DNA of 64,000 nt from Ottowia testudinis (GTDB lineage: Bacteria; Pseudomonadota; Gammaproteobacteria; Burkholderiales; Burkholderiaceae_C): the NCBI RefSeq assembly GCF_017498525.1, contig NZ_CP071796.1, positions 2,542,001 to 2,606,000 on the forward strand. Direction: 5' to 3'. Position 1 is the first letter of the stretch, and each line of letters opens with the position of its first letter. Made by a program: the position numbers and the translations under genes. Shown piece after piece: positions 1 to 64,000 of this stretch. The notes beneath the pieces are model-generated. The model was not told the DNA's origin. It ran no database searches and saw nothing but the letters and a program-made list of their open reading frames with translations.

Positions 1-1276
1 TGTCGCCGGTGCGGTAGCAGCCCTGGCGCATGACGTCGGCGGTCTTGCCCGCGTCGTCTTCGTAGCCGACCATCAGCCCCAGCGGGCGCACCGCCAGGTT
101 GAGGGCCACTTCGCCTTCGGCGGCGGGGTTGTCGTCCACATCCAGCAGCACCACCTCGTAACCGGGCAGCGGCCGCCCCATGCTGCCCGGCTTGACGGGC
201 TGGCCGGGCGGGTTGCCGATCTGCGCCGTGGTCTCGGTCTGGCCAAAACCGTCGCGCAGGGTCAGGCCCCAGGCGGTTTGCACTTGGTCGATGATTTCGG
301 GGTTGAGCGGCTCGCCGGCGCCGATTACCTCGCGCAGCGCCAGCTTGCCGCGCCACACGCCCAGGTCTTCCTGGATCAGCATGCGCCACACCGTGGGCGG
401 CGCGCACAGGCTGGTGACCTTGTGTTTTTGTAGCGCCTCCAGCAGCGCTGGCGCGGAGAAGCGCGCGTAATTGAAGATGAAGATGGTGGCGCCCGCGTTC
501 CACGGCGCGAAGAAGCAGCTCCACGCATGCTTGGCCCAGCCGGGCGATGAAATGTTCAGGTGCACATCGCCCGGCTGCAGCCCGATCCAATACATGGTGC
601 TGAGGTGCCCCACCGGGTAGCTCTGGTGGGTGTGCAGCACCAGCTTGGGCTTGCTGGTGGTGCCGCTGGTGAAGTACAGCAGCAGTGGATCGGTGGCCTG
701 GGTGGGGCCGTCGGGGGTAAAGCCGCCTGGGGCCTGCGCTGAATCGGCGAAGTTCAGCCAGCCCTCCACCGGCGCGCCGACGGCGATGCGGGTGTAGCGG
801 CCGGCCAGCTGCGCGAACTTGGCCGCGTGTTCGCTGGCCACCACCACGTGGCGCACGTTGCCGCGCTCCAGCCGGTCTTGCAGATCGTCAGGTGTGAGCA
901 GCATGGTGGCGGGGATCATCACCGCGCCGAGCTTGATGCACGCCAGCATCAGCTCCCACAGCGCCAGCTCGTTGCCCAGCATCAGCAGGACCCGGTCGCC
1001 GCGTTGGACGCCCTGGGCACGCAGCCAGTTGGCCACCTGATTGGAGCGCGCACTGAGCTCGGCGAAGCTGCGCCTGGTCTCGCGGCCGTCTTCCTCGACG
1101 ATGTGCAAGGCGGTGGCGTCGTTGCCGCGCGCCATGGCGTCGAAGTGGTCGAGCGCCCAGTTGAACGATGTCAGCTGCGGCCAGCGAAAGTCGCGGTACG
1201 CGGTGGCGTAGTCGGCTCGGTGCTTGAGCAAGAAATCGCGCGCCTGGATGAAGGCGGCGCTGTCGGTGGCGGCCAT
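1..1276 (-). CDS. AMP-dependent acyl-CoA synthetase, 3' end outside window
   Basis: Activates a carboxylic acid to its acyl-adenylate and then to the CoA thioester. The frame starts at ATG 1276 (MAATDSAAFIQARDFL) and stays open to the window edge, so about 425 residues of a family usually near 550 are visible and the C-terminal domain is missing. The ATP/AMP signature YFTSGTTSKPKLVLHTH lies near residue 200. A SLCAPPTVWRML stretch, an GAGEPLNPEI stretch and a GFGQTETT motif follow in the usual order of adenylate-forming enzymes. The general layout resembles medium-chain or benzoate-type ligases, but the substrate cannot be read from sequence. No neighbour hints at a pathway, since the next gene downstream is off the window and the upstream one is an unrelated membrane protein. 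Confidence 0.88.
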   Translation of the reverse strand, partial: MAATDSAAFIQARDFLLKHRADYATAYRDFRWPQLTSFNWALDHFDAMARGNDATALHIVEEDGRETRRSFAELSARSNQVANWLRAQGVQRGDRVLLMLGNELALWELMLACIKLGAVMIPATMLLTPDDLQDRLERGNVRHVVVASEHAAKFAQLAGRYTRIAVGAPVEGWLNFADSAQAPGGFTPDGPTQATDPLLLYFTSGTTSKPKLVLHTHQSYPVGHLSTMYWIGLQPGDVHLNISSPGWAKHAWSCFFAPWNAGATIFIFNYARFSAPALLEALQKHKVTSLCAPPTVWRMLIQEDLGVWRGKLALREVIGAGEPLNPEIIDQVQTAWGLTLRDGFGQTETTAQIGNPPGQPVKPGSMGRPLPGYEVVLLDVDDNPAAEGEVALNLAVRPLGLMVGYEDDAGKTADVMRQGCYRTGD

Positions 1277-1419
1277 GGACTTGTCTCCGGTGTTGTCGTG
1301 TGACGGCGCGGCCGCAGGCAAGTCGTCTTGCGCGGGCGAACCCCGGAAACATCTTAGCCGAGCGCCAAACGCGCTGGCGATACGGCGCTCAGGCCGCGGA
1401 TCGGATCAAGACAAAAGAG

Positions 1420-1463
1420 ACGCCAGCGCTTGCGCATCAAGCGCTGGCAGCTATCAAAAAAAG
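1420..1463. repeat. Family A palindromic repeat, copy between genes
   Basis: Matches the recurring element: CGCCAGCGCTTGCGCATCAA then AGCGCTGGCAGCTATCAAAA. The inner GCGCTT/AAGCGC arms form a short hairpin and the end carries the AGCTATCAAAA tail. It lies just past the stop of the 130-residue membrane protein gene. Confidence 0.8.
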
Positions 1464-1469
1464 AGTGTC

Positions 1470-1862
1470 TCAGGACCGCGGGGGACCGTCGGCCGCGTCA
1501 CGCACCTCGCGCCAGCGCACGTCCTGCACGCCGGTGGGCGCCGCTGCGCCCGTGGCCTGCGCAGCGTCGGCGCGCGGGGTGGCACTGGGCGGCTGGCGCT
1601 GCGGCCAGCGCTGGCGCGTCATGTCGCGATAACGGCGCCAGAGCATGGTGACGGCCGCCGGGCGGCCGGTGACCAGGCTGGCCACCAGGCTGACCAGCAC
1701 CATCACGGACAGCCAGATGAACAGGCTGAGCGCAAACACCACGCCCATCAGCGCCAAGGTGCCCCACACCAGCCAGCCCATGAGGCGGACGAGCAGGCGC
1801 TCCAGCCCGTTGGCGGCGCTGGCGGAAGGCGGGGGCAAGCTTTGGTACGACATGCGATTCAT
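1470..1862 (-). CDS. Small two-helix membrane protein of unknown function
   Basis: 130 residues if started at ATG 1862, or 127 from the second ATG at 1853 (MSYQSLPPPS). I do not recognise the family. Residues about 28-65 form one or two adjoining hydrophobic helices (LMGWLVWGTLALMGVVFALS followed by WLSVMVLVSLVASLV). A basic stretch (LWRRYRDMTRQRW) and an alanine/proline-rich soluble tail follow, so an inner-membrane protein with a cytoplasmic C-terminus is likely. It is transcribed in the same direction as nagZ, about 120 bp downstream of that gene's stop, and could be the last gene of the long minus-strand run. No enzymatic motif is visible. Confidence 0.6.
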   Translation of the reverse strand: MNRMSYQSLPPPSASAANGLERLLVRLMGWLVWGTLALMGVVFALSLFIWLSVMVLVSLVASLVTGRPAAVTMLWRRYRDMTRQRWPQRQPPSATPRADAAQATGAAAPTGVQDVRWREVRDAADGPPRS

Positions 1863-1985
1863 GCGTTTTCAGACCGCGCGGCGGGCTGAAAGTTCATCGG
1901 ATGCATTGTGGCGCAATACGCAGGCGCGCGCGGCGCTGGGCGCGCTATCACCGGCCGGTGGAACGGAGCAGTGGCGCGGCGCCCA

Positions 1986-3041
1986 TCACGGCACCAGCGC
2001 CAGAGCGCGCAGGTAGTCGGGCGTGCGCATCAGCGTGTCCCAGTCGAGGGCGGACGTGGCGGGCAGCAGCGCGAGCCGGCGAGCCTCACTGGCTGGCCGG
2101 GGTTGCCAACGGCCATCAAGCTGTGCACGGGCCAGGCCGTCGATGGTGTCGTCGATCACGCTGCCGTTGCCCAGCGACTGGTTGCACAGCAAGGCCATGT
2201 CGCAACCGGCGTCCAGCGCGGTCAGCACGGCGCCGGTGGGTGTGAGCGTGCGGCCAGCCAAGCGGCGTGCGCCTTCCATGCTGAGGTCGTCGCTGACGAT
2301 GGCGCCGCCAAAGCCCAGCCGCCCGCGCAGAATGGCCTGCAGCCAGCGTGCCGAAAAACCAGCCGGGCGGCTGTCGACCTTGGTGTAGACCACATGCGCT
2401 GGCATGACGGCGGTGAGCGTGCTGCCCAGCCAATCGTAGGGCGCGGCATCGTGGGCCAGGATGGTCTTCAACGGTCGCGCGTCGCGCGGCGCGTCGGTGT
2501 GCGAGTCGGCGGCGGTGAAGCCATGGCCAGGAAAGTGCTTGCCGCAATGCGCCATGCCGGCGCGCAGCAGACCGTGCGCCAGGCTTTTGGCCAACATGGT
2601 CACCACTCGGGCATCGGCGTGAAAAGCGCGGTCGCCGATGACCCCGCTCGGGCCCCAGTCGAGATCCAGCACGGGCGTGAAGGAAAAATCGACCCCGCAG
2701 GCGCGCAGCTCGGACGCGAGTACGTAGCCGCAAGCGGTTGCCGCATCTTGCGCGCGCAGGGCGTCCTGCATCCACAAATCGCCCAATGCGCGCATGGGCG
2801 GCAGGTGCGTGAAGCCGTCGGTGCGAAAGCGCTGCACGCGGCCGCCTTCGTGGTCGACGCAGATCAGCAGGTCGGGCCGCAGCCGCTTGATGCCGGCGGT
2901 GAGTTCGGTCAGCCGCGCGCGGTTTTGCCAGTTGCGCGCGAACAGGATCAGGCCGCCGACCAGCGGATGCGCCAAGCGCCGGCGGTCATCGTTCGTCAAC
3001 GCGGTACCGGCGATGTCGATGAGGAGGGGGGCGTGCTGCAT
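1986..3041 (-). CDS. nagZ: Beta-N-acetylhexosaminidase NagZ (GH3)
   Basis: Cytoplasmic glycoside hydrolase family 3 enzyme that removes N-acetylglucosamine from anhydromuropeptides during peptidoglycan recycling. It has 351 residues, close to the usual 340. Visible signatures are DHEGGRVQRF (63-72), GKHFPGHG (167-174) with the DSHTD loop (179-183) that carries the catalytic His, and IVSDDLSMEGA with the nucleophilic Asp at about 251. It starts at ATG 3041. The upstream neighbour is acpS, 68 bp away with a family A repeat between them, so the two may share a transcript. In organisms with an inducible AmpC beta-lactamase NagZ feeds the inducing signal; no ampC or ampR is visible here. Confidence 0.95.
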   Translation of the reverse strand: MQHAPLLIDIAGTALTNDDRRRLAHPLVGGLILFARNWQNRARLTELTAGIKRLRPDLLICVDHEGGRVQRFRTDGFTHLPPMRALGDLWMQDALRAQDAATACGYVLASELRACGVDFSFTPVLDLDWGPSGVIGDRAFHADARVVTMLAKSLAHGLLRAGMAHCGKHFPGHGFTAADSHTDAPRDARPLKTILAHDAAPYDWLGSTLTAVMPAHVVYTKVDSRPAGFSARWLQAILRGRLGFGGAIVSDDLSMEGARRLAGRTLTPTGAVLTALDAGCDMALLCNQSLGNGSVIDDTIDGLARAQLDGRWQPRPASEARRLALLPATSALDWDTLMRTPDYLRALALVP

Positions 3042-3058
3042 GGCGATGGTGATGAAAC

Positions 3059-3113
3059 TATATTTTTGATAGCTGCTCGCGCTTGCTTGTAAAGCACTGG
3101 AGCCGGTTTTTAT
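3059..3113. repeat. Family A palindromic repeat between acpS and nagZ
   Basis: Reads TTTTTGATAGCTGCTCGCGC, then a CTTGCTTGTAAAGC centre and a CTGGAGCC end, in reverse orientation to the copy at 1420. It fills almost all of the acpS-nagZ gap and overlaps the last bases of acpS. Confidence 0.8.
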
Positions 3114-3517
3114 CTAGAACCTTGCACGACCTTCTCGACCACGCAAAAGCTCGCGGCGTATTCGCTCTCGTCTGTGATGCTGATGTGGGCGATCAGGTGC
3201 TGTGCGTCGAACCAGTCCTGCAGGCCGCCGTGCAGCACGATGCAGGGCTCCCCGCTGGTCCGGTTGGCGATCTCGCACAGCCGCCAGTGCATGGGCAAGC
3301 GCATCCCCAGGCCGATGGCTTTGCTAAACGCCTCCTTGGCCGAAAAACGTGTGGCCAGATAGCGCACGCCGCGCTCGGGCCAGCGCGCGCCGCGCCGACG
3401 CCAGACGGCCAGTTCGCCATCGGCCAGAATTTTGTGGGCGAAGCGCTCGCCGTGCCGCTCGAAACTGGCGCGGATGCGGCGGATGTCGCAGATGTCGGTG
3501 CCGATGCCGTGGATCAT
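3110..3517 (-). CDS. acpS: Holo-[acyl-carrier-protein] synthase AcpS
   Basis: Transfers 4'-phosphopantetheine from CoA to the serine of apo-ACP. It is a 135-residue protein, normal for the family (about 126). The metal-binding Asp8 lies in GIGTDICDI (4-12), and the second conserved block [11 protein letters not shown] (57-67) holds Glu62. The C-terminal [13 protein letters not shown] matches the usual HxSxSH-type strand. ATG 3517 overlaps the stop of the LigT-like gene upstream by 4 nt (ATGA), so translation is probably coupled. The substrate gene acpP lies in the same minus-strand run, about 14 kb upstream. Confidence 0.95.
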
Positions 3518-4059
3518 GGGTGCAGGCCGACGGGTGCCGATGCAAGCGTGTTAAAGCGTGGCTCTGACACTTGCTGAAGGCATCCTAGGATGAGGTGATC
3601 GAACATGGCTTCGATCGGTGGCTGGTGGGCGTTCCATTCGGACGCCATTGCGCCAGCCGCCGCCGCGTTGGGGGCGGCGCCGAGCGTCATATGCGGCACA
3701 AAGGGAATATCAAGCCGCCGCGCGGGGGCAAATACGCTGGTGGACGCATGCAGCGCATCATGCCAACTCCCCAAGCTGCTGAATCCTTCATCCGGCACCA
3801 GAAAAACATGCGCTGGCCCGGAACCTGTCCACCACGGCATGGCGCGCCGAAATACCGCCTGGCACGGGCGAAGCCCACTTGAAACCCGAAGCATTTCGCG
3901 CGCGGCCTGATCCACATCGACGATTTGCGAGAACACGAGCGTCACGTGCGGCTGCACGACGTCGACCTGCGGGTCGTGCAGGCGCCGCACAGCCTCAAGC
4001 GCGGATTGTGCAGATGCGGTGAGGACGGGGAAAGCGACGACGTACAGTGCGTCGGTCAT
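3514..4059 (-). CDS. LigT-like 2H phosphoesterase (2'-5' RNA ligase fold)
   Basis: 181-residue protein with the two HxTx motifs that define the 2H phosphoesterase superfamily: HVTL at 38-41 (PHVTLVFSQ) and HMTL at 123-126 (PHMTLGAAP). The spacing of about 85 residues is right for a bilobal 2H fold. Relatives open 2',3'-cyclic phosphates or join 2'-5' RNA ends; the substrate here is unknown. The gene is wedged between pdxJ and acpS with 4-nt ATGA overlaps on both sides. In E. coli pdxJ and acpS are direct neighbours, so this gene was added to the operon and is under tight translational coupling. Family confidence is high, cellular role unknown. Confidence 0.82.
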
Positions 4060-4817
4060 GGCTGGCGATCCGCCTCATTGATGCAGCGCAGGTAGTCGCG
4101 CACCGTCGCGGCGTAGCCCAGCTCCAATGCATCGGCGATGAGCGCGTGGCCGATGGAAACCTCGGCCACGCCGGGCACGGCGCGCAAAAAGTCGGTGAGG
4201 TTGTCGCGGTTGAGGTCATGCCCGGCGTTGACGCCCAAGCCATTGGTGAGTGCGGCTTGGGCGGCACCGGCATACGCGATGAGCTGCTGCTGGCGCGCGG
4301 CGGGCTGGCCCCAAGCAGCGGCATAGGGTTCGGTGTACAGCTCAACGCGGTCGGCGCCGACTTCGGCGGCCCAGACCATCAGCGCCGGATCGGGATCCAT
4401 GAACAAGCTGACGCGCACGCCCAGCCGCCGGCATTCGTCCACCAGCGGACGCAAGCGGCCGCGCACCGCCGCGTCGCCCAGCGTCCAGCCATGGTCGCTG
4501 GTGAACTGGTCTTCGCTGTCGGGCACGAAAGTGGCTTGCGCGGGGCGCACTTCGCGGATGAAGTCCATCAGGTTCTGCGTCGGGTTGCCCTCGATGTTGT
4601 ATTCGCGACCCGGCCAGCGCTGCATCAGGGCGGCCAGTTCGCGCACGTCGGGCGCGCGGATGTGGCGCTCGTCGGGACGCGGATGCACGGTGATGCCGTG
4701 GGCGCCGGCCTGCAGGCACAGCTCGGCCGCGCGCGTGACGCTGGGGATGCCCAGGTGGCGCGTGTTGCGCACCAGGGCGACCTTGTTGACGTTGACGGAG
4801 AGTTGGGTGTGGTTCAC
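4056..4817 (-). CDS. pdxJ: Pyridoxine 5'-phosphate synthase PdxJ
   Basis: Condenses 1-deoxyxylulose 5-phosphate with 3-amino-2-oxopropyl phosphate in the last ring-closing step of vitamin B6 synthesis. I chose GTG 4817 ([18 protein letters not shown]) because it overlaps the recO stop as GTGA and gives 253 residues, close to the usual size. An upstream ATG at 4874 would add 19 unconserved residues inside recO. Family blocks are visible: [15 protein letters not shown] near the N-terminus, [49 protein letters not shown] and GVNAGHDLN. The downstream neighbour is the LigT-like gene (4-nt overlap). Confidence 0.95.
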
Positions 4818-5575
4818 GACAGGGCCTGTATGTCCATCAGCAACTGCCGCGTGCGCAGCGTGCCGACGCCGCAATGGTAGTGGAGCAGCTCGCGCAGCTG
4901 CTGGCGCAGGCTCGCGCGCGCGTCGCCGGGCAGTTGGGCAACGGCCTGCAAGGTGGCGGAGAACGGCGCCTCATCCGCCAACGCACCGGTCAGCGCCTGC
5001 CAATGGGCGCCGGCCAGCCACGCGCCGTCGTCGGCGTGCGCCGCACGCAGGCCACCTTCGGGCACAAGCCGATAAGCCGCGTCGGTGGCGAGCGGCGCGA
5101 AGGTGAGGGTTTGCGCGTCGAGCGCGGGCAGGTGGCCGGTTTCGCGCAACAGCAGCAGCTCGAACGTGCGCAGCGCGGCCGCCACCAGCGGCTCGGTCTG
5201 GCCGGACGCCAGCACATGCACCAGCGCGGCGTAGGCGTCGAACAGGCGCGGGTGGGCATCTTCGCGCGCCAGCAGGCGCATGAGCAGTTCGTTGGCGTAA
5301 TACCCCGACAGCAATGCATCGCCGGTGGGCATGACCTGGCCACCGCCCCACTCGGCGCCTCTAAGAGTTCGAATCTCCGCGTCTCCGCCCCAGTTCAGCG
5401 AAAGCTGCTGCAAAGGTAATAGCACGGGACGAAAATTGGACGACGGCCGCTTGGCGCCCTTGGCCACCAGCGCGACGCGGCCATGGGCGCGCGTGAAAGC
5501 TTCCACGATGACGCTGGATTCGCTCCAGTCGTAGCGGTGCAGCACGTAGCCCGGTTCGTGGGTGACTCGCTTCAC
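4814..5575 (-). CDS. recO: DNA repair protein RecO
   Basis: Helps load RecA on SSB-coated single-stranded DNA with RecR in the RecFOR pathway. GTG 5575 ([20 protein letters not shown]) is the likely start, because it overlaps the stop of the upstream glycosylase gene as GTGA. This gives 253 residues. An OB-fold N-terminus ([20 protein letters not shown], then [12 protein letters not shown]) is followed by the helical domain with [22 protein letters not shown] and the [16 protein letters not shown] region. The zinc-binding cysteines present in some RecO proteins are not evident. It sits in the classic rnc-era-recO-pdxJ-acpS order, with two inserted genes. Confidence 0.93.
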
Positions 5576-6003
5576 AACCGCTCCCAGCCCTGCACCGGAC
5601 CGGGCACCAGCGTGAACAGCGGGTGCGCTGACGGCTGACCGGCTGCCGCCCAACGCGCGTGCCAGTCGGGGTTGCGGACGGCCAGCTTGGCGCCCAGATG
5701 GCGCCATTCGTGCTCGATCTGGCCGGTGGTGGCGGCAATGGGCTCGGCCTGCGTCGATGGGCGGTCGATCTTGCTGGCATCGAAGCGGTAGCTGCGCGCC
5801 TGCGCCTCGGCCGCCACGGCCGTCAGATAAGCGCCCAGCGCATCCAGCGGCTCAGCGTGTTCGGCAAAGCGCTGCAGTTGCGGGTGGCGCGTGTAGCCGC
5901 GCGTGCGGCCGGCCAGAACGGCCTGCGCCAACAGCGTCTCGCGCCACAGCGCGACCAAGCCCTGCGGATCGAGGTGGCGCGGGTGCAGCGTCCAGATGCG
6001 CAT
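5572..6003 (-). CDS. Pyrimidine-dimer DNA glycosylase family protein (T4 endonuclease V-like)
   Basis: 143-residue protein beginning [20 protein letters not shown], the hallmark N-terminus of the Pyr_excise (PF03013) family. The [22 protein letters not shown] block that follows is typical of bacterial members. T4 endonuclease V removes cis-syn cyclobutane dimers by glycosylase/lyase chemistry; activity of bacterial homologues is assumed by family. The gene lies between era and recO, two genes that adjoin in E. coli, and its stop overlaps recO (GTGA). A lesion-removing enzyme is thus coupled to a recombinational repair gene. ATG 6003 follows the era stop by 15 bp. Confidence 0.82.
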
Positions 6004-6018
6004 GGGCGCAATGCCTGG

Positions 6019-7020
6019 CTATTCGTAGCCGAAGCTGCGCACGCGCGCCTCGTCGTCGGCCCAGCCGCTGCGCACCTTGACCCAGAGCTCGAGGAACATC
6101 TTGCAGTCCATGAGCTTTTCCAGCTCTTGCCGCGCTTCGGTGCCGATGCGCTTGAGGCGTTCGCCCTTGTCGCCGATCACCATGGCCTTGTGGCCGTCAC
6201 GCTCGACCACGATGGTGGCGGCAATGCGCACCATGCGGCCATGTTGCTTGCTCTTTTCTTCCTTGAACTGCTCGATGACGACGGTGGAGGTGTAGGGCAG
6301 CTCGTCGCCAGTCAGGCGGAACAGCTTCTCGCGCACCACCTCGCCGGCAAGGAACTTCTCGCTCTTGTCGGTCAGCTCGTCCTCGCCGTACCACCAGGGC
6401 TGCTCGGGCAGGTAGCGCTCGCAAATTTGCAGCAGGCGCTGCACGTCCTTCGGGTTCTTGGCCGACATAGGCACGAACTCGGCGAAAGGGTGGCGCTGCT
6501 GCATATCGCGCAGCCAGGGGGCGATTTCGGCGCGGCGGTGAACGGTGTCGAGCTTGTTGGCCACCAGCAGCGTGGGGGTGTCGGGCCGCAGCAGGGCCAA
6601 CACCTTGGCATCCCCCAGGGTGAAGCTGCCGGCCTCGACCACGAAAAGCACCAGATCAACCCCATCGATGGCGCCCAGCACCGTGCGGTTGAGCGATTTG
6701 TTCAGTGCCTTGCTGTGCCGCGTTTGAAAGCCAGGGGTATCGACAAAGATGAACTGGGTGCCGCCCCCCTGCCCGTCAGGCAACGTGCGGATCCCGGTGA
6801 TGCGGTGGCGCGTGGTCTGCGCCTTGCGGCTGGTGATGCTGATCTTCTGCCCGACCAGCGCATTGAGCAGCGTGGACTTGCCCACGTTGGGTTTGCCGAC
6901 GATGGCGATCACACCGCAGCGCTGGGCCGGCAGGCCGTCGACGACTGGTTTTTCAGGATTCAGGTGGCCGCCAGCGCTTTCTGGATCATCGGCAGCAGCT
7001 ATGTTTTCAGGAGTATTCAT
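6019..7020 (-). CDS. era: GTPase Era, 16S rRNA maturation factor
   Basis: Ras-like GTPase with a KH domain that binds the 3' end of 16S rRNA during 30S assembly. Length is 333 residues, longer than the roughly 300 usual. Walker [10 protein letters not shown] is at 42-50, DTPG at 94-97, NKLD at 155-158, and the KH motif [12 protein letters not shown] near 280-291. The start overlaps the rnc stop (ATGA, 7017-7020). The first 20 or so residues ([18 protein letters not shown]) are unlike the family; the DNA encoding them (6963-7011) is a copy of the family A palindromic repeat. The extra N-terminus therefore looks like repeat-derived sequence rather than an Era domain. Confidence 0.96.
6963..7011. 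repeat. Family A repeat forming the 5' coding end of era
   Basis: GGTGGCCGCCAGCGCTTTCT, then GGATCATCGGCAGCAGCTAT and GTTTTCAGG matches the other copies (GGCCGCCAGCGCTT, an approximate AAGCGC arm, AGCAGCTAT, T/A tail). It lies wholly inside the era reading frame, starting 9 bp from the ATG. Confidence 0.75.
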
Positions 7021-7745
7021 GCAGGAGTGTCTTGCAGTTTTTGCAGCATGGCCGCAGCAGCGGCCTGTTCAGCGGCACGCCGCGAAGCGCCCTGCCCGAG
7101 GGCTTCCAAGCCCAGCGGCGCCACCTGGCACACCACTTCGAAGGTCTGGCGGTGCGCCGCGCCAAGCACACGCGACACTTCATACTGCGGCAGCCGCATC
7201 TTGCGCCCCTGCAGCCACTCCTGCAAGGCGGTCTTGGCGTCCTTGGCCGCGGCCGAGGTCGCGGGCGATATTTCAACGCGCTCGAACAGGCGGCGCACCA
7301 GGGCGTCGGCGACCATTGGGCCAGCGTCGAGGTAGACCGCCCCGATAATGGCTTCGAGCGCATCGGCCAGAATCGACGGCCGCCGCTGGCCACCCGAGCG
7401 CATCTCGCCCTCGCCCAGCCGCAACAGCGGCGCGAAACCCAGATCCATCGCCAGGTGGTGCAGGCTGTCCTGCCGCACCAATTGGGCGCGCAGGCGCGAC
7501 AGATCGCCTTCGGCGCCACTGCCGAGAGCCTGGTAGAGCATGTGGGCGACCGCGAGATTCAGCACCGAGTCGCCGAGAAATTCGAGCCGCTCGTTGTGGT
7601 CGGCCGAAAAGCTTCGGTGCGTGAGGGCCTGCTCGAGCAACAGGGGACGGGAAAACCGGTGCTGCAGGCGCGATTGCAACGTTTGCAGCGTGATGGGCGC
7701 GCTCACCGCCGGCCCGGGCGGTCGCCCGCGCTCAGTTGTAGCCAC
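7017..7745 (-). CDS. rnc: Ribonuclease III
   Basis: Double-strand-specific endoribonuclease for rRNA and mRNA processing. It has 242 residues with the RNase III signature [12 protein letters not shown] at 51-62 and the second acidic cluster in [13 protein letters not shown] near 124-136. A C-terminal double-stranded RNA-binding domain ([20 protein letters not shown]... [15 protein letters not shown]) follows. The start taken is GTG 7745, which overlaps the end of the DUF4845-like gene by 14 bp. A second in-frame GTG near 7706 ([11 protein letters not shown]) lies just downstream of that stop and is an alternative. The stop overlaps the era start. RNase III often cleaves its own leader, but no such stem is obvious here. 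Confidence 0.95.
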
Positions 7746-8100
7746 CCGCCGACGAGCCGCGGTACTTGAGCAGCAGATACGCGGGCCCCGCCAAGGGGAT
7801 TTCCTTGTCGTAGGCGAAATTCACGACCACTTTATCGCCATCCTTGGTGATCTCAAGATCCTTGCCGCCGATCGAGGTGATGTAGTCGACCGAGGCGGTA
7901 CGGTCGAACGCCGCGCGCACCTGAGGCACCGTACCGCCCTCGGCAGCGGCTTTCTTGGCCGCCTTGGTAATCGCCATGTACTCCGTGGCGGTGGGTAACA
8001 CGCGCGCACCGACGATGGCCAGCAGCGCCAGCACAACGCCCAGGATGAGCAGGCCGAAGAAAGAAATACCGCGTTGGGAGTGAAAGCGTTGGTGCATCAT
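7732..8100 (-). CDS. DUF4845-like single-helix membrane protein
   Basis: About 122 residues from the paired ATGs at 8100/8097 ([20 protein letters not shown]). A pilin-like short basic N-terminus is followed by a hydrophobic helix ([20 protein letters not shown], about 12-32). After it comes a soluble domain with [18 protein letters not shown] and [20 protein letters not shown]. This matches the DUF4845 proteins found between lepB and rnc in many betaproteobacteria; function is unknown. A longer frame starting at 8172 would run into lepB and was not used. No clear ribosome-binding site is seen, so expression may depend on coupling to lepB, whose stop lies 26 bp upstream. Confidence 0.8.
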
Positions 8101-8126
8101 TTTGTGAAAGTGATGGTCAGGAAATA

Positions 8127-9095
8127 TCAATTGAAGGAACCGATGCGCTTGAGGTCGCCAAAGTTCATCCACACGAAGAAGGCCTTGCCCACAAGGTTGC
8201 GATCGGGCACAAAACCCCAGAAGCGCGAATCCAGCGAATTATCGCGGTTGTCACCCATCACGAAGTAATGCCCCTCGGGCACCTTGCAGACCACGCCCTC
8301 GACGTTGTATCGGCAATTGTCCTTGTACTTGAAGTCGAAGGCACCCGCGACGAAACCCGGGCGGCGCTCGTCGATCATGATCCGGTGGTTTTTCACGCCC
8401 AGCAGTTCGTCGAACTGCTTGAAATACTCCATCGTCGACTCGTCGAAGAAGTCGGACACCGCCGTCGTCTGCACGGGCTGCCCATTGATGGTGAGCCGCT
8501 TGCCGAGGTAGGCCACTTCGTCGCCCGGCAAGCCCACGACCCGCTTGATGTAATCCACGCTGGGCTGCGGCGGATAGCGGAACACCACCACGTCGCCGCG
8601 CTGCACCGCATCGCCCTCGGTCAGGCGGGTGTTGATCACCGGCAGCTTCAGGCCGTAGGTGAACTTGTTCACCAGGATCAGATCGCCCACCAGCAGCGTG
8701 GGAATCATTGATCCAGACGGAATCTTGAACGGCTCAAAGACAAAGGAGCGCAGCAGAAACACCACCAGGATGACCGGAAACAACCCCGCCGTCCAGTCGA
8801 GCCACCAGGGTTGGGCCAGTACGCGCTCACGCGCTGTGGATAGCTCACCGTCGTCTACCTGCGTGATGCCTTGCGCGGCCAGTCCAGCGCGCCGCTGGTC
8901 GGATTGCACCTGCAACGCCTGAGCCGCGGCGCGGCGGCGCGGCAGAAAGATGAAGCGCTCGGCCAGCCAATACAGCCCGGTCACCAGCGTGGCCATGAAC
9001 AGCAGCAGGGCGAAGTTGCCCTCCATGGCGCCCAGATACCACGCGCCGCCGTAGCCAACGAAGCCTGCGAGGATGATGGCGGTCAGAAACGGCAT
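8127..9095 (-). CDS. lepB: Signal peptidase I
   Basis: Inner-membrane serine protease that removes signal peptides from exported proteins. It has 322 residues from ATG 9095, which shares one base with the lepA stop (TGATG). A TTG three bases upstream is less likely. Two N-terminal membrane segments are present (about 5-24 and 28-45), then a cytoplasmic loop and a third helix at 105-117. The catalytic Ser129 is in FKIPSGSMIPTLLVGD, the Lys184 general base in YIKRVVGLPGD, and box E reads GDNRDNSLDSRFWG. The lepA-lepB coupling is the same as in E. coli. Confidence 0.96.
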   Translation of the reverse strand: MPFLTAIILAGFVGYGGAWYLGAMEGNFALLLFMATLVTGLYWLAERFIFLPRRRAAAQALQVQSDQRRAGLAAQGITQVDDGELSTARERVLAQPWWLDWTAGLFPVILVVFLLRSFVFEPFKIPSGSMIPTLLVGDLILVNKFTYGLKLPVINTRLTEGDAVQRGDVVVFRYPPQPSVDYIKRVVGLPGDEVAYLGKRLTINGQPVQTTAVSDFFDESTMEYFKQFDELLGVKNHRIMIDERRPGFVAGAFDFKYKDNCRYNVEGVVCKVPEGHYFVMGDNRDNSLDSRFWGFVPDRNLVGKAFFVWMNFGDLKRIGSFN

Positions 9096-10903
9096 CAATC
9101 TTCCACCTGCAGAATGGCCAGGAAAGCCTCCTGGGGCACTTCAACCGATCCGATCTGCTTCATGCGTTTCTTGCCTGCTTTTTGCTTTTCCAACAGCTTG
9201 CGCTTGCGGCTGATGTCGCCACCGTAGCATTTTGCCAGTACGTTCTTGCGCAACGCCTTGATGTTCTCACGCGCGATCACGTTGGCGCCGATGGCGGCCT
9301 GGATCGCGACATCGAACTGCTGCCGGCTGATGATTTCGCGCATCTTGGCCGCCACGGCTCGCCCGCGATATTGGCTCTGGCTACGGTGCACGACGATCGA
9401 CAACGCATCGACCTTCTCGCCATTGAGCAGGATGTCCACCTTGACCACATCCGAGGCGCGGTACTCCTTGAATTCATAGTCCATCGACGCATAGCCGCGG
9501 CTAACCGATTTCAGCTTGTCAAAGAAGTCGAGCACGATCTCGCCCAGTGGCAGCTCGTAGGTGAGCATCACCTGCCGGCCGTGATAAGCCATGTTGAGCT
9601 GCACGCCGCGCTTCTGGTTGGCCAGCGTCATCACCGGGCCCACATACTCCTGCGGCATGTACAGATGCACGGTGACGATGGGTTCGCGGATCTCGTTGAT
9701 CTTGCCTTGATCGGGCATTTTCGATGGGTTCTCGACGTGCATCACTTCGCCATCGGCTTTTTCGACCTCGTACACCACGCTGGGTGCGGTGGTGATCAGG
9801 TCCATGTTGAACTCGCGCTCCAGGCGCTCCTGCACGATTTCCATGTGCAGCAAACCCAAAAAACCGCAGCGAAAACCAAAACCCAGCGCTTGGCTGACTT
9901 CCGGCTCGAAATGCAGCGACGCATCGTTGAGTTGAAGCTTCTCCAGCGAATCGCGCAGCGCATCGTACTGATTGGCCTCGGTCGGGTACAGGCCGGCAAA
10001 TACCTGCGGCTGGATTTCCTTGAAGCCGGGCAGCGCCTGGTCGGCCGAACCCAGGTTGTTGGGCAACTTCTTCTCCAGCGTGATGGTGTCGCCCACCTTG
10101 GCCGCTTTCAGCTCCTTGATGCCGGCGATGATGAAGCCCACCTCGCCGGCCTTCAACTCCTCCCGAGCTTGCGTGGCCGGCGTGAACACGCCCACGTTGT
10201 TGGCCTCGTACGCGGCGCCAGTGGCCATCATCTTGAAGCGCTCGCCCTTCTGCAGCCTGCCGTCAACCACGCGCACCAACATCACCACGCCGACGTAGGC
10301 ATCAAACCACGAATCGATGATCATCGCCCGCAGCGGCGCATCCGGCTTGCCGCGCGGCGGCGGCACCTTGGCGACGATCTGCTCCAGCACGTCATCAATG
10401 CCCATGCCGGTTTTGGCAGAGATGGCCAGGGCATCGCTGGCGTCGATGCCGATCACGTCTTCGATCTCGACCTTGGCGTTCTCCGGATCGGCCTGCGGCA
10501 AATCCATCTTGTTCAGCACGGGCAACACTTCAACGCCAAGGTCAAGCGCGGTGTAGCAGTTGGCCACCGTCTGTGCCTCGACCCCTTGCGAGGCGTCGAC
10601 GACCAGCAGCGCGCCTTCGCACGCCGACAGCGAACGCGAGACCTCGTACGAAAAATCCACGTGGCCCGGCGTGTCGATGAGATTGAGGTTGTAAACCTGT
10701 CCATCGCGCGCTTTGTATTGCAGCGCCGCGGTCTGGGCCTTGATGGTTATCCCCCGCTCTTTTTCGATGTCCATCGAGTCGAGCACCTGCGCGCTCATCT
10801 CGCGGTCAGACAGGCCACCACAACGCGCGATGAGGCGATCCGCGAGCGTCGACTTGCCATGATCAATGTGCGCAATGATTGAAAAATTTCTGATGTGGTC
10901 CAT
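9095..10903 (-). CDS. lepA: Elongation factor 4 (LepA)
   Basis: Translational GTPase that binds the ribosome, linked to initiation efficiency and back-translocation. It has 602 residues from ATG 10903 ([20 protein letters not shown]), against a family norm near 600. Upstream in-frame codons would add unconserved residues. G1 is [10 protein letters not shown]3 is [11 protein letters not shown] and G4 is [11 protein letters not shown]. The LepA-specific C-terminus includes [20 protein letters not shown] and the lysine-rich end [20 protein letters not shown]. The ribosome-binding site is weak. The gene is preceded by a short leader with a strong intrinsic terminator (10948-10980), which suggests separate control from mucD. 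Confidence 0.97.
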
Positions 10904-10947
10904 CAAGGAATGCTGGCAAGTATTTGAATTAGCACGAAGCGCGCATG

Positions 10948-10980
10948 AAAAAAGGGCGCGCCAGTGATATGACGCGCCCT
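10948..10980 (-). terminator. Intrinsic terminator just upstream of lepA
   Basis: On the minus strand AGGGCGCG, a 12-nt loop and CGCGCCCT form a perfect 8-bp GC-rich stem followed by TTTTTT. It lies between the lepA start and any promoter in the gap, so it can stop or attenuate lepA transcription. Confidence 0.8.
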
Positions 10981-11326
10981 CAACCAACAATCTATGGCAA
11001 CTGCGATAGTTGGATCTTCATTGTAGGCAAAAAGCGCGTCAACTGAAGCTCCAACTCACGATGTTGCCGTCGTTGTGACGCTGCAACGAAAAATTATCAA
11101 CAGTTTATCAACAGAATGGGTGCAATGGTTTTTGGCAGCCGAAGCCACGCCTGTGGACTATCGGTGGATTGCCAAGCCCGGTGCCACATCGTGGTAACAA
11201 GCCGAATCAATATATGAAGTAGCGCGCATTGCAGGCCGATATTCTATCCAAACCTGTATTAAACATCTGTAAACCTGGGCATGGTTGCCTCCGGCTCCAA
11301 CTCAGTCCATTGGTGGACGCCGTCGC

Positions 11327-11364
11327 AAAAAAGCCCCAACCCGACCTTAGACTGGGGGCTTTTT
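11327..11364 (-). terminator. Intrinsic terminator after mucD
   Basis: AAAAAGCCCC (11328-11337) pairs with GGGGCTTTTT (11355-11364), giving a stem flanked by A and T runs on both sides. It could work in both directions. It lies 16 bp past the mucD stop and closes the rpoE-rseAB-mucD unit. Confidence 0.88.
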
Positions 11365-11379
11365 GATCACGACAATCCG

Positions 11380-12876
11380 TCAACGGGATGGTCGAACCAG
11401 CACGAATTGCACCAAGTCCCCGCGCTGCACCAGCATGTTGACGGGCTTATTGCGGTCGGCCTTGCCGACGGCAGCTTCGAAATCCCGCACATTCTGGATG
11501 TCGACATTGCCCACGGAAAGAATCACATCACCCTCACGCAGGCCAGCGCGCGCGCCCGCTTCAGTTGCGGCCTCCACGCGCACGCCGCGCTTGGCCTTCA
11601 GTTCTTTTTTCTGCGCCTCCGTCAGATCGGTGACCGTCAGACCCAGCGCCTGAGCGGCACCGGCAGGCTTCGGCGGCTCACTGCTGCGCCCGGCAGGCCG
11701 GCGGCTGGCGGCTTGGTCCGGCTCGAGTTCCGCCACCGTGATGCTCAGATCGCGCGACTGGCCCCGCCGGAACACCGTGATGCCGCTTCGGGTGCCAGGC
11801 TTGGCATTGCCGACCAGCCGTGGCAAGTCGGACGCCTTGTCAATTGTCTTGCCTTCGAACCGCGTGATGATGTCGCCCGCCTCGACGCCGGCCTTTTCGG
11901 CGGGCGAGCCGCTCTCGACACTGCGCACCAGCGCGCCCTGCGGCTTGCCAAGCCCAATCGACTCGGCCACGTCGCGCGTCACCTCGGCAATTTGCACACC
12001 GATGCGCCCGCGCGTGACGCGGCCGGAGGCGCGCAACTGTTCGCTCACACGCATGGCTTCGTCGATGGGTATCGCAAACGAGATGCCCATGAAGCCGCCC
12101 GAGCGAGAATAGATCTGGCTGTTGATGCCGACCACCTCGCCGCGCATGTTGATGAGCGGGCCGCCCGAATTGCCGGGGTTGACGGCGACGTCGGTCTGAA
12201 TGAAAGGCAAATAATCGCCAGTGTCGCGCTGCTTGGCGCTGACGATACCGGCCGTTACCGAGTTCTCCAGTCCGAACGGCGAGCCAATGGCCATGACCCA
12301 CTCGCCGACGCGCAGGCGATTGACGTCACCGATCCGCACCGCCGGCAGGCCCGTGGCCTCGATCTTCACCACCGCAACGTCGGTGCGTTTGTCAGCGCCG
12401 ATGATCTTGGCCTTGAACTCGCGCTTGTCGGGCAGGGTGACCAGCACCTCGTCGGCGCCTTCCACCACATGGGCGTTGGTCATGACAAAGCCGTCGGCCG
12501 AAATGATGAAGCCCGAACCCACGCCGCGCGGCACCTCACGTTCGGGCTGATCCTGTGGGTTCGCTCGCGGCCCTTGCGGACGCGGCATGTTGGGCAACGG
12601 AATGCCAAAGAAACGCCGGAAGAACTCCTGCATTTCTTCATCCCCCGCGCCACCGCGGCCGCCGGCACCGGCCCGCACGCGCTCCACCGTGCGGATGTTG
12701 ACCACCGCCGGGCCCACCTGGTCGACCAGGTCGGTGAAATCAGGCAGACCGCGCACCGAAGGGGCCACGGTGGCCGGCGCCTGCGCGGCGGCGATCGTTG
12801 GCACGGTGAGCGCACCCACGGCCACCATCGGCGCCACCAAGGCGATCAGGCTCAATTGCTTTTTCATGATCCACAT
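11380..12876 (-). CDS. mucD: Periplasmic serine protease MucD (DegP/HtrA family)
   Basis: HtrA protease that degrades misfolded periplasmic proteins and limits sigma-E activation. It has 498 residues from ATG 12876 (a second ATG at 12867 starts MKKQLSLIAL). A signal peptide spans about 5-32 (ends IAAAQA). The trypsin-like triad is His136 (TNAHVVEG), Asp166 (RTDVAVV) and Ser237 (GNSGGP). PDZ1 follows at about 285-380 (GRIGVQIAEVTRDVAESIGL), and a second PDZ ends the protein (RAGLREGDVILSVGNVDIQN). A Gly/Arg/Pro-rich linker at 70-118 between the N-terminus and the protease core resembles the HtrA LA loop. Its place after rpoE-rseA-rseB parallels Pseudomonas algU-mucABCD. Confidence 0.95.
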   Translation of the reverse strand: MWIMKKQLSLIALVAPMVAVGALTVPTIAAAQAPATVAPSVRGLPDFTDLVDQVGPAVVNIRTVERVRAGAGGRGGAGDEEMQEFFRRFFGIPLPNMPRPQGPRANPQDQPEREVPRGVGSGFIISADGFVMTNAHVVEGADEVLVTLPDKREFKAKIIGADKRTDVAVVKIEATGLPAVRIGDVNRLRVGEWVMAIGSPFGLENSVTAGIVSAKQRDTGDYLPFIQTDVAVNPGNSGGPLINMRGEVVGINSQIYSRSGGFMGISFAIPIDEAMRVSEQLRASGRVTRGRIGVQIAEVTRDVAESIGLGKPQGALVRSVESGSPAEKAGVEAGDIITRFEGKTIDKASDLPRLVGNAKPGTRSGITVFRRGQSRDLSITVAELEPDQAASRRPAGRSSEPPKPAGAAQALGLTVTDLTEAQKKELKAKRGVRVEAATEAGARAGLREGDVILSVGNVDIQNVRDFEAAVGKADRNKPVNMLVQRGDLVQFVLVRPSR

Positions 12877-12936
12877 AGTTTGTTTGCTCTTATTGACTCA
12901 GCAGTACACAGGCGGCAAAGCCGCCCGTGGCCCCGA

Positions 12937-14031
12937 TCAGGGCCGCCGTTGCAGCGCCTGCAGAAATGCCTGCAGCGTGACCAGCGGCACTTCGCCCACC
13001 GCGGCGACCCACCAATCGCCCGCGCGATCGTGCAGACGGCGCGTCAGCGTGTGCGTGGCGCCGATCGACGAAGAGCCTTCGCTCGGATGGCGCTGACGGT
13101 CGAACGGCTCCATGAACAGCGACACCGTGGCCAATCCGTCCGAAAAAATCCACTGCACCAGCGGTGCGGCTTTCGAATCTGACCGGCGATAACAGTTTTC
13201 CGGCTTAAAGCCCGGGATCGCTGTTTTCAGCTGCCAACCTTCGGCGTCGGGCGTGGTGCGCGCACGCTCGGCCTTGACCACCTGGTAGCCATCGGTATCG
13301 CCCATCATTCGGCGCAGCTTCTCTCCGTGAACCGGCGCGCCGAGTTGCAGCTCGGAGAAGGCGGCTTGTTCCAGAACCTTGCCGGCACGGTCAAGGGTTT
13401 GGGTCTTGATCACCAGACCGGTCTGCTTTTCGCTCCAGATGCGGTAGCCAAAACGCCACTCGTCGTTTGGACTCAACAGCACGATGTCGGCATCAAAGCC
13501 CGCCACCCTGCCCTGCCCAAGCTCGCGCGCGGCATAAAAATCAGACGTGGGGAAGCCCTGGCCGAGATTGAGCAGGTTGGGGAAAATGCCGCTCGACTCA
13601 CTTCGATCCAACTTCACCACACGCGCTTCGGGCAGGAAAGTCATCACCGAATCATTGCGGCGGAACGTGGAACGCGGCACGCCGGTCAAGGCTTCCACAC
13701 GCTCAATTTGCACGTCCCCTTCGCAGACATGCCAGATGCGTGCGCTGGACATGGCCCCGGACGATGAAGACACCACGAAGGTGCCCATGTACGACGGCAC
13801 GCGCGACGCCTGCTGCAGCCGCACCAGCCATTCGGCGACGCTGCGCTGGGGTGGGCCGATAGGCCGGTCAGGCGCGCCACCACCCAAGGCCGCGCCGCTT
13901 TGCGCGCCGGCCAGCGTGACCAGACCGCCCGCACACCAGACGAGCGCCGCCTGACGCAAGCGCCGCCGCCAGCCAGAGGCCGGCAGGCAGAGTGCGGGAT
14001 TCGAGCCTGAGCCCTGCAACACCGTGGTCAT
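12937..14031 (-). CDS. rseB: Sigma-E regulator RseB (MucB)
   Basis: Periplasmic protein that binds RseA and protects it from proteolysis; it senses lipoprotein or LPS stress. ATG 14031 shares a base with the rseA stop (TGATG), giving 364 residues. An N-terminal hydrophobic segment (QAALVWCAGGLVTLAGAQ, about 28-46) should act as the signal peptide. The lipid-binding domain starts at EWLVRLQQASRVPSYMGTFV and contains WHVCEGDVQIERVEALTG. The C-terminal MucB/RseB domain contains PGFKPENCYRR, VQWIFSDGLATVSLFMEPFD and THTLTRRLHDRAGDWWVAAVGEVP. The neighbours rpoE, rseA and mucD agree with the assignment. Confidence 0.93.
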   Translation of the reverse strand: MTTVLQGSGSNPALCLPASGWRRRLRQAALVWCAGGLVTLAGAQSGAALGGGAPDRPIGPPQRSVAEWLVRLQQASRVPSYMGTFVVSSSSGAMSSARIWHVCEGDVQIERVEALTGVPRSTFRRNDSVMTFLPEARVVKLDRSESSGIFPNLLNLGQGFPTSDFYAARELGQGRVAGFDADIVLLSPNDEWRFGYRIWSEKQTGLVIKTQTLDRAGKVLEQAAFSELQLGAPVHGEKLRRMMGDTDGYQVVKAERARTTPDAEGWQLKTAIPGFKPENCYRRSDSKAAPLVQWIFSDGLATVSLFMEPFDRQRHPSEGSSSIGATHTLTRRLHDRAGDWWVAAVGEVPLVTLQAFLQALQRRP

Positions 14032-14663
14032 CAACGGCCAGAGCCCTCGAACGTGGCGTTGCGCAGAAAGCCCGCAGCCTGCCCCAGCGCCGAGGCGCCC
14101 GCGGTCTGCCGATGCGCAGCCAGCAATTCGTCCAGGCGTGCATCGCGCAGCATCACGGCGCCAGCATCAGCCGTCTCGGACGCGGCGGCCACCGGCGCCG
14201 ACAATGCCATCACCTGTGCGCTGCGGGCCGGCGCGCCACCCTGAGCCAGCTGGGCACCGGAACCGGGTTGCGGCCCGATGCCGCCGAGGGTGCCCCAACC
14301 GATGGCCGCCACGGCGGCAAACGAGGCCAATCCGGCCACCAGCTTCCAACGGAACACGCCGTCATTGGCGGCTGGGCGAGCAATGTCCGGCAGAGGCACC
14401 GCCAACCTCTCGGCGGGCCGGGCTTCGTATTTCAGCCGGGCATTCAGACGGGTGACAAACGCCGCATCATGCCCGCAGGCCGCCAGATCGCTTGAACGCA
14501 AGACGTCGCCCACCAAGTGATAAACGTGCCAGCATTCGCGCGCATCCGTGGTCGCCATGCACTGCAGCACGGCCGACGCCTCGGCGCCCACCAGCTGCCC
14601 ATCCATCAAGGCGGACACCGCTTCACGATCGAATGCCAAAGGTCTGTCGACTTGAGTTTTCAT
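14031..14663 (-). CDS. rseA: Anti-sigma-E factor RseA (MucA-like)
   Basis: Inner-membrane anti-sigma factor that holds sigma-E (RpoE) until regulated proteolysis. It has 210 residues from ATG 14663 (MKTQVDRPLAFDREAVSALM). The N-terminal anti-sigma domain has the typical VSALMDGQL start and the CWHVYHLVGDVLRSSDLA helix. A single membrane span is at about 108-128 (WKLVAGLASFAAVAAIGWGT), followed by an Ala-rich periplasmic tail ending in DELLAAHRQTAGASALGQ. The order rpoE-rseA-rseB-mucD is the conserved envelope-stress cassette, and the coding units touch or nearly touch. Confidence 0.93.
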   Translation of the reverse strand: MKTQVDRPLAFDREAVSALMDGQLVGAEASAVLQCMATTDARECWHVYHLVGDVLRSSDLAACGHDAAFVTRLNARLKYEARPAERLAVPLPDIARPAANDGVFRWKLVAGLASFAAVAAIGWGTLGGIGPQPGSGAQLAQGGAPARSAQVMALSAPVAAASETADAGAVMLRDARLDELLAAHRQTAGASALGQAAGFLRNATFEGSGR

Positions 14664-14698
14664 GATGATCACCGTGACCTATTTTTCCCACCCGCCCC

Positions 14699-15331
14699 TC
14701 ACCAACGCTTGCCTGTTTGGTGGCTCAGCAAAGGCTTCACCTTGGCTGAAATCGCCTCGCGCGCACGAAAAATCCGCGAGCGCACGGTGCCGATCGGGCA
14801 ATTCATGGCTTCCGCAATCTCTTCATAGCTCAAGCCCTCGATCTCGCGCAGGGTGACAGCCTGGCGCAAGTCCTCGGGCAACGCCTCCATCGCGGAATTG
14901 ACGGCGGCGGCGATTTCACGCGCTGCCAGTTCTGTCTCCGGGGTGGATTCGGAGGTTAGTTCGTTCTCGCGCCGGGAAGTTTCATCATCGTCGTCGGAGG
15001 ATTTCAACGCGGCTTCGGTCATCACCGGGTCGCGCTTGAGCTCCATGAGCGACTTCTTGGCGGTGTTGACGGCGATGCGGTAGAGCCAGGTGTAGAACTG
15101 GGCATCACCGCGAAACTGATGCAGCGCGCGCCAAGCGCGTATGAAGGTTTCCTGCGCGATATCGGGCACCAGGTCGACATCGCGCACCATGCGGCCGATC
15201 AGCCGCTCGATGCGGCGCTGGTACTTGATGACCAGCAGCTCGTAGGCACGGTCGTCGCCCGCCGCCGCGCGTTCGACCAGCAGCGCGTCGCTGTCGGCTG
15301 GGGCGGGAGGGGCGGCGGGGTATTCGGTCAC
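14699..15331 (-). CDS. rpoE: RNA polymerase sigma-E factor (RpoE/AlgU)
   Basis: Group 4 (ECF) sigma factor for envelope stress. It has 210 residues starting at a GTG (15331; TEYPAAPP). Region 2 spans about 20-92 (DDRAYELLVIKYQRRIERLI and DIAQETFIRAWRALHQFRGD, with FYTWLYRIAVNTAKK). An acidic linker (SSDDDDETSRRENE) leads to region 4 at about 140-195 (LPEDLRQAVTLREIEGLSYE, then EIAEAMNCPIGTVRSRIFRA). The linker is longer than in E. coli RpoE but common in betaproteobacteria. The GTG start may lower its yield relative to its anti-sigma factor, which starts with ATG 35 bp beyond the rpoE stop. A sigma-E-type promoter was not identified with confidence. Confidence 0.95.
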   Translation of the reverse strand: MTEYPAAPPAPADSDALLVERAAAGDDRAYELLVIKYQRRIERLIGRMVRDVDLVPDIAQETFIRAWRALHQFRGDAQFYTWLYRIAVNTAKKSLMELKRDPVMTEAALKSSDDDDETSRRENELTSESTPETELAAREIAAAVNSAMEALPEDLRQAVTLREIEGLSYEEIAEAMNCPIGTVRSRIFRAREAISAKVKPLLSHQTGKRW

Positions 15332-15368
15332 GAAAAAACAGGCTTCAAAAACAGCGACGCGCCCGGCA

Positions 15369-15863
15369 TCAGGCGCGTTCGGTCTCGGCGGCCGGCGTGG
15401 AGCCGGCGGACGCCGAGGTCAGCGGCGAATATAGCGCACAGCGCAGCAGGTGCCAGCGCGCTGGGTCGTTGCGGGCTTGGGCCCACAGCCAGCAGCCCCG
15501 CGCGCCACTGGCCGGTTGGAACCACAGCAGCATCCAGCGCTGAGCATCGAGCCGGAGCAGCACTTGCGCGCCCTCGCCGCCCATCTCCACCGCCTCGACC
15601 GGTGCGCCGACGAACCAGCATTCGCCATCCCAGCGCAGCGTGCGCGCGCGTTGGTGGCGCCAGAAGTTCAGCATGGCCGCCACGGCACCGCACCAGAAAA
15701 CTATCAAAATAATAGCTGCTAGCGCTTTCTGGACATACGCCAGCGGCCAAAACGACACTGAACACACCACAGCCAACGCACCACAGATGGCCATCCCCGC
15801 GAGCACGCCAGCCAACGCACGCGTGCGCCCCACCGGATAAACGACCGCAGGCGCTCGCATCAT
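15369..15863 (-). CDS. YgfX/CptA-like inner-membrane protein
   Basis: 164 residues from the double ATG at 15863/15860; a TTG at 15881 is less likely. Two hydrophobic helices (ALAGVLAGMAICGALAVVCS and ALAAIILIVFWCGAVAAMLN) are followed by a beta-rich domain (LRWDGECWFVG, VLLRLDAQRWMLLWFQP) and a final WHLLRCALYSP. This layout and the closing W-x-x-L-R motif resemble YgfX (CptA), known in E. coli as an inhibitor of cell division or partner of SdhE; this is inference. DNA encoding the second helix (15700-15752) is a family A repeat copy, so part of a membrane segment (FWPLAYVQKALAAIILIVF) appears to come from a mobile palindrome. Confidence 0.55.
   Translation of the reverse strand: MMRAPAVVYPVGRTRALAGVLAGMAICGALAVVCSVSFWPLAYVQKALAAIILIVFWCGAVAAMLNFWRHQRARTLRWDGECWFVGAPVEAVEMGGEGAQVLLRLDAQRWMLLWFQPASGARGCWLWAQARNDPARWHLLRCALYSPLTSASAGSTPAAETERA
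15700..15752. repeat. Family A repeat inside the YgfX-like gene
   Basis: CTATCAAAATAATAGCTGCT, then AGCGCTTTCTGGACATACGC and CAGCGGCCAAAA matches the full element from the AGCTGCT end to the GGCCAAAA end. It reads through in frame and encodes most of the second hydrophobic helix. Confidence 0.85.
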
Positions 15864-15933
15864 GAAGCGGGAAGTGATCAAGCCTCATGCGCGCAGCCAC
15901 CGATGGCGCCGCGTGCGACCACGCGCCGCACCG

Positions 15934-17184
15934 TCAGGCGCGCTTGAACACCAACGAGCCGTTGGTGCCGCCAAAGCCGAAATTGTTTTTCAGCGCGTAG
16001 TCCATCTTCACATCGCGCGCCGTGTTGGCGCAGTAGTCCAGGTCGCATTCCGGGTCCTGGTTGAAGATGTTGATGGTGGGCGGCACTTTTTGATGGTGCA
16101 GCGCCATCACCGTGAACACGCTCTCGATGCCGCCGGCCCCGCCCAGCAGGTGGCCGGTCATCGACTTGGTGGAGCTGACCACGACCTGTCGCGCGGCATC
16201 GCCCAGCGCCGCCTTGATGGCGTTGGTTTCATTGACGTCGCCCAGCGGCGTCGAGGTGCCATGCGCGTTCACATACCCCACCGCATCGGCGTTGACACCC
16301 GCGTCACGCAGCGCATTGACCATGGAGCGGCGCGGGCCGTCCACGTCTGGGGCGGTCATGTGAAAGGCATCGCCGCTCATGCCAAAGCCCACCAGCTCGG
16401 CGTAAATCCTGGCGCCGCGCGCCTTGGCGTGTTCGTATTCTTCGAGCAACACCACGCCAGCGCCCTCGCCCAGCACGAAACCATCGCGATCCTTGTCCCA
16501 GGGGCGCGACGCGGTCTTCGGATCGTCGTTGCGGGTCGACAAGGCGCGTGCGGCCGCGAACCCGCCCACGCCCAGCGGCGACACGGTGGATTCAGCGCCA
16601 CCGGCGACCATGACATCGGCGTCGCCACACTGAATCAGCCGGGCAGACAGGCCGATCGCGTGCAAACCCGAGGTGCAGGCCGTCACAACGGCGATGTTGG
16701 GGCCCTTGAATCCAAAGCGGATCGAGGCGTGCCCGGAAATCATGTTGATGATCGACGCCGGCACGAAAAACGGCGAAATGCGGCGCGGGCCGCGGCTCGT
16801 GTACTCGACGTGCGTCTCCTCGATCATTGGCAGCCCGCCAATGCCCGAGCCGATGTTGCAGCCGAAACGCTCGGCCTGCTCGGGGCTCAGCGCCTCACCC
16901 GCCGGCAGCCCGGCATCGGCCACGGCCTGGGCGGCGGCGGCCAAGCCCAAATGAATGAAGCGATCCATGTGGCGAGCCTCTTTTTCGGCGATGTAGTCGC
17001 CGACGTTGAAGCCCTTGACTTCTCCCGCGAAGCGGCAGGCCAGCGCCGAGGCATCGAATTGAGTGATCAGGTCGATGCCCGAGCGCCCCGCCAGCAGGCT
17101 GGCCCAGCTCTCGGCCACCGTGTTGCCCACGGGGCTGACGCAGCCCAGGCCGGTAACGACAACGCGGCGTCGATTCATGCTCAT
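15934..17184 (-). CDS. fabF: 3-oxoacyl-ACP synthase II (FabF)
   Basis: Condensing enzyme that elongates acyl-ACP with malonyl-ACP. It has 416 residues. The active-site nucleophile Cys170 is in [10 protein letters not shown]; the two histidines are in [11 protein letters not shown] (His308) and [13 protein letters not shown] (His344, with Lys340). The C-terminal [14 protein letters not shown] is the standard end. ATG 17184 ([10 protein letters not shown]) is used; the ATG two codons on is equally possible. It lies 107 bp downstream of acpP and completes the plsX-fabHDG-acpP-fabF series. Confidence 0.97.
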
Positions 17185-17291
17185 CGGATCTTGTTGGACG
17201 GTGTATGAACAAGCCGGCCCTCCCGGCCGGCCGTGGCGGCAAGCTGGCCATGCGGGCCGCTGCCTGCGCTTCGTGCCTGACGCGGCGCGGC

Positions 17292-17619
<328 letters not shown>

Positions 17620-18369
17620 TCAGGCCATGAACATGCCGCCGTTGACGTGCAGCTCCTGCCCCGTCACGTAGCCGGCCTCGGGACTGGCCAGATAAGCCAC
17701 GGCATGCGCGATGTCGGCCGGCTCGCCCAGGCGGCCGAGCGGAATCTGCCCGGCCAGCGTCTTTTGCTGCTCGTCGCCCAGCGCGGCGGTCATGTCGGTG
17801 GCGATGAAGCCCGGCGCCACGCAGTTGGCGGTGATGCCGCGGCTGCCCAGCTCACGCGCCAGCGCGCGTGTCATGCCCGCCACGCCGGCCTTGGCGGCGG
17901 CATAGTTGGCCTGACCGGGGTTGCCCGAGGCGCCCACCACGCTGGTGATGCTGATGATGCGGCCGTGGCGCTGCTTCATCATGGGCCGCATCACGGCGCG
18001 GCTCATGCGGAAGACGGCCTTCAGGTTGGTGTCGAGCACGGCGTCCCAGTCCTCGTCCTTCATGCGCATGGCCAGCTGGTCGCGCGTGATGCCGGCGTTG
18101 TTGACCAGCACATGCAGCGCGCCATGTTCCTTGACGATGGCGTCGATCAGGTTTTCCGCCGCCGCCGCGTCGTTGACATCCAGCGCCGCGCCGCGGCAGC
18201 CGGGGTGCCCGGCCAACGCGGCGCCGATCTTCCCGGCGCCGGCCTCGGTGGTGGCCGTGCCGACGACGCGGTAGCCGCGCACCGCCAACTCGCGCGCGAT
18301 GGCCGCGCCAATACCTCTGCTGGCGCCCGTGACCAGGGCTATCCGACTCGCTCCATTCACCTCAGACAT
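17620..18369 (-). CDS. fabG: 3-oxoacyl-ACP reductase FabG
   Basis: NADPH-dependent reductase of 3-oxoacyl-ACP, a 249-residue short-chain dehydrogenase. The cofactor loop TGASRGIG is at 14-21, and the NNAG motif near 90-93. The catalytic set is Ser143 (ITSVVGASG), Tyr156 and Lys160 (YAAAK). The C-terminal SPEAGYVTGQELHVNGGMFM is typical of FabG. ATG 18369 follows a gap of 65 bp after fabD that contains a family A repeat. Confidence 0.97.
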   Translation of the reverse strand: MSEVNGASRIALVTGASRGIGAAIARELAVRGYRVVGTATTEAGAGKIGAALAGHPGCRGAALDVNDAAAAENLIDAIVKEHGALHVLVNNAGITRDQLAMRMKDEDWDAVLDTNLKAVFRMSRAVMRPMMKQRHGRIISITSVVGASGNPGQANYAAAKAGVAGMTRALARELGSRGITANCVAPGFIATDMTAALGDEQQKTLAGQIPLGRLGEPADIAHAVAYLASPEAGYVTGQELHVNGGMFMA

Positions 18370-18381
18370 GCATGCCTTTCA

Positions 18382-18428
18382 TGCCGCCAGCGCTTTCAGG
18401 ACAAGCGCGAGTAGCTATAAAAAAGATA
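18382..18428. repeat. Family A repeat between fabD and fabG
   Basis: GCCGCCAGCGCTTTCAGGAC, then AAGCGCGAGTAGCTATAAAA. It has the complete inner inverted repeat (GCGCTT/AAGCGC) and A-rich tail, and occupies nearly the whole fabD-fabG gap. Confidence 0.82.
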
Positions 18429-18434
18429 ACAAAC

Positions 18435-19385
18435 TCAGCCGACCAGCGCCTTCACCTCGGCCAGCGTGGCCGGGTCATACAGGGCCACGCCGGTCAGTTC
18501 GGCGTCGATGCGCTTGGTCATGCCGGCCAGCACCTTGCCGGGGCCGCATTCGACCACCGTGTGCAAGCCCATGGCCTTGATCTTGTGGACGCATTCGACC
18601 CAGCGTACCGGACCGAAAGCCTGGCGGAACAATGCGTCGCGGATGCGGTCTTGGTCGCTTTCGATCGCCACGTCGATGTTGTTGACCACCGGAATCCTCG
18701 GCTCGGCGAAGTCGACCGCGGCCAGCGCGCCCTTGAGGCGCTCGGCCGCCGGCTTCATCAGGCTGGAGTGGAACGGCGCCGATACCGGCAGCGGCAGCGC
18801 GCGCTTGGCGCCCATGCCCTTGAGCACTTCGCAGGCTTTTTCGACCGCCGCCTTGGTGCCGGCGATCACCGTCTGCACCGGGTCGTTGAAGTTGACGGCT
18901 TCGACGATCTCAGTGCCATTTTGGCCCATGGCGCCTGTCACTTCAGCGCAGCCAGCTATGACTTTTGAAGCATCCAGCCCCAGGATGGCCGCCATGGCGC
19001 CGGTGCCCACGGGCACCGCTTCTTGCATGGCCTGGGCGCGCAGGCGCACCAGCGGCACGGCTTCGGCCAGCGGCAGCGCCTCGGCGGCGACCAGCGCGGA
19101 ATATTCGCCCAGCGAGTGCCCCGCCACCGCGGCGGGCAGCGCCCCGCCTTCAGCCCGCCAGGCGCGCCAGCAGGCGACGCCCGCCACCAGCATCACCGGT
19201 TGCGTGTTGGTGGTCAGCGCCAGCGCTTCCTTCGGGCCGCCGGCGATCAGCGCGCCGATGTCCTCGCCCAGCGCGCTGGAGGCTTCGGCCAGGGTTTCGC
19301 GCACCGCCGGGTGGTCGCCCCAGGCGTCCAGCATGCCCACGGCTTGCGAGCCCTGACCTGGAAAAACAAAGGCGATGGGTTTCAT
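18435..19385 (-). CDS. fabD: Malonyl-CoA:ACP transacylase FabD
   Basis: Moves malonyl from CoA to ACP. It has 316 residues. The oxyanion motif FVFPGQGSQAVGM is at the N-terminus, the nucleophile Ser91 in GHSLGEYSA and the catalytic His206 in SAPFHSSLM. Residues around 139-158 (SKVIAGCAEVTGAMGQNGTE) are slightly longer than in most FabD proteins and are encoded by sequence resembling a family A repeat (18917-18968). It stands upstream of fabG and downstream of fabH, with repeats in both gaps. Confidence 0.96.
   Translation of the reverse strand: MKPIAFVFPGQGSQAVGMLDAWGDHPAVRETLAEASSALGEDIGALIAGGPKEALALTTNTQPVMLVAGVACWRAWRAEGGALPAAVAGHSLGEYSALVAAEALPLAEAVPLVRLRAQAMQEAVPVGTGAMAAILGLDASKVIAGCAEVTGAMGQNGTEIVEAVNFNDPVQTVIAGTKAAVEKACEVLKGMGAKRALPLPVSAPFHSSLMKPAAERLKGALAAVDFAEPRIPVVNNIDVAIESDQDRIRDALFRQAFGPVRWVECVHKIKAMGLHTVVECGPGKVLAGMTKRIDAELTGVALYDPATLAEVKALVG
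18917..18968. repeat. Probable degenerate family A repeat inside fabD
   Basis: ATTTTGGCCCATGGCGCCTG, then TCACTTCAGCGCAGCCAGCT and ATGACTTTT preserves the GGCC...GCGC...AGCGCA...CAGCTAT...TTTT order but has lost the perfect inner arms. It is in frame. Confidence 0.5.
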
Positions 19386-19408
19386 GGCTCAGCTCAAAAA
19401 TAGGAATG

Positions 19409-19458
19409 AAAAACGGCGTCAGCGCTTGCCAGTCCAGCGCAAGCAGCTATAAAACAAG
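19409..19458. repeat. Family A repeat between fabH and fabD
   Basis: AAAAACGGCGTCAGCGCTTG, then CCAGTCCAGCGCAAGCAGCT and ATAAAACAAG. It contains a near-complete inner palindrome and the AGCAGCTATAAAA end. It lies between the fabD start and the end of fabH, overlapping the last few fabH codons. Confidence 0.8.
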
Positions 19459-20427
19459 AAGCACCGCTCCCCAGGTGAAGCCGCCGCCCACGCCTTCGAG
19501 CAACAGCGTCTGCCCTGGCTTGACCTGGCCGGAGCGCACCCCGTGGTCGAGCGCCAGCGGAATCGACGCCGCCGACGTGTTGCCGTGGTCATGCACCGTC
19601 ACCACCACCTTCTCCTGCGGCAGATGCAGCTTTTTAGCGGTGCTGTGCATGATGCGGATGTTGGCCTGGTGCGGAATCAGCCAGTCGATGTCGGCTTCGG
19701 TCTTGCCGGCCTTGGCCAGCACGGCGCGCGCGGCCTTGTCGAGCACACCCACGGCCAGCTTGAACACGGCCTGCCCATCCATCTTCAGCAGCGGATCGCC
19801 CAGCGCCTGGCCGCCTGCCACGTGGCCCGGCACGCAAAGAATGTCGACGTATTTGCCATCGGCGTGCAGGTCGGTGGCCAGAATGCCCGGCGTGTCCGAC
19901 GCCTCCAGCACCACGGCGCCCGCGCCGTCGCCAAACAGCACGCAGGTGGTGCGGTCGTTGAAATCAAGAATGCGGCTGAACACCTCGGCGCCGATCACCA
20001 GCGCGCGGCGCGCCGTGCCGTTGGCGAGCAGCGCGTCGGCCACCGTCAGCGCGTACACAAAGCCGCTGCACACGGCCTGCACGTCGAACACCGGGCAGCC
20101 CGCCATGCCCAACTTGTGCTGCACGATGGCCGCGGTGGACGGAAACACCATGTCCGGCGTGGACGTGGCGACGATGATGAGGTCGATGTCGGCCGGCTGC
20201 ACGCCCGCCGCGGCCATCGCGGCGCGCGCGGCGGGCACGGCCAGTTCGCTGGCCGGCACGTCGGGCGCGGCAAAGTGACGTGCGCGGATACCGGTGCGCT
20301 CGACGATCCACTCATCCGACGTCTCGATGCCCCGCGCCGCCAGCTCGGCCACCAGATCGTCGTTGGTCACGCGGCGCGGCGGCAGATAGCTGCCGGTGCC
20401 GGTGATGCGGGAATAGCGTCTGGTCAT
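19447..20427 (-). CDS. fabH: 3-oxoacyl-ACP synthase III (FabH)
   Basis: Initiates fatty acid synthesis by condensing acetyl-CoA with malonyl-ACP. It has 326 residues from ATG 20427 ([20 protein letters not shown]); a longer open frame upstream overlaps plsX and was rejected. The Cys-His-Asn triad is Cys120 (DVQAVCSGF), His253 (IPHQANIRI) and Asn283 ([10 protein letters not shown]). The C-terminal [16 protein letters not shown] is standard. The last few codons (VLLVL) are encoded by the A-rich tail of a family A repeat. It is preceded by plsX, as in E. coli. Confidence 0.97.
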
Positions 20428-20473
20428 GAAGTTTCTTGGGGTTGATCGGCCGGCAGCGCCGCCGCATGGGCCT

Positions 20474-21505
20474 TCAGGGTGCCGGCGTGGTTGCGGGTGA
20501 CGACAACAGCGGTGCCGCGTGGGCAATGCGGCTTTGCAGGCGCGCCAGCAACTGATGGCTGGCGGCATCATACGCGCGGGCCAGCGCCTGCTCGAAGGCC
20601 AGCGCGTCGGCCGACCCGTGGCTCTTGAACACCAGCCCGCGCAGCCCGAGCAATGCCGCGCCGTTGTAGCGACGGTGATCCATGCGTTTTTTAAGCGCTT
20701 TTAAAACCGGATAAGAGACGATCGCCGCCAATTTAGTAAAAATGCCGCGCGAGAACTCTTCACGCAGAAATTGGCCAATCATCGTCGCCAGGCCTTCGCT
20801 GGTCTTGAGCAGCACGTTGCCGACGAAGCCATCGCACACCACCAGATCCGACGTGCCTTTGTAGATGTCGTTGCCTTCGACGTTGCCCATGAAATTCAAG
20901 TCGCCCGCTTGCGCCGCCGCGCGCAGCAACTCGCCAGCGCGCTTGATCTCGTCGCTGCCCTTGATGGCTTCTTCACCGATGTTGAGCAGGCCGACCGTGG
21001 GATGCGGGTCGTTCTTGAGCACCGATACCAGGGCCGATCCCATGACGGCGAACTGCAACAGGTGCTCGGCCGTGCAATCGACGTTGGCGCCCAGGTCAAG
21101 CACGGTGGTGGCGCTGCCCTTGGCGTTGGGCATCTGGGTCGCAATGGCGGGACGATCGATGCCATCGAGTGTCTTGAGCAGATAGCGCGCGATCGCCATC
21201 AGGGCGCCGGTGTTGCCGGCCGACACCGCTGCCTGCGCCGCACCATCCTTGACCTGCTGGATCGCCACGCGCATGGACGAATCCTTTTTCTTGCGCAGCG
21301 CGACCTCAACCGCGTCGTCCATGGTCACGACCTGGGAAGCCGCCACCACGCGGGCGCGCTCGTGTGAAAAGCCGGCGAGCGCCTCGGCCTGGCCGACAAG
21401 GATCAACTGGGCATCTGGCCGCCGGTCCAGAAACCGCCGGCAGGCTGGCAACGTGACCTTGGGGCCATGGTCACCCCCCATGCAGTCAACGGCCAGAACG
21501 ATCAT
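20474..21505 (-). CDS. plsX: Phosphate acyltransferase PlsX
   Basis: Makes acyl-phosphate from acyl-ACP, the acyl donor for PlsY in phospholipid synthesis. It has 343 residues from ATG 21505 ([20 protein letters not shown]), the standard family start. The N-terminal extension upstream shows no conservation. Visible blocks are [60 protein letters not shown] and [15 protein letters not shown]. The stop lies 46 bp before the fabH ATG. The ending [20 protein letters not shown] is variable in the family. Confidence 0.96.
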
Positions 21506-21577
21506 GCAAAAGCCCCAGACAAAGGCCGCGGGCGATAAGCGACGCGGCAGAAAAAACACAGCCACCGAAAACACCAA

Positions 21578-21610
21578 AGGCCCGAGGCTACAAGGCGTAG
21601 CGCCGGGCCT
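21578..21610 (-). terminator. Hairpin between rpmF and plsX (possible attenuator)
   Basis: AGGCCCG (21578-21584) pairs with CGGGCCT (21604-21610). On the minus strand it is followed by TTGGTGTTTTC, a poor U tract. It may tune readthrough from the abundant rpmF message into plsX. Confidence 0.4.
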
Positions 21611-21680
21611 GACCATCATGAATGCACGAATGGCGGACACCGAAAGCGGATCCATCGATCCGCGGCGCCCGCGGCGTCAA

Positions 21681-21863
21681 TCAAGCTTCGGTCTTGGGCT
21701 TGATCACCTGGCGGCCACGGTAAAAGCCGTTGGGGCTGATGTGGTGACGCAGGTGGGTTTCGCCAGTGGTCGGCTCGACAGCGATGCCGGGCGTGACCAG
21801 CGCGTTGTGTGAACGGTGCATGCCGCGCTTGGACGGGGACTTCTTGTTTTGCTGAACAGCCAT
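21681..21863 (-). CDS. rpmF: 50S ribosomal protein L32
   Basis: 60-residue basic protein ([20 protein letters not shown], later [20 protein letters not shown]), full length for L32. The zinc-binding cysteine pairs of some L32 proteins are absent, as in many proteobacteria. It lies between yceD and plsX, the conserved order in gamma- and betaproteobacteria linking translation with lipid synthesis. The gap to plsX is 175 bp and holds a hairpin. Confidence 0.97.
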
Positions 21864-22022
21864 GATGGCTCCTTCGATGTGAGATGAAGCGCTGCCAGCC
21901 GAGGCCGGCGCGATCCGAATGGTGAAATTTTGGCAGCGCCAACCTTACGGCCAGCGCGCGCGAAGCCTTCGATTATAGCCCGAAAGCCGATCACCACCAG
22001 GCAAAGCGTGGCGGGCCGGCCC

Positions 22023-22574
22023 TCAATCGCTCTTTTTTTCGGTTCGCAAGGCCGCCAGGGCCGCAAAAGGCTGGCGCTTGGCCGCTTGCGCGCCATCGAA
22101 GTCGTCGCTTTGCGTTTCGAGCCGCACGGCCACCGGGCAGGCATCGTGGCGCGGCACCAGCGGCAGCGCCATCAGCAATTCATCCTCGATCAGCGCGGCC
22201 AGGTTGAAGTCGGGCGCGATGGCCAGGACGTCATCGTCCGACATATCGTCCAGCGCGGCGGCGGTGGCCTCGTCGGGCACGAAGAGAAAATGCCGGTCAA
22301 CCTCGACCTCGGTGATCACCTCGCCCATGCAGCGCTGGCAGGTCAGCGGCAGGGCCGCCTCGATCTGCAGATGAATCGAAGGATAAACGCTGCCGCTGCT
22401 CGCCTTGCGCGGGCCGCCCGCGGCCCGCCAGCCAACGGTCAAATCAGGCGCTGGCGCTTGCAGTTCGTGCGCTAGGCGCTCATATTTCTGCAGCGTATCG
22501 GTACCGCTCAACACCGCTCTTGCGTCGGCGAACGCGGCGACATCCAGACGCTGTGCGTTGAAGGTCTTGCTCAT
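22023..22574 (-). CDS. yceD: YceD family protein (DUF177), 23S rRNA accumulation protein
   Basis: 183 residues from ATG 22574 (MSKTFNAQRLDVAAFADARA). The DUF177 signature is a metal-binding-like LTCQRCMGEV segment followed by FLFVPDEATAAALDD and the acidic APDFNLAALIEDELLMALPL, then PRHDACP. In E. coli YceD is needed for normal 23S rRNA levels; the mechanism is not settled. It precedes rpmF, as expected. The start is only 27 bp from the divergent maf start, so both promoters must overlap or lie inside the opposite genes. Confidence 0.92.
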   Translation of the reverse strand: MSKTFNAQRLDVAAFADARAVLSGTDTLQKYERLAHELQAPAPDLTVGWRAAGGPRKASSGSVYPSIHLQIEAALPLTCQRCMGEVITEVEVDRHFLFVPDEATAAALDDMSDDDVLAIAPDFNLAALIEDELLMALPLVPRHDACPVAVRLETQSDDFDGAQAAKRQPFAALAALRTEKKSD

Positions 22575-22601
22575 GCGGGCAGTGTAAGAGAATCGGGCGC
22601 C

Positions 22602-23210
22602 ATGACCACCGATTCCGCCCCTTCCAGCGCTGCTCGGCCCCTGGTGCTCGGCTCGACTTCGCGCTATCGCCGCGAGCTGCTGGCGCGCCTGGGCCTGCCC
22701 TTCGCCACCGACGCGCCTGCCGTCAACGAAACGCCGCGCGCTGGCGAGTCCCCACGCGATCTGGCCTTGCGGCTGGCGCTGGCCAAGGCGCGCGACGTGG
22801 CCAGCCGACAGCCCGAAGCGATCGTGATTGGCTCCGACCAGGTGGCCGACCTGGCCGGTCAGCCGCTGGGCAAGCCCGGTGACCACGCGCGCGCCGTCGC
22901 GCAGTTGCGGGCGATGCGGGGGCGCACCGTGATTTTTCAGACCGCCCTGTCGGTGGTGTGCCTGGCCGCCGGATTCGAACAAAGCGATCTGGCGGCCGTC
23001 GAGGTGCGTTTTCGCTGGCTTGAGGACGACGAGATCGAGCGCTACCTGCGCGCTGAGCAGCCTTATGACTGTGCCGGCAGCGCCAAGAGCGAGGGGCTGG
23101 GCATCGCCCTGCTGGACGCCATCCACAGCGACGACCCAACAGCACTGATCGGCCTGCCGCTGATCCGCACCACGCGTTTGCTGCGCGCCGCCGGGTTGCG
23201 CTTGCCATGA
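22602..23210 (+). CDS. Maf/YceF-type nucleoside triphosphate pyrophosphatase
   Basis: Hydrolyses modified or non-canonical nucleotides; the YceF subgroup prefers 7-methyl-GTP. It has 202 residues. The Maf start LVLGSTSRYRRELLARLGLP is followed by DEAPAVNET-like TDAPAVNETPRAGESPRDLA, the acidic SDQVADLAGQPLGKPG loop and PYDCAGSAKSEGLGIALLDA. The gene is divergent from yceD and overlaps the RsmI-like gene by 4 nt (ATGA). In E. coli yceF and yceD are also adjacent, which supports the YceF assignment. Confidence 0.88.
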   Translation: MTTDSAPSSAARPLVLGSTSRYRRELLARLGLPFATDAPAVNETPRAGESPRDLALRLALAKARDVASRQPEAIVIGSDQVADLAGQPLGKPGDHARAVAQLRAMRGRTVIFQTALSVVCLAAGFEQSDLAAVEVRFRWLEDDEIERYLRAEQPYDCAGSAKSEGLGIALLDAIHSDDPTALIGLPLIRTTRLLRAAGLRLP

Positions 23211-23974
23211 GCGGCCGCCTGTTTTTGGTGCCCACGCCGCTGGACCACGGCTGCGATAGCCAGTCGCCGCTGAACGAGGTGCTGCCGCTGGGCACTATCA
23301 AAAAAGCAGCTGACATCGCTTGCTGGATCAGCGAAAACGCCAAATCCACTCGCGCTTTCTTGAAGCGCGTGGATGCGCTGACGCCACTGGCGCAACCGAT
23401 CCAGGCGCAACAAATCACCGAGCTGCCGCGCGAAGTGCACAAGAAAGGCGATCACGCCGGTGCCACCCGCTTCGACGCCCGCCCGCTGTTGGCCCCCGCG
23501 CTGCAAGGCCAAGACGTGGGGCTGATCAGTGAAGCCGGCATGCCGGCCGTGGCCGACCCCGGCAGTTCAGTGGTGCGCGCCGCGCACGAACTGGGGTTGG
23601 CTGTGGTGCCGCTGGTCGGCCCGGTGTCGATGCTGCTGGCGTTGGCGGCCAGCGGGTTGAATGGACAGAACTTCGCCTTCGTCGGCTATCTGCCGCAAGA
23701 AGGCGCCGCGCGCGCGCAGCGCATCCGCGAGCTGGAAGCGCTGGCGCACAAGACGGGGCAGACGCAGCTGTTCATTGAAACGCCCTACCGCAACCTGGCG
23801 CTGTGGCAGGCGCTGCTGCAAACGCTGAAGCCCGGCACGCGCATGGCGGTGGCGCATGGGTTGACGCTGGCCGATGGGCAGGTGCGCAGCGCCAGCGTCA
23901 GCCACTGGCGGCAGGGGCGTACGGAGCACGACGCGCTGGTCCGCATGCCCGCGGTGTTTGCCATCGGGGGATGA
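23207..23974 (+). CDS. RsmI-like SAM-dependent methyltransferase
   Basis: 255-residue protein of the tetrapyrrole-methylase fold related to RsmI (16S rRNA 2'-O-methyltransferase). It starts MSGRLFLVPTPLDHG and keeps KSTRAFLKRVD, GLISEAGMPAVADPGSSVVR and the AASGLNGQNFAFVGYLP block. It differs from true RsmI by its DHG segment in place of the IGNL motif, as in a betaproteobacterial sister group. The substrate is uncertain. Codons for GTIKKAADIACWISENA fall in a family A repeat copy (23293-23345). It is translationally coupled to maf by an ATGA overlap. Confidence 0.8.
   Translation: MSGRLFLVPTPLDHGCDSQSPLNEVLPLGTIKKAADIACWISENAKSTRAFLKRVDALTPLAQPIQAQQITELPREVHKKGDHAGATRFDARPLLAPALQGQDVGLISEAGMPAVADPGSSVVRAAHELGLAVVPLVGPVSMLLALAASGLNGQNFAFVGYLPQEGAARAQRIRELEALAHKTGQTQLFIETPYRNLALWQALLQTLKPGTRMAVAHGLTLADGQVRSASVSHWRQGRTEHDALVRMPAVFAIGG
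23293..23345. repeat. Family A repeat inside the RsmI-like gene
   Basis: CTATCAAAAAAGCAGCTGAC, then ATCGCTTGCTGGATCAGCGA closely tracks the consensus CTATCAAAAA-AGCTGCTTGCGCTTGCTGGA-AAGCG with a few substitutions. It is in frame and the encoded segment aligns with the family. Confidence 0.6.
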
Positions 23975-24020
23975 TCGGCCCCGATGCGGAGCCATTGAGG
24001 ATGCCGCCGCAAGCGCCTGG

Positions 24021-24060
24021 CCGTGACTCCGGCGCGCGCCGGATCACGGAGGGGAATTTT
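24021..24060 (+). terminator. Probable terminator after the RsmI-like gene
   Basis: CCGTGACTCCGGCG and CGCCGGATCACGG form a long stem with one bulge, followed by AGGGGAATTTT. The U tract is weak. It lies 47 bp past the stop. Confidence 0.5.
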
Positions 24061-24110
24061 GGCGCCATGCGCTTCCAATGGGCGTGCGCCAAATGGACGG
24101 GCGCTTGTTG

Positions 24111-25067
24111 TTACTGAATGTTTGGCAAGCTGCGCAAAGCCTTGACCGCGCCTTCGCCCACCGCCGCGCCAAAGCGCTTGGCAAAGCGCTCGGCCAGGTT
24201 TTTCTTGTTGGTGTAATCGACCAGCTTCTCGGCCTTGACGATGTCGCGAGCCACCGAATCCAAGCTGCCGTAGGCATCGGCCAAGCCCATTTGCACCGAT
24301 TGCTCGCCGGTCCAGAACAAGCCGCTGAAGGTTTCGGGCGTTTCCTTCAGCCGTTCACCGCGGCCCTTGCGCACGACGCCGATGAATTGCTGGTGAATCT
24401 GATCAAGCATGGCTTGCGCGTATGCGCGCTGTTTCTCGGTTTGCGGGCTGAAGGGGTCGAGAAAGCCCTTGTTCTCGCCCGCGGTCATCAGGCGGCGCTC
24501 CACGCCGAGCTTTTGCAGCGTGTCGACAAAACCAAAGCCATCCATCAACACACCGATGCTGCCGACGATGCTGGCCTTGTCGACATAAATCTTGTCGGCG
24601 GCCGAGGCGATGTAGTAGGCGGCCGAGGCGCAGGTCTCCTCAACCACGGCGTACACGGGCTTGTTGTGCTTGACGCGCAGACGGCGGATTTCGTCGGTGA
24701 TCAAACCCGCCTGCACCGGGCTGCCACCGGGCGAGTTGATCAACAGCACCAGCGCCTGCGCGCCCTTGTCCTCCATCGCGCTGCGCAGCGCGGGCAACAC
24801 GTATTCGGCGCTGGCCTCGGCCTGGTCGGCGATCTCGCCTTTGATGCTGACCATGGCGGTGTGCGGCGCGGCTGGTGCGGCGGTGGACAGGTTGTCGGAC
24901 AGCAACCACCAGATCAGGGCCCCAAAGATCACCATCCACAACAGGCTGCGCACCATGCGCCAGCGGCGAGCGGCGCGCCGCTCGCGCACGTCGGCCAGCA
25001 GCAGCTTCTCGATGGCTTGGCGCTCCCAGTGAATGGTCTTGGCGTCCAGGGTCACTTCGTTTTCCAT
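24111..25067 (-). CDS. sppA: Signal peptide peptidase SppA (S49, short form)
   Basis: Membrane-bound serine protease that digests cleaved signal peptides. It has 318 residues, the short SppA/SohB-like single-domain form. A cytoplasmic N-terminus (1-40) precedes one membrane span (SLLWMVIFGALIWWLL, about 41-56). The catalytic dyad is Ser148 (ETCASAAYYIA) and Lys200 (AGENKGFLDPF). LLINSPGGSPVQAG matches the S49 oxyanion strand. It is transcribed after the Rieske gene, separated by about 160 bp that hold two inverted family A repeats. Confidence 0.94.
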   Translation of the reverse strand: MENEVTLDAKTIHWERQAIEKLLLADVRERRAARRWRMVRSLLWMVIFGALIWWLLSDNLSTAAPAAPHTAMVSIKGEIADQAEASAEYVLPALRSAMEDKGAQALVLLINSPGGSPVQAGLITDEIRRLRVKHNKPVYAVVEETCASAAYYIASAADKIYVDKASIVGSIGVLMDGFGFVDTLQKLGVERRLMTAGENKGFLDPFSPQTEKQRAYAQAMLDQIHQQFIGVVRKGRGERLKETPETFSGLFWTGEQSVQMGLADAYGSLDSVARDIVKAEKLVDYTNKKNLAERFAKRFGAAVGEGAVKALRSLPNIQ

Positions 25068-25078
25068 GGTTGTTTACT

Positions 25079-25127
25079 TCAAAAATATGAGCTGCTTGCG
25101 CTTTTCATGCAACGTTTTCAGATGGTT
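25079..25127. repeat. Family A repeat upstream of sppA (copy 1)
   Basis: CAAAAATATGAGCTGCTTGC, then GCTTTTCATGCAACGTTTTC. It keeps the AGCTGCTTGCGCTT arm; the far half has decayed. Confidence 0.7.
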
Positions 25128-25139
25128 TTAGCTTGAAAA

Positions 25140-25175
25140 CGTCGCTGGCACCGCGCAAGCAGCTATCAAAAAAAT
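25140..25175. repeat. Family A repeat upstream of sppA (copy 2, opposite orientation)
   Basis: CGTCGCTGGCACCGCGCAAG, then CAGCTATCAAAAAAAT. It faces copy 1, so the gap can fold into a large hairpin (GCTGCTTGCGC with GCGCAAGCAGC). Confidence 0.75.
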
Positions 25176-25228
25176 CAGGCAGCTGCACGACAAGCGACAA
25201 GGATGACAGAGGCGCGTCGCGCAAGGTT

Positions 25229-25606
25229 TCAGAATGCAAGGGCTCGCAGCAAATGGGTGGGGTGCCAAAGCACCACGCCGTCTTTTTCGGACAGCTCGAT
25301 CTTCACCAGCCCGCCGCGGCACGGGCCGCCGGCGCATTCGCCGGTGTCAGGCGCATAGGCGGCGCCGTGCGTGGCGCACAGCAGCCAGCGGCCGGTGTCG
25401 TCGAAAAAGCGGTCGGGCTGGTAATCGAGCTCCATCGCCACGTGGGTGCAGCGGTTGAGGTAGGCGTGGGACAAGCCCTCGAAGCGGATGGCGAAAGCGC
25501 GCAGCGTCTGGCCGCCATAGACGACGTCGAAAGGGACGGCCAAGCCGCCCTCCTTCAGATCGGCGCTGTTGCACAGCGGAATCAAGCTTGAATCGGCGTC
25601 GGTCAT
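25229..25606 (-). CDS. Rieske [2Fe-2S] domain protein
   Basis: 125-residue single-domain Rieske protein from ATG 25606 (MTDADSSLIPLCNSADLKEG). The cluster ligands are Cys53 and His55 (NRCTHVAMEL) and Cys77 and His80 (LLCATHGAAY), with TGECAGGPCRGGL forming the later loop. It resembles ferredoxin components of oxygenases or NirD-like subunits, but no oxygenase is nearby. It lies downstream of gph in the rluC-gph-Rieske-sppA group, an arrangement I associate with betaproteobacteria. The redox partner is unknown. Confidence 0.88.
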   Translation of the reverse strand: MTDADSSLIPLCNSADLKEGGLAVPFDVVYGGQTLRAFAIRFEGLSHAYLNRCTHVAMELDYQPDRFFDDTGRWLLCATHGAAYAPDTGECAGGPCRGGLVKIELSEKDGVVLWHPTHLLRALAF

Positions 25607-25607
25607 G

Positions 25608-25628
25608 CGCAGGCAGCTATCAAAACAA
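25608..25628. repeat. Partial family A repeat before the Rieske gene
   Basis: CGCAGGCAGCTATCAAAACAA is the tail end of the element only, lying between gph and the Rieske start. Confidence 0.55.
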
Positions 25629-25637
25629 GGGTTTCCA

Positions 25638-26300
25638 TCAGGCGTGTTCGGCCAGCCAGTTGTGCAGTTCGCTGGCCGAATGGGCGACGAAACGCGGGTC
25701 GAGCGGGCCGAATTCGTCCGCCTCGTGCGCGCCGTAGCTGACGCCAACGCTGGCCACCCCGGCGTTGCACGCCATTTGCAGGTCGTGCGTGGTGTCGCCG
25801 ATCATCAGTGTGCGCCCGGGTTCGGCGCCGAACTCGCGCATCAGCTCGTGCAGCATGCGTGGGTCCGGCTTGCCGGCCGTCTCGTCGGCCGTGCGCGAGC
25901 CGTCGAAGATGCCGTGCAACTGGCGCGAGGCCAGCACGTCGTCGAGGCCGCGGCGGCTTTTGCCGGTGGCGACGGTGAGCCAGTGGTGGCGGCTTTTCAA
26001 GTCGGCCAGCATCGGCAGCACGCCGTCAAAAAGGCTGATGTCGTGTTGGCGCGCCAGGTAGTGGTGGCGGTAGCGCGCACCGAGTTCGGGATATTTCTCG
26101 GCCGGCACGTCGGGCGCGGCATGGGCCAACGCGGGCATCAGCGCCATGCCGATGACGTACGACGCGGCTTCATCGGTGGGCTTGGCGCCGCCAACATCGA
26201 GCACCGCCTGTTGGATGCTGCGCACGATGATGGCGGTGGAGTCGAACAGGGTGCCGTCCCAGTCGAAGCAGATCAGGTCGAATTGGCGCGGACGGGTCAT
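25638..26300 (-). CDS. HAD-family hydrolase, phosphoglycolate phosphatase-like
   Basis: 220-residue haloacid dehalogenase superfamily phosphatase. Motif I is FDWDGTLFDS with Asp13 as nucleophile and Asp15; motif II is in TVATGKSRRG; motif III/IV is KPDPRM and MIGDTTHDLQMA. A C1 cap with LFDGVLPMLADLKSRHHW lies between. The Gph subfamily is likely from the overall pattern, but the substrate cannot be fixed from sequence. ATG 26300 overlaps the rluC stop by 4 nt. Confidence 0.85.
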   Translation of the reverse strand: MTRPRQFDLICFDWDGTLFDSTAIIVRSIQQAVLDVGGAKPTDEAASYVIGMALMPALAHAAPDVPAEKYPELGARYRHHYLARQHDISLFDGVLPMLADLKSRHHWLTVATGKSRRGLDDVLASRQLHGIFDGSRTADETAGKPDPRMLHELMREFGAEPGRTLMIGDTTHDLQMACNAGVASVGVSYGAHEADEFGPLDPRFVAHSASELHNWLAEHA

Positions 26301-27244
26301 GGGGTTTTCGGGGCGTGCTTTGAAAACGAGAGCAAATCGGACGGCAGCGCGGCGTGCAGCTCAAGCGCTTGCGCGCTGGCCGGATGGGTGAACTGTAGCC
26401 GCCAAGCGTGCAAGAACATGCGTTTCAGTCCCTGTTTTTGCAGGGCCTTGTTGCGCTCGAAGTCGCCATATTTGCCGTCGCCCGCAATCGGATGGCCTTG
26501 CGCGGCCAGGTGCACGCGGATCTGGTGCGTGCGGCCGGTCTTGATGGTGACCTCCAGCAGCGTGAAGCCCGCCCAACGCTCGCGCACCTTGACCAGGCTG
26601 ATCGAGCGCATGCCTTCCGGGTCGTCCTTGGTGGTGACGCGCACGCGGCGCTCGCCGTCTTGCAGCAGATATTTGCGCAGCGGCACGTCGATGACTTTCA
26701 GCCGCTCGGGCCACTCGCCCAGCACCAGGGCCAGGTAGGTCTTGCCGGTTTCGCGCTCGCGAAACTGGTCTTGCAGGTGCGTCAGGGCGCTGCGCTTCTT
26801 GGCGATCAGCAGGATGCCGCTGGTTTCGCGGTCGAGCCGGTGCACCAGTTCAATGAATCTTGCCCCGGGCCGTGCGCGGCGCAGCTGCTCGATGACGCCA
26901 AAGCTCACGCCCGAGCCGCCGTGCACCGCCACGCCAGCGGGCTTGTCGATGGCCAGCAGGTGCTCGTCTTCAAGCAAGATAGGGAATTCGCGCGCGGGTG
27001 CGTCCTGCGCGCTGGCCGAGCGCTCGGCCACGCGCACCGGCGGCACGCGCACCCGGTCGCCAGCGGCTACGCGCGTGTCGGCGGCGGCGCGGCCCTTGTT
27101 CACGCGCACCTCGCCGGAGCGGATGATGCGGTAAACGTGGGCCTTGGGCACGCCCTTCAAGTGGCGCAACAGAAAGTTGTCGAGCCGCTGGCCGGCGCTT
27201 TCCGCGTCCACGTCGAGCCAGCCGACGGCCGGCTCAGTCGTCAT
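26297..27244 (-). CDS. rluC: 23S rRNA pseudouridine synthase RluC
   Basis: Forms pseudouridine in 23S rRNA (positions 955, 2504 and 2580 in E. coli). It has 315 residues from ATG 27244 (MTTEPAVGWLDVDAESAGQR); a GTG 9 bp upstream is possible. An N-terminal S4 domain (RLDNFLLRHLKGVPKAHVYR, then SGEVRVNKGRAAADTRVAAG) is followed by the catalytic motif HRLDRETSGILLIAKKRSAL. KTGRTHQIRVHLAAQGHPIA comes next. The start lies inside the 3' end of the yoeB toxin gene (11-nt overlap), so rluC is probably co-transcribed with a toxin-antitoxin pair. In E. coli rluC and rne are divergent neighbours, as here apart from the inserted pair. Confidence 0.93.
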   Translation of the reverse strand: MTTEPAVGWLDVDAESAGQRLDNFLLRHLKGVPKAHVYRIIRSGEVRVNKGRAAADTRVAAGDRVRVPPVRVAERSASAQDAPAREFPILLEDEHLLAIDKPAGVAVHGGSGVSFGVIEQLRRARPGARFIELVHRLDRETSGILLIAKKRSALTHLQDQFRERETGKTYLALVLGEWPERLKVIDVPLRKYLLQDGERRVRVTTKDDPEGMRSISLVKVRERWAGFTLLEVTIKTGRTHQIRVHLAAQGHPIAGDGKYGDFERNKALQKQGLKRMFLHAWRLQFTHPASAQALELHAALPSDLLSFSKHAPKTP

Positions 27245-27491
27245 TGTGGCCACGGCACTGCGCGACGATCAGGTCGTCGTCCTCGATGCGGTAGACGATG
27301 CGGTGCTCGTCCGTGATGCGGCGCGACCAGAAGCCCGCAAGGTTGTCCTTCAGCGCCTCGGGCTTGCCCAGGCCGCTCCACGGGTCCCGCTGGATGTCGT
27401 GGATCAGTTGGTTGATCTTGCGCAGGACCTGGCGGTCGTTTTGCTGCCACGAGAGGTAGTCGTCCCAGCCTGCGCCTTCAAAAACGATCAT
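27234..27491 (-). CDS. yoeB: YoeB-type endoribonuclease toxin
   Basis: 85-residue RelE-superfamily toxin that cleaves mRNA at the ribosome. It starts at ATG 27491 (MIVFEGAGWDDYLSWQQNDR). It aligns well with E. coli YoeB: WDDYL-W, KINQLIHDI, GKPEALKDNLAGFWSRRI and DEHRIVY. Expected catalytic residues are present as Glu45, Arg64 and His82; the terminal YoeB Tyr84 is replaced (CRGHNDD). The start overlaps the antitoxin stop by 4 nt and the stop overlaps rluC by 11 nt. The usual view is that antitoxin binding plus operon autorepression keeps it silent. Confidence 0.9.
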   Translation of the reverse strand: MIVFEGAGWDDYLSWQQNDRQVLRKINQLIHDIQRDPWSGLGKPEALKDNLAGFWSRRITDEHRIVYRIEDDDLIVAQCRGHNDD

Positions 27492-27742
27492 TCGTCGATC
27501 AACTCGCGTTTGACCAAGTTTTCGCGATTGCGGATGTTTGCGACCGACTTCAGCAGACGCGGCCCGTTCTTGCCGCGCAGCAGAAACATCGTCTCTTTCC
27601 ACGACTCGAATTCGCGCAGGCTCATCAGCACCGTGGCTTCGCCCTTTTGACGGGTGATGACGGTGAAATCGCAGTCGTTGACCACCCGGTCCAAGTGCTT
27701 GGCCAAGTTGTTGCGGGCTTCGGAATAGGTGATGGCTTGCAT
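27488..27742 (-). CDS. yefM: YefM/Phd-family antitoxin
   Basis: 84-residue antitoxin from ATG 27742 (MQAITYSEARNNLAKHLDRV), preceded by a strong AAGGAG ribosome-binding site at 7-nt spacing. A longer start 27 bp upstream lies before that site and is unlikely. The N-terminal Phd/YefM DNA-binding domain (DFTVITRQKGEATVLMSLRE, FESWKETMFLL) is followed by the toxin-binding tail KSVANIRNRENLVKRELIDE. It represses its own promoter in relatives; a matching operator lies 27 bp upstream (27769-27790). Confidence 0.92.
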   Translation of the reverse strand: MQAITYSEARNNLAKHLDRVVNDCDFTVITRQKGEATVLMSLREFESWKETMFLLRGKNGPRLLKSVANIRNRENLVKRELIDE

Positions 27743-27768
27743 GGCGGCTCTCCTTGACGCAGCGCTCA

Positions 27769-27790
27769 ATTGTACAAGTTATTGAACAAT
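27769..27790. promoter_or_regulatory. YefM-type palindromic operator
   Basis: ATTGTACAA, GTTA, TTGAACAAT is a 22-bp dyad with one mismatch. It contains TGTACA (27771-27776), the core bound by E. coli YefM. On the minus strand it covers a -10-like TACAAT, so antitoxin binding would block the yefM-yoeB promoter. Confidence 0.7.
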
Positions 27791-28144
27791 ATCGTGCCGC
27801 AGCAACCGAACGGACTTTGGCTCCTATAATCCAGCCCACTGGCAACCGGCCGTAAGTGGTTGAATTTGAATGGAAGCCGCTGCTCCAACTGAATGAGCAG
27901 CCGCTTGTCCCCACCTGCTGCCGCCAGTAAAAGGTCGATGCCACGCCTGCACAAGAAAGCGCCCTGCCCCCAACGAACCGGGCAGGCACGCCAAGAAAAG
28001 CGCAGGTTGGGCCGACGCGATGAAACCAACACGGAATTCCAAGACCGGCAGGCCGCCCATCTAGCGCCGCCTGCGGGTCGGATCGAAGCGAGACTATTTG
28101 TGCTGATGGCATTGATCATGGTGATGAAGCGCTGGCTGCGGCTG

Positions 28145-28213
28145 GCGTTTTTCAAGCCATTTGCAGCCCCAGCCGGCGCCCAACAAGCGCAAGCAGCTAC
28201 TGATTTTGTAGTA
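28145..28213. repeat. Family A repeat in the rne leader
   Basis: TTTTTCAAGCCATTTGCAGC, then CCCAGCCGGCGCCCAACAAG and CGCAAGCAGCTACTGATTTT. The right half (ACAAGCGCAAGCAGCTACT) is well kept, the left half divergent. Confidence 0.65.
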
Positions 28214-28264
28214 TGCGCGCCTTTTTCGCCGCTCGCCCGCTTCCACGCGCCGCCGCCTGACCGC

Positions 28265-28290
28265 GGCCGCTGAACACCCGTTCAGCGGCC
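28265..28290 (+). promoter_or_regulatory. Strong hairpin in the rne 5' leader
   Basis: GGCCGCTGAA (28265-28274) pairs perfectly with TTCAGCGGCC (28281-28290) across a 6-nt loop. A second stem AAGAG/CTCTT follows at 28293-28317. There is no U tract directly after the first stem, so a structured leader is favoured over a terminator. Confidence 0.5.
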
Positions 28291-28426
28291 TGAAGAGCGG
28301 TGCCTGGCGCCCCTCTTTGCCACCGTCAGTCGCCCCGGCCATTCCATCCGTTTCGTTGCGCCGTTCCCAGGCATCTTGGGCTTTCCGCGGAAAGCCGTTG
28401 ACTGCTTTTTTGAAGGACAACGCATC

Positions 28427-31309
28427 ATGAAACGGATGCTGATCAACGCCACGCAGGCCGAAGAGCGCCGCCTGGCGATCGTCGATGGACAGAAACTGCT
28501 CGACTACGAGATCGAGATCGAAGGGCGCGAGCAGCGCAAGGGCAACATCTACAAGGCCGTGGTCACGCGCGTCGAGCCCTCGCTCGAAGCCTGCTTCGTC
28601 GACTACGGCGAAGACCGCCATGGCTTCCTGCCGTTCAAGGAGATCTCGCGCCAGTACTTTGCCGATGGCGTCTCGGTCAGCCAGGCGCGCATCAACGACG
28701 TCATCAAAGAGGGCCAGGAACTGCTGGTCCAGGTCGAGAAGGAAGAGCGCGGCAACAAGGGCGCGGCGCTGACCACCTTCGTCAGCCTGGCCGGCCGCTA
28801 CGTGGTGCTGATGCCCAACAACCCGCGCGGCGGCGGCGTCAGCCGCCGCATCGAGGGCGAAGACCGCGCCGAGCTGAAAGAGGCGATGGACCAGCTCGAA
28901 TACCCCAAGGGGATGAGCATCATCGCCCGCACCGCCGGCATCGGCCGCAGTGCGCCCGAGCTGCAGTGGGACCTGAACTACCTGCTCAAGCTGTGGGACG
29001 CCATCGACGGCGCCGCCAAGGGCGCCAAGGGCGCGTTTTTGATCTACCAGGAAAGCAACCTGGTGATTCGCGCCATCCGCGACTATTTCAACAGCGACAT
29101 TGGTGACATCCTGATCGACACCGACGACGTGTACGAGCAAGCGCACCAATTCATGAGCCACGTGATGCCCGAGCAGGCATCGCGCGTCAAACGCTACCGC
29201 GACAACGCGCCGCTGTTCAGCCGCTTTCAGATCGAGCACCAGATCGAGTCGGCCTACAGCCGCACCGTCACGCTGCCCTCGGGCGGCGCGATCGTGATCG
29301 ACCACGCCGAAGCGCTGGTAGCGGTGGACGTCAACTCGGCGCGCGCCATCAAGGGCGGCGACATCGAGGAGACCGCCACCCGCACCAACCTGGAAGCCGC
29401 CGACGAAGTGGCACGCCAGATGCGCCTGCGCGATCTGGGCGGCCTGATCGTGATCGACTTCATCGACATGGAAGAGGCCAAGAACCGCCGCGAGGTGGAA
29501 AACCGCCTGCGCGACGCGCTGCGGCAAGACCGCGCCCGCGTGCAATTCGGCAGCATCAGCAAGTTCGGTCTGCTGGAGATGAGCCGCCAGCGCCTCAAAC
29601 CCGCGCTGAGCGAAGGCGCCTCCATCCCCTGCCCGCGCTGCGGCGGCTCGGGCCACGTGCGCGACACCGAGTCGAGCGCGCTGCAGATCCTGCGCATCAT
29701 TCAAGAAGAATCGATGAAGGAGAACACCGCCGCCGTCAACGTGCAGGTGCCGGTGGAAGTGGCCAGCTTCCTGCTGAACGAAAAGCGCCCAGAAATCGCC
29801 AAGATCGAGCTGAACAAGCGCGTCAACGTCACCCTGGTTCCCAACAAAACGCTGGAGACGCCGCACTACAAGCTCGAGCGCTTGAAGCACGACGACCCGC
29901 GCCTGGACGACATCGACTCCAGCTACAAGCTGGCCGAGGAGTTCGAGGACCCGACCACCGTCACCCGCCGCAGCCAGGAGCCCACCAATCGCCAGCAGCC
30001 CGTCATCAAGGGCGTGCTGCGCGACGAACCCGTGCCGCAGCCGGTCGTCAAGCCGGTGGTGCCCGCGCCAACGCCGATCGCACCGGCGCCGGTTGCCGTC
30101 ACACCCGCCACCGCGCCTGCACCGGCCGGCCTGATGGGCTGGCTGAAAAACCTGTTCGGCATCGCGCCGCCGCCCGCCCCGGTGCCTGCGCCCACACCGC
30201 AACCCGCGCCCGAGGACAAGCGTGAAACCCGTGGCGGCCGCGATGGCGAACGCCGTGGCGGCCGCGGCAGCCGCGGTGGTCAGCGTGGTGAGCGCAGCGA
30301 CGGCCGCGGCAGTGATGAGCGCCGTGCCGAAGGTCAGGGCGAGACCCGCAACGGCGGCCGCGACGGCAACCGCCGCGGCGGTGAGCGTGGCCAACGCGGC
30401 GAGCGCCCACAAGGCCCGCGCGATCGCCGCGATGCGGTGCCGGGCGACACCACCACGGTGCAGCCCAACGACGCCACCCACATGGAGGCCAGCAGCGAAG
30501 CCACCGCCGCCCGCCCGCCGCGCGGCGGCGAGCGCGGTGAAGGCCGCCGCAGCCGTGGCGGCGGCGATGGCCGGCGCGAGCGCTCAGAGCGCGGCGAGCG
30601 CCCGGAAGCGCTGCCACAGGACGACGCCACCTTGAGCCACACCGCCATGACCGCCACCGCCCTGCCCGAGGGCGCGGCGCCCGACAGCGGCACCGATGCC
30701 GCAGCCGGAGAAGAGCGCCGTGAGCGCCGCTCGCGTGACCGCTACGGGCGCGACCGGCGCGAGCGCAACGGCGAGCGCCGCGAAGAGCATGCCGCCAACC
30801 TGCCTGGCGCCGTGTCCGCCGATGGCAGCGTCGCGCATGCCGACGGCGACACGCCCGCACCGCGCTCGTACTTCGCGCGCAGCGCTGGCGCGGCCGGCAC
30901 CGGCACCCCCGCCACTTTTGAACAAAATTTGGCCACAGCGCCCGTCGAACAAGCGCCAACAGCTACTCAAATAATAGCAAACTCGGCCATCGCACCGACC
31001 ATCGCACCGGCTGCCGCACCCGCCACGCCGCCGGCCAACGGCCTGCCCAAGGTGATGCCGTTCAGCCTGCCGCTGGGCGAGCTCGAGACGCTGGCCCAAG
31101 CCGCCGGCCTGCAATGGGTCAACTCCGACGCCGACAAGGTCGCCACCGTCCAGGCCGCCATTGCCGCCGAGCCGAGGCCGATTCACGTCCCGCGCGAACG
31201 CCCTCCGCTCATCGCGTTGGACGACGGGCCGCTGGTGCTGGTCGAAACGCGCAAGGACTTGTGCCAGGTCACGCTGCCATTCGAGCAGGGCAGCACGCTG
31301 CCGCACTGA
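28427..31309 (+). CDS. rne: Ribonuclease E
   Basis: Essential endoribonuclease of mRNA decay and rRNA/tRNA processing, and scaffold of the degradosome. It has 960 residues from ATG 28427 ([20 protein letters not shown]) with an AAGGAC site. An S1 domain spans about 35-120. The DNase-I-like site has Asp301 ([13 protein letters not shown]) and Asp344 ([11 protein letters not shown]). The Zn-link cysteines are Cys402 and Cys405 ([10 protein letters not shown]). The C-terminal half (from about 540) is low-complexity: a Pro/Ala stretch, then Arg/Gly-rich repeats ([20 protein letters not shown]) likely to bind RNA or phase-separate. A short conserved tail follows ([19 protein letters not shown]). 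A family A repeat is built in near residue 835 ([20 protein letters not shown]). Confidence 0.97.
30922..30983. repeat. Family A repeat inside rne (C-terminal region)
   Basis: AACAAAATTTGGCCACAGCG, then CCCGTCGAACAAGCGCCAAC and AGCTACTCAAATAATAGC runs from the AAATTTGGCC end through AAGCGC to AGCTACTCAAATAATAGC. It is in frame within the disordered scaffold region, where insertions are likely to be tolerated. Confidence 0.72.
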
Positions 31310-31603
31310 CCGGTTGATCTCGCCACACCAAGCGCCCCGCGATGGCGCGCGCCTGGTGTCGCGGATCGTTGGGCGCTCTGTTTCACGGAGCGCCTGGCGC
31401 TTATCCCGCGAGGCTTTTAAGCCCTTTGGCACCAAAATCAACATCCGATCGCAGGGCAAGCGCTGGTCAAAACCATGCCTCTGCTGGGCTTGAATCAACC
31501 CCAAGCCGTGGCTTTGGGTGTAAGCTAAAAGGTTGATATCGTGGGGTGTTCTTCGTGCAGTACCGTGCCCCGCCCTGTTTTACCGCCCATTCCCACGCAC
31601 GCC

Positions 31604-32509
31604 ATGGCACGATCCACCGTTCTCATCGTCACGCCCGAGCAAACCCGCTCGCTCGAAGTCGACACCCGTCTGCTCGCCTGGCTCAAGCCCCTTCTGCTGG
31701 GCCTGGGCACCAGCACCGCGCTGCTCACGGCCGGTCTGATCGGCCTGGGCGCACAACACCTGGTATCGCGCGCCGACAGCCAGCAGGCGCTGGATGCCCG
31801 CAAGCACGAGATCGACACCCTGCGCAAGGAAGTGGCCGACCTGAAGAATTTCACCTCGTCCGAGATCAACGCCAAGTTGGCGGCGCTGAAAAAATCCGAG
31901 CAGATGATTGGCGAGCTGCAAACCTACCTGCAGGCGCGCGGCGTCAACGTCAAACCGGTATCGGTCGAGCCGCCCGCCGGCCAGCCGAACCCCGCGGCCG
32001 GTGGCCCGGTGCAGGCACGCGTCGGCAAACCGGTGCCCTACACCGGCAGCTTTGCCCGCGACACCGGCAACCTGCTGGAAGTGCTGCAATCCGTGCCGCT
32101 GGGCCTGCCGCACGGCGGCGCGCTGTCGTCGCCCTTTGGTGACCGCGCCAATCCTTTCACGGGGCGCGGCAGCGAATCGCACGGCGGGCTCGACTTCAAG
32201 GGCGCGCACGGCGAGCCGGTGCGCGCCACGGCCAGCGGCAAGGTGGTTTTTGCTGGGGTGCAGGGCGGCTATGGCAACCTGGTCGAAGTGGCGCACGCGC
32301 ACGGCTACAACACGCTGTACGCGCACCTGTCGCGCATCGAAGTCAAGAAGGGCCAGCTACTGGCGGCGGGCGAGGTGGTGGGCCTGCTCGGCTCCACCGG
32401 CCGCTCCACCGGCCCCCACCTGCATTACGAAGTGCAGCGGCGCGGTGAGCGGTTGAACCCCGAGCAGTTCCTGGCGCTGGACGACGCCAGCATCCTGGCC
32501 CAACGCTGA
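31604..32509 (+). CDS. M23 family peptidoglycan endopeptidase, membrane-anchored
   Basis: 301-residue LytM-type metallopeptidase from ATG 31604 (MARSTVLIVTPEQTRSLEVD). A cytoplasmic N-terminus precedes one membrane span (about 29-50), then a coiled coil (ADSQQALDARKHEIDTLRKE, to about 110) and a proline-rich linker. The peptidase domain's zinc ligands are His193 and Asp197 (SHGGLD) and His274 in PHLHYE, with His241 (YAHLSR) and His272 supporting. It should act on periplasmic cross-links. It lies 33 bp before a bactofilin gene, a pairing linked to cell-shape control in other bacteria. Confidence 0.92.
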   Translation: MARSTVLIVTPEQTRSLEVDTRLLAWLKPLLLGLGTSTALLTAGLIGLGAQHLVSRADSQQALDARKHEIDTLRKEVADLKNFTSSEINAKLAALKKSEQMIGELQTYLQARGVNVKPVSVEPPAGQPNPAAGGPVQARVGKPVPYTGSFARDTGNLLEVLQSVPLGLPHGGALSSPFGDRANPFTGRGSESHGGLDFKGAHGEPVRATASGKVVFAGVQGGYGNLVEVAHAHGYNTLYAHLSRIEVKKGQLLAAGEVVGLLGSTGRSTGPHLHYEVQRRGERLNPEQFLALDDASILAQR

Positions 32510-32541
32510 CCCCCGCTGACCTCTACCGCGAAGGCAACGCC

Positions 32542-33009
32542 ATGTTCGGCTCCAGCAAAAACAAATCCGTGTCCCACGCCATCGACAGCGCTGCCGGCAA
32601 GCAGATCGACACCGTGATCGCCGAGCAATGCACGCTCGAAGGCGATCTGACGACCAAGAACTCGATCAAGGTCGATGGCCGCATCCAGGGCACGCTGCGC
32701 GCCGACGGCCGCGCCATCATCGGCGAGACCGGCGTGGTCAAGGGCGATGTGTACGCCGCCGACCTGGTGGTGCTCGGCCGGCTTGAAGGCAACGTGCACG
32801 CCCAGCGCCTGCATCTGCAGGCCAGTGCGCAAATCCACGGCAACATCGAGGCCGAGACGCTGCAGGTTGACCCCGGCGCACGCTACCAAGGCAGCGTGAC
32901 CATGCGCGATGCCGGCGCTGCCGCCGCCGCACTGCCCTTCACCCCGTCGCCAGCTGCGGTTAGCGGCGACAAAGCCGACAAGGCTGCGGCCAAGGCCACC
33001 GGCCACTGA
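32542..33009 (+). CDS. Bactofilin (DUF583) cytoskeletal protein
   Basis: 155-residue polymer-forming protein. The central beta-helix (about 22-125) shows the repeating glycine-rich hydrophobic pattern: DTVIAEQCTLEGDLTTKNSI, VDGRIQGTLRADGRAIIGE, GVVKGDVYAADLVVLGRLEG and NVHAQRLHLQASAQIHGNIE. Short flexible ends flank it (MFGSSKNKSVSHAID and an Ala/Lys-rich tail). Bactofilins form nucleotide-free filaments on the membrane and often localise a neighbouring M23 peptidase. Here the peptidase gene is directly upstream, so a scaffold/enzyme pair is the natural reading. Confidence 0.92.
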   Translation: MFGSSKNKSVSHAIDSAAGKQIDTVIAEQCTLEGDLTTKNSIKVDGRIQGTLRADGRAIIGETGVVKGDVYAADLVVLGRLEGNVHAQRLHLQASAQIHGNIEAETLQVDPGARYQGSVTMRDAGAAAAALPFTPSPAAVSGDKADKAAAKATGH

Positions 33010-33146
33010 CAGCGGCGCGGCGCGCGGTGCCGCCGCTGTGCCGTTGCCCATCGACACCTGATCGTCATCGGTTCTGCGGTAAGCTGATCCGTTGCCGGCG
33101 CCACACCGTCGGCAACACCCGGCGCGCCCATAGCCGCCGCCTAATA

Positions 33147-33194
33147 ATAGGTTAGACAAAATGAATCGTGGATTCAATAGCTCTAGCCTATAAT
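33147..33194 (+). promoter_or_regulatory. ahpC promoter with ATAG-N7-CTAT dyad
   Basis: A clear -10 TATAAT (33189-33194) lies 43 bp before the ahpC ATG, with no good -35, which suggests activator dependence. ATAG-N7-CTAT (33177-33191) matches an OxyR half-site pattern but overlaps the -10, and the other half-sites are poor, so OxyR control is only a possibility. Confidence 0.5.
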
Positions 33195-33236
33195 TCATCC
33201 ATCGCCGATTCATTCATCAACCCAAGGAGAACACGC

Positions 33237-33806
33237 ATGTCCCTGATCAACACCAAAGTCCAGCCTTTCAAGACCCAGGCTTTCCACGACGGCAAGTTCG
33301 AGGAAGTGACCGAGAAGAACTTTGCCGATGGCAAGAAGTGGTCCGTGGTCATCTTCATGCCCGCCGCCTTCACCTTCAACTGCCCAACCGAGATCGAAGA
33401 CGCGGCCGACAACTACGCCGACTTCCAGAAGGCCAATGCCGAGGTCTACATCGTCACCACCGACACGCATTTCAGCCACAAGGTGTGGCACGAGACGTCC
33501 GACGCCGTCGGCAAGGCCAAGTTTTACCTGGTGGGCGACCCCACGCATCAGCTGACCAACGCCTTCGGCGTGCACATCGCTGAAGAAGGCTTGGCCCTGC
33601 GCGGCACCTTCGTGATCGACCCCAGCGGCACCATCAAGACGATGGAAGTGCATTCCAACGAGATCGCCCGCGACGTGAAGGAAACCGTGCGCAAGCTGAA
33701 GGCCGCGCAGTACACCGCCGCCCACCCGGGCGAAGTCTGCCCCGCCAAGTGGAAAGAGGGCGAGAAGACGCTCAAGCCGTCGATTGACCTGGTCGGAAAA
33801 ATCTGA
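33237..33806 (+). CDS. ahpC: Alkyl hydroperoxide reductase subunit C (peroxiredoxin)
   Basis: Typical 2-Cys peroxiredoxin that reduces hydrogen peroxide and organic peroxides. It has 189 residues from ATG 33237, with an AAGGAGA ribosome-binding site. The peroxidatic Cys49 is in MPAAFTFNCPTEIEDAADNY, the betaproteobacterial variant of the FTFVCPTE signature; the resolving Cys168 is in HPGEVCPAKWKEGE. The C-terminal LKPSIDLVGKI is standard. Its reductant AhpF is encoded 225 bp downstream, past an intrinsic terminator, so ahpC is probably made in excess of ahpF. Confidence 0.97.
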   Translation: MSLINTKVQPFKTQAFHDGKFEEVTEKNFADGKKWSVVIFMPAAFTFNCPTEIEDAADNYADFQKANAEVYIVTTDTHFSHKVWHETSDAVGKAKFYLVGDPTHQLTNAFGVHIAEEGLALRGTFVIDPSGTIKTMEVHSNEIARDVKETVRKLKAAQYTAAHPGEVCPAKWKEGEKTLKPSIDLVGKI

Positions 33807-33809
33807 CCA

Positions 33810-33905
33810 CCCCGAAGCGAGCTGCGCTCGCCCCCCTCAAGGGACGCACCGAGCGGCCAGGCCAAGCCCGCTCCGCCGGTGCCTCGACTTAAAGCGTCGA
33901 AGCAC
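33810..33905. repeat. Family B-like GC-rich repeat after ahpC
   Basis: Begins 4 bp after the ahpC stop: CACCCCGAAGCGAGCTGCGC, then TCGCCCCCCTCAAGGGACGC. The GCGAGC/GCTCGC and CCCCCCTC features resemble the elements at 40165 and 59060 but the match is partial, so it may be a distinct subfamily. Confidence 0.5.
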
Positions 33906-33920
33906 CGCGTCTCGCACCAG

Positions 33921-33964
33921 CCGAACGGCGACAGGGCGCGCATGCTCTGCCGTTCGGTTTTTTA
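33921..33964 (+). terminator. Intrinsic terminator between ahpC and ahpF
   Basis: CCGAACGGC (33921-33929) pairs with GCCGTTCGG (33949-33957), followed by TTTTTT. It separates the abundant ahpC message from ahpF. Confidence 0.88.
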
Positions 33965-33965
33965 T

Positions 33966-34020
33966 TGGCAAAATCATGCTTCAGCGCTTGACTGACAAGC
34001 GCAAGCAGCTATAAAAAAAG
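33966..34020. repeat. Family A repeat upstream of ahpF
   Basis: GGCAAAATCATGCTTCAGCG, then CTTGACTGACAAGCGCAAGC and AGCTATAAAAAAAG. It is a complete copy ending 11 bp before the ahpF ATG; its A-rich tail runs into the AAAAAGGAGT ribosome-binding site of ahpF. Confidence 0.85.
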
Positions 34021-34031
34021 GAGTATTCACC

Positions 34032-35636
34032 ATGTTGGACGACGACATCAAACAACAACTCGCTGCCTACCTCGAGCGCGTGAAAGAGCCGTTCGAGATG
34101 GTGGCCTCCCTGGACGACGGCGATTCGTCGAAGGAACTGCGCGAACTGTTGGAAGAAGTGGTTCATGCGCGCCCCGACATGATCACGCTGCGCTTAGACG
34201 GCGCCGACACGCGCAAGCCATCCTTCACCCTGGCGCGCCCCGGCAGCGGCACGCAATTGCGCTTTGCCGCCATCCCCGGCGGGCATGAATTCACGAGCCT
34301 CATCCTGGCCCTGCTGTGGACCGGCGGCCACCCGCCCAAGGTCGAGGCCGACACGCTGGAGCAGATCAAGGCGCTGGATGCCGACCTGGACTTCGAGGTC
34401 TACATGAGCCTGTCGTGCCACAACTGCCCCGACGTGGTGCAGGCGCTGTCGCTCATGAGCATTTACAACCCGCGCATCAAGACCACCGTCATCGACGGCG
34501 GCCTGTACCAGAACGAGATCGAGGCGCGCGAGATCATGGGCGTGCCCACCGTGTTTTTGAACGGCCAGTTCTTCAGCAACGGCCGCATGAGCGTGGAAGA
34601 AATCCTGCAGAAGGTGGACACCGGCGCCGCCGCGCGCGACGCTGAAAAGCTGTCCGCCAAGGCGCCGTATGAAGTGCTGATCGTCGGCGGCGGCCCCGCC
34701 GGCGCGGCCGCGGCCATCTACGCCGCGCGCAAGGGCATCCGCACCGGCATGGTGGCCGAGCGCTTTGGCGGCCAGGTCAACGACACCATGGAAATCGCCA
34801 ACTACCCCGGCATCCCCGAGACCAACGGCCCCGCCTACGCCGCGCAGCTGGAAGCGCATGTGCGCAACTACGAGGTCGACATCATGAACACGCAGCGCGT
34901 GGCCGAACTGGTGCCGGCCGCTGAAACCGGCGGCCTGATCACGGTCAAGCTGGACAACGGCGGCACGCTGCAAAGCCGCACCGTCATCCTGGCCACCGGC
35001 GCGCGCTGGCGCAACGTCAACGTGCCGGGCGAGCAGGAATACAAGACCAAAGGCGTGGCCTACTGCCCGCACTGCGACGGCCCGCTGTTCAAGGGCAAGG
35101 ACGTGGCCGTCATCGGCGGCGGCAACTCGGGCGTGGAAGCGGCCATCGACCTGGCTGGCGTGGTCAAGCACGTCACCGTGCTGGAGTTTCTGCCCGAGAT
35201 GAAGGCCGACGCCGTGCTGGTCAAGAAGCTGAAGAGTTTGCCCAACGTCACCATCCACACCAACGCGCAGACGACCGAGATCACGGGCGCGGCGGGCAAA
35301 GTGAACGGCCTGAAGTTCAAGCACCGCGCCGACGGCACGGATGCGAGCGTCGATCTGGAAGGCGTGTTCGTGCAGATCGGCCTGGTGCCCAACACCGAAT
35401 TTCTCAGGACAACGGTGGAGCGCAGCAAATTCGGCGAAATCGTGGTCGACGCGCGCGGCGCCACCAACGTGCCCGGCGTGTTCGCGGCGGGCGATTGCAC
35501 CACGGTGCCGTACAAGCAAATCGTGGTCGCGGCGGGCGCGGGATCGACGGCGGCGTTGAGTGCGTTTGACTATTTGATTCGGACGCCGGCGGCGGAGGGC
35601 GTTCAGACCGAAGAGAAGGAAACAGTGGCGGTGTGA
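34032..35636 (+). CDS. ahpF: Alkyl hydroperoxide reductase subunit F
   Basis: FAD/NADH disulfide reductase that recycles AhpC. It has 534 residues, slightly above the usual 520. The N-terminal tandem thioredoxin-like domain carries CxxC Cys129/Cys132 ([13 protein letters not shown]). The FAD site is [20 protein letters not shown] and the second CxxC is [13 protein letters not shown]. The NAD-binding block is [19 protein letters not shown], and a FAD motif [16 protein letters not shown] lies near the end. It starts at ATG 34032 with a GGAG site that overlaps a repeat tail. Confidence 0.97.
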
Positions 35637-35667
35637 GTGCCTGCACAAACAAAGTGCGCCCTCATGA

Positions 35668-35698
35668 AAAACCCCGTGCAAATTGCGCGGGGTTTTTT
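35668..35698 (+). terminator. Intrinsic terminator after ahpF
   Basis: AACCCCG.GC, a short loop and GCGCGGGGTT pair closely and run into TTTTTT. It starts 31 bp past the ahpF stop. Confidence 0.9.
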
Positions 35699-35754
35699 CG
35701 TGGTGAGAGGCATCATATTCGAAAAAACCATGATCCAAACCAGCTTCCCGCCAG

Positions 35755-36594
35755 CTAAACGAAGCCACTGGCGGCAATAAAGGCCGAAAGCTGCTCCACC
35801 GTATACGTATCGCTGTCGCCGCCATCGATGCGCAAATGGTGGTTAAATCGGATCTCCATATCGTGAAGACTGAGGGGCCGGCGTAGTTCAAGTTGTTTGC
35901 GCTGGTGCCGTTTGTCGGCGCGCGTCGCCATCCAAGGCAATGTCGCCTCAAACTGCATTTCTTCATGCAAAAAGGCGGAGTTGAGTCGGACACGCGCGTC
36001 GGGATCGGAGAGCAGCATGGCGTAACCGTCACGCTTCAGCGGCCAGCGCTCATGATCCGGATCTAGGCGGATGCCGTTTAACACCTCCAGTCCGGCCAAG
36101 CGCGTTAGAAAGCATGTCGAAGTCAGCGTGTTGGCGATATACCATTCGATTTCGTCTTCACAAGTCAACCAACGGATTTCAGACGCGAGACGCGTCAGCA
36201 TGAGCGGATCCGTGTGCTGGGTTTCCGCCCGGACGCGGCGCAGATGGGCTGCACTTTCCGACGCACCTATCTTGCCGAGGGTATAGATCGCGCTGCCACG
36301 CTTGCTCCAGGATGAAGACGTGACCAGTCGCTCAAGCTCAGCCACCAAGGTGGGTGTCCTGAAATGCAAGGTGGAGATGCCGCCGCACAGACGTGGAGCG
36401 ACAAGGATCAGATCTCGAATAAATCCGGCGGCCATTGATACATCTTCCGCAGATCCTGTCCGCAGTTGAAACAAGACTGCTGACAATATATCGTCCGTGG
36501 AATAATTTTTCAGGATCGACTTCCAGTATTCAGCCGACTCAATATGGCTGATGTAGTCGAGCACTTGCTCTGAAAGTGGGGCGGCTGCGTTCAC
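35755..36594 (-). CDS. Orphan helical-repeat (HEAT-like) protein of unknown function
   Basis: 279 residues if started at GTG 36594 (NAAAPLSEQVLDYISHIESA); no good ribosome-binding site is seen, so the start is uncertain. I do not recognise the family. The protein looks all-helical with repeated helix pairs (ELERLVTSSSWSKRGSAIYT, LGKIGASESAAHLRRVRAET, LTRLAGLEVLNGIRLDPDHE, LLSDPDARVRLNSAFLHEEM), a HEAT/Armadillo-like pattern. Base composition is clearly less GC-rich than its neighbours, with more AT-ending codons, which suggests transfer. It stands alone between the ahpF terminator and hemY. The lack of signal peptide or membrane span points to the cytoplasm. Confidence 0.65.
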   Translation of the reverse strand: MNAAAPLSEQVLDYISHIESAEYWKSILKNYSTDDILSAVLFQLRTGSAEDVSMAAGFIRDLILVAPRLCGGISTLHFRTPTLVAELERLVTSSSWSKRGSAIYTLGKIGASESAAHLRRVRAETQHTDPLMLTRLASEIRWLTCEDEIEWYIANTLTSTCFLTRLAGLEVLNGIRLDPDHERWPLKRDGYAMLLSDPDARVRLNSAFLHEEMQFEATLPWMATRADKRHQRKQLELRRPLSLHDMEIRFNHHLRIDGGDSDTYTVEQLSAFIAASGFV

Positions 36595-36710
36595 GAAAAT
36601 TAAAATCGAAAATCGAGGTACCCGACATTGGACGCTGGATCAGCGAAATGGAATGCAAACTGGCTCAAATCAAAATCACGTTATCCACACACCAACCTTG
36701 TGGCTATTGA

Positions 36711-36760
36711 TTTAATAGCTATTGGCGCTTTATTATCAAGCGCCAGCACCATTTTCAACC
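36711..36760. repeat. Family A repeat near the hemY 3' end
   Basis: GGCTATTGATTTAATAGCTA, then TTGGCGCTTTATTATCAAGC and GCCAGCACC keeps TAGCTATTGGCGCTT...CAAGCGCCAGC. It lies between hemY and the orphan gene. Confidence 0.7.
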
Positions 36761-36782
36761 ACAAATCCCCGGCAAGCCCTCA

Positions 36783-38063
36783 TCACCCCATCGCGGCCCG
36801 CTTCCACGCCTCGACGGCGGCATCCGTATCGCCGCGCTGCTCCGCCAGCTCAGCCAGCGCCCGCCACGCCTGGCGACGCAGCCCTTCGTCGTCCAGCTGC
36901 CGCGCGGCCTGGGTGAGCAGCATCTGCGCCCTGCCCCACAGCCCACGGTGCAGGCAAGCCATGCCGGCCAGGTATTGCAAGGTGGCGTCGCGCGGGTTGG
37001 CCTGGGCGGCGGCTTCCAGGCGGCCGAGCCATTGGGGGTCGGACGGCTCGCCGGTGGCGGCCATGCCGGCTTCGAGCACGCGCGCCAGGCGCACGCGGTG
37101 GGCGTCGTCGAAGGAGCCGGGCAGCGCCAGCATGTCGTCCCAGACGGGCTTGAGCCATTCGCGCACAGTGGCCGCGTCGCCGCCCAGTGTCTGCAGGCGC
37201 TGGGCGGCGCGCAGGGCCAGCTCGGGCATGGCGCGTTCGGCGGCATCGAGCGAATCCCACACGGTCTGCAACTGGCCGGCGTCGTGCGCGCGGCCGATCA
37301 GCTCGGCCGCCAGGCCGCGCACCAGGCTGCGCGCGGCTTCGGGGGCGAAGGCGCGGTGCTTGGCAAGCAGGCGCGCGGTGTCCATGGCCTCGGCGATGCG
37401 GCCGGATTGGCGCGCAGCCTTGAGCTTCAAGCGCAGCGCGGCGGTGCGGCGGTTGGCGCCGGTGGGCAGTTCGTCCAGCCGCGCCAGGGCGCCGGCAGGG
37501 TCGTGATCGTGCAATGACCAGCGGGTGGCGCGCAGCAGCACGCCTTCGCGCAGCTCGGCGGCGGCGCCGCGGCTGGCCGCGGCTTTGAGCGCGTGGTTGA
37601 AGTGCGCATCGCGCGTGGCTTGGTCCTGCAGAGCGTGGGCGCTTTCGGCGACGGTCATGTGGGCGAGTGTGCGCAAGGCGAGCGCGTGCGGGGGCGCGTC
37701 GCCAGCCACGTCCAAGGCCTGCTCCCGGGCCAGCGCGCCCTCGGCCGCCTTGCGCGCGCGCAGAAAGCGCCCGGCGCTGAACTGCGTGAAGGCGTCGAGC
37801 AGCAGGGCATGGGTGGCGCGTTCGCGCTGCTGGGCACGCCAGCGGCGGGCTTGGCGCGGCAGCTCGAACACGACGGCGAGCGCGCGCAGCGCCAGATGCA
37901 GCAGCACGAACAGGCCAGCCAGCAGCAGCAGCGCCAGGTTGATGGACACGTCGACGCGGTGCGGCGGCCAGAAGATGGTGACGGTGCCATCGTTGTCGCC
38001 CGCGAACAGCGCCAGCGCGACCGCCGCCGCGAACAGACCCATCAGCCACAAGGCGGCGCGCAT
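36783..38063 (-). CDS. hemY: HemY family membrane TPR protein
   Basis: 426 residues. Two N-terminal membrane helices (LWLMGLFAAAVALALFAGD and NLALLLLAGLFVLLHLALRA) flank the HemY_N motif with VTIFWPPHRVDVS. Alpha-helical TPR-like repeats fill the rest (FLRARKAAEGALAREQALDV, AGALARLDELPTGANRRTAA). Linked to late protoheme synthesis or trafficking in gammaproteobacteria; the biochemical role is unknown. It follows hemX by 6 bp and closes the hemCDXY unit. Confidence 0.9.
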   Translation of the reverse strand: MRAALWLMGLFAAAVALALFAGDNDGTVTIFWPPHRVDVSINLALLLLAGLFVLLHLALRALAVVFELPRQARRWRAQQRERATHALLLDAFTQFSAGRFLRARKAAEGALAREQALDVAGDAPPHALALRTLAHMTVAESAHALQDQATRDAHFNHALKAAASRGAAAELREGVLLRATRWSLHDHDPAGALARLDELPTGANRRTAALRLKLKAARQSGRIAEAMDTARLLAKHRAFAPEAARSLVRGLAAELIGRAHDAGQLQTVWDSLDAAERAMPELALRAAQRLQTLGGDAATVREWLKPVWDDMLALPGSFDDAHRVRLARVLEAGMAATGEPSDPQWLGRLEAAAQANPRDATLQYLAGMACLHRGLWGRAQMLLTQAARQLDDEGLRRQAWRALAELAEQRGDTDAAVEAWKRAAMG

Positions 38064-38069
38064 GGCGGT

Positions 38070-39191
38070 TCAGCGCGCTTCGGCCGTGGCGCCAGCAGCA
38101 GCCACGGCGTTGCCCAGCGCCAGCAGGGTGGCTTCCACGCGCGGCAGGTCGGCCGCCTTGGTGCTGGCCTGCGCCTGCTGCAACAGCGTGGCGGCGGATT
38201 GGGTGCGGCGCGATGCCGGGTCGAACCAGGTGCCGAGAGCGCTTGACGCGGCGGCCAGGTCAGCGCGCGCGGCTTCGTACTGGCGCGCCAGCAGCGCCAG
38301 GCGCGCGCCCTGCAGCCGCAGCTTGAGGTTTTCGCGCACGAAGAAAACCTGATCGGGCGACAGCATGCTCGCGTCGGGCCGCTCGACGCGGCTCACGCGC
38401 AGCAGGCCGCGCGCCTCGTCCAGCACCACGCGCCACTGGCGCATCCACCAGTTTTCGGGCGCGGGCGCGGGCGCACCGTGCGTGCCACGCGGGCCGCCAT
38501 CCGTTTTGGCGCGGCCAACGTCGTTGGCGGCGGGCAGGTCGTCGACCTGGCGCAGCAACTGGTCGATGCGCGCCAGCAGGCCGGCGGTGTCGGGAATGCT
38601 GGCGGCCTTCACGCGCTCCAGATCGCGCGTGACGGCGCGCAGCACGGGCGCCAGGCGCGGATCGCTGGAGCGCGTGAGGCGGCGCTCGGCGGTGCGCAGC
38701 GCGGCCAGCAGCGGCTCGACGCTGCCGGTGAGCTGGGCCTGATCCTGCGCCACGCGCACGGCGGCTTCGAGCTCGACCGCCAGATTTTCGTCGCGCGCGC
38801 GGGCCACGCTTTGCACCAGGGTGTCGAGCTGCGCGCGGTACGCGGTCATGTCGGCCACCTTGGTCTCCAGCGCCGCGACCTTGCCGGACATGGCGCGGGC
38901 CGATTCCTCGGCCTGCCGCGCCAGTGTGCGCGCCTCGACCGACTGGCTGCCTGCGTCCTGGCTCTGGCGCGCCAGCGATTCCTGCATGGAGGAGACCTTT
39001 TGCCACAGCAGCACGCTCACCGTGAGGCCCACGGCGGCCACCAGCCAAGCCGCGACCAAGCCGGGCTGCACGCCGCGCCCGGGCCGCTGGCGCATGGGGC
39101 GCGGCGGCGGTGCGGGTTCCGGCGCGATCGCTTCCGGCACTGGCGATGCAGGGGGCGCTGGGTGCAAGACAGTGCTTGGCTCTGGCGTCAT
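38070..39191 (-). CDS. hemX: HemX family membrane protein
   Basis: 373 residues annotated in the family as a putative uroporphyrinogen-III C-methyltransferase, though HemX lacks a known SAM fold and catalysis is doubtful. A proline-rich cytoplasmic N-terminus precedes one membrane span (about 44-63, LVAAWLVAAVGLTVSVLLW). A long coiled-coil follows (EARTLARQAEESARAMSGKV, then AALETKVADMTAYRAQLDTL). The HemX domain includes TAERRLTRSSDPRLAPVLRA and ENWWMRQWRVVLDEARGLLR. Located between hemD and hemY, as in E. coli. Confidence 0.9.
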   Translation of the reverse strand: MTPEPSTVLHPAPPASPVPEAIAPEPAPPPRPMRQRPGRGVQPGLVAAWLVAAVGLTVSVLLWQKVSSMQESLARQSQDAGSQSVEARTLARQAEESARAMSGKVAALETKVADMTAYRAQLDTLVQSVARARDENLAVELEAAVRVAQDQAQLTGSVEPLLAALRTAERRLTRSSDPRLAPVLRAVTRDLERVKAASIPDTAGLLARIDQLLRQVDDLPAANDVGRAKTDGGPRGTHGAPAPAPENWWMRQWRVVLDEARGLLRVSRVERPDASMLSPDQVFFVRENLKLRLQGARLALLARQYEAARADLAAASSALGTWFDPASRRTQSAATLLQQAQASTKAADLPRVEATLLALGNAVAAAGATAEAR

Positions 39192-39240
39192 GTCAGCTGT
39201 TCAAAGGCCCAATGGCCGCGCAGCAGGCCATGCGCGGGCA

Positions 39241-39293
39241 CCGTGCCCTCACCAAGCAAGAGGGGGAAGACGCGAGGCGGCTCAGGGGGTGTG
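39241..39293. repeat. Family B repeat directly after hemD
   Basis: On the minus strand the hemD stop TGA is followed at once by CACACCCCCTGAGCCGCCTC and GCGTCTTCCCCCTCTTGC. This is the same CCCCCTGAGCCGCC(TTCGG)CGTCTTCCCCCT core as at 40165-40250. Confidence 0.75.
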
Positions 39294-40079
39294 TCACCGC
39301 ATGGATTCTATCGACGCCACCACCGCCGCCAGCGTGGGCCGGGTGCCCTGCACGGCGCCGAAGCCGGCGGCGCGCGCGGCGTCGCCGATGCGCGGGTGCG
39401 TGACCAGCGCGCGCGCGGCCCGCCAGTCCACGTCCGGCAGGCATTGGCGCAGGTTGGTGATGGCTTCGGAACTGCTGAACAGCCACAGCGTGCCATCGCT
39501 CGCCGCCGCGCGCGCGCGCGCGCGCTGGGCAGCACTCAGCGTGGGCGCCAGGCGGCGGTACGCGGCGACTTGATCGACCAGCGCACCGGCCGCCGTCAGC
39601 TGCGCCACCAGCCAATCGCGCCCGGCCGCCACGCCATCACTGCTGGCGCCGCGCACGATCAGTACACGCGTGCCGGTCCGCGCCTGCGGCGCCACGCGCG
39701 CCCAGAGCGATTCGGAATCGAATTGCGGCGCGTCGTGGGCCGGCGCGTCGATGCGCGCGGCTGGCCAGCCGGCCTGCCCCAGCGCCGCCGTGGTGCCCGG
39801 GCCGGGCGACCATGCTCTTGTTTTAATAGCTTCCAGCGCTTGATGGACAGGCGCCAGGGCGCTATTTTCTTGACAAAAACCGCTCACCGCATTGCCGCTG
39901 ACAAACATGGCAGCATGCCACTCATGCAGCCGCGCGCGCGCCTCGGCCAGCGCGCCTTGCAGGGGCTCGGGCACGATGTCGATCAGCGCCAGCGGCTCGG
40001 CCGCTATGCCGAGTGCAGTCAATTCAGCCGCCCAGCGCGCGGCTTCGGGCGCGGGGCGCGTGACCAGGACGTGCGGCAT
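39294..40079 (-). CDS. hemD: Uroporphyrinogen-III synthase
   Basis: Cyclises hydroxymethylbilane with inversion of ring D. It has 261 residues beginning MPHVLVTRPAPEAARWAAEL, the typical HemD start. The two-domain fold is supported by RVLIVRGASSDGVAAGRDWL, AYRRLAPTLSA and LWLFSSSEAITNLRQCLPD, ending with HPRIGDAARAAGFGAVQGTR. HemD is poorly conserved, so context (hemC upstream, hemX downstream) supports the call. Residues about 80-100 (FCQENSALAPVHQALEAIKT) are encoded by a family A repeat, seemingly an insertion in a variable loop. Confidence 0.9.
   Translation of the reverse strand: MPHVLVTRPAPEAARWAAELTALGIAAEPLALIDIVPEPLQGALAEARARLHEWHAAMFVSGNAVSGFCQENSALAPVHQALEAIKTRAWSPGPGTTAALGQAGWPAARIDAPAHDAPQFDSESLWARVAPQARTGTRVLIVRGASSDGVAAGRDWLVAQLTAAGALVDQVAAYRRLAPTLSAAQRARARAAASDGTLWLFSSSEAITNLRQCLPDVDWRAARALVTHPRIGDAARAAGFGAVQGTRPTLAAVVASIESMR
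39818..39880. repeat. Family A repeat inside hemD
   Basis: TTGTTTTAATAGCTTCCAGC, then GCTTGATGGACAGGCGCCAG and GGCGCTATTTTCTTGACAA. It preserves AATAGCT..CAGCGCTTGATGGACA-GCGCCAG in frame. Confidence 0.75.
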
Positions 40080-40164
40080 ATCAGTGACTCACGTCGCGAA
40101 AGCGCTGCCCGCAGCGCATGAAATCCAAAGAAACCGATGGTCGCGGAGCAGACCATCCGAGGGT

Positions 40165-40250
40165 GCCGTGGCCGGGGTTCCCCCGGTCAGTGGCGCCGTC
40201 CTCCTCCCGCAGGAGAGGGGGAAGACGCCGAAGGCGGCTCAGGGGGTGCT
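40165..40250. repeat. Family B repeat directly after hemC
   Basis: On the minus strand, just after the hemC stop: AGCACCCCCTGAGCCGCCTT, CGGCGTCTTCCCCCTCTCCT, GCGGGAGGAGGACGGCGCCA, ending CCGGGGGAACCCCGGCCACG. It contains several nested hairpins (CCTCCTCCCGCAGGAGAGG; CCGGGG..CCCCGG). It is the longest copy. Confidence 0.8.
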
Positions 40251-41171
40251 TCATCTCGCGCCGGCCGCGCGCAGGTCGGCCGCCACACGCTCGCCCAGCG
40301 CCACGGCGGCGTCCACGCCGTGTACATCGGCGGCGCCCTCGGCGGTGACCAGGCGCGGCGCGCCCTCCGGGTCGCCCCAGGCGGCGCGCAGATGCAGGCG
40401 CTTGCCCTCCAGCGTGGCGTGCGCGGCCAGCGGCATCGAGCAGCTGCCGCCCATGGCGCGGCTGACGGCGCGCTCGGCGGCCACCGCCAGCCACGTGCTT
40501 TGATCAGCCAATGGGGCCAGCGCGCCCGCCAAATCAGCGCGGGCAGCTATTGTTTCGATACCCAGCGCGCCTTGCCCGGCCGCTGGCAGCATCTCGTCGG
40601 AGCTGAAGATGTGTCGGATGCGATCGGCGAGGCGCAAGCGCTTGAGGCCCGCCGCCGCCAGCACGATGGCGGCGTACTGCCCCTCGTCCAGCTTGCGCAA
40701 GCGGGTGTCCAGGTTGCCGCGCAGCGGCTCGATGCGCACGTCGTCACGCTGCATTTTCGAGAGCATGGCGCGCAGCAAGACCGTGCGCCGCAGGCTGGAA
40801 GTGCCGATGACCGCACCGGGCGGCAGATCGGCCGGCGTGGCGCAGCCCGGCGACACCCAGGCATCGCGCGGGTCTTCGCGCGCCATCACGCAGGCCAGCG
40901 CAAAGCCCTCGGGCAGGTCCATCGGCACGTCTTTCAACGAATGCACGGCGATGTCGGCGCGGCCCTCTTCCAGCGCCGTTTCCAGCTCTTTCACGAACAG
41001 GCCCTTGCCGCCGACCTTGCTGAGGGTGCGGTCCAGGATTTGGTCGCCGCGCGTGGTCATGCCGAGCAGCGTGACGGCGTGGTCGCGTGCTTCAAGCAGG
41101 GCTTTGACGTGTTCGGCCTGCCACAGGGCGAGGCGGCTTTCGCGGGTGGCGATGGTGATCTGAAGGGACAT
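40251..41171 (-). CDS. hemC: Porphobilinogen deaminase (hydroxymethylbilane synthase)
   Basis: Polymerises four porphobilinogen units on a dipyrromethane cofactor. It has 306 residues starting [37 protein letters not shown] and [17 protein letters not shown] are the substrate-binding blocks. The dipyrromethane cofactor cysteine is in [14 protein letters not shown] (about residue 243). ATG 41171. In Pseudomonas hemC follows algR; here a phosphonate cassette lies between them. A possible decayed family A repeat lies at 40514-40557. Confidence 0.95.
40514..40557. repeat. Possible decayed family A repeat inside hemC
   Basis: GGGGCCAGCGCGCCCGCCAA, then ATCAGCGCGGGCAGCTATTG keeps GGCCAGCGC...CAGCGCGGGCAGCTAT only. 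Chance resemblance cannot be excluded, since HemC length is normal here. Confidence 0.35.
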
Positions 41172-41340
41172 GGTCGCGGAGACAAAAAATCAAGGGAGAG
41201 AACTGCCCTATTGTCCTGCCATCGCGCCTCGGAACCGGTTTTGAGCCGTATGCGGTGGAAATTGACCAGCCGTGCCTCCCGCCTCACCACTCGCTCGCAG
41301 AATCAAACCAACAGCAGCACTTGAAGGCCACGATAGCGTG

Positions 41341-42210
41341 TCAGCCCGGCATGCGCCCTGCGCGCATGTCGGCGGCAATGGTGTGCAGCACGCTGGCCAA
41401 GTCCTTCACGCTGCGGATCACGTGGTGCGCACCCGCCTGGCGCAGCTTGACGTCGGCGCGGGCGATGCGCGCCTCGACCTCATCGGCGGGCGCCTGGGCA
41501 TATTCCTGCGGCGAATAGCCGACTTCGTTGCCCGACAGCGTCAGGCCCACGCACCACATGCCCGCGCGGCGGCCCTCTTCGATGCCGGGCACGGTGTCAT
41601 CGACCTTGACGCAGGCACGCACGTCGCCCACGCCCAGCGCCAGCACGTTGGCCAGCGCCATGAAAGGGCCGGGGCGCCCACCGGCGGAAAGGTCGTCGCC
41701 AGCCACCACATGGTCGGGCGCGATGCCCGCTGCCGCGGCGGCGGGCAGCAGTTGCGCCAGCACTTCGCGCGGGTAACCGGTGCAGGAGCCAATCTTCAAT
41801 CCCCGCGCGCGCAGCCACGCCAGCACCTGCGGCGCGCCGTCGATGGGCGCCGAGAACTCGCCCACCTTGGCGATTTGCATGGGCATGAAGCGGGCGTAGA
41901 CGGCATCCACATCCTCGCGCGTCGGGGCGCGGCCAAAGCGCGCCTGCCATTGCTGGCCGATGGCGGGCTCTTGCAGCAACTGGTGGATGTGATCCCACTT
42001 GGACAGCCCCATCGGCCCGCGCGCCTGGGCCAGCGTGATGGTGATGTCGAAGCAGGCAAAGGCCTCGACGAAGATCTGCGTCGGCGCCAGCGAGCCGAAG
42101 TCAACCAGCGTGCCGGCCCAGTCGAAGATGACGGCTTGCAGGGGCGCGAGCGAAACGCTTTCTTGATTCGGCGTTTCAGCGGCGGGGCGAGAGAGTGTGG
42201 CGGTGGTCAT
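41341..42210 (-). CDS. phnX: Phosphonoacetaldehyde hydrolase (phosphonatase)
   Basis: HAD-superfamily C-P bond hydrolase that converts phosphonoacetaldehyde to acetaldehyde and phosphate. It has 289 residues from ATG 42210 (MTTATLSRPAAETPNQESVS). The nucleophile Asp30 is in VIFDWAGTLVDFG (DWAGT is the PhnX form of motif I), and the Schiff-base Lys71 is in RGPMGLSKWDHIHQL. Later motifs include GSCTGYPREV, DHVVAGDD and CVKVDDTVPGIEEG. It is the last gene of the minus-strand phosphonate cassette, downstream of an iron alcohol dehydrogenase that probably acts on related aldehydes. Confidence 0.93.
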   Translation of the reverse strand: MTTATLSRPAAETPNQESVSLAPLQAVIFDWAGTLVDFGSLAPTQIFVEAFACFDITITLAQARGPMGLSKWDHIHQLLQEPAIGQQWQARFGRAPTREDVDAVYARFMPMQIAKVGEFSAPIDGAPQVLAWLRARGLKIGSCTGYPREVLAQLLPAAAAAGIAPDHVVAGDDLSAGGRPGPFMALANVLALGVGDVRACVKVDDTVPGIEEGRRAGMWCVGLTLSGNEVGYSPQEYAQAPADEVEARIARADVKLRQAGAHHVIRSVKDLASVLHTIAADMRAGRMPG

Positions 42211-42248
42211 GTGAGATAGCTTTCGGTTAACGATGATGAAAAGGGCCA

Positions 42249-43343
42249 TCAGGCCAGCGCGGCCTGCCCGATGAAGTTGCGCCCGCGCGGGCCTTGCAGC
42301 GCGCTGTGCAGCATGGCGCGCCAGGCTTCGGGGCCGACGCCGTAATGGGCCGGGTCGGTCGCCACGCCCAGCGCGTGCAGAAACTCGCGCAGGCGGTGCA
42401 CGGCCTGCCCGGGCTGATCGGCATCGAAGATCGACAGCAGCGCGGCGTCGGTGGCGGCATCCTGGCCCAGCGCCAGTTCCATCACCTGCGGCAGGCTGAA
42501 CGAGCAGGCAATGCCGTGCACCAGGCCGTGGTGCAACGTCATGTCGTACGACAGCGAATGCGCCAGCGCCGTCTTGGTGTTGGAAAACGCCAGCCCGGCC
42601 AGCAACGCGGCCTGCGCCATGCCGGCGCGCAGCGGCAGGCTGGACAAGTCGCGCAGCAGGCGCGGCAAGGTGTCGATGGTGCGGCGCGCCGCCGCCACGG
42701 CCAGTGCCGTGGAGACCGGGTTGCGGTGCACGTTCCAGATCGCTTCCAGCGCGTGCGACAGCGCGTCCAGCCCCGAAGCCAGGGTGACGCCGGCCGGCAG
42801 GCTTTGCATCAGCTCGGCATCGATGATGGCGGCCTCAGGCCAGGTCCAGGGCTGGTGGAGCGAATGCTTGCGGCCACCGGCCTGATCCCAGATCGTGGCC
42901 CAAGGCGTGACTTCGCTGCCCGTGCCGGCCGTGGTAGGCACGGCGATCAGCGCCTTGTGCCGCCCTGCGGGCAGTGGCAGCCCCTGCTCCAGTGCGGCCA
43001 GCAGTTCGTCGAATCGACCGCTTGGCGTGGCGCACAGCAGCGCCTTGGCGGTGTCGATGGCGCTGCCACCCCCCAGGGCAACGAGGCAGTCGGCGTCGGC
43101 GTGCTCGCGGTGCAGGCGGTCGTACAACGGGGCCAGCCATTGCACATCGGGGTTGGGCGCGACGTCGCTGATGACGCCGTGCAGCGCATCGCCCAGCAGC
43201 GCGCGTACTCGCTCGACCAGGCCCAGCTCGTGCGCTTCGGCAAAGGTCACCAGCACGCACGAGCGGCCGTGCAGCAGTGCGGGCAGTTGCCGCAGGCTGT
43301 CGGGGCCGGCATGCACGGCCACGGGGTTGTGATAGGTCCACAT
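42249..43343 (-). CDS. Phosphonate-associated iron-containing alcohol dehydrogenase
   Basis: 364 residues from ATG 43343 (MWTYHNPVAVHAGPDSLRQL). It is a group III Fe-dependent dehydrogenase with the NAD motif GGGSAIDTAK (91-100), TTAGTGSEVTPWATIWD, and metal ligands in GLDALSHALEAIWNVHRNP and LHHGLVHGIACSFSLP. Its setting between phnE and phnX matches the phosphonate-metabolism Fe-ADH family (TIGR03405-type). It could reduce phosphonoacetaldehyde or the acetaldehyde released by PhnX; sequence does not decide. The start codon sits 114 bp past the phnE stop. Confidence 0.85.
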   Translation of the reverse strand: MWTYHNPVAVHAGPDSLRQLPALLHGRSCVLVTFAEAHELGLVERVRALLGDALHGVISDVAPNPDVQWLAPLYDRLHREHADADCLVALGGGSAIDTAKALLCATPSGRFDELLAALEQGLPLPAGRHKALIAVPTTAGTGSEVTPWATIWDQAGGRKHSLHQPWTWPEAAIIDAELMQSLPAGVTLASGLDALSHALEAIWNVHRNPVSTALAVAAARRTIDTLPRLLRDLSSLPLRAGMAQAALLAGLAFSNTKTALAHSLSYDMTLHHGLVHGIACSFSLPQVMELALGQDAATDAALLSIFDADQPGQAVHRLREFLHALGVATDPAHYGVGPEAWRAMLHSALQGPRGRNFIGQAALA

Positions 43344-43457
43344 GGTTGTTTGCTCAAGATAAAAGGATGGTCTTGCCGACATTCGATACGCGACCCGACA
43401 AACTCACGTAGCAGTCGATGTTGGCCGCCAGGGCGCGCCGCGCCCCGGCTGGCCTTT

Positions 43458-44288
43458 TCAGCGGCTGCCGCCTTGCTGAATGCGCTGGCGCAGCCAGCCC
43501 GAGGCCAGGTCGGCCACGATCACCATCACCGTGATGACGACGATGCAGGTCGCCGTCTCCTGGTAGCGGAACAGCTTCAGGCTGCTGATCAGCTCGAAGC
43601 CCAGGCCGCCAGCGCCGACCATGCCCAGCACGGTGGCCGAGCGCAGGTTGACCTCGAAGCGATACAGCACCACCGCCACCCAGGCCGTGATGACCTGGGG
43701 GATGACGCCGAACACGATCACCTGCAGCGGCGCGGCGCCGGCACTGCGCAGCGCCTCCAGCGGGCCTTGGTCGATCTCCTCGATGGCGTCGGCGAAGAAC
43801 TTGCCCAGCATGCCCATGCCATGCAGCGCCAGCGCCAGCACGCCCGGAAACGGCCCCAGCCCGACCGCCGACACGAACACCAGCGCCAGGATCAGCTCGT
43901 TGATGCTGCGGATCACGTTCAGCAGCTGCCGCGTCGCCACCCGCACCGTCGGCCACACACGCAGGTTGTTGGCGGCCAAAAAACTCAGCGGCAGCGCCAG
44001 CACGATACTCAGCAGCGTGCCCCAGATGGCGATCTGCACCGTTTCCAGCGCCGGTGCCCACAGCCGCTGCAGCATGCTCCAGTCGGGCGGCACGGATCGG
44101 GCCAGAAAATCGCCGATCTGCGGCAGCCCGCTGGCCAGCTCACCCCAGCTCATCTGCGCGCCAGCGGCGCTCCACTGCAATACGCCCGCCACCACCAGCG
44201 CCAGCGCGGCATAGCCCAGCCAGCCGGCCAAGCCATGGGGGCGCGGCACCGTCCACTGGTAGCCGCCGGTGTCATACGTCGTGCCCAT
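43458..44288 (-). CDS. phnE: Phosphonate ABC transporter permease PhnE
   Basis: 276-residue inner-membrane permease from ATG 44288 (MGTTYDTGGYQWTVPRPHGL), which shares one base with the phnC stop. About six membrane helices are visible (WLGYAALALVVAGVL; VQIAIWGTLLSIVLALPLSF; ELILALVFVSAVGLG; ITAWVAVVLYRFEVNLRSAT; TCIVVITVMVIVADLASG). The EAA-type loop EALRSAGAAPLQVIVFGVIP that contacts PhnC is clear. Confidence 0.93.
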   Translation of the reverse strand: MGTTYDTGGYQWTVPRPHGLAGWLGYAALALVVAGVLQWSAAGAQMSWGELASGLPQIGDFLARSVPPDWSMLQRLWAPALETVQIAIWGTLLSIVLALPLSFLAANNLRVWPTVRVATRQLLNVIRSINELILALVFVSAVGLGPFPGVLALALHGMGMLGKFFADAIEEIDQGPLEALRSAGAAPLQVIVFGVIPQVITAWVAVVLYRFEVNLRSATVLGMVGAGGLGFELISSLKLFRYQETATCIVVITVMVIVADLASGWLRQRIQQGGSR

Positions 44289-45085
44289 CACGCACCTCCC
44301 ACGGCCAAGGCGGGCTGATAGCCCATCGGCGGCCGCGGCGCTTCGGTCAGCGGCGGCTGCGGGGTTTGATAGATCGCCTCGAGTGCCGCGTCGTCCAGCC
44401 CGCTGGGCGCGCCGTCGTACACGATGCGGCCCTGCGCCAGCCCGACGATGCGGTCGCCAAATTCGCGCGCGAACTCGACCTGGTGCAGGTTGCACACCAC
44501 GGCGATGCCCAACTGGCGCGTGGCTTCGCGCAGGCATTGCATCACGCTGGCGGCGGTCTTGGGGTCCAGGCTGGCCACCGGCTCGTCGGCCAGGATCACC
44601 TGCGGCTGCTGGGCCAGCGCTCGGGCAATGCCCACGCGCTGCATCTGGCCGCCCGAGAGCGACTCGGCGCGCGCGTCGGCCTTGTGCGCCAGGCCCACGC
44701 GCTCCAGGCATTGCCGCGCCAAATCGACGTCGCGGCGGGGAAACAGTTGCAGCATCGAGGGCAGCACGCCGACGGCGCCCAGGCGCCCGGTGAGCGCGTT
44801 CTTCAGCACCGACAGACGCGGCACCAGGTTGTGGTGCTGAAACACCATCGCCACGTGGCGCGCCAGGGCGCGGCGCGAATGGCGCTGGCGCAGGTCGATG
44901 CCGCCCACGCTCAGTTGCCCTTCATCCGGCGTGGTCAGGCCGTTGAGGCAGCGCAACAGTGTGGACTTGCCCGCGCCCGAGAGGCCCAGCATCACCACGA
45001 ATTCGCCCGGGCGCACATCCAGATCGATGCCGCGCAGCACGTGGTTGCTGCCGTAGCGCTTGTGCAGTTGGCTGGCGCGGATCAT
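44288..45085 (-). CDS. phnC: Phosphonate ABC transporter ATPase PhnC
   Basis: 265-residue ATP-binding subunit from ATG 45085 (MIRASQLHKRYGSNHVLRGI). Walker A GLSGAGKST is at 34-42, the Q-loop in VFQHHNLVPRLSV, the signature LSGGQMQR at 143-150 and Walker B VILADEP at 163-169, with the H-loop in VVCNLHQVEFAREF. The ATG overlaps the phnD stop by 4 nt, and the phnE start follows directly, so the three transport genes form one tight operon. Confidence 0.94.
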   Translation of the reverse strand: MIRASQLHKRYGSNHVLRGIDLDVRPGEFVVMLGLSGAGKSTLLRCLNGLTTPDEGQLSVGGIDLRQRHSRRALARHVAMVFQHHNLVPRLSVLKNALTGRLGAVGVLPSMLQLFPRRDVDLARQCLERVGLAHKADARAESLSGGQMQRVGIARALAQQPQVILADEPVASLDPKTAASVMQCLREATRQLGIAVVCNLHQVEFAREFGDRIVGLAQGRIVYDGAPSGLDDAALEAIYQTPQPPLTEAPRPPMGYQPALAVGGA

Positions 45086-45954
45086 TTCATGCGCCCCAGG
45101 TCGAGCTTGAGCGCCTTGGCGGTCTGGCGCACCACGTCGTAGGCGGCGTCGCTGGTGGGGGCAAAGCCGTTCAGCACGCCCTGGTCGCCCCAGGGCAAGT
45201 CCTTGATGTCGGCCATGGCCGCGGCCACCTTCTTCTTGGTGGCCTCGTCCAGGCTCTTGCGCCAGACCATAGGCGATTCGGGGATCGGCTTGGAGCGCCA
45301 CACCACGTTGAAGTCGCTGGCCTTGACCGCGCCCTTGGCCACGGCGGCGTCAAAAATGCGGTCGGCCACGGCCGCGCCATCGACCTTGCCGTTGACCACG
45401 GCCATGATGTTGGCGTCGTGCGAGCCCGAGAAGATCACACGCGAAAAGTGCTTGTCCGGGTCAAACCCCTCGGCCATCAGGCCCGCCTTGGGAAACAGGT
45501 GGCCCGAGGTGGAACTGGGGTCGACAAAGGCAAACGTCTTGCCCTTGAGCTTGGCGATGCTGTCCAGCCCCTTGTCGGCGCGGGTGATGACCTGGCTGTG
45601 GTAGGCGCTCTTGCCGGTCTTCTTGGTCACCGCCACCGCAAACGCCTCGGCGTTGGCGATGTCGGCGGCCATCACGTAGGAGAACGGGCCCAGGTAGGCG
45701 ATGTCCAGCTTGCCCGAGCGCAGCGCCTCGATGACGCCGTTGTAGTCGTTGGCGACGAAGGGGCGCACCTTCAGGCCGGTCTTCTGCGCCAGCTGGTCGA
45801 TGATCTGCTGGCTGGATCGGATCATGGCCTGGGCGTCTTCCGACGGGATCAGGCCAACGCGCAGTTCGTCGGTTTGCGCCGTGGCTAGGCTGGCGCCGGC
45901 GGTCAACACCAGGGCGGCGGCCAGCTTGAGCCAGGTTGTTCGGGTCGTCTTCAT
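45082..45954 (-). CDS. phnD: Phosphonate-binding periplasmic protein PhnD
   Basis: 290 residues with a cleavable signal peptide (about 1-26, LAAALVLTAGASLATA). The family start DELRVGLIPSEDAQAMIRSS is followed by the binding-domain blocks FVANDYNGVIEALRSGKLDI, AYLGPFSYVMAA, FVDPSSTSGHLFPKAGL and FSGSHDANIMAVVNGKVDGA. It delivers organophosphonates such as 2-aminoethylphosphonate to PhnCE. It is first in its operon and divergent from the LysR regulator. Confidence 0.94.
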   Translation of the reverse strand: MKTTRTTWLKLAAALVLTAGASLATAQTDELRVGLIPSEDAQAMIRSSQQIIDQLAQKTGLKVRPFVANDYNGVIEALRSGKLDIAYLGPFSYVMAADIANAEAFAVAVTKKTGKSAYHSQVITRADKGLDSIAKLKGKTFAFVDPSSTSGHLFPKAGLMAEGFDPDKHFSRVIFSGSHDANIMAVVNGKVDGAAVADRIFDAAVAKGAVKASDFNVVWRSKPIPESPMVWRKSLDEATKKKVAAAMADIKDLPWGDQGVLNGFAPTSDAAYDVVRQTAKALKLDLGRMK

Positions 45955-46023
45955 CGTGGGTTCCTTGTGAGGTGGTCGGCGGGCGAATGGATGGGCAACA
46001 CACGCATCGTAGAAACCGCATAT

Positions 46024-46037
46024 TTCACATGAGTGAA
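46024..46037. promoter_or_regulatory. LysR-type operator between phnD and its regulator
   Basis: TTCAC-ATGA-GTGAA is a perfect dyad with T-N11-A geometry in the 128-bp divergent gap, 70 bp upstream of phnD and about 46 bp upstream of the regulator. It fits control of both genes by the LysR protein. Confidence 0.65.
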
Positions 46038-46082
46038 GAGTTCAACATAAAATTTCCATGAATCTATAGACAATCTCTTGAG

Positions 46083-46973
46083 ATGAGCAGCGCGCGTTAT
46101 CAAGCCTTCGTGGCCGTGGCCCTTCATGGCAACCTGAGCAGCGCCGCCCGCGCGCTGGGCCTGAGCCAGCCCACGGTGTCGAGCCAGATCCAGGCACTGG
46201 AGCGCCAAAGCAAGCTGGAGCTGTTCCACCGCCGCGGCTACCGCATGCACCTGTCCACCGCGGGCGAGCAGTTCTTGCCGATGGCGCAGAAGATCCTGGC
46301 GCTGCAATCAGAGGCCGAGTTTTTCCTGCGCGATTCGGGCGAGCTGAACCAGGGCGACATGAAGATCGGCGCCGTGGGCCCGTTCCACGTGATGGACATG
46401 GTGGCGGCCTACCGCCAGCGCCACCCGCGCATGCGGCTGTCGATCAAGGTCGGCAACTCCAAGGAAGTGCTGGCCGATCTGGAGCGCTACAGCACCGACG
46501 TGGCCGTGCTGGCAGGCCTGCACGACAGCCCCGGAATTGACGCGCTGCCCTACGCGCGCCACCCCATCATCCTGTTCGCGCACCGCGACCATCCGCTGGC
46601 CCGGCACGCGCAGGTGTCGCTGGCCGCGCTGCACGATGTGGAACTGCTGCGCCGCGAAGAAGGCTCCACCACGCAGGCGTCGCTGGACGCTGCGCTGAAG
46701 CAGGCCGGCGTGCGCACCCGCAGCACCCTCACCGTCGGCAGCCGCGAGGCCATGCGTGAAGCCGTGGCGCGCGGCCTGGGCGTGGGGGCCGTGTCAGAGG
46801 CCGAGTTCACGCCCAATGCACGCCTGCGTCCGATCCGCATCGAGGGCGACCCGGCCGACACCGCCACCTACATCTACCTGGCGCGAGAGCGGCGCGACAG
46901 CCCGCTGCTGCGCTCGTTTTTGAATGCGGTGGGCATGGCAGACGATGGCGCTGCGACGCTTCAAAAGCGATAA
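46083..46973 (+). CDS. LysR-family regulator of phosphonate use
   Basis: 296 residues. The N-terminal winged helix-turn-helix is ARYQAFVAVALHGNLSSAAR, then ALGLSQPTVSSQIQALERQS. The C-terminal effector domain starts MKIGAVGPFHVMDMVAAYRQ and includes GVGAVSEAEFTPNARLR. It is divergent from phnDCE-FeADH-phnX, with a LysR dyad in the shared gap, so it very likely activates that operon in response to a phosphonate or an intermediate. It matches the class of LysR regulators found with 2-aminoethylphosphonate catabolism. Confidence 0.87.
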   Translation: MSSARYQAFVAVALHGNLSSAARALGLSQPTVSSQIQALERQSKLELFHRRGYRMHLSTAGEQFLPMAQKILALQSEAEFFLRDSGELNQGDMKIGAVGPFHVMDMVAAYRQRHPRMRLSIKVGNSKEVLADLERYSTDVAVLAGLHDSPGIDALPYARHPIILFAHRDHPLARHAQVSLAALHDVELLRREEGSTTQASLDAALKQAGVRTRSTLTVGSREAMREAVARGLGVGAVSEAEFTPNARLRPIRIEGDPADTATYIYLARERRDSPLLRSFLNAVGMADDGAATLQKR

Positions 46974-47046
46974 GCCCCGAGGCCGTTGACAGTTCATTTG
47001 AGCGGCCACGCCGCCAGAATGCGGGGGTGCGGTGCGCCGGCGCACC

Positions 47047-47068
47047 AAAAAATCACCTCCCGGGTGAT
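47047..47068 (-). terminator. Intrinsic terminator after algR
   Basis: On the minus strand ATCACC-CGGGA-GGTGAT followed by TTTTTT, starting 3 bp after the algR stop. A separate perfect palindrome GGTGCGCC/GGCGCACC abuts it (47031-47046). Confidence 0.8.
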
Positions 47069-47071
47069 GCC

Positions 47072-47812
47072 CTACTCGCCCAGCGCCTCGCGCACCGCCG
47101 CCACCTGCCGGCGCGAGACCATCAGCACCTCGTCGATGCCAGCCAGGCGCACGGCCCAGCCTTCGCCCTCGTCGGGGTCGTTGTGGCGCACCAGCGCGCG
47201 GATGGCGTTGCGCGCGACCAGCGCATTGCGGTGGATGCGCAGGAAGCGGCCGGGGAACTTGTCTTCCAGCTGGCTCAGGCTGCCGTCGAGCAGGTGGCTG
47301 GCGGCCGCCGTGCGCACGGTGACGTATTTCAGCTCGGCCTTCAGGTACAGCACCTCAGGCAAAGGCACGCGCACGGTGCGGCCGCGCTCGCTGATCAGCA
47401 GCCAGTCGGGGGCCGAATCGGGCTCTCGCGCTTGTCTGGCCAGCGCGAGACGCTCTACTTTTTGAAGCGCGGTTTGCAGGCGCTCGAGCCGCACGGGCTT
47501 GGTCAGGTAATCCACCGCGTCCAGTTCGAAGGCGTGCACGGCATGTTCGGTGTGGGCGGTGACGAAGACCACCAGCGGCGGTTCGGGCGCTTCGCGGAGC
47601 GCCGCCGCCAACTGCAGCCCGTCGGCGCCGGGCATGTGGATGTCGAGCAGCGCGGCGTCAAAACGCTGGTGCTGCACCAGCGCCATGGCCTGCGCGGCGC
47701 TGGCGGCCTCGGCGGCGGCCACGGCTTCAGGTTGGCGGCACTCGCCCAGCAGCGTGCGCAGGCGCGAACGGGCCAGCGCCTCGTCATCGACGATCAGCAC
47801 CTGCAGCGTCAT
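47072..47812 (-). CDS. LytTR response regulator, AlgR-like
   Basis: 246 residues from ATG 47812 ([20 protein letters not shown]). The receiver domain has acidic VDDE at 8-11, phospho-acceptor Asp57 (ALLDIHMPG) and Lys in LTKPVRLERL. The LytTR DNA-binding domain covers about 145-246 (VLYLKAELKYVTVRT, RFLRIHRNALVARNAI). It overlaps its sensor kinase gene by 4 nt. By synteny with argH it corresponds to Pseudomonas AlgR, which controls alginate and twitching motility; targets here are unknown. A family A repeat encodes part of the inter-domain linker. Confidence 0.9.
   Translation of the reverse strand: MTLQVLIVDDEALARSRLRTLLGECRQPEAVAAAEAASAAQAMALVQHQRFDAALLDIHMPGADGLQLAAALREAPEPPLVVFVTAHTEHAVHAFELDAVDYLTKPVRLERLQTALQKVERLALARQAREPDSAPDWLLISERGRTVRVPLPEVLYLKAELKYVTVRTAAASHLLDGSLSQLEDKFPGRFLRIHRNALVARNAIRALVRHNDPDEGEGWAVRLAGIDEVLMVSRRQVAAVREALGE
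47420..47466. repeat. Family A-like repeat in the algR linker
   Basis: GGCTCTCGCGCTTGTCTGGC, then CAGCGCGAGACGCTCTACTT and TTTGAAG matches the order GCGCTTGTCTGG-AGCGCGAG-(TA)GCT-TTTTTGA of other copies with several changes, in frame in the linker between the two domains. Confidence 0.55.
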
Positions 47813-48864
47813 CGCTCGCCCCGCGCGGGCATGGGCACCTCGATGCGCGCCTGGTAGACATCTTTGACCAGCGCGGTGCGAAAGCCGCCCTGCAAATCGT
47901 GCAGCAGGCGCAGCCGGTCGCGCACGTTGGCTAGCGCGATGCCGTGACCGGCATGGCCTTGACCGGCGGGCACGGTGTTGGTGACCTTGATCAGCGCCAT
48001 CTGCCCACGCACCTGCGTCGACACGCGCAGCTGGGCGCCGCGCGGGCTGGGCTCGACGCCGTGCTTGACGGCGTTTTCCACCAGCGGCTGCAGGATCAGC
48101 GGCGGCAGGCGCGCGGCGTTGGTGCGCTCGTCGAGCACCCATTCCACGCGCAGGCGCTCGCCAAAGCGCACCTGCTCGATGGCCAGGTAGCGGCGCGCCA
48201 GCTCAATCTCCTGCTCCACGGTGGAGCTGTCCCCCTGCTCGGTCAGCGCGTGGCGGAACAGGTCGGACAAATCCTCCAGCACGGTTTCGGCCTTGGCCGG
48301 CTCCTCGCGCACCAGGGCGATCGCGGTGTTCAGGGTGTTGAACAAGAAGTGTGGCCGGATGCGCGACTGCAACTCGGCCAGGCGCGCGGTGGTGGCCGCA
48401 GGCGTGCGGCCGCGCACGCGCCAGACCAGCCCCGCCACCAGCCCCGCCGCCAGCAGCGCGCCCGTGCACGCGCTGGCCAGCCAGGGCGCCGCTTCGGCAA
48501 AGCCCAGCAGCGCCAGCATGCCGCAGGCATACAAGCCGGCCAGCGCCCCCAGCGCCACGCCGGCAGCCACCTGCAGCGAACCGGGCAGGCGCGCCAGCGC
48601 GCGCTTCAAGCTGCAGCCCACCACCAGCCACAACAACGTGGCCGGCAGCGCGCCGCCGGTGACCAGCGCCACCCGGGCCAGCCAATCGACCATGTTGGCG
48701 GCGACGTACATCAGGCCCACGGCGATCACCGCTTCGACATACAGCACGGCGCGCAGGATCACGCCGACCTGGCAGGCGTCGAACACCAGCACCGGCGCGG
48801 GCGCGGGCGGCACGCGCGGCAGCTTGCGCTCGGCGAAGGTCGATAGAATTTGCGAGTCTTTCAT
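47809..48864 (-). CDS. Sensor histidine kinase, AlgZ/LytS-like
   Basis: 351 residues from ATG 48864 ([20 protein letters not shown]). Four N-terminal membrane helices (about 35-150) precede the His_kinase domain with the phosphorylated His172 in [16 protein letters not shown] and the N-box [15 protein letters not shown]. The ATP lid is abbreviated ([13 protein letters not shown]), as usual for this class. It pairs with the downstream AlgR-like regulator and is divergent from argH, the same layout as algZ (fimS)/algR in Pseudomonas. Input signal unknown. Confidence 0.9.
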
Positions 48865-48963
48865 GGGGCCGGATGCGATCCGATGCAGTTTAGGCCCGCC
48901 ACCCGCACGTTCGTCCGCTCTGCGGCGCCGCTCGTCGCGCCAGCGCCACTTGTTCACACCCCT

Positions 48964-50400
<1,437 letters not shown>

Positions 50401-50416
50401 TCGGCGTCGCTTTTCT

Positions 50417-50468
50417 ATCTTTTTATAGCTGGCTGCGCTTGACTGATAAGCGCCGGGGGCTTATTTGA
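50417..50468. repeat. Family A repeat after argH
   Basis: TATCTTTTTATAGCTGGCTG, then CGCTTGACTGATAAGCGCCG and GGGGCTTATTT. It has a good GCGCTT/AAGCGC core. Confidence 0.75.
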
Positions 50469-50508
50469 CGTGAAAAGTCTCGGCGGTCGCCGCTACCCCT
50501 CACCCCAG

Positions 50509-50532
50509 CCCTCTCCCGCATGCGGGAGAGGG
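50509..50532. repeat. CCCTCTCCC/GGGAGAGGG palindrome (REP-like)
   Basis: A perfect 24-bp palindrome, CCCTCTCCCGCA followed by TGCGGGAGAGGG, preceded by CCCCTCACCCCAGCC. The same element, with an extra half, splits pbpC at 61296-61425. Confidence 0.8.
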
Positions 50533-50780
50533 AGCAAAAACAGGGCCGAGCGCAGCGATGGCCCGTCCGGGCTTCCACTCCCCTCTGGCCGTGCCGAGAA
50601 GCGCAGGGCGTGGGGCGGGCCGGCAGCGCAGCATGCCGGCTTCGTGCACTGACTCGCTGCCGTTGTCTGAACGGAGCGCGCAGCGCGCAGTGAGTTCGGC
50701 AGCGCCGCCCCACGACCGAGCATCGCAGGTTGCCCGCAGCGAAGCGGAGGGACACGGCCAGTGGGGCCGCCTTTTCTTTG

Positions 50781-50814
50781 GTTACTTTCTTTTGGCGGAG
50801 CAAAAGAAAGTGAC
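50781..50814. repeat. Long inverted repeat, TTTCTTTTG...CAAAAGAAA
   Basis: GTTACTTTCTTTTG (50781-50794), GCGGAG loop, CAAAAGAAAGTGAC (50801-50814): a 14-bp stem with one mismatch. It lies just before the SLC13 gene end and could serve as a terminator. Confidence 0.75.
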
Positions 50815-50853
50815 TGCGCCGCCGGGCGCACATCCCGGCCGACAGCGCCTCCA

Positions 50854-52293
50854 TCACCTCAAGAAAAAGTACCCCCACAGCGTCAACACAACCACGCAGA
50901 ACACGTTCAGCACGCCCCCCGCCTTGATCATGTCACTCTGCGCCACCTGCCCCGTCCCATACACGATCGCGTTCGGCGGCGTGGCAACAGGCAGCATGAA
51001 GGCGCACGACGCCCCGATGCCGATCATCAGCACCAGCACCACCGGCGGCATCCCCATGCGCTCGGCAATCGCCGCGAACACCGGCACCAGCAGCGCCGCC
51101 GATGCCGTGTTGCTGGTGAATTCGGTCAGGATGATGATGAAGGTGGTCACCCCCAGAATGATCAGCAGCGGCCCGGCCCCGGTGAGAAAAGCCGCCACCT
51201 GATCGCCCAGCACCGCCGACGCGCCCGAGCTGCGCAGCAGCCCCGACAGCGTCAGCCCGCCGCCGAACAGAAACAGGACGCCCCAGTCGGTGTTGGCCGA
51301 CACCTGGCCCCAGCTCGCCAGCCCCAGCGTGATGATGACGACTGCCGCCGTCATGGCGATGAAGGTGTCGGGCGCGGTCACCTTCATCACCTCGCTCACG
51401 GTGGTGCCAAAAATCCAGGCCAGCGCGGTGCAGGCGAACACCACCATGGTCAGCACGCGCCGCAGCGTCCAGGGAATCACCTCGGTCGGCACGCTGATCT
51501 TGCGGTTGAGGTTGGGGCGAAACACCAGCCACAGCGTGAACACCATGATCGGCATCAGAATCAGCATCAGCGGAAAGCCCACCTTCATCCAGCCGGCAAA
51601 GTCCATGTGGATGGCGCGCGCGGCAATCGCGTTGGGCGGTGAGCCGACAAGCGTGCCCAGCCCGCCGATGCTGGCCGAATAGGCGATGCCCAGCAGGATG
51701 AAGACGTAGGTCTTGCGCTCCGTCTTGCGGTCCAGGTGGCTCATGATGCCCATGGCCAGCGGCAGCATCATGGCGGCGGTGGCCGTGTTGCTGATCCACA
51801 TCGACAGCCCGGCGGTGACGGCAAACAGCAGCAGCGCCGCCACCCCCAGGTGCGAGCCCGACAGCGACATCAGCCAGAAGGCGATCTTGCGGTCGAGCTG
51901 CTGCACGTGCAGCGCCGTGGCCAGCGCAAAGCCGCCGAAGAACAGAAAGATCACCGGGTCGGCAAAGGTGGCAAACGCCTTGGCGGTGTTGAAGTCCGGA
52001 AAGCCCAGCAGCAGCGCGCCCACCGGCACCATCAGCGCCGTCAGCGTGGTGTGCACGGCCTCGGTCAGCCACAGGATGGCAATGAACAGCAGCAGCGCCA
52101 GGCCCTTCTTGGGCGCGGTCTCGAAGGGCATCCACTGGTAGGCCAGCCAGCTCACCACCAGCGCGATCACGAACACGATCAGCCCGCGCCGCACGCGCGC
52201 CGTCTCGACGCCGGCGGGCAGGTTGTCTTCAAGCTCTTCCAGCACGATGTCGTCAACGGCACGGCGGTCGGCGGAGGCGGGCGGTGAAATCAT
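50854..52293 (-). CDS. SLC13/DASS family anion transporter
   Basis: 479-residue inner-membrane carrier of the divalent anion:sodium symporter type (dicarboxylates, citrate or sulfate). About 11-12 hydrophobic helices follow a soluble N-terminus (1-38). The two SNT motifs that bind sodium and substrate carboxylate are present: MWISNTATAAMMLPLAMG and EFTSNTASAALLVPVFAA. The helix ending ASCAFMLPVATPPNAIVYG is the typical C-terminal signature. Substrate is not predictable. It converges with argH, and no catabolic genes adjoin it. Confidence 0.9.
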   Translation of the reverse strand: MISPPASADRRAVDDIVLEELEDNLPAGVETARVRRGLIVFVIALVVSWLAYQWMPFETAPKKGLALLLFIAILWLTEAVHTTLTALMVPVGALLLGFPDFNTAKAFATFADPVIFLFFGGFALATALHVQQLDRKIAFWLMSLSGSHLGVAALLLFAVTAGLSMWISNTATAAMMLPLAMGIMSHLDRKTERKTYVFILLGIAYSASIGGLGTLVGSPPNAIAARAIHMDFAGWMKVGFPLMLILMPIMVFTLWLVFRPNLNRKISVPTEVIPWTLRRVLTMVVFACTALAWIFGTTVSEVMKVTAPDTFIAMTAAVVIITLGLASWGQVSANTDWGVLFLFGGGLTLSGLLRSSGASAVLGDQVAAFLTGAGPLLIILGVTTFIIILTEFTSNTASAALLVPVFAAIAERMGMPPVVLVLMIGIGASCAFMLPVATPPNAIVYGTGQVAQSDMIKAGGVLNVFCVVVLTLWGYFFLR

Positions 52294-52454
52294 GCGGGTC
52301 TCCTCTGTCTGGGCTGATTGAATGCGCGCGACCTAGGCTCCCCCCGGCGACAATCGGCACGGCGAAGCAGGCGTGGCAAGCCCATGATAAGGGCATGGTT
52401 TCAGGCCCCGCGGCACGCGCCCTTTCGCCCTTGCCCACGCCGCCGCGCCATGTT

Positions 52455-52715
52455 CTACGCCATCCCGCTCGACGCCAGCGCCATCACCTTGAAGGCGTAG
52501 CGGCTGACGGCCAGCATGAAGCCGATGACCACGCCGATGATGGCCAGCCACAGGCCCATCTGGATGAACACGCCCACCAGCAGGCCACACAGCGACAGCA
52601 GCAGCGCGTAGATCAGCGGCTTGCGCTGGAAAGGAAAGGCGAAGATGGTCTCCCCCGCTCCCGCCGCGCGGGTGCGCGGTTTGCTGCGGCGCACCTTAAT
52701 TCCGGCGCACGACAA
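52455..52715 (-). CDS. Small hydrophobic protein, possibly a gene remnant
   Basis: 86 residues if started at TTG 52715, or shorter from GTG 52694; neither has a convincing ribosome-binding site. Two hydrophobic helices are visible (PLIYALLLSLCGLLVGVFIQ and LWLAIIGVVIGFMLAVSRYA). The end, FKVMALASSGMA, looks abrupt, as if a longer membrane protein had been cut. I do not recognise the family. It could be a real small protein or a remnant; low confidence. Confidence 0.35.
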   Translation of the reverse strand: MSCAGIKVRRSKPRTRAAGAGETIFAFPFQRKPLIYALLLSLCGLLVGVFIQMGLWLAIIGVVIGFMLAVSRYAFKVMALASSGMA

Positions 52716-52822
52716 ACCAGGACGAATTGATGCGGCTGCGCCACGCCCGTTTGCTACCCTACGCCCTCGTGGCGCGCCGGCAACGGCGCGGCCACCAATG
52801 CACTGTTTTTAGGAAAAATCTC

Positions 52823-55800
52823 ATGAGCCTGCCCGTGTTGGCACGCGCCGCCCGGCGCTCTTTCGGTGTTGCCGTGGGCCTTGCCGCCGCCAGCAGTGCC
52901 CTGGCGCTGGGCGTGGCATCCATCAGCCCGCAGGGCGAGGTGTCGCAGGTGCGCCAGGTGGCCGCCAAATTCAATGAAGACGCGGTGCGCTTTGGCGACC
53001 CCAAGGCGCCCGCACCTTTCAACTTGCAGTGCGACAACGCCAGCGCCGCGCAGGGCCAGGCGCGCTGGACGTCGGCGCGCGAATGGGTGTTCGACTTCGC
53101 GGCCGATTTGCCGCCCGGCGTGCGCTGCCAGATCACGCCAGTTTCAGGATACAAATCGCCCGCTGGCGCTTTACTGACCAGCGCGAGCAGCTATCAATTT
53201 CATACCGGCGGGCCCTTCGTGCAGCGCATCCGCCCCAGCACCTCGCAGCCGATTGAAGAAGAACAGGCCTTTGCGCTCATGCTGAACGGCGACGCCACGC
53301 CCGAGAGCCTGGTGCCCAACGTCTGGTGCGCGGTCGATGGGCTGGGCGAGCGTGTGCCGATCCGCCCCATCACCGGCGAGGCGCAGACCGCGCTGTTCAA
53401 GGCGCTGGGCTGGGACGATGCCGCCCAGCGCGCGCCCGGGCGCTACGCCACCTTTCAGTGCGCCCGGCGGCTCACGCCCGCCAGCCGCGTGCAGGTGGTG
53501 TACGGCCCAGGCGTGGCCACGCCCAGCGGCGTGCCCAACCGCATCGAGCGGCGCTTTGCCTTCACCGTGCGCGAGCCGTTCACCGCCAGCACCAGCTGCG
53601 AGCGCGAGAACGCCCAGGCCGGCTGCCTGCCGATCCGCCCGATCGAGCTGAAATTCAGCGCCCCGGTGCCGCGCCGTCTGGCCGCGATGGCGCGCCTGGT
53701 GGGCGACAAGGCCGAGCTGGAGCCGGTCATCGAGGGCGACACCGAGGCCGACGCACTGGTCGAGCGCCTGCGGTTTCCCCACCCATTGCCCGAGCGCAGC
53801 GCCTTCACGCTGCGCCTGCCGCCCGATCTGAAGGATGCCAGCGGCCGCCCGCTGGCCAACGCGGCCAGCTTTCCGCTCAAGATCGCCACCGGGCCGATGC
53901 CACCGCTGGTCAAGTTCGCCGCCGCGCCTTTCGGCATCGTCGAGCGCTTTGCCGAAGGCCCCCAAGGCCCGGCGCTGCTGCCCGTCACGCTGCGCTATGT
54001 CGAACCAGCGCTGAAGGCCGAGGCGCTGCAGATCGGCCACCTGCAACCCAAAAGCGACGCCGACATCATTGCCTGGTTCACCCGCGTGCAGCGTTACGAC
54101 GAATCTCTGGTGACGCGCAAGCAGGCGGCGCGCGATTTGAAGCAGCCGCTGCCGCCCGCCGTGAGCCCCGAGACCAAGGACATGGTCGAAACCCGCACCG
54201 TTTCGCTGCTGAAGGGGCAGCCCGCGGTGCAGCACATCGAGCTGCCGCCGCCCCCCGGCGGCGGCGAGCGGCCGTTCGAGGTGATCGGCATTCCGCTGCC
54301 AGCGGGCTTTCACGTGCTGGAGCTGGCCTCGCAACGCCTGGGCCAATCGCTGCTGAACGACAAATACGGCGCCCAGCGGACCATGGTGGTGCGCACCTCG
54401 ACCCTGGTCACCAACCTGGGCGTGCACTTCAAGCTGGGGCGCGACAACGCGCTGGCCTGGGTCACCACGCTCGACACCGGCAAGCCGGTGGCCGGCGCCA
54501 CGGTGCAGGTGTCGGACTGCCACGGCAAACCGGTGGCCAGCGCCGCCACCGACGCGCGCGGCATCGCCACCTTCAAGGGCATTTCGCCCGAAGCGCCGCG
54601 CTGCAACGGCGACAAGGACGACCATTTCTATGGCGAATTCCGCAACGCCTACTTCGTCAGCGCGCGCGCCGAACAACAGGGCGCGCAGGACATGGCCTTC
54701 ACCTGGTCGTCGTGGCAGCGCGGCATCGAGCCGTGGCGCTTCAACGTGCCGACCAGCGACGGCCCGCGGCCCGATTTGCGCGCCCACACCGTGTTCGACC
54801 GCGTGCTGCTGCGCGCGGGCGAAACGGTGTCGATGAAGCACCTGCTGCGCACCGAAACCGCCGCCGGCTTCGGCCTGCCCCCAGCCGGCCCGGCCACCCT
54901 GGTCATCACCCACGTCGGCAGCGGTCAGGAATTCACACAGCCCGTGCAATGGCGCAACACCGTCACCGGTGGGCGTAGCGCCGAGAGCACCTTCGCCATC
55001 CCGCCCGCCGCCAAGCTGGGCGCGTACCAAGTGGCACTGCGCATGCCCGCGCGCGCGGGCGCGGCCGGCGGCGAGGCGGACGAACAGCTGCTGGAAACCG
55101 GCCAGTTCCGCGTCGAGGAATTCCGCCTGCCGGTGCTCAAGGGCAGCGTGGCGCCGGTCTCCAAAGAGCCGCTGATCGCCGCCGCCAGCGTGCCGGTGCA
55201 AGTGCAGATCGGCTACGTGGCAGGTGGCCCGGCGGCCAACCTGCCGGTGCGCGTGTCGGCCCTCACGCGCACCAAGCCGTTGCGCTTTGCCAGTTATGAC
55301 GACTTCAGCTTCGAGCCGCCGCGCACGCGCGCCGAAGGCCCGCAGACCAACCACGATGGCGAAGAAGAAGGCACCGCCCGCCACGACCAGCGCGTGGTGG
55401 CCGACAAGCTGCCGCTCACGCTCGACCGCCAGGGCCAGGGCAGTGTGACCATTGATCAGCTCAAACCCTCAGCGGGCGCGCGCGAGCTGGTCGTCGAGGC
55501 CAACTTTGCCGACCCCAACGGCGAAATCCAGACCCTGCGCGGCACCGCACCGCTGTGGCCGGCGGGCGTGATCGCCGGCATCCGCGCCGAAAGCTGGGTT
55601 TCGGCCAGCCAGTCGGCCAAGCTGCAGGCGCTGGCGCTTGACTTGACGGGCCAGCCCAAGGCCGGCGTGCCGCTCGATGTCAAGGCCGTGGCGCGCATCA
55701 CCACCACCAGCCGCAAGCGCATGGTGGGCGGTTTTTACACCTACGACAACCGCACCGAGACCAAGGACCTGGGCACCGTGTGCACCGGCACCAGCGACGC

Positions 55801-58800
55801 CCGCGGCCTGCTGGTGTGCAACGTCAAAATGACCCAGCCGGGCGAGATCGAGCTGGTGGTGAGCGCGCGCGACGGCCAAGGCCAGAGCGCCGTGGCCGCC
55901 AGCAGCGTGTGGGTCACGCGCCAGGGCGAGCTGTGGTTTGGCGGCGAAAACCACGACCGCATGGACCTGCTGCCCGAGAAAAAGCAGTACGCCGCTGGCG
56001 ACACCGCGCGCTTTCAGGTGCGCATGCCGTTCCGCCACGCCACGGCGCTGGTCGCGGTCGAGCGCGAAGGCGTGATCGAGACACAAGTGGTCGAGCTGCG
56101 CGGCGACGACCCGACGGTGACGCTGAAAGTCGCCGAGAACTGGTCGCCCAACGTCTACGTGAGCGTGCTGGCATTGCGCGGGCGCTTGCGCGAGGTGCCG
56201 TGGTACAGCTTTTTCACCTGGGGCTACAAGAGCCCGCGCGAGTGGTGGAACGCCTTCTGGCACGACAGCAAGGACTACGTCGCGCCCACGCCGCTGGTCG
56301 ACTTGAGCAAGCCCGCCTTCCGTCTGGGCATGGCCGAGATCCGCGTCGGCACCGAGGCGCACCGCATCGACGTGGCGGTGAAGGCCGACAAGGCCACTTA
56401 CCCGGTGCGCGGCACCGCCAAGGTGACCATCGAAGGCAAGCTGCCGAATGGCCAGCCCGCCGCGAATGCCGAAGTGGCCGTGGCCGCCGTTGACGAAGCG
56501 CTGCTGGAGCTGCTGCCCAACCGCAGCTGGGACGTGCTCGAAGCCATGCTGCACCGCCGCGCCTGGGGCGTGCAGACGGCCACCGCGCAGATGGAGATCG
56601 TGGGCCGCCGCCACTACGGCCGCAAGGCGGTGCCGGCGGGTGGCGACGGTGGCGGTGCGCCCACGCGCGAGCTGCTCGACACGCTGCTGCTGTGGCAACC
56701 CAAGCTGCAGCTGGATGCGCAAGGCCGCGCCAGCATCGACGTGCCGCTGAACGACGCGCTCACCAGCTTCCGGATCGTGGCGGTGGCCGACAGCGGCACC
56801 GGCCTGTTCGGCACCGGCCGCACCAGCATCGCCGCCACGCAGGATTTGCAGATCATCAGCGGCCTGCCGCCGCTGGTGCGCGGTGGCGACGCCTTCCGCG
56901 CCCTCATCACCGTGCGCAACACCACCAAGGCGCCGATGAAAGTGCAGTTGACGCCGCGCGCCACGCTGCTCACGCTCGATGCGCAAACCGTCGATGTGCC
57001 CGCCGGCGAGGCGCGCGAAGTGGCCTGGCAAGTCACCGCGCCGCCGCAACTGGCCGCGCTGCGCCCCGAAGCGCTGCTGTGGGAGATCGAAGCCAAAGAC
57101 CAGACCAGCGGCGCGCGCGATGCGCTCAAAGTCAGCCAGCGCGTGCTGCCCGCCGTGCCCATCACCGTGCAGCAGGCCACGCTGGTGCAGCTGGACGGCC
57201 CCCTGACGCAAGACGTGGCCGCCCCTGCCGACGCCCTGCCCGGCCGCGGCGGCGTGCGGCTGTCTTTGCAGCCCAAGCTGGCCGATGGGCTGCCCGGTGT
57301 GCGCGACTGGTTCGCGCGCTACCCGTACTCGTGCCTGGAGCAAAAGACCAGTGTCGCCATCGGCCTGCGCGACGAAAAACTGTGGCATCAGACCGCCGCG
57401 CAGCTGCCGGCGTACCTGGATGCGGATGGGCTGGCCTATTACTTCCCGCCACGCGCGGGCGACGAGCACCATGGCAGCGACATCCTCACGGCGGCGCTGC
57501 TGTCGTCCACGCACGAGGCGGCGCGCATCAACCCGGCGTTTGCCATTCCCGCCGAACCGCGCGCGCGCATGATCGCCGGGCTGACGCAGTTCGTCGAAGG
57601 CCGAATCGAGCGCAAGCACTGGTCGCCGCAAAACGATCTGGACGTGCGCAAGATCGCCGCGCTCGAAGCCTTGTCGCGCCACGGCGCCGCGCGCGCGGCC
57701 ATGCTCGGCAGCATCACCGTGGCGCCGAACCAGTGGCCGACGAGCGCCGTCATCGACTGGATCAATGTACTGAAACGCCTGCAGGGCGCACCCGACCAGC
57801 GCGCCAAGCTACAAGAAGCAGAGCAAGTGCTGCGCGCGCGGCTGTCGTACCAGGGCACGCGCATGGTCTTCAGCACCGAGACGGCCGACCACTGGTGGTG
57901 GCTGATGGCCGGGGGCGACGTCAACAGCGCGCGCCTTTTGCTCACCGTGCTGGACGACCCGGCCTGGAAAGACGACCTGGGCCGCCTGGCCACCGGCTTC
58001 ATCGCGCGCCAGCGCGGCGGCGCCTGGAGCACCACCGCCGCCAACCTGTGGGGCGGCTTGGCGCTGGAGCAATTCAGCAAGGCGCGCGAAAGCGAGCCCG
58101 TCGCCGGCGCCACGCAGGCCGTGCTGGGCGATGCCCGCGCGCAGGTCGATTGGGCCAAGGTGACGCGGCTCAAGGCGGGCGACACCGCCGCGCCACCGGC
58201 TTACGGCGCGCCCGCACAGCCCGGCCAGTTCACCGGCAATACGATGCTGCTGCCCTGGCCGCCCAAGCCGGGCGAGAAGCAGCCGCTCATCGTCACCCAC
58301 AGCGGCAGCGGCAAGCCCTGGCTCACGCTGCAGTCGCTGGCCGCGGTCGAGCTGAAGGCGCCGTTTGCCGCTGGCTACCAGATCAAGCGCACGGTCACGC
58401 CCGTCGAGCAGGCCGACAAGAGCCTGCCCGCCGGCCAGTATTCGCGCGGCGACGTGCTGCGCGTCACGCTCGACATCACTGGCGCCGCCGACATGACCTG
58501 GGTGGCGGTCAGCGACCCGGTGCCCGGCGGCGCCACGATTTTGGGCAGCGGCCTGGGGCGCGATTCGGCCATCGCCACGCTGGGCGAGAAGATCGCCGGC
58601 GGCGTGCAGCCCGTCCATGAAGAGCGCGCCTTCGAGGCCTTCCGCGCGTATTACCAATACCTGCCCAAGGGCAGCGCGCAGATCGAATACACGGTGCGGC
58701 TGAACAACCCCGGCACCTTCCAGCTGCCGCCCACGCGCATCGAAGCGCTGTACGCGCCCGAGATGTTTGGCGAGTCGCCCAATGCCCGTGTGGCGGTCAA

Positions 58801-58804
58801 ATGA
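52823..58804 (+). CDS. Bacterial alpha-2-macroglobulin (YfhM-like) with thioester
   Basis: 1993-residue periplasmic protease trap from ATG 52823 (MSLPVLARAARRSFGVAVGL) with an AGGA site. The N-terminus looks like a signal peptide (about 10-31) but has no lipobox cysteine, unlike lipoprotein E. coli YfhM. The thioester motif CLEQ is intact: Cys1504 to Gln1507 in YPYSCLEQKTSVAIGL. The macroglobulin-like domains, a VAVDEALLELLPNRSWDVLE segment before the bait region, and a C-terminal domain with NNPGTFQLPPTRIEALYAPE are visible. It is normally paired with pbpC, which lies 1 kb downstream. Residues about 110-126 (YKSPAGALLTSASSYQF) come from a family A repeat. Confidence 0.93.
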   Translation: MSLPVLARAARRSFGVAVGLAAASSALALGVASISPQGEVSQVRQVAAKFNEDAVRFGDPKAPAPFNLQCDNASAAQGQARWTSAREWVFDFAADLPPGVRCQITPVSGYKSPAGALLTSASSYQFHTGGPFVQRIRPSTSQPIEEEQAFALMLNGDATPESLVPNVWCAVDGLGERVPIRPITGEAQTALFKALGWDDAAQRAPGRYATFQCARRLTPASRVQVVYGPGVATPSGVPNRIERRFAFTVREPFTASTSCERENAQAGCLPIRPIELKFSAPVPRRLAAMARLVGDKAELEPVIEGDTEADALVERLRFPHPLPERSAFTLRLPPDLKDASGRPLANAASFPLKIATGPMPPLVKFAAAPFGIVERFAEGPQGPALLPVTLRYVEPALKAEALQIGHLQPKSDADIIAWFTRVQRYDESLVTRKQAARDLKQPLPPAVSPETKDMVETRTVSLLKGQPAVQHIELPPPPGGGERPFEVIGIPLPAGFHVLELASQRLGQSLLNDKYGAQRTMVVRTSTLVTNLGVHFKLGRDNALAWVTTLDTGKPVAGATVQVSDCHGKPVASAATDARGIATFKGISPEAPRCNGDKDDHFYGEFRNAYFVSARAEQQGAQDMAFTWSSWQRGIEPWRFNVPTSDGPRPDLRAHTVFDRVLLRAGETVSMKHLLRTETAAGFGLPPAGPATLVITHVGSGQEFTQPVQWRNTVTGGRSAESTFAIPPAAKLGAYQVALRMPARAGAAGGEADEQLLETGQFRVEEFRLPVLKGSVAPVSKEPLIAAASVPVQVQIGYVAGGPAANLPVRVSALTRTKPLRFASYDDFSFEPPRTRAEGPQTNHDGEEEGTARHDQRVVADKLPLTLDRQGQGSVTIDQLKPSAGARELVVEANFADPNGEIQTLRGTAPLWPAGVIAGIRAESWVSASQSAKLQALALDLTGQPKAGVPLDVKAVARITTTSRKRMVGGFYTYDNRTETKDLGTVCTGTSDARGLLVCNVKMTQPGEIELVVSARDGQGQSAVAASSVWVTRQGELWFGGENHDRMDLLPEKKQYAAGDTARFQVRMPFRHATALVAVEREGVIETQVVELRGDDPTVTLKVAENWSPNVYVSVLALRGRLREVPWYSFFTWGYKSPREWWNAFWHDSKDYVAPTPLVDLSKPAFRLGMAEIRVGTEAHRIDVAVKADKATYPVRGTAKVTIEGKLPNGQPAANAEVAVAAVDEALLELLPNRSWDVLEAMLHRRAWGVQTATAQMEIVGRRHYGRKAVPAGGDGGGAPTRELLDTLLLWQPKLQLDAQGRASIDVPLNDALTSFRIVAVADSGTGLFGTGRTSIAATQDLQIISGLPPLVRGGDAFRALITVRNTTKAPMKVQLTPRATLLTLDAQTVDVPAGEAREVAWQVTAPPQLAALRPEALLWEIEAKDQTSGARDALKVSQRVLPAVPITVQQATLVQLDGPLTQDVAAPADALPGRGGVRLSLQPKLADGLPGVRDWFARYPYSCLEQKTSVAIGLRDEKLWHQTAAQLPAYLDADGLAYYFPPRAGDEHHGSDILTAALLSSTHEAARINPAFAIPAEPRARMIAGLTQFVEGRIERKHWSPQNDLDVRKIAALEALSRHGAARAAMLGSITVAPNQWPTSAVIDWINVLKRLQGAPDQRAKLQEAEQVLRARLSYQGTRMVFSTETADHWWWLMAGGDVNSARLLLTVLDDPAWKDDLGRLATGFIARQRGGAWSTTAANLWGGLALEQFSKARESEPVAGATQAVLGDARAQVDWAKVTRLKAGDTAAPPAYGAPAQPGQFTGNTMLLPWPPKPGEKQPLIVTHSGSGKPWLTLQSLAAVELKAPFAAGYQIKRTVTPVEQADKSLPAGQYSRGDVLRVTLDITGAADMTWVAVSDPVPGGATILGSGLGRDSAIATLGEKIAGGVQPVHEERAFEAFRAYYQYLPKGSAQIEYTVRLNNPGTFQLPPTRIEALYAPEMFGESPNARVAVK
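53151..53200. repeat. Family A repeat inside the macroglobulin gene
   Basis: ACAAATCGCCCGCTGGCGCT, then TTACTGACCAGCGCGAGCAG and CTATCAATTT. A full copy, in frame, in the N-terminal region. Confidence 0.82.
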
Positions 58805-58814
58805 CACGCTGCTT

Positions 58815-58866
58815 TGTTTTTGATAGCTGCTCGCGCTTTTTGGACAAGCGCTGGCGGCCAATTTGA
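58815..58866. repeat. Family A repeat after the macroglobulin gene (best consensus copy)
   Basis: TTTTTGATAGCTGCTCGCGC, then TTTTTGGACAAGCGCTGGCG and GCCAATTTG. Both arms and both ends are intact, so this is a good reference copy. Confidence 0.88.
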
Positions 58867-58874
58867 ATAAACCT

Positions 58875-58894
58875 CCCCGCAGCAAGCTGCGGGG
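58875..58894. repeat. Perfect GC hairpin CCCCGCAGC/GCTGCGGGG
   Basis: 9-bp perfect stem separated by AA, flanked by AATAAACCTC and TATTCG. It could stop plus-strand transcription but lacks a T run. Confidence 0.6.
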
Positions 58895-59059
58895 TATTCG
58901 CCGCTGCGCATCACAGCGCATCGCGCGCTGTTGCTGGAAGCGCCGCAAGCGGCGGGGAATATGACCCACAGCGATTCAAAACGCAGCCAGACACCGCCCC
59001 TCGGGGCTGCGCAGCAAGCCCGGTCGTACTCAAAAGGCCGCGACGCAGGCCATTGCGGA

Positions 59060-59140
59060 ACGCCGTGGCCGGGGTATCCCCGGTCACCAGCGTTGTCCCC
59101 CTCAGGGGGAAGGCGCCGCAGGCGACTCAGGGGGGGCCCG
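59060..59140. repeat. Family B repeat overlapping the GAF gene end
   Basis: In the minus direction GCCCCCCCTGAGTCGCCTGC, then GGCGCCTTCCCCCTGAGGGG, ending CCGGGGATACCCCGGCCACG. The element supplies the last codons and the stop of the GAF gene, unlike the hemC and hemD copies, which begin after the stop. Confidence 0.78.
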
Positions 59141-59755
59141 ATGTTCCAGCAACAGCACCGTCTGCCGCGCCAGCAGCTCCAGCGTGCGCAGCTGCACCGG
59201 CGACAGCTCGCGCGGGCGTTCGTCGGCCACGCTCACCGCCCCCACGGCGACGCCCTGCGGCGTGATGAGCGGCGCGCCCGCGTAGTAACAGGTGCCCGGG
59301 TGCGCCTGCAGCAATGGGCAGCCGGCAAAGCGCGCCGCGCGCCGCAGGTCGCGCACCTCGGTCACGGACGGACTTTGCTCGATCACCAAGAGGCAAGGCG
59401 AATGCGCCGCCGCCGTGGTCTTGGCGCTGAAGCCCACACTGGCCTTGAACCACAGCGTGTCTCCATCCAGCAGCCCGATGGCCGCGATCGGCGTCTGGCA
59501 GATGCGCGCGGCGGTCTCGACAACGTATTGATACGCCGCATCACCGCGCGCCTGCAGGGCCGCCAGGCGCCGCAACTCGGCGCTGTGCCGGTCGGCGGTC
59601 TCGTCGCGCGGCGGCGGCGCGGCCATGGGCACGGTGAGCGCCCACACGCGCGGCTCGGCCAGGGCGTCGAAGCCGGTACCGGCCCCGGCGGCGATTTCGG
59701 CGCCCGGCTGCAGCGGCGCGGGCGCCACGACCTTGTTGCGAAACCAGCGCCACAT
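59102..59755 (-). CDS. Stand-alone GAF-domain protein
   Basis: 217 residues with no membrane span. A GAF domain covers about 70-205: ETAARICQTPIAAIGLLDGD, TLWFKASVGFS, CLLVIEQSPSVTEVRDL, YYAGAPLITPQGVAVGAVSV and LELLARQTVLLLEH, the typical redox or ligand-sensing layout. No output domain (GGDEF, kinase) is attached. The C-terminal PPESPAAPSP and the stop codon are encoded by a family B repeat (59060-59140), so the original end was probably replaced. ATG 59755 is 111 bp from the divergent pbpC start. Ligand and partner unknown. Confidence 0.8.
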   Translation of the reverse strand: MWRWFRNKVVAPAPLQPGAEIAAGAGTGFDALAEPRVWALTVPMAAPPPRDETADRHSAELRRLAALQARGDAAYQYVVETAARICQTPIAAIGLLDGDTLWFKASVGFSAKTTAAAHSPCLLVIEQSPSVTEVRDLRRAARFAGCPLLQAHPGTCYYAGAPLITPQGVAVGAVSVADERPRELSPVQLRTLELLARQTVLLLEHRAPPESPAAPSP

Positions 59756-61295
59756 GTGCCTGAGCTGCCCTGAATGTAACTGTTTGTTGATGAAGAATTA
59801 TTGCGCAGAACCCCCTCAACAGGTGGTCTTTTTTGGGCGCGCAAGGCGCTGCCACAATCTTTCTCATGCTCGCAACTTCGATTCGGCGCTGGACGCTGGG
59901 GCTCACGCTCACGCTCACGCTGACACTGTCCGCGGCCGCGCACGCGCTGCCCAACTTCGATCAGGTGCGCGCCGACTTCCGCCCGTCCGAGACGCAACTG
60001 CTCGATCGCCACGGCGAGCCGCTGCAGCGCCTGCGCAGTGACGCCCAGGTGCGCCGTGGCGACTGGGTTCGGCTGGCCGGCATCTCGCCCGCGCTGCGCC
60101 AGGCGCTGGTGCTTTCGGAGGACAAGCGCTTTTACGAGCACAGCGGCGTCGACTGGCGCGCGGTGAGCAGCGCCGCCTGGGCCAACCTGTGGCACACCCG
60201 CACGCGCGGCGCCAGCACACTGACCATGCAGCTGGCCGGCCTGCTGGACGACGATCTGGCGCTGGGCACCGGCGGGCGCACGCTGCGCCAGAAGATCGGC
60301 CAGGCGGTGATGGCCACGCGGCTCGAAGCGCGCTGGCGCAAGGATCAGATTCTGGAGGCGTACCTCAACCTGGTGCCGTTTCGCGGCGAGCTGGTGGGCA
60401 TCGACGCGCTCAGCCGCACGCTGTTCGCCAAGGCGCCGCACGGCCTGCAAGACCACGAGGCCGCCATCGCCGCCGCCCTGGTGCGCGCGCCCAATGCCCG
60501 GCCCGCGCTGGTGTCCGCGCGCGCCTGCGGGGTGCTCAAAACCATGCGCGCGGGCGACGCGGGCGTCGATTGCGTGGCGCTCGACATGCAGGCCGAAGCC
60601 GCCCTGTCGCGCCGCGCCTGGGCGCCCAGCGACGGCGTGGCGCCGCATCTGGCGCGCCGCCTGCTCGCTGGCGCCGCAGCCAACGGCGCGCCGCCCCCCG
60701 CCCTGCCCAGCACGCTCGATGGCCCGCTGCAGCGCCTGGCCCTGCGAACCCTGCAGCGCCAGGTGCGCGAGCTGCGCGGGCGCAACGTGGCCGACGGCGC
60801 GGTGCTGGTCATCGACAACGCCAGCGGCGAGGTGCTGGCCTGGGTGGGCTCGACCGGCGAGCTGAGCCAGGCGGCCGACGTGGACGGCGTCACCGCCGAG
60901 CGCCAGCCCGGCAGCACGCTCAAACCGTTTCTGTACGCGCAAGCGATTGCCGAAAAGCGCCTGACGGCCGCGTCGCTGCTCGACGATTCACCCGCGCACC
61001 TGCAAACCGCCAGCGGCCTGTACATCCCGCAGAACTACGACCGCAGCTTCAAGGGCCACGTGTCGGCACGCACCGCGCTGGCGGCTTCGCTCAACGTGCC
61101 GGCGGTGCGCACGCTGGTCATGGTGTCGCCCGAGGCGTTTCGGCGCCAGCTGGGCGCCTTCGGCATCCCGCTGCGCGAGGGGGGCGACTACTACGGCTAC
61201 AGCCTGGCGCTGGGCAGCGCCGAAGTCAGCCTGCTGCAGCTGACCAACGCATTTCGCGCGTTGACGAATGGCGGAAAGCTGTGCCCGGTGCGGTG

Positions 61296-61425
61296 GCAAC
61301 CTGCCCCACTCCCTCGCCCCTCCGGCGAGAGGGCCGGGAGTGAGGGCGCGGCCACGCCAAGGGGCGCCGACTTGCCCTCACCCCACCCTCTCCCGCCCGC
61401 GGGAGAGGGGCAGCACAGCCTGCAC
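61296..61425. repeat. CTCTCCC/GGGAGAG palindromic element inside pbpC
   Basis: Two hairpin units: CCACTCCCTCGCCCCTCCGG, then CGAGAGGGCCGGGAGTGAGG, and after a spacer CCCTCACCCCACCCTCTCCC with GCCCGCGGGAGAGGGG. It matches the single unit at 50509. The insertion point falls between VRWQ and IDPAAAF codons and changes the frame. Confidence 0.85.
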
Positions 61426-61828
61426 CCCCGCCATCGACCCCGCCGCCGCCTTCATCGTGACCGACATCCTGGCCGACCGCGACGCGCGCGCGCGCACCTT
61501 CGGCACCGACTCGATCCTGGCCACGCGCTTCTGGACGGCGGTAAAAACCGGCACCAGCAAGGACATGCGCGACAACTGGGCCGTGGGCAGCAGCGCGCGC
61601 TACACCGTCGGCGTGTGGGTCGGCAACGCCAGCGGCGCGGCGATGTGGGACGTCAGCGGCACCAGCGGCGCCGCGCCCGTGTGGGCCGCGCTGATGCGCC
61701 ACCTGCACGCGCGCACCCCTTCGCGCGCGCCCGCGCCGCCTGCTGGCGTGGTGCGTCACGCCGTGCGCTTTGGCGACGCGCTGGAAGCAGCGCGCGACGA
61801 ATGGTTTCTGTCAGGCACCCAGCAGGCC

Positions 61829-61890
61829 CTTTTTGCTATGGATACAGGAGCTGATCGCGCCCGCCAATCAAGCGCTGGTGGCCAAAAAAG
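61829..61890. repeat. Family A repeat in the pbpC 3' part
   Basis: CTTTTTGCTATGGATACAGG, then AGCTGATCGCGCCCGCCAAT and CAAGCGCTGGTGGCCAAAAA. Keeps AGCTG.TCGCGC...CAAGCGCTGG.GGCCAAAAA, in frame with the downstream coding part. Confidence 0.7.
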
Positions 61891-62285
61891 CTTGAGCATT
61901 TCAAGCGGTGGCAATGCCCCGCGCATCAGCGCCCCGCAAGACGGCACCATCCTTGCGCTCGACCCCGACATTCCGCCCGAGCGTCAGCGCCTGACCCTGC
62001 TGGCCGACACCGGCGGCACCCCCGCCGCTCAGCTGCGCTGGTGGATCGGCGACCGCCCCATCGGCAGCGGCGCGCGCGCGCAGTGGCTACCCTGGCCTGG
62101 GCGGCACATGGTGCAGCTGCGCGACGCGCGCGGAACCGTGCACGACGAGCGGCGGATCGAAGTGCGCGGCGCCGTCGCCAAGCCGGGCGCTGTGCCGCCA
62201 CGCCGCTGAGGGCCTGTCTACGCTACTGCGTGACCGCATAAAAGCCGTCGCACGGCAGATGTGCCATCAGCATGCGATGGACGAT

Positions 62286-62297
62286 ATGTAATTACAT
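62286..62297. promoter_or_regulatory. Putative Zur operator
   Basis: ATGTAATTACAT, a perfect 12-bp palindrome extended on the right by TACA, 39 bp before the lipoprotein ATG in an otherwise GC-rich gap. It resembles AT-rich Zur boxes; the assignment rests on the zinc-like genes downstream. Confidence 0.6.
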
Positions 62298-62335
62298 TAC
62301 ACTCGCAATCCGATTCAATTTGGAAGGTTTGCGAC

Positions 62336-63601
62336 ATGACTGACATCCCCTCCGGGCCTCGCGCCTGGTCCGCGCTGGCCGTCGCCGCCGCGCTGGTGCT
62401 GGCGGCCTGCGGCGGCAGTGACGGCGACGCCGGCCACGCCGCCGAGCGCGTCGATTCGGCTGGCCTGCTGGCCCTGACCGAAGCCGGAAAAACCACCGTG
62501 CGCCTGCTGGATCTGGACAAGGGCGCGGTCACGCACTCCCTGGCCACCGCAGCCGCGCCCTCGGCCATCGTCACCAGCCCCGGCGGCCGCTACGCGCTGG
62601 CCGTGCAGCGCCTGCAAGACGGCGTGCAAGTCATCGACGGCGGCCTGTGGCAGGAAGACCATGGCGACCACCTGCACGACTACCGCGCCGCGCCCAAGCT
62701 GCTGGCCGGCGCGCTGACTGGCCCGCGCCCCACGCATTACGAAGTCAAGGACGGCATGGGCGCCCTCTTCATGGACGGCAACGCCGACGCCGCCACCCCC
62801 GCCGCCGTGCAGGTGCTGACCGAGGCCAGCCTGGCCAAGGGCACGGCCGACAGCCAGTTCACCCTGCCCGCCGCCGTGCACGGCACAGCCGAGCCGCGCG
62901 GCGCCGACGCCATGCTGGTCAGCGCCCGCACCGCCGACGCCCCCGGCACGCTGCCCAACGTGGTCGATCTGTACCAGCGCAGCGCCAGCGGCTGGAAGGT
63001 GGCGCAGCGCTTCGAGGCGCGCTGCCCTGAGCTGCACGGCAGCTATTCCAACGCCACGCACAGCGTGTTCGGCTGCGCCGACGGCGTGCTGGTGATCGAG
63101 CAAAAGGGCGCCCAGTTCAGCGCCAGCAAGATCGCCCACCCGCCCGGCATGCCCGAGAAGGCGCGCATCGGCACTCTGTCCGGGCACGCCAAGCTGGCCA
63201 AGTTCATCGGCCTGGCCTCGCCCGGGCATGTGTTCGAGATCGACCCGGCGCGCGCCGCCATCACGCCCATCACCTGGGCCGAGGGCCGCACCCGCCGCGC
63301 GCACAGCTTCGACCGCACGGGCAAGCATTTCGTGCTGCTCGACGACACCGGCGCCACGCACTGGCTGGAGGCGGGCGCGAATTGGCGCGTGGCCAAGACG
63401 GTGCCCGTGATTGCGCAAATGCCCACGGCCGCGCCCTTCCCCACCCTGGTCAGCAGCCGCGCGCGCGATGCGCTGTACGTGACCGACGTCAACGCCCGGC
63501 AAATTGCCGTGCTCGACAGCCAGGCGCCCGCCGTGGCGCAGCGGCTGAACCTGGGCTTTGCGCCCAGCGCGCAAGCCTGGCTGGGGATTGCCGCACCATG
63601 A
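62336..63601 (+). CDS. Lipoprotein beta-propeller, AztD-like metal chaperone candidate
   Basis: 421 residues from ATG 62336 (MTDIPSGPRAWSALAVAAAL) with a GGAAGG site. A lipobox LAAC places the acylated cysteine at residue 25. The rest is repetitive beta-strand sequence suggestive of a propeller (TVRLLDLDKGAVTHSLATAA, GGRYALAVQRLQDGVQVIDG). The His/Asp-rich segment WQEDHGDHLHDYRAAPKLL (105-123, His109/112/114) resembles the metal-binding loop of AztD-type periplasmic zinc chaperones. A Zur-like palindrome lies upstream, and the next gene overlaps by 4 nt. Zinc binding is inference; the fold and lipobox are read from sequence. Confidence 0.7.
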   Translation: MTDIPSGPRAWSALAVAAALVLAACGGSDGDAGHAAERVDSAGLLALTEAGKTTVRLLDLDKGAVTHSLATAAAPSAIVTSPGGRYALAVQRLQDGVQVIDGGLWQEDHGDHLHDYRAAPKLLAGALTGPRPTHYEVKDGMGALFMDGNADAATPAAVQVLTEASLAKGTADSQFTLPAAVHGTAEPRGADAMLVSARTADAPGTLPNVVDLYQRSASGWKVAQRFEARCPELHGSYSNATHSVFGCADGVLVIEQKGAQFSASKIAHPPGMPEKARIGTLSGHAKLAKFIGLASPGHVFEIDPARAAITPITWAEGRTRRAHSFDRTGKHFVLLDDTGATHWLEAGANWRVAKTVPVIAQMPTAAPFPTLVSSRARDALYVTDVNARQIAVLDSQAPAVAQRLNLGFAPSAQAWLGIAAP

Positions 63602-64000
63602 AGCGAACCCCACACGTTCGAGCGTCCGCCGCCCTGCTGGCCGCCGCCGCCGCGCTGACGCCGGCCCTGGGCCAGGCGCAGGCCGCACCCGATGCCCCGG
63701 ATGCGCCCGTCTCTGCCGCGTCTGTGCCCGCTGCCAGCGGCTTCGCCCCCACCGTGGGCGCCGTGCTCGACCTGGGCTACGCCAGCCAGGCGCTGGCCTT
63801 GGGCGAGCGCGACAAGGGCCCGCACCTGGGCGGCGCCGAACTCACGGTGGAATCGCCACTCGGCCCCTGGCTGCACGGCCGCTTGACGGCCGCCGCGCAC
63901 AGCCACGACAACAAGATCGAAAAGCACTTTGAAGAAGTCTGGCTCGGCACCACCGCGCTGCCAGCGGGCCTGCAACTGCGCGGCGGGCGTTTTCTGTCGC
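63598..64000 (+). CDS. Outer-membrane protein, 5' part, likely zinc uptake
   Basis: The first 134 residues are visible (MKRTPHVRASAALLAAAAAL, signal peptide ending about ALGQAQA). The mature start has an Ala/Pro-rich stretch, then FAPTVGAVLDLGYASQAL and beta-barrel-like strands (GAELTVESPLGPWLHGRLTA, EVWLGTTALPAGLQLRGGRF). The pattern ending in LRGGRFLS resembles proteins annotated as zinc-regulated outer-membrane receptors, but no TonB plug motif is seen in this part. The start overlaps the lipoprotein stop (ATGA), so the two are co-expressed. The gene continues past the window. Confidence 0.6.
   Translation, partial: MKRTPHVRASAALLAAAAALTPALGQAQAAPDAPDAPVSAASVPAASGFAPTVGAVLDLGYASQALALGERDKGPHLGGAELTVESPLGPWLHGRLTAAAHSHDNKIEKHFEEVWLGTTALPAGLQLRGGRFLS

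What the first reader, a model, noticed from the sequence alone, without database searches (positions are those of the whole stretch)
1420..61890. About 20 copies of one palindromic element, half of them inside genes without breaking frame
A roughly 50-bp element (TTTTTGATAGCTGCTYGCGC + TTNNTGGACAAGCGCTGGCGGCCAAATT, inner arms GCGCTT/AAGCGC) recurs in both orientations. Clear copies: 1420, 3059, 15700, 18382, 19409, 25140, 33966, 53151, 58815. Copies inside coding frames lie in era (6963), the YgfX-like gene (15700), the RsmI-like gene (23293), rne (30922), hemD (39818), the macroglobulin (53151) and the pbpC 3' part (61829), with weaker ones in fabD, algR and hemC. REP-like elements are usually intergenic, so tolerated in-frame insertion into essential genes is unusual. 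The encoded peptides (AATAIK/LALLTSASSYQ-like) would be a source of new protein segments. No REP-associated transposase is in the window.
Basis: partly seen in the sequence, partly recalled or inferred. Interest (0 to 1): 0.78.

Follow-up and report, generated by a model that had tools for sequence, protein, structure and literature searches.

The report
Uptake-signal-like DNA motif in Comamonadaceae
The repeated palindrome is real and occurs about once every three kilobases, but it is not a hopping element: it looks like a long DNA recognition motif that arises in place by point changes, even inside essential genes, with a different 'dialect' in each genus, much like the signals some bacteria use to recognise their own DNA.

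Summary
The conserved unit is ~67 bp (not ~50), has rigid spacing, and has 141 copies in 464 kb sampled from this Ottowia-like genome (~300 per Mb; none in controls). The insertion reading fails at most coding sites tested. In Fmt the site is 25 aa long in 10/10 genomes with the motif and 9/12 without. EarP copy 2 is gapless to the P. aeruginosa structure. At EarP copy 1 conserved residues are recoded into rare motif codons. DapF is an exception. No two of 141 copies exceed 77.5% identity. The genome's RAYT genes are not bracketed by the motif, though two of three have a weak or truncated copy at their 3' end. Arm pairing shows no reliable covariation. Each genus sampled has its own dialect around a fixed core, AGCT…GCGC. 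Copies are evenly spaced, scarce in genes and divergent regions, nearly absent from viral contigs, and range from 0 to 624 among congeners. Best reading: a reader-driven motif evolving in place, most likely a DNA-uptake signal (reader inferred). Two unexplained motif pairs printed in 2017 (PMC5217627) look like fragments of it.

The parts
1401..1471 (-). motif copy (62 bits), intergenic
   Evidence: 71-column profile
3052..3122 (+). motif copy (77 bits), overlaps a predicted gene end
6949..7019 (-). motif copy (38 bits) in the N-terminal extension of the era ORF, ahead of the GTPase domain
   Evidence: Era domain starts at aa 34
15695..15765 (+). motif copy (62 bits) overlapping the small unnamed ORF 15328-15900; my gene caller scores it intergenic
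   Evidence: no family hit
18365..18435 (-). motif copy (56 bits), intergenic by fabD
18906..18976 (-). motif copy (48 bits) inside fabD
19397..19467 (-). motif copy (67 bits) at a gene boundary
22429..22499 (-). motif copy (35 bits) inside the yceD-family gene
23289..23359 (+). weak match (20 bits) in the rsmI-like ORF; doubtful
   Evidence: absent in G100 at the same length
25071..25173 (.). paired form: two left cores facing each other (about 89 bp)
25567..25637 (-). motif copy (36 bits) at a gene end
28147..28217 (-). motif copy (59 bits), intergenic upstream of rne
30913..30983 (-). motif copy (67 bits) in the rne C-terminal tail
33959..34029 (-). motif copy (76 bits), intergenic, also present at this place in G100, G102 and G015
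36698..36768 (+). motif copy (62 bits), intergenic by the HemY_N gene
39809..39879 (+). motif copy (64 bits) inside hemD, shared with several genera
40497..40567 (-). motif copy (35 bits) inside hemC, gapless protein
47403..47473 (-). motif copy (44 bits) in the interdomain linker of the LytTR response regulator
50408..50478 (+). motif copy (57 bits), intergenic
53141..53211 (-). motif copy (58 bits) in the alpha-2-macroglobulin gene
58806..58876 (+). motif copy (70 bits), intergenic between macroglobulin and pbpC
61830..61900 (+). motif copy (44 bits) in the pbpC-like ORF, just ahead of its BiPBP_C part

Best explanation
The 'element' is a dispersed DNA recognition motif of about 67 bp (GCTAT - A/T tract - ATAGCTGCTnGCGCTTG - 5 bp - CAAGCGCtaGnGGC - ATTT - n7 - AA in this genome). 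It is, at the coding sites tested, mostly not inserted. Copies arise and are kept in place by point substitutions, because some trans-acting reader of double-stranded DNA favours chromosomes that carry it. Shown here: evolution in place at coding sites, DNA-level constraint at two of three sites, dialects, even spacing, distribution. Inferred: that a reader exists, and that it is the uptake machinery.
For: Same-length orthologues: Fmt segment 25 aa in 10/10 motif genomes and 9/12 non-motif genomes; EarP site 2 gapless to 6j7m; HemC gapless. Recoding: the conserved EarP peptide is spelled with motif codons; its Ile codon is ATA (1.4% of Ile codons) in 13 of 28 genomes, all 13 scoring above zero there, and in none of the 14 scoring below zero; G100 has GTA. 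Third-base identity at motif positions in motif genomes 0.94 vs 0.73 elsewhere (Fmt) and 0.91 vs 0.70 (EarP site 2); without the motif 0.42 vs 0.59 and 0.55 vs 0.61. No recent copies: maximum pairwise identity 0.775 among 141, the same as the highest of 100 column shuffles. Dialects in five genera with shared core AGCT/GCGC/G32. Even spacing: CV 0.76 vs 1.03 when copies are redrawn within their own class of sequence, 0 of 1000 draws as low; 8 vs 26 intervals under 500 bp. Scarce in genes and divergent regions, 5 vs 19.4 expected. Two exact-core matches in 2.9 million viral contigs vs 12 in 464 kb here. Two of 20 sampled stretches hold motif-free runs of 17-20 kb, both GC-poor. Published USS/DUS traits match (PMC7811141 section 8; passages of PMC3630211 and PMC12616744).
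Against: No uptake or transformation was tested. ComEC is present in 26 of 29 congeners, motif-poor ones included, so its presence does not explain copy number. The motif is far longer than DUS (to ~13 bp) or USS (to ~32 bp; PMC12616744 passage). DapF's loop is 10-17 aa shorter in five of seven genomes without the motif, and EarP segments without it are mostly shorter (13-21 vs 23-24 aa at site 1), so small insertions accompany some sites. EarP site 1 shows no excess third-base conservation (0.73 vs 0.71). G116, G118, G103 and G112 have 78-228 copies but lack one or more of these sites. The spread of pairwise identities is wider than in column shuffles (99.9% quantile 0.73 vs 0.68), so some relatedness or linkage among copies remains. 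The Comamonas hemD copy fits the Ottowia profile better than its own genome's. Other GC-poor stretches are rich in copies. Origin of intergenic copies could not be tested at this divergence; one (18377) is missing with a 42-bp shorter gap in G100.
Confidence: 0.55

Rival explanations
1. Binding site of a chromosome-organising protein (nucleoid protein, gyrase or similar): a DNA motif evolving in place and selected for spacing along the nucleoid, not for uptake.
For: Rigid spacing, A-tract signature (AA/TT/AT but hardly TA at positions 2-3 and 46-47), dyad-like shape, even spacing, and a paired form with a fixed 65-66 bp distance in Ottowia, G004 and Comamonas.
Against: Copy number swings from 0 to 624 among congeners, and motif-free relatives live without it; a basic nucleoid function would be expected to be steadier. 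No sign outside one family: none of 146 sampled genomes of other families in the order had more than 3 matches.
Confidence: 0.3
2. REP/MITE-like mobile palindrome inserted into genes, moved by a Y1/RAYT transposase.
For: Palindromic, in both orientations, about 300 per Mb; the genome has three RAYT genes, and two of them have a weak (29-bit) or truncated (17-bit; left half 31) copy at their 3' end. DapF's loop is 10-17 aa longer than in five of seven genomes lacking the motif. One intergenic site (18377) is 42 bp shorter without it.
Against: Same-length orthologues; recoding of conserved residues; no near-identical copies; no RAYT bracketed on both sides, and RAYT2 and RAYT3 have other palindromes on both sides; copies near gene ends are common anyway; the hemD site is shared across genera.
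Confidence: 0.08
3. RNA-level signal, for example a bidirectional transcription terminator or processed hairpin.
For: Strong hairpin potential in three of five dialects, and real copies fold better than column-shuffled ones in four of five genera (60 of the Ottowia copies used). Copies are often near gene ends and rare in divergent regions.
Against: No reliable covariation in 15 stem pairs (largest z 2.0). Swapping whole arms between copies, which keeps neighbouring bases, leaves z between -2.5 and +1.2 in 20 tests. The hairpin is weaker in the Rhodoferax and Comamonas dialects. Sense copies sit inside earP, fmt, hemC and fabD. No Rfam match at gathering threshold in the window.
Confidence: 0.06

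Closest known systems
DNA uptake sequences of Neisseriaceae (DUS) and uptake signal sequences of Pasteurellaceae (USS)
   Same: Hundreds to thousands of copies, both orientations; arise by point mutation; permissive and intergenic preference; genus-level dialects around an invariant inner core; inverted pairs; A/T tracts beside the core as in USS; erosion in some relatives
   Different: About 67 bp, bipartite and near-palindromic instead of 10-32 bp; different family (Comamonadaceae); no reader, no uptake data
Motif pairs ATAGCT(N)22CAAAAG (Polaromonas naphthalenivorans, 125 copies) and GCTTAT(N)5AAGCG (Acidovorax ebreus, 114 copies) in PMC5217627, Table 7
   Same: Base order and spacing fit positions 7-12/35-40 and 19-24/30-34 of this motif; mostly intergenic, many between convergent genes, about 50 bp from genes
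   Different: That paper saw two separate fragments with no function; identity with this motif is my inference, the two genomes were not scanned. In my Ottowia, G085 and G004 samples the exact pairs occur 2, 0 and 0 times and 7, 10 and 5 times
REP elements with RAYT transposases
   Same: Short palindromes, intergenic preference; RAYTs present in this genome, two with a weak or truncated copy at one end
   Different: Not an inserted unit at most coding sites tested; no RAYT bracketed; no recent copies
Rickettsia palindromic elements (RPE; recalled, search listing only)
   Same: Palindromes found in frame inside coding genes
   Different: RPEs are, as recalled, insertions that lengthen the host protein; most coding sites tested here are not

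Membership tests
DUS/USS uptake sequences | hundreds of dispersed copies on both strands, far above chance | tested here: met
   624 vs 1 control; 141 in 464 kb vs 0
DUS/USS uptake sequences | arise by point mutation at orthologous sites, not by insertion | tested here: met
   Fmt, EarP site 2, HemC; EarP site 1 and DapF mixed; intergenic copies not testable
DUS/USS uptake sequences | dialects with a conserved inner core | tested here: met
   five genera; hemD site partly follows
DUS/USS uptake sequences | under-represented in coding sequence | tested here: met
   24 inside genes of 134 at coding fraction 0.80
DUS/USS uptake sequences | under-represented in newly acquired DNA | tested here: inconclusive
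   2 matches in viral contigs; motif-free runs in GC-poor L055 and L063, but GC-poor L060, L061 and L068 are rich; acquired status not proven
DUS/USS uptake sequences | short (10-32 bp) | tested here: not met
   conserved over about 67 bp
DUS/USS uptake sequences | promotes DNA uptake or transformation through a pilus receptor | not testable with these tools
   only ComEC presence checked, 26 of 29
REP/RAYT | cognate RAYT gene bracketed by the same palindrome | tested here: not met
   no RAYT has copies on both sides; a 29-bit copy at the 3' end of RAYT1, a truncated one at the 3' end of RAYT2, none within 1.6 kb of RAYT3; other palindromes flank RAYT2 and RAYT3
REP/RAYT | copies are inserted units, some recent | tested here: not met
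   maximum identity 0.775 among 141; same-length orthologues at Fmt
RPE-like in-frame elements | host protein longer by the element | tested here: not met
   0-9 aa instead of about 22 at EarP, Fmt, PurL and HemC; about 23-24 at DapF against solved structures
intrinsic terminator / structured RNA | stem conserved by compensating changes | tested here: not met
   a column-shuffle signal mostly goes when arms are swapped whole

The most novel reading that the evidence does not exclude
A third, independently evolved DNA-uptake-signal system, in Comamonadaceae: a bipartite ~67-bp signal with genus-specific dialects, old enough that single sites (hemD) have been inherited across genera and re-spelled in some of them, and gained or lost more than once within one genus.
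Probability: 0.42. Interest if true: 0.88.

Novelty: new variant of a known kind. Interest (0 to 1): 0.74.

Why it matters
If it is a chromosome-organising site, it is a very long and unusually frequent one. Either way it points to DNA-level selection rewriting codons and residues of essential enzymes, and it corrects the idea that in-gene palindromes here are insertions.

Tried and rejected
Clean in-frame insertion: rejected at the sites named. RAYT/REP: rejected. RNA hairpin/terminator: mostly rejected. A 2.7-3.1 kb regularity seen in the window is not general; only even spacing survives, also against a control that keeps each copy in coding or intergenic sequence. ComEC presence as the explaining gene: no discrimination. 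A rough strand bias by region was not pursued. BLAST of one copy against plasmids and phages found nothing; with copies about 51% identical on average this is uninformative. Literature: searches returned no paper; one search listed four, not opened; (short pieces of the motif) found 63 papers, of which I saw the 20 listed, none on this subject by title; one search found 20, 15 listed, three opened, which led to PMC5217627. PMC3110155 (passages) describes a ~90-bp betaproteobacterial repeat (BRE), some copies within coding sequences; its sequence is not in the passages I saw, so identity with this motif could not be judged. PMC2755013 (passages) concerned CRISPRs only.
Full report
WHERE IT IS. 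The window lies in a complete 4.32-Mb genome (G000). Among the 80 HemC loci returned (the genome itself may be left out of that list) the nearest is Ottowia beijingensis, 88% identity, so the host is an Ottowia-like member of Comamonadaceae.

WHAT IS THERE. The nine clear copies exist. From eight of them I built a profile and refined it on the window plus 20 stretches of 20 kb spread over the genome (464 kb). Conservation runs from about -8 to +58 around the 49-bp core and then stops. 141 copies score at least 25 bits; Markov-3 shuffles and reversed sequence give none above 20 (maximum 7.2). That is about 300 per Mb, or by extrapolation some 1,300 per genome. The profile is gapless by construction; in a covariance search, which allows gaps, nearly all full-length matches are also 49 long. 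Some positions are fixed (A9, G10, C11, C18), neighbours are nearly free, and the flanks are A-tracts that may be AA, TT or AT but hardly TA. A minority are paired forms of about 89 bp in which two left cores face each other. The distance between facing cores is 65 bp in the Ottowia sample (2 pairs), 66 bp in Comamonas (8) and 66 bp in G004 (1), with none in the Rhodoferax and G085 samples.

WHERE THE COPIES SIT. By a simple codon-usage gene caller, 84 of 134 copies are intergenic, 26 overlap a gene end and 24 are inside genes, although 80% of the sequence is coding. Orientation to the host gene is mixed (15 antisense, 9 sense). Divergent (promoter) regions hold 5 where 19.4 are expected by length. 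Spacing is more even than random: CV 0.75 against a uniform mean of 0.96. With copies redrawn within their own class (coding or intergenic), so that gene length is allowed for, CV is 0.76 against 1.03 and 0 of 1000 draws are as low. Of the 20 sampled stretches, L055 has no copy and L063 has none in its last 17 kb. Both are GC-poor (0.62) and carry accessory-looking genes: methylase-like and copper-resistance genes, and haem-uptake genes. Other GC-poor stretches (L060, L061, L068) are rich in copies, so GC alone does not decide.

NOT INSERTED. A 67-bp insertion would lengthen a protein by 22 aa. Against solved structures, EarP copy 2 is gapless and EarP copy 1 shows about 9 extra residues, the two PurL copies about 7 each, Fmt 2-4 and DapF about 23-24. 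HemC is gapless with the 12 orthologues shown. Across the genus, the Fmt segment is 25 aa in all 10 genomes with the motif and in 9 of 12 without it (the other three 27-40); three more are intermediate. EarP site 2 is 24 aa in all 13 motif genomes and 15-80 aa in 13 others; EarP site 1 is 23-24 aa in 11 motif genomes and 13-21 aa in 15 others, two genomes being intermediate at each site. The EarP sites lie in indel-tolerant loops, where small length changes accompany the motif. DapF's loop is 10-17 aa shorter in G113, G126, G121, G112 and G101, while G106 and G116 lack the motif at similar or greater length. The same genes in relatives do carry large insertions of other sequence (EarP in G118 and G119; Fmt in G103, G104 and G115), so the alignments would have shown insertions. 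In the window, 32 of 51 flank-anchored comparisons with relatives differ by 9 bp or less. The rest are the intergenic copy at 18377 (missing in G100, gap 42 bp shorter), 33971 in G102 and G015 (shorter gap although the motif is there), and loosely anchored or longer differences at 25081, 25579, 39819, 58816 and 61840.

RECODING. In EarP the peptide around EIAPEFIA is found with and without the motif. Where the motif is present it is spelled with codons such as ATT GCT CCT GAA TTC ATA GCT; elsewhere mostly with C- or G-ending codons. ATA makes up 1.4% of Ile codons here. At motif-informative third bases, identity between genomes that keep the motif is 0.94 in Fmt (0.73 in the rest of the gene) and 0.91 at EarP site 2 (0.70), but 0.73 vs 0.71 at EarP site 1. 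In genomes without it, it is 0.42, 0.55 and 0.44. So the DNA sequence itself is held at two of three sites tested. Intermediate scores in motif-poor genomes (G105: 21 and 25 bits in EarP, G113: 25) look like erosion.

NO RECENT COPYING. Among 141 copies the closest pair is 77.5% identical, equal to the highest of 100 column shuffles (mean of shuffle maxima 71.6%). The spread of identities is wider than in shuffles (99.9% quantile 0.73 vs 0.68; neighbouring columns are correlated), so copies are not wholly independent. Yet ATAGCTGCTNGCGCTT counts run from 0 to 624 in 29 genomes of the genus: 15 have at least 49 and 14 have at most 12 (several are incomplete drafts). On a quick EarP+Fmt protein tree (11 of 25 inner branches weak; Fmt blank for four genomes) the high/low state needs at least 3 changes.

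DIALECTS. Profiles from five genera share AGCT at 9-12, GCGC at 17-20 and G32, and differ elsewhere: A16 in Comamonas; A21 and GGGCTA in Rhodoferax; a rewritten right half in Comamonas (26-144 copies per genus, reversed controls 0). The palindrome is therefore not the constant part; the left core is. At the orthologous hemD site, five loci (two titled Rhodoferax, L114 and L122, and the MAG loci L121, L127 and L148) score best with the Rhodoferax profile and carry A21; for the three MAGs the genome's own dialect is not known. Acidovorax, Paenacidovorax and Ottowia loci carry T21, with exceptions among relatives (L070 A21, L147 G21). The Comamonas composti copy scores better with the Ottowia (48) than with the Comamonas profile (35), against a strict dialect rule. 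Nine of the 24 sequences compared have no motif there.

DISTRIBUTION. In the family sample, 15 of 100 genomes exceed 10 matches. In the order sample none of 146 genomes of other families exceeds 3, where the reversed control reaches 6. Named genomes (loci named, counts): O. beijingensis 328, Paenacidovorax caeni 410, Simplicispira metamorpha 256, Acidovorax sp. 210-6 170, Comamonas composti 129, Rhodoferax TS-BS-61-7 58, Rhodoferax TH121 20; 0-1 in nine others (two Limnohabitans, Ramlibacter, three Hydrogenophaga, Hylemonella, Curvibacter, Rhodoferax STA_46). The search word is the Ottowia core, so other dialects are undercounted. The exact 23-base core occurs in 2 stretches of the viral collection.

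NOT REP, NOT RNA. The genome has IS200-type Y1 genes and three RAYTs. RAYT2 and RAYT3 lie between other palindromes of GTAG/CTAC type; pieces of the RAYT3 type recur in three other sampled stretches, the RAYT2 type does not. The focal motif brackets none of them, but a 29-bit copy overlaps the 3' end of RAYT1 and a truncated copy (17 bits; left half 31, control maximum 16) adjoins the 3' end of RAYT2; RAYT3 has none within 1.6 kb. Since copies near gene ends are common, I do not read this as partnership, but it is the best remaining hint for it. Fifteen arm pairs show no reliable covariation (largest z 2.0). Copies fold better than column-shuffled ones in four of five genera, but when whole arms are swapped between copies, which keeps neighbouring bases, z lies between -2.5 and +1.2 in 20 tests.

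MECHANISM. Published USS/DUS traits - origin by point mutation, scarcity in new DNA and in coding sequence (PMC7811141 section 8, read), dialects with an inner core, permissive sites, inverted pairs (passages of PMC3630211 and PMC12616744) - are mostly met; scarcity in new DNA is only suggested. ComEC is present in 26 of 29 congeners irrespective of copy number, so if uptake is the driver the variable part must be a receptor, not the channel. I hold evolution in place at coding sites at about 0.9, and uptake as the driver at about 0.5.

IN PRINT. PMC5217627 (section 13 read, other passages seen) lists ATAGCT(N)22CAAAAG in Polaromonas naphthalenivorans (125 copies) and GCTTAT(N)5AAGCG in Acidovorax ebreus (114 copies) as potential novel motifs without function. 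Both fit this motif's base order and spacing; that link is mine and the exact pairs are rare in my samples. In what I saw no paper joins them or names an uptake signal in this family; the library holds open-licence papers only.

Noticed in passing
L191 7069-7617 (G000 about 2,448,069-2,448,617) and L190 7251-8087: Two REP-associated tyrosine transposase genes lie between their own GTAG/CTAC-type palindromes, unrelated to the focal motif; beside RAYT2 such a palindrome directly follows a truncated focal motif.
   Followed up: partly
EarP loci L220 and L221 (G118, G119) and Fmt loci in G103, G104, G115, G110: Other sequence is inserted in frame at loops of the same two enzymes, adding about 13 to 85 residues, as tandem copies in some genomes.
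   Followed up: partly
window 25071-25173; L066 1951-2039; L068 11203-11291; L145 19060-19149; L169 303-392; L171 13807-13896: A constant-length paired form (about 89-90 bp) in which two left cores face each other; the fixed extra length of 40-41 bp is close to four helical turns.
   Followed up: partly
window 15,700-61,900: Many successive copies are 2.6-3.1 kb apart; the regularity is not general in the other stretches.
   Followed up: yes
window 61268-62209: The C-terminal half of a pbpC-like protein sits in its own ORF; the upstream half was not examined.
   Followed up: no
L055 (G000 1,390,001-1,410,000): A 20-kb motif-free stretch of lower GC with methylase-like, AAA/SEC-C and copper-resistance genes; looks like an acquired island.
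   Followed up: partly
L275 (viral contig IMGVR_UViG_3300020176_000010): One of the two viral-collection stretches with the core holds two copies of the motif 311 bases apart; whether it is viral or bacterial DNA was not checked.
   Followed up: no
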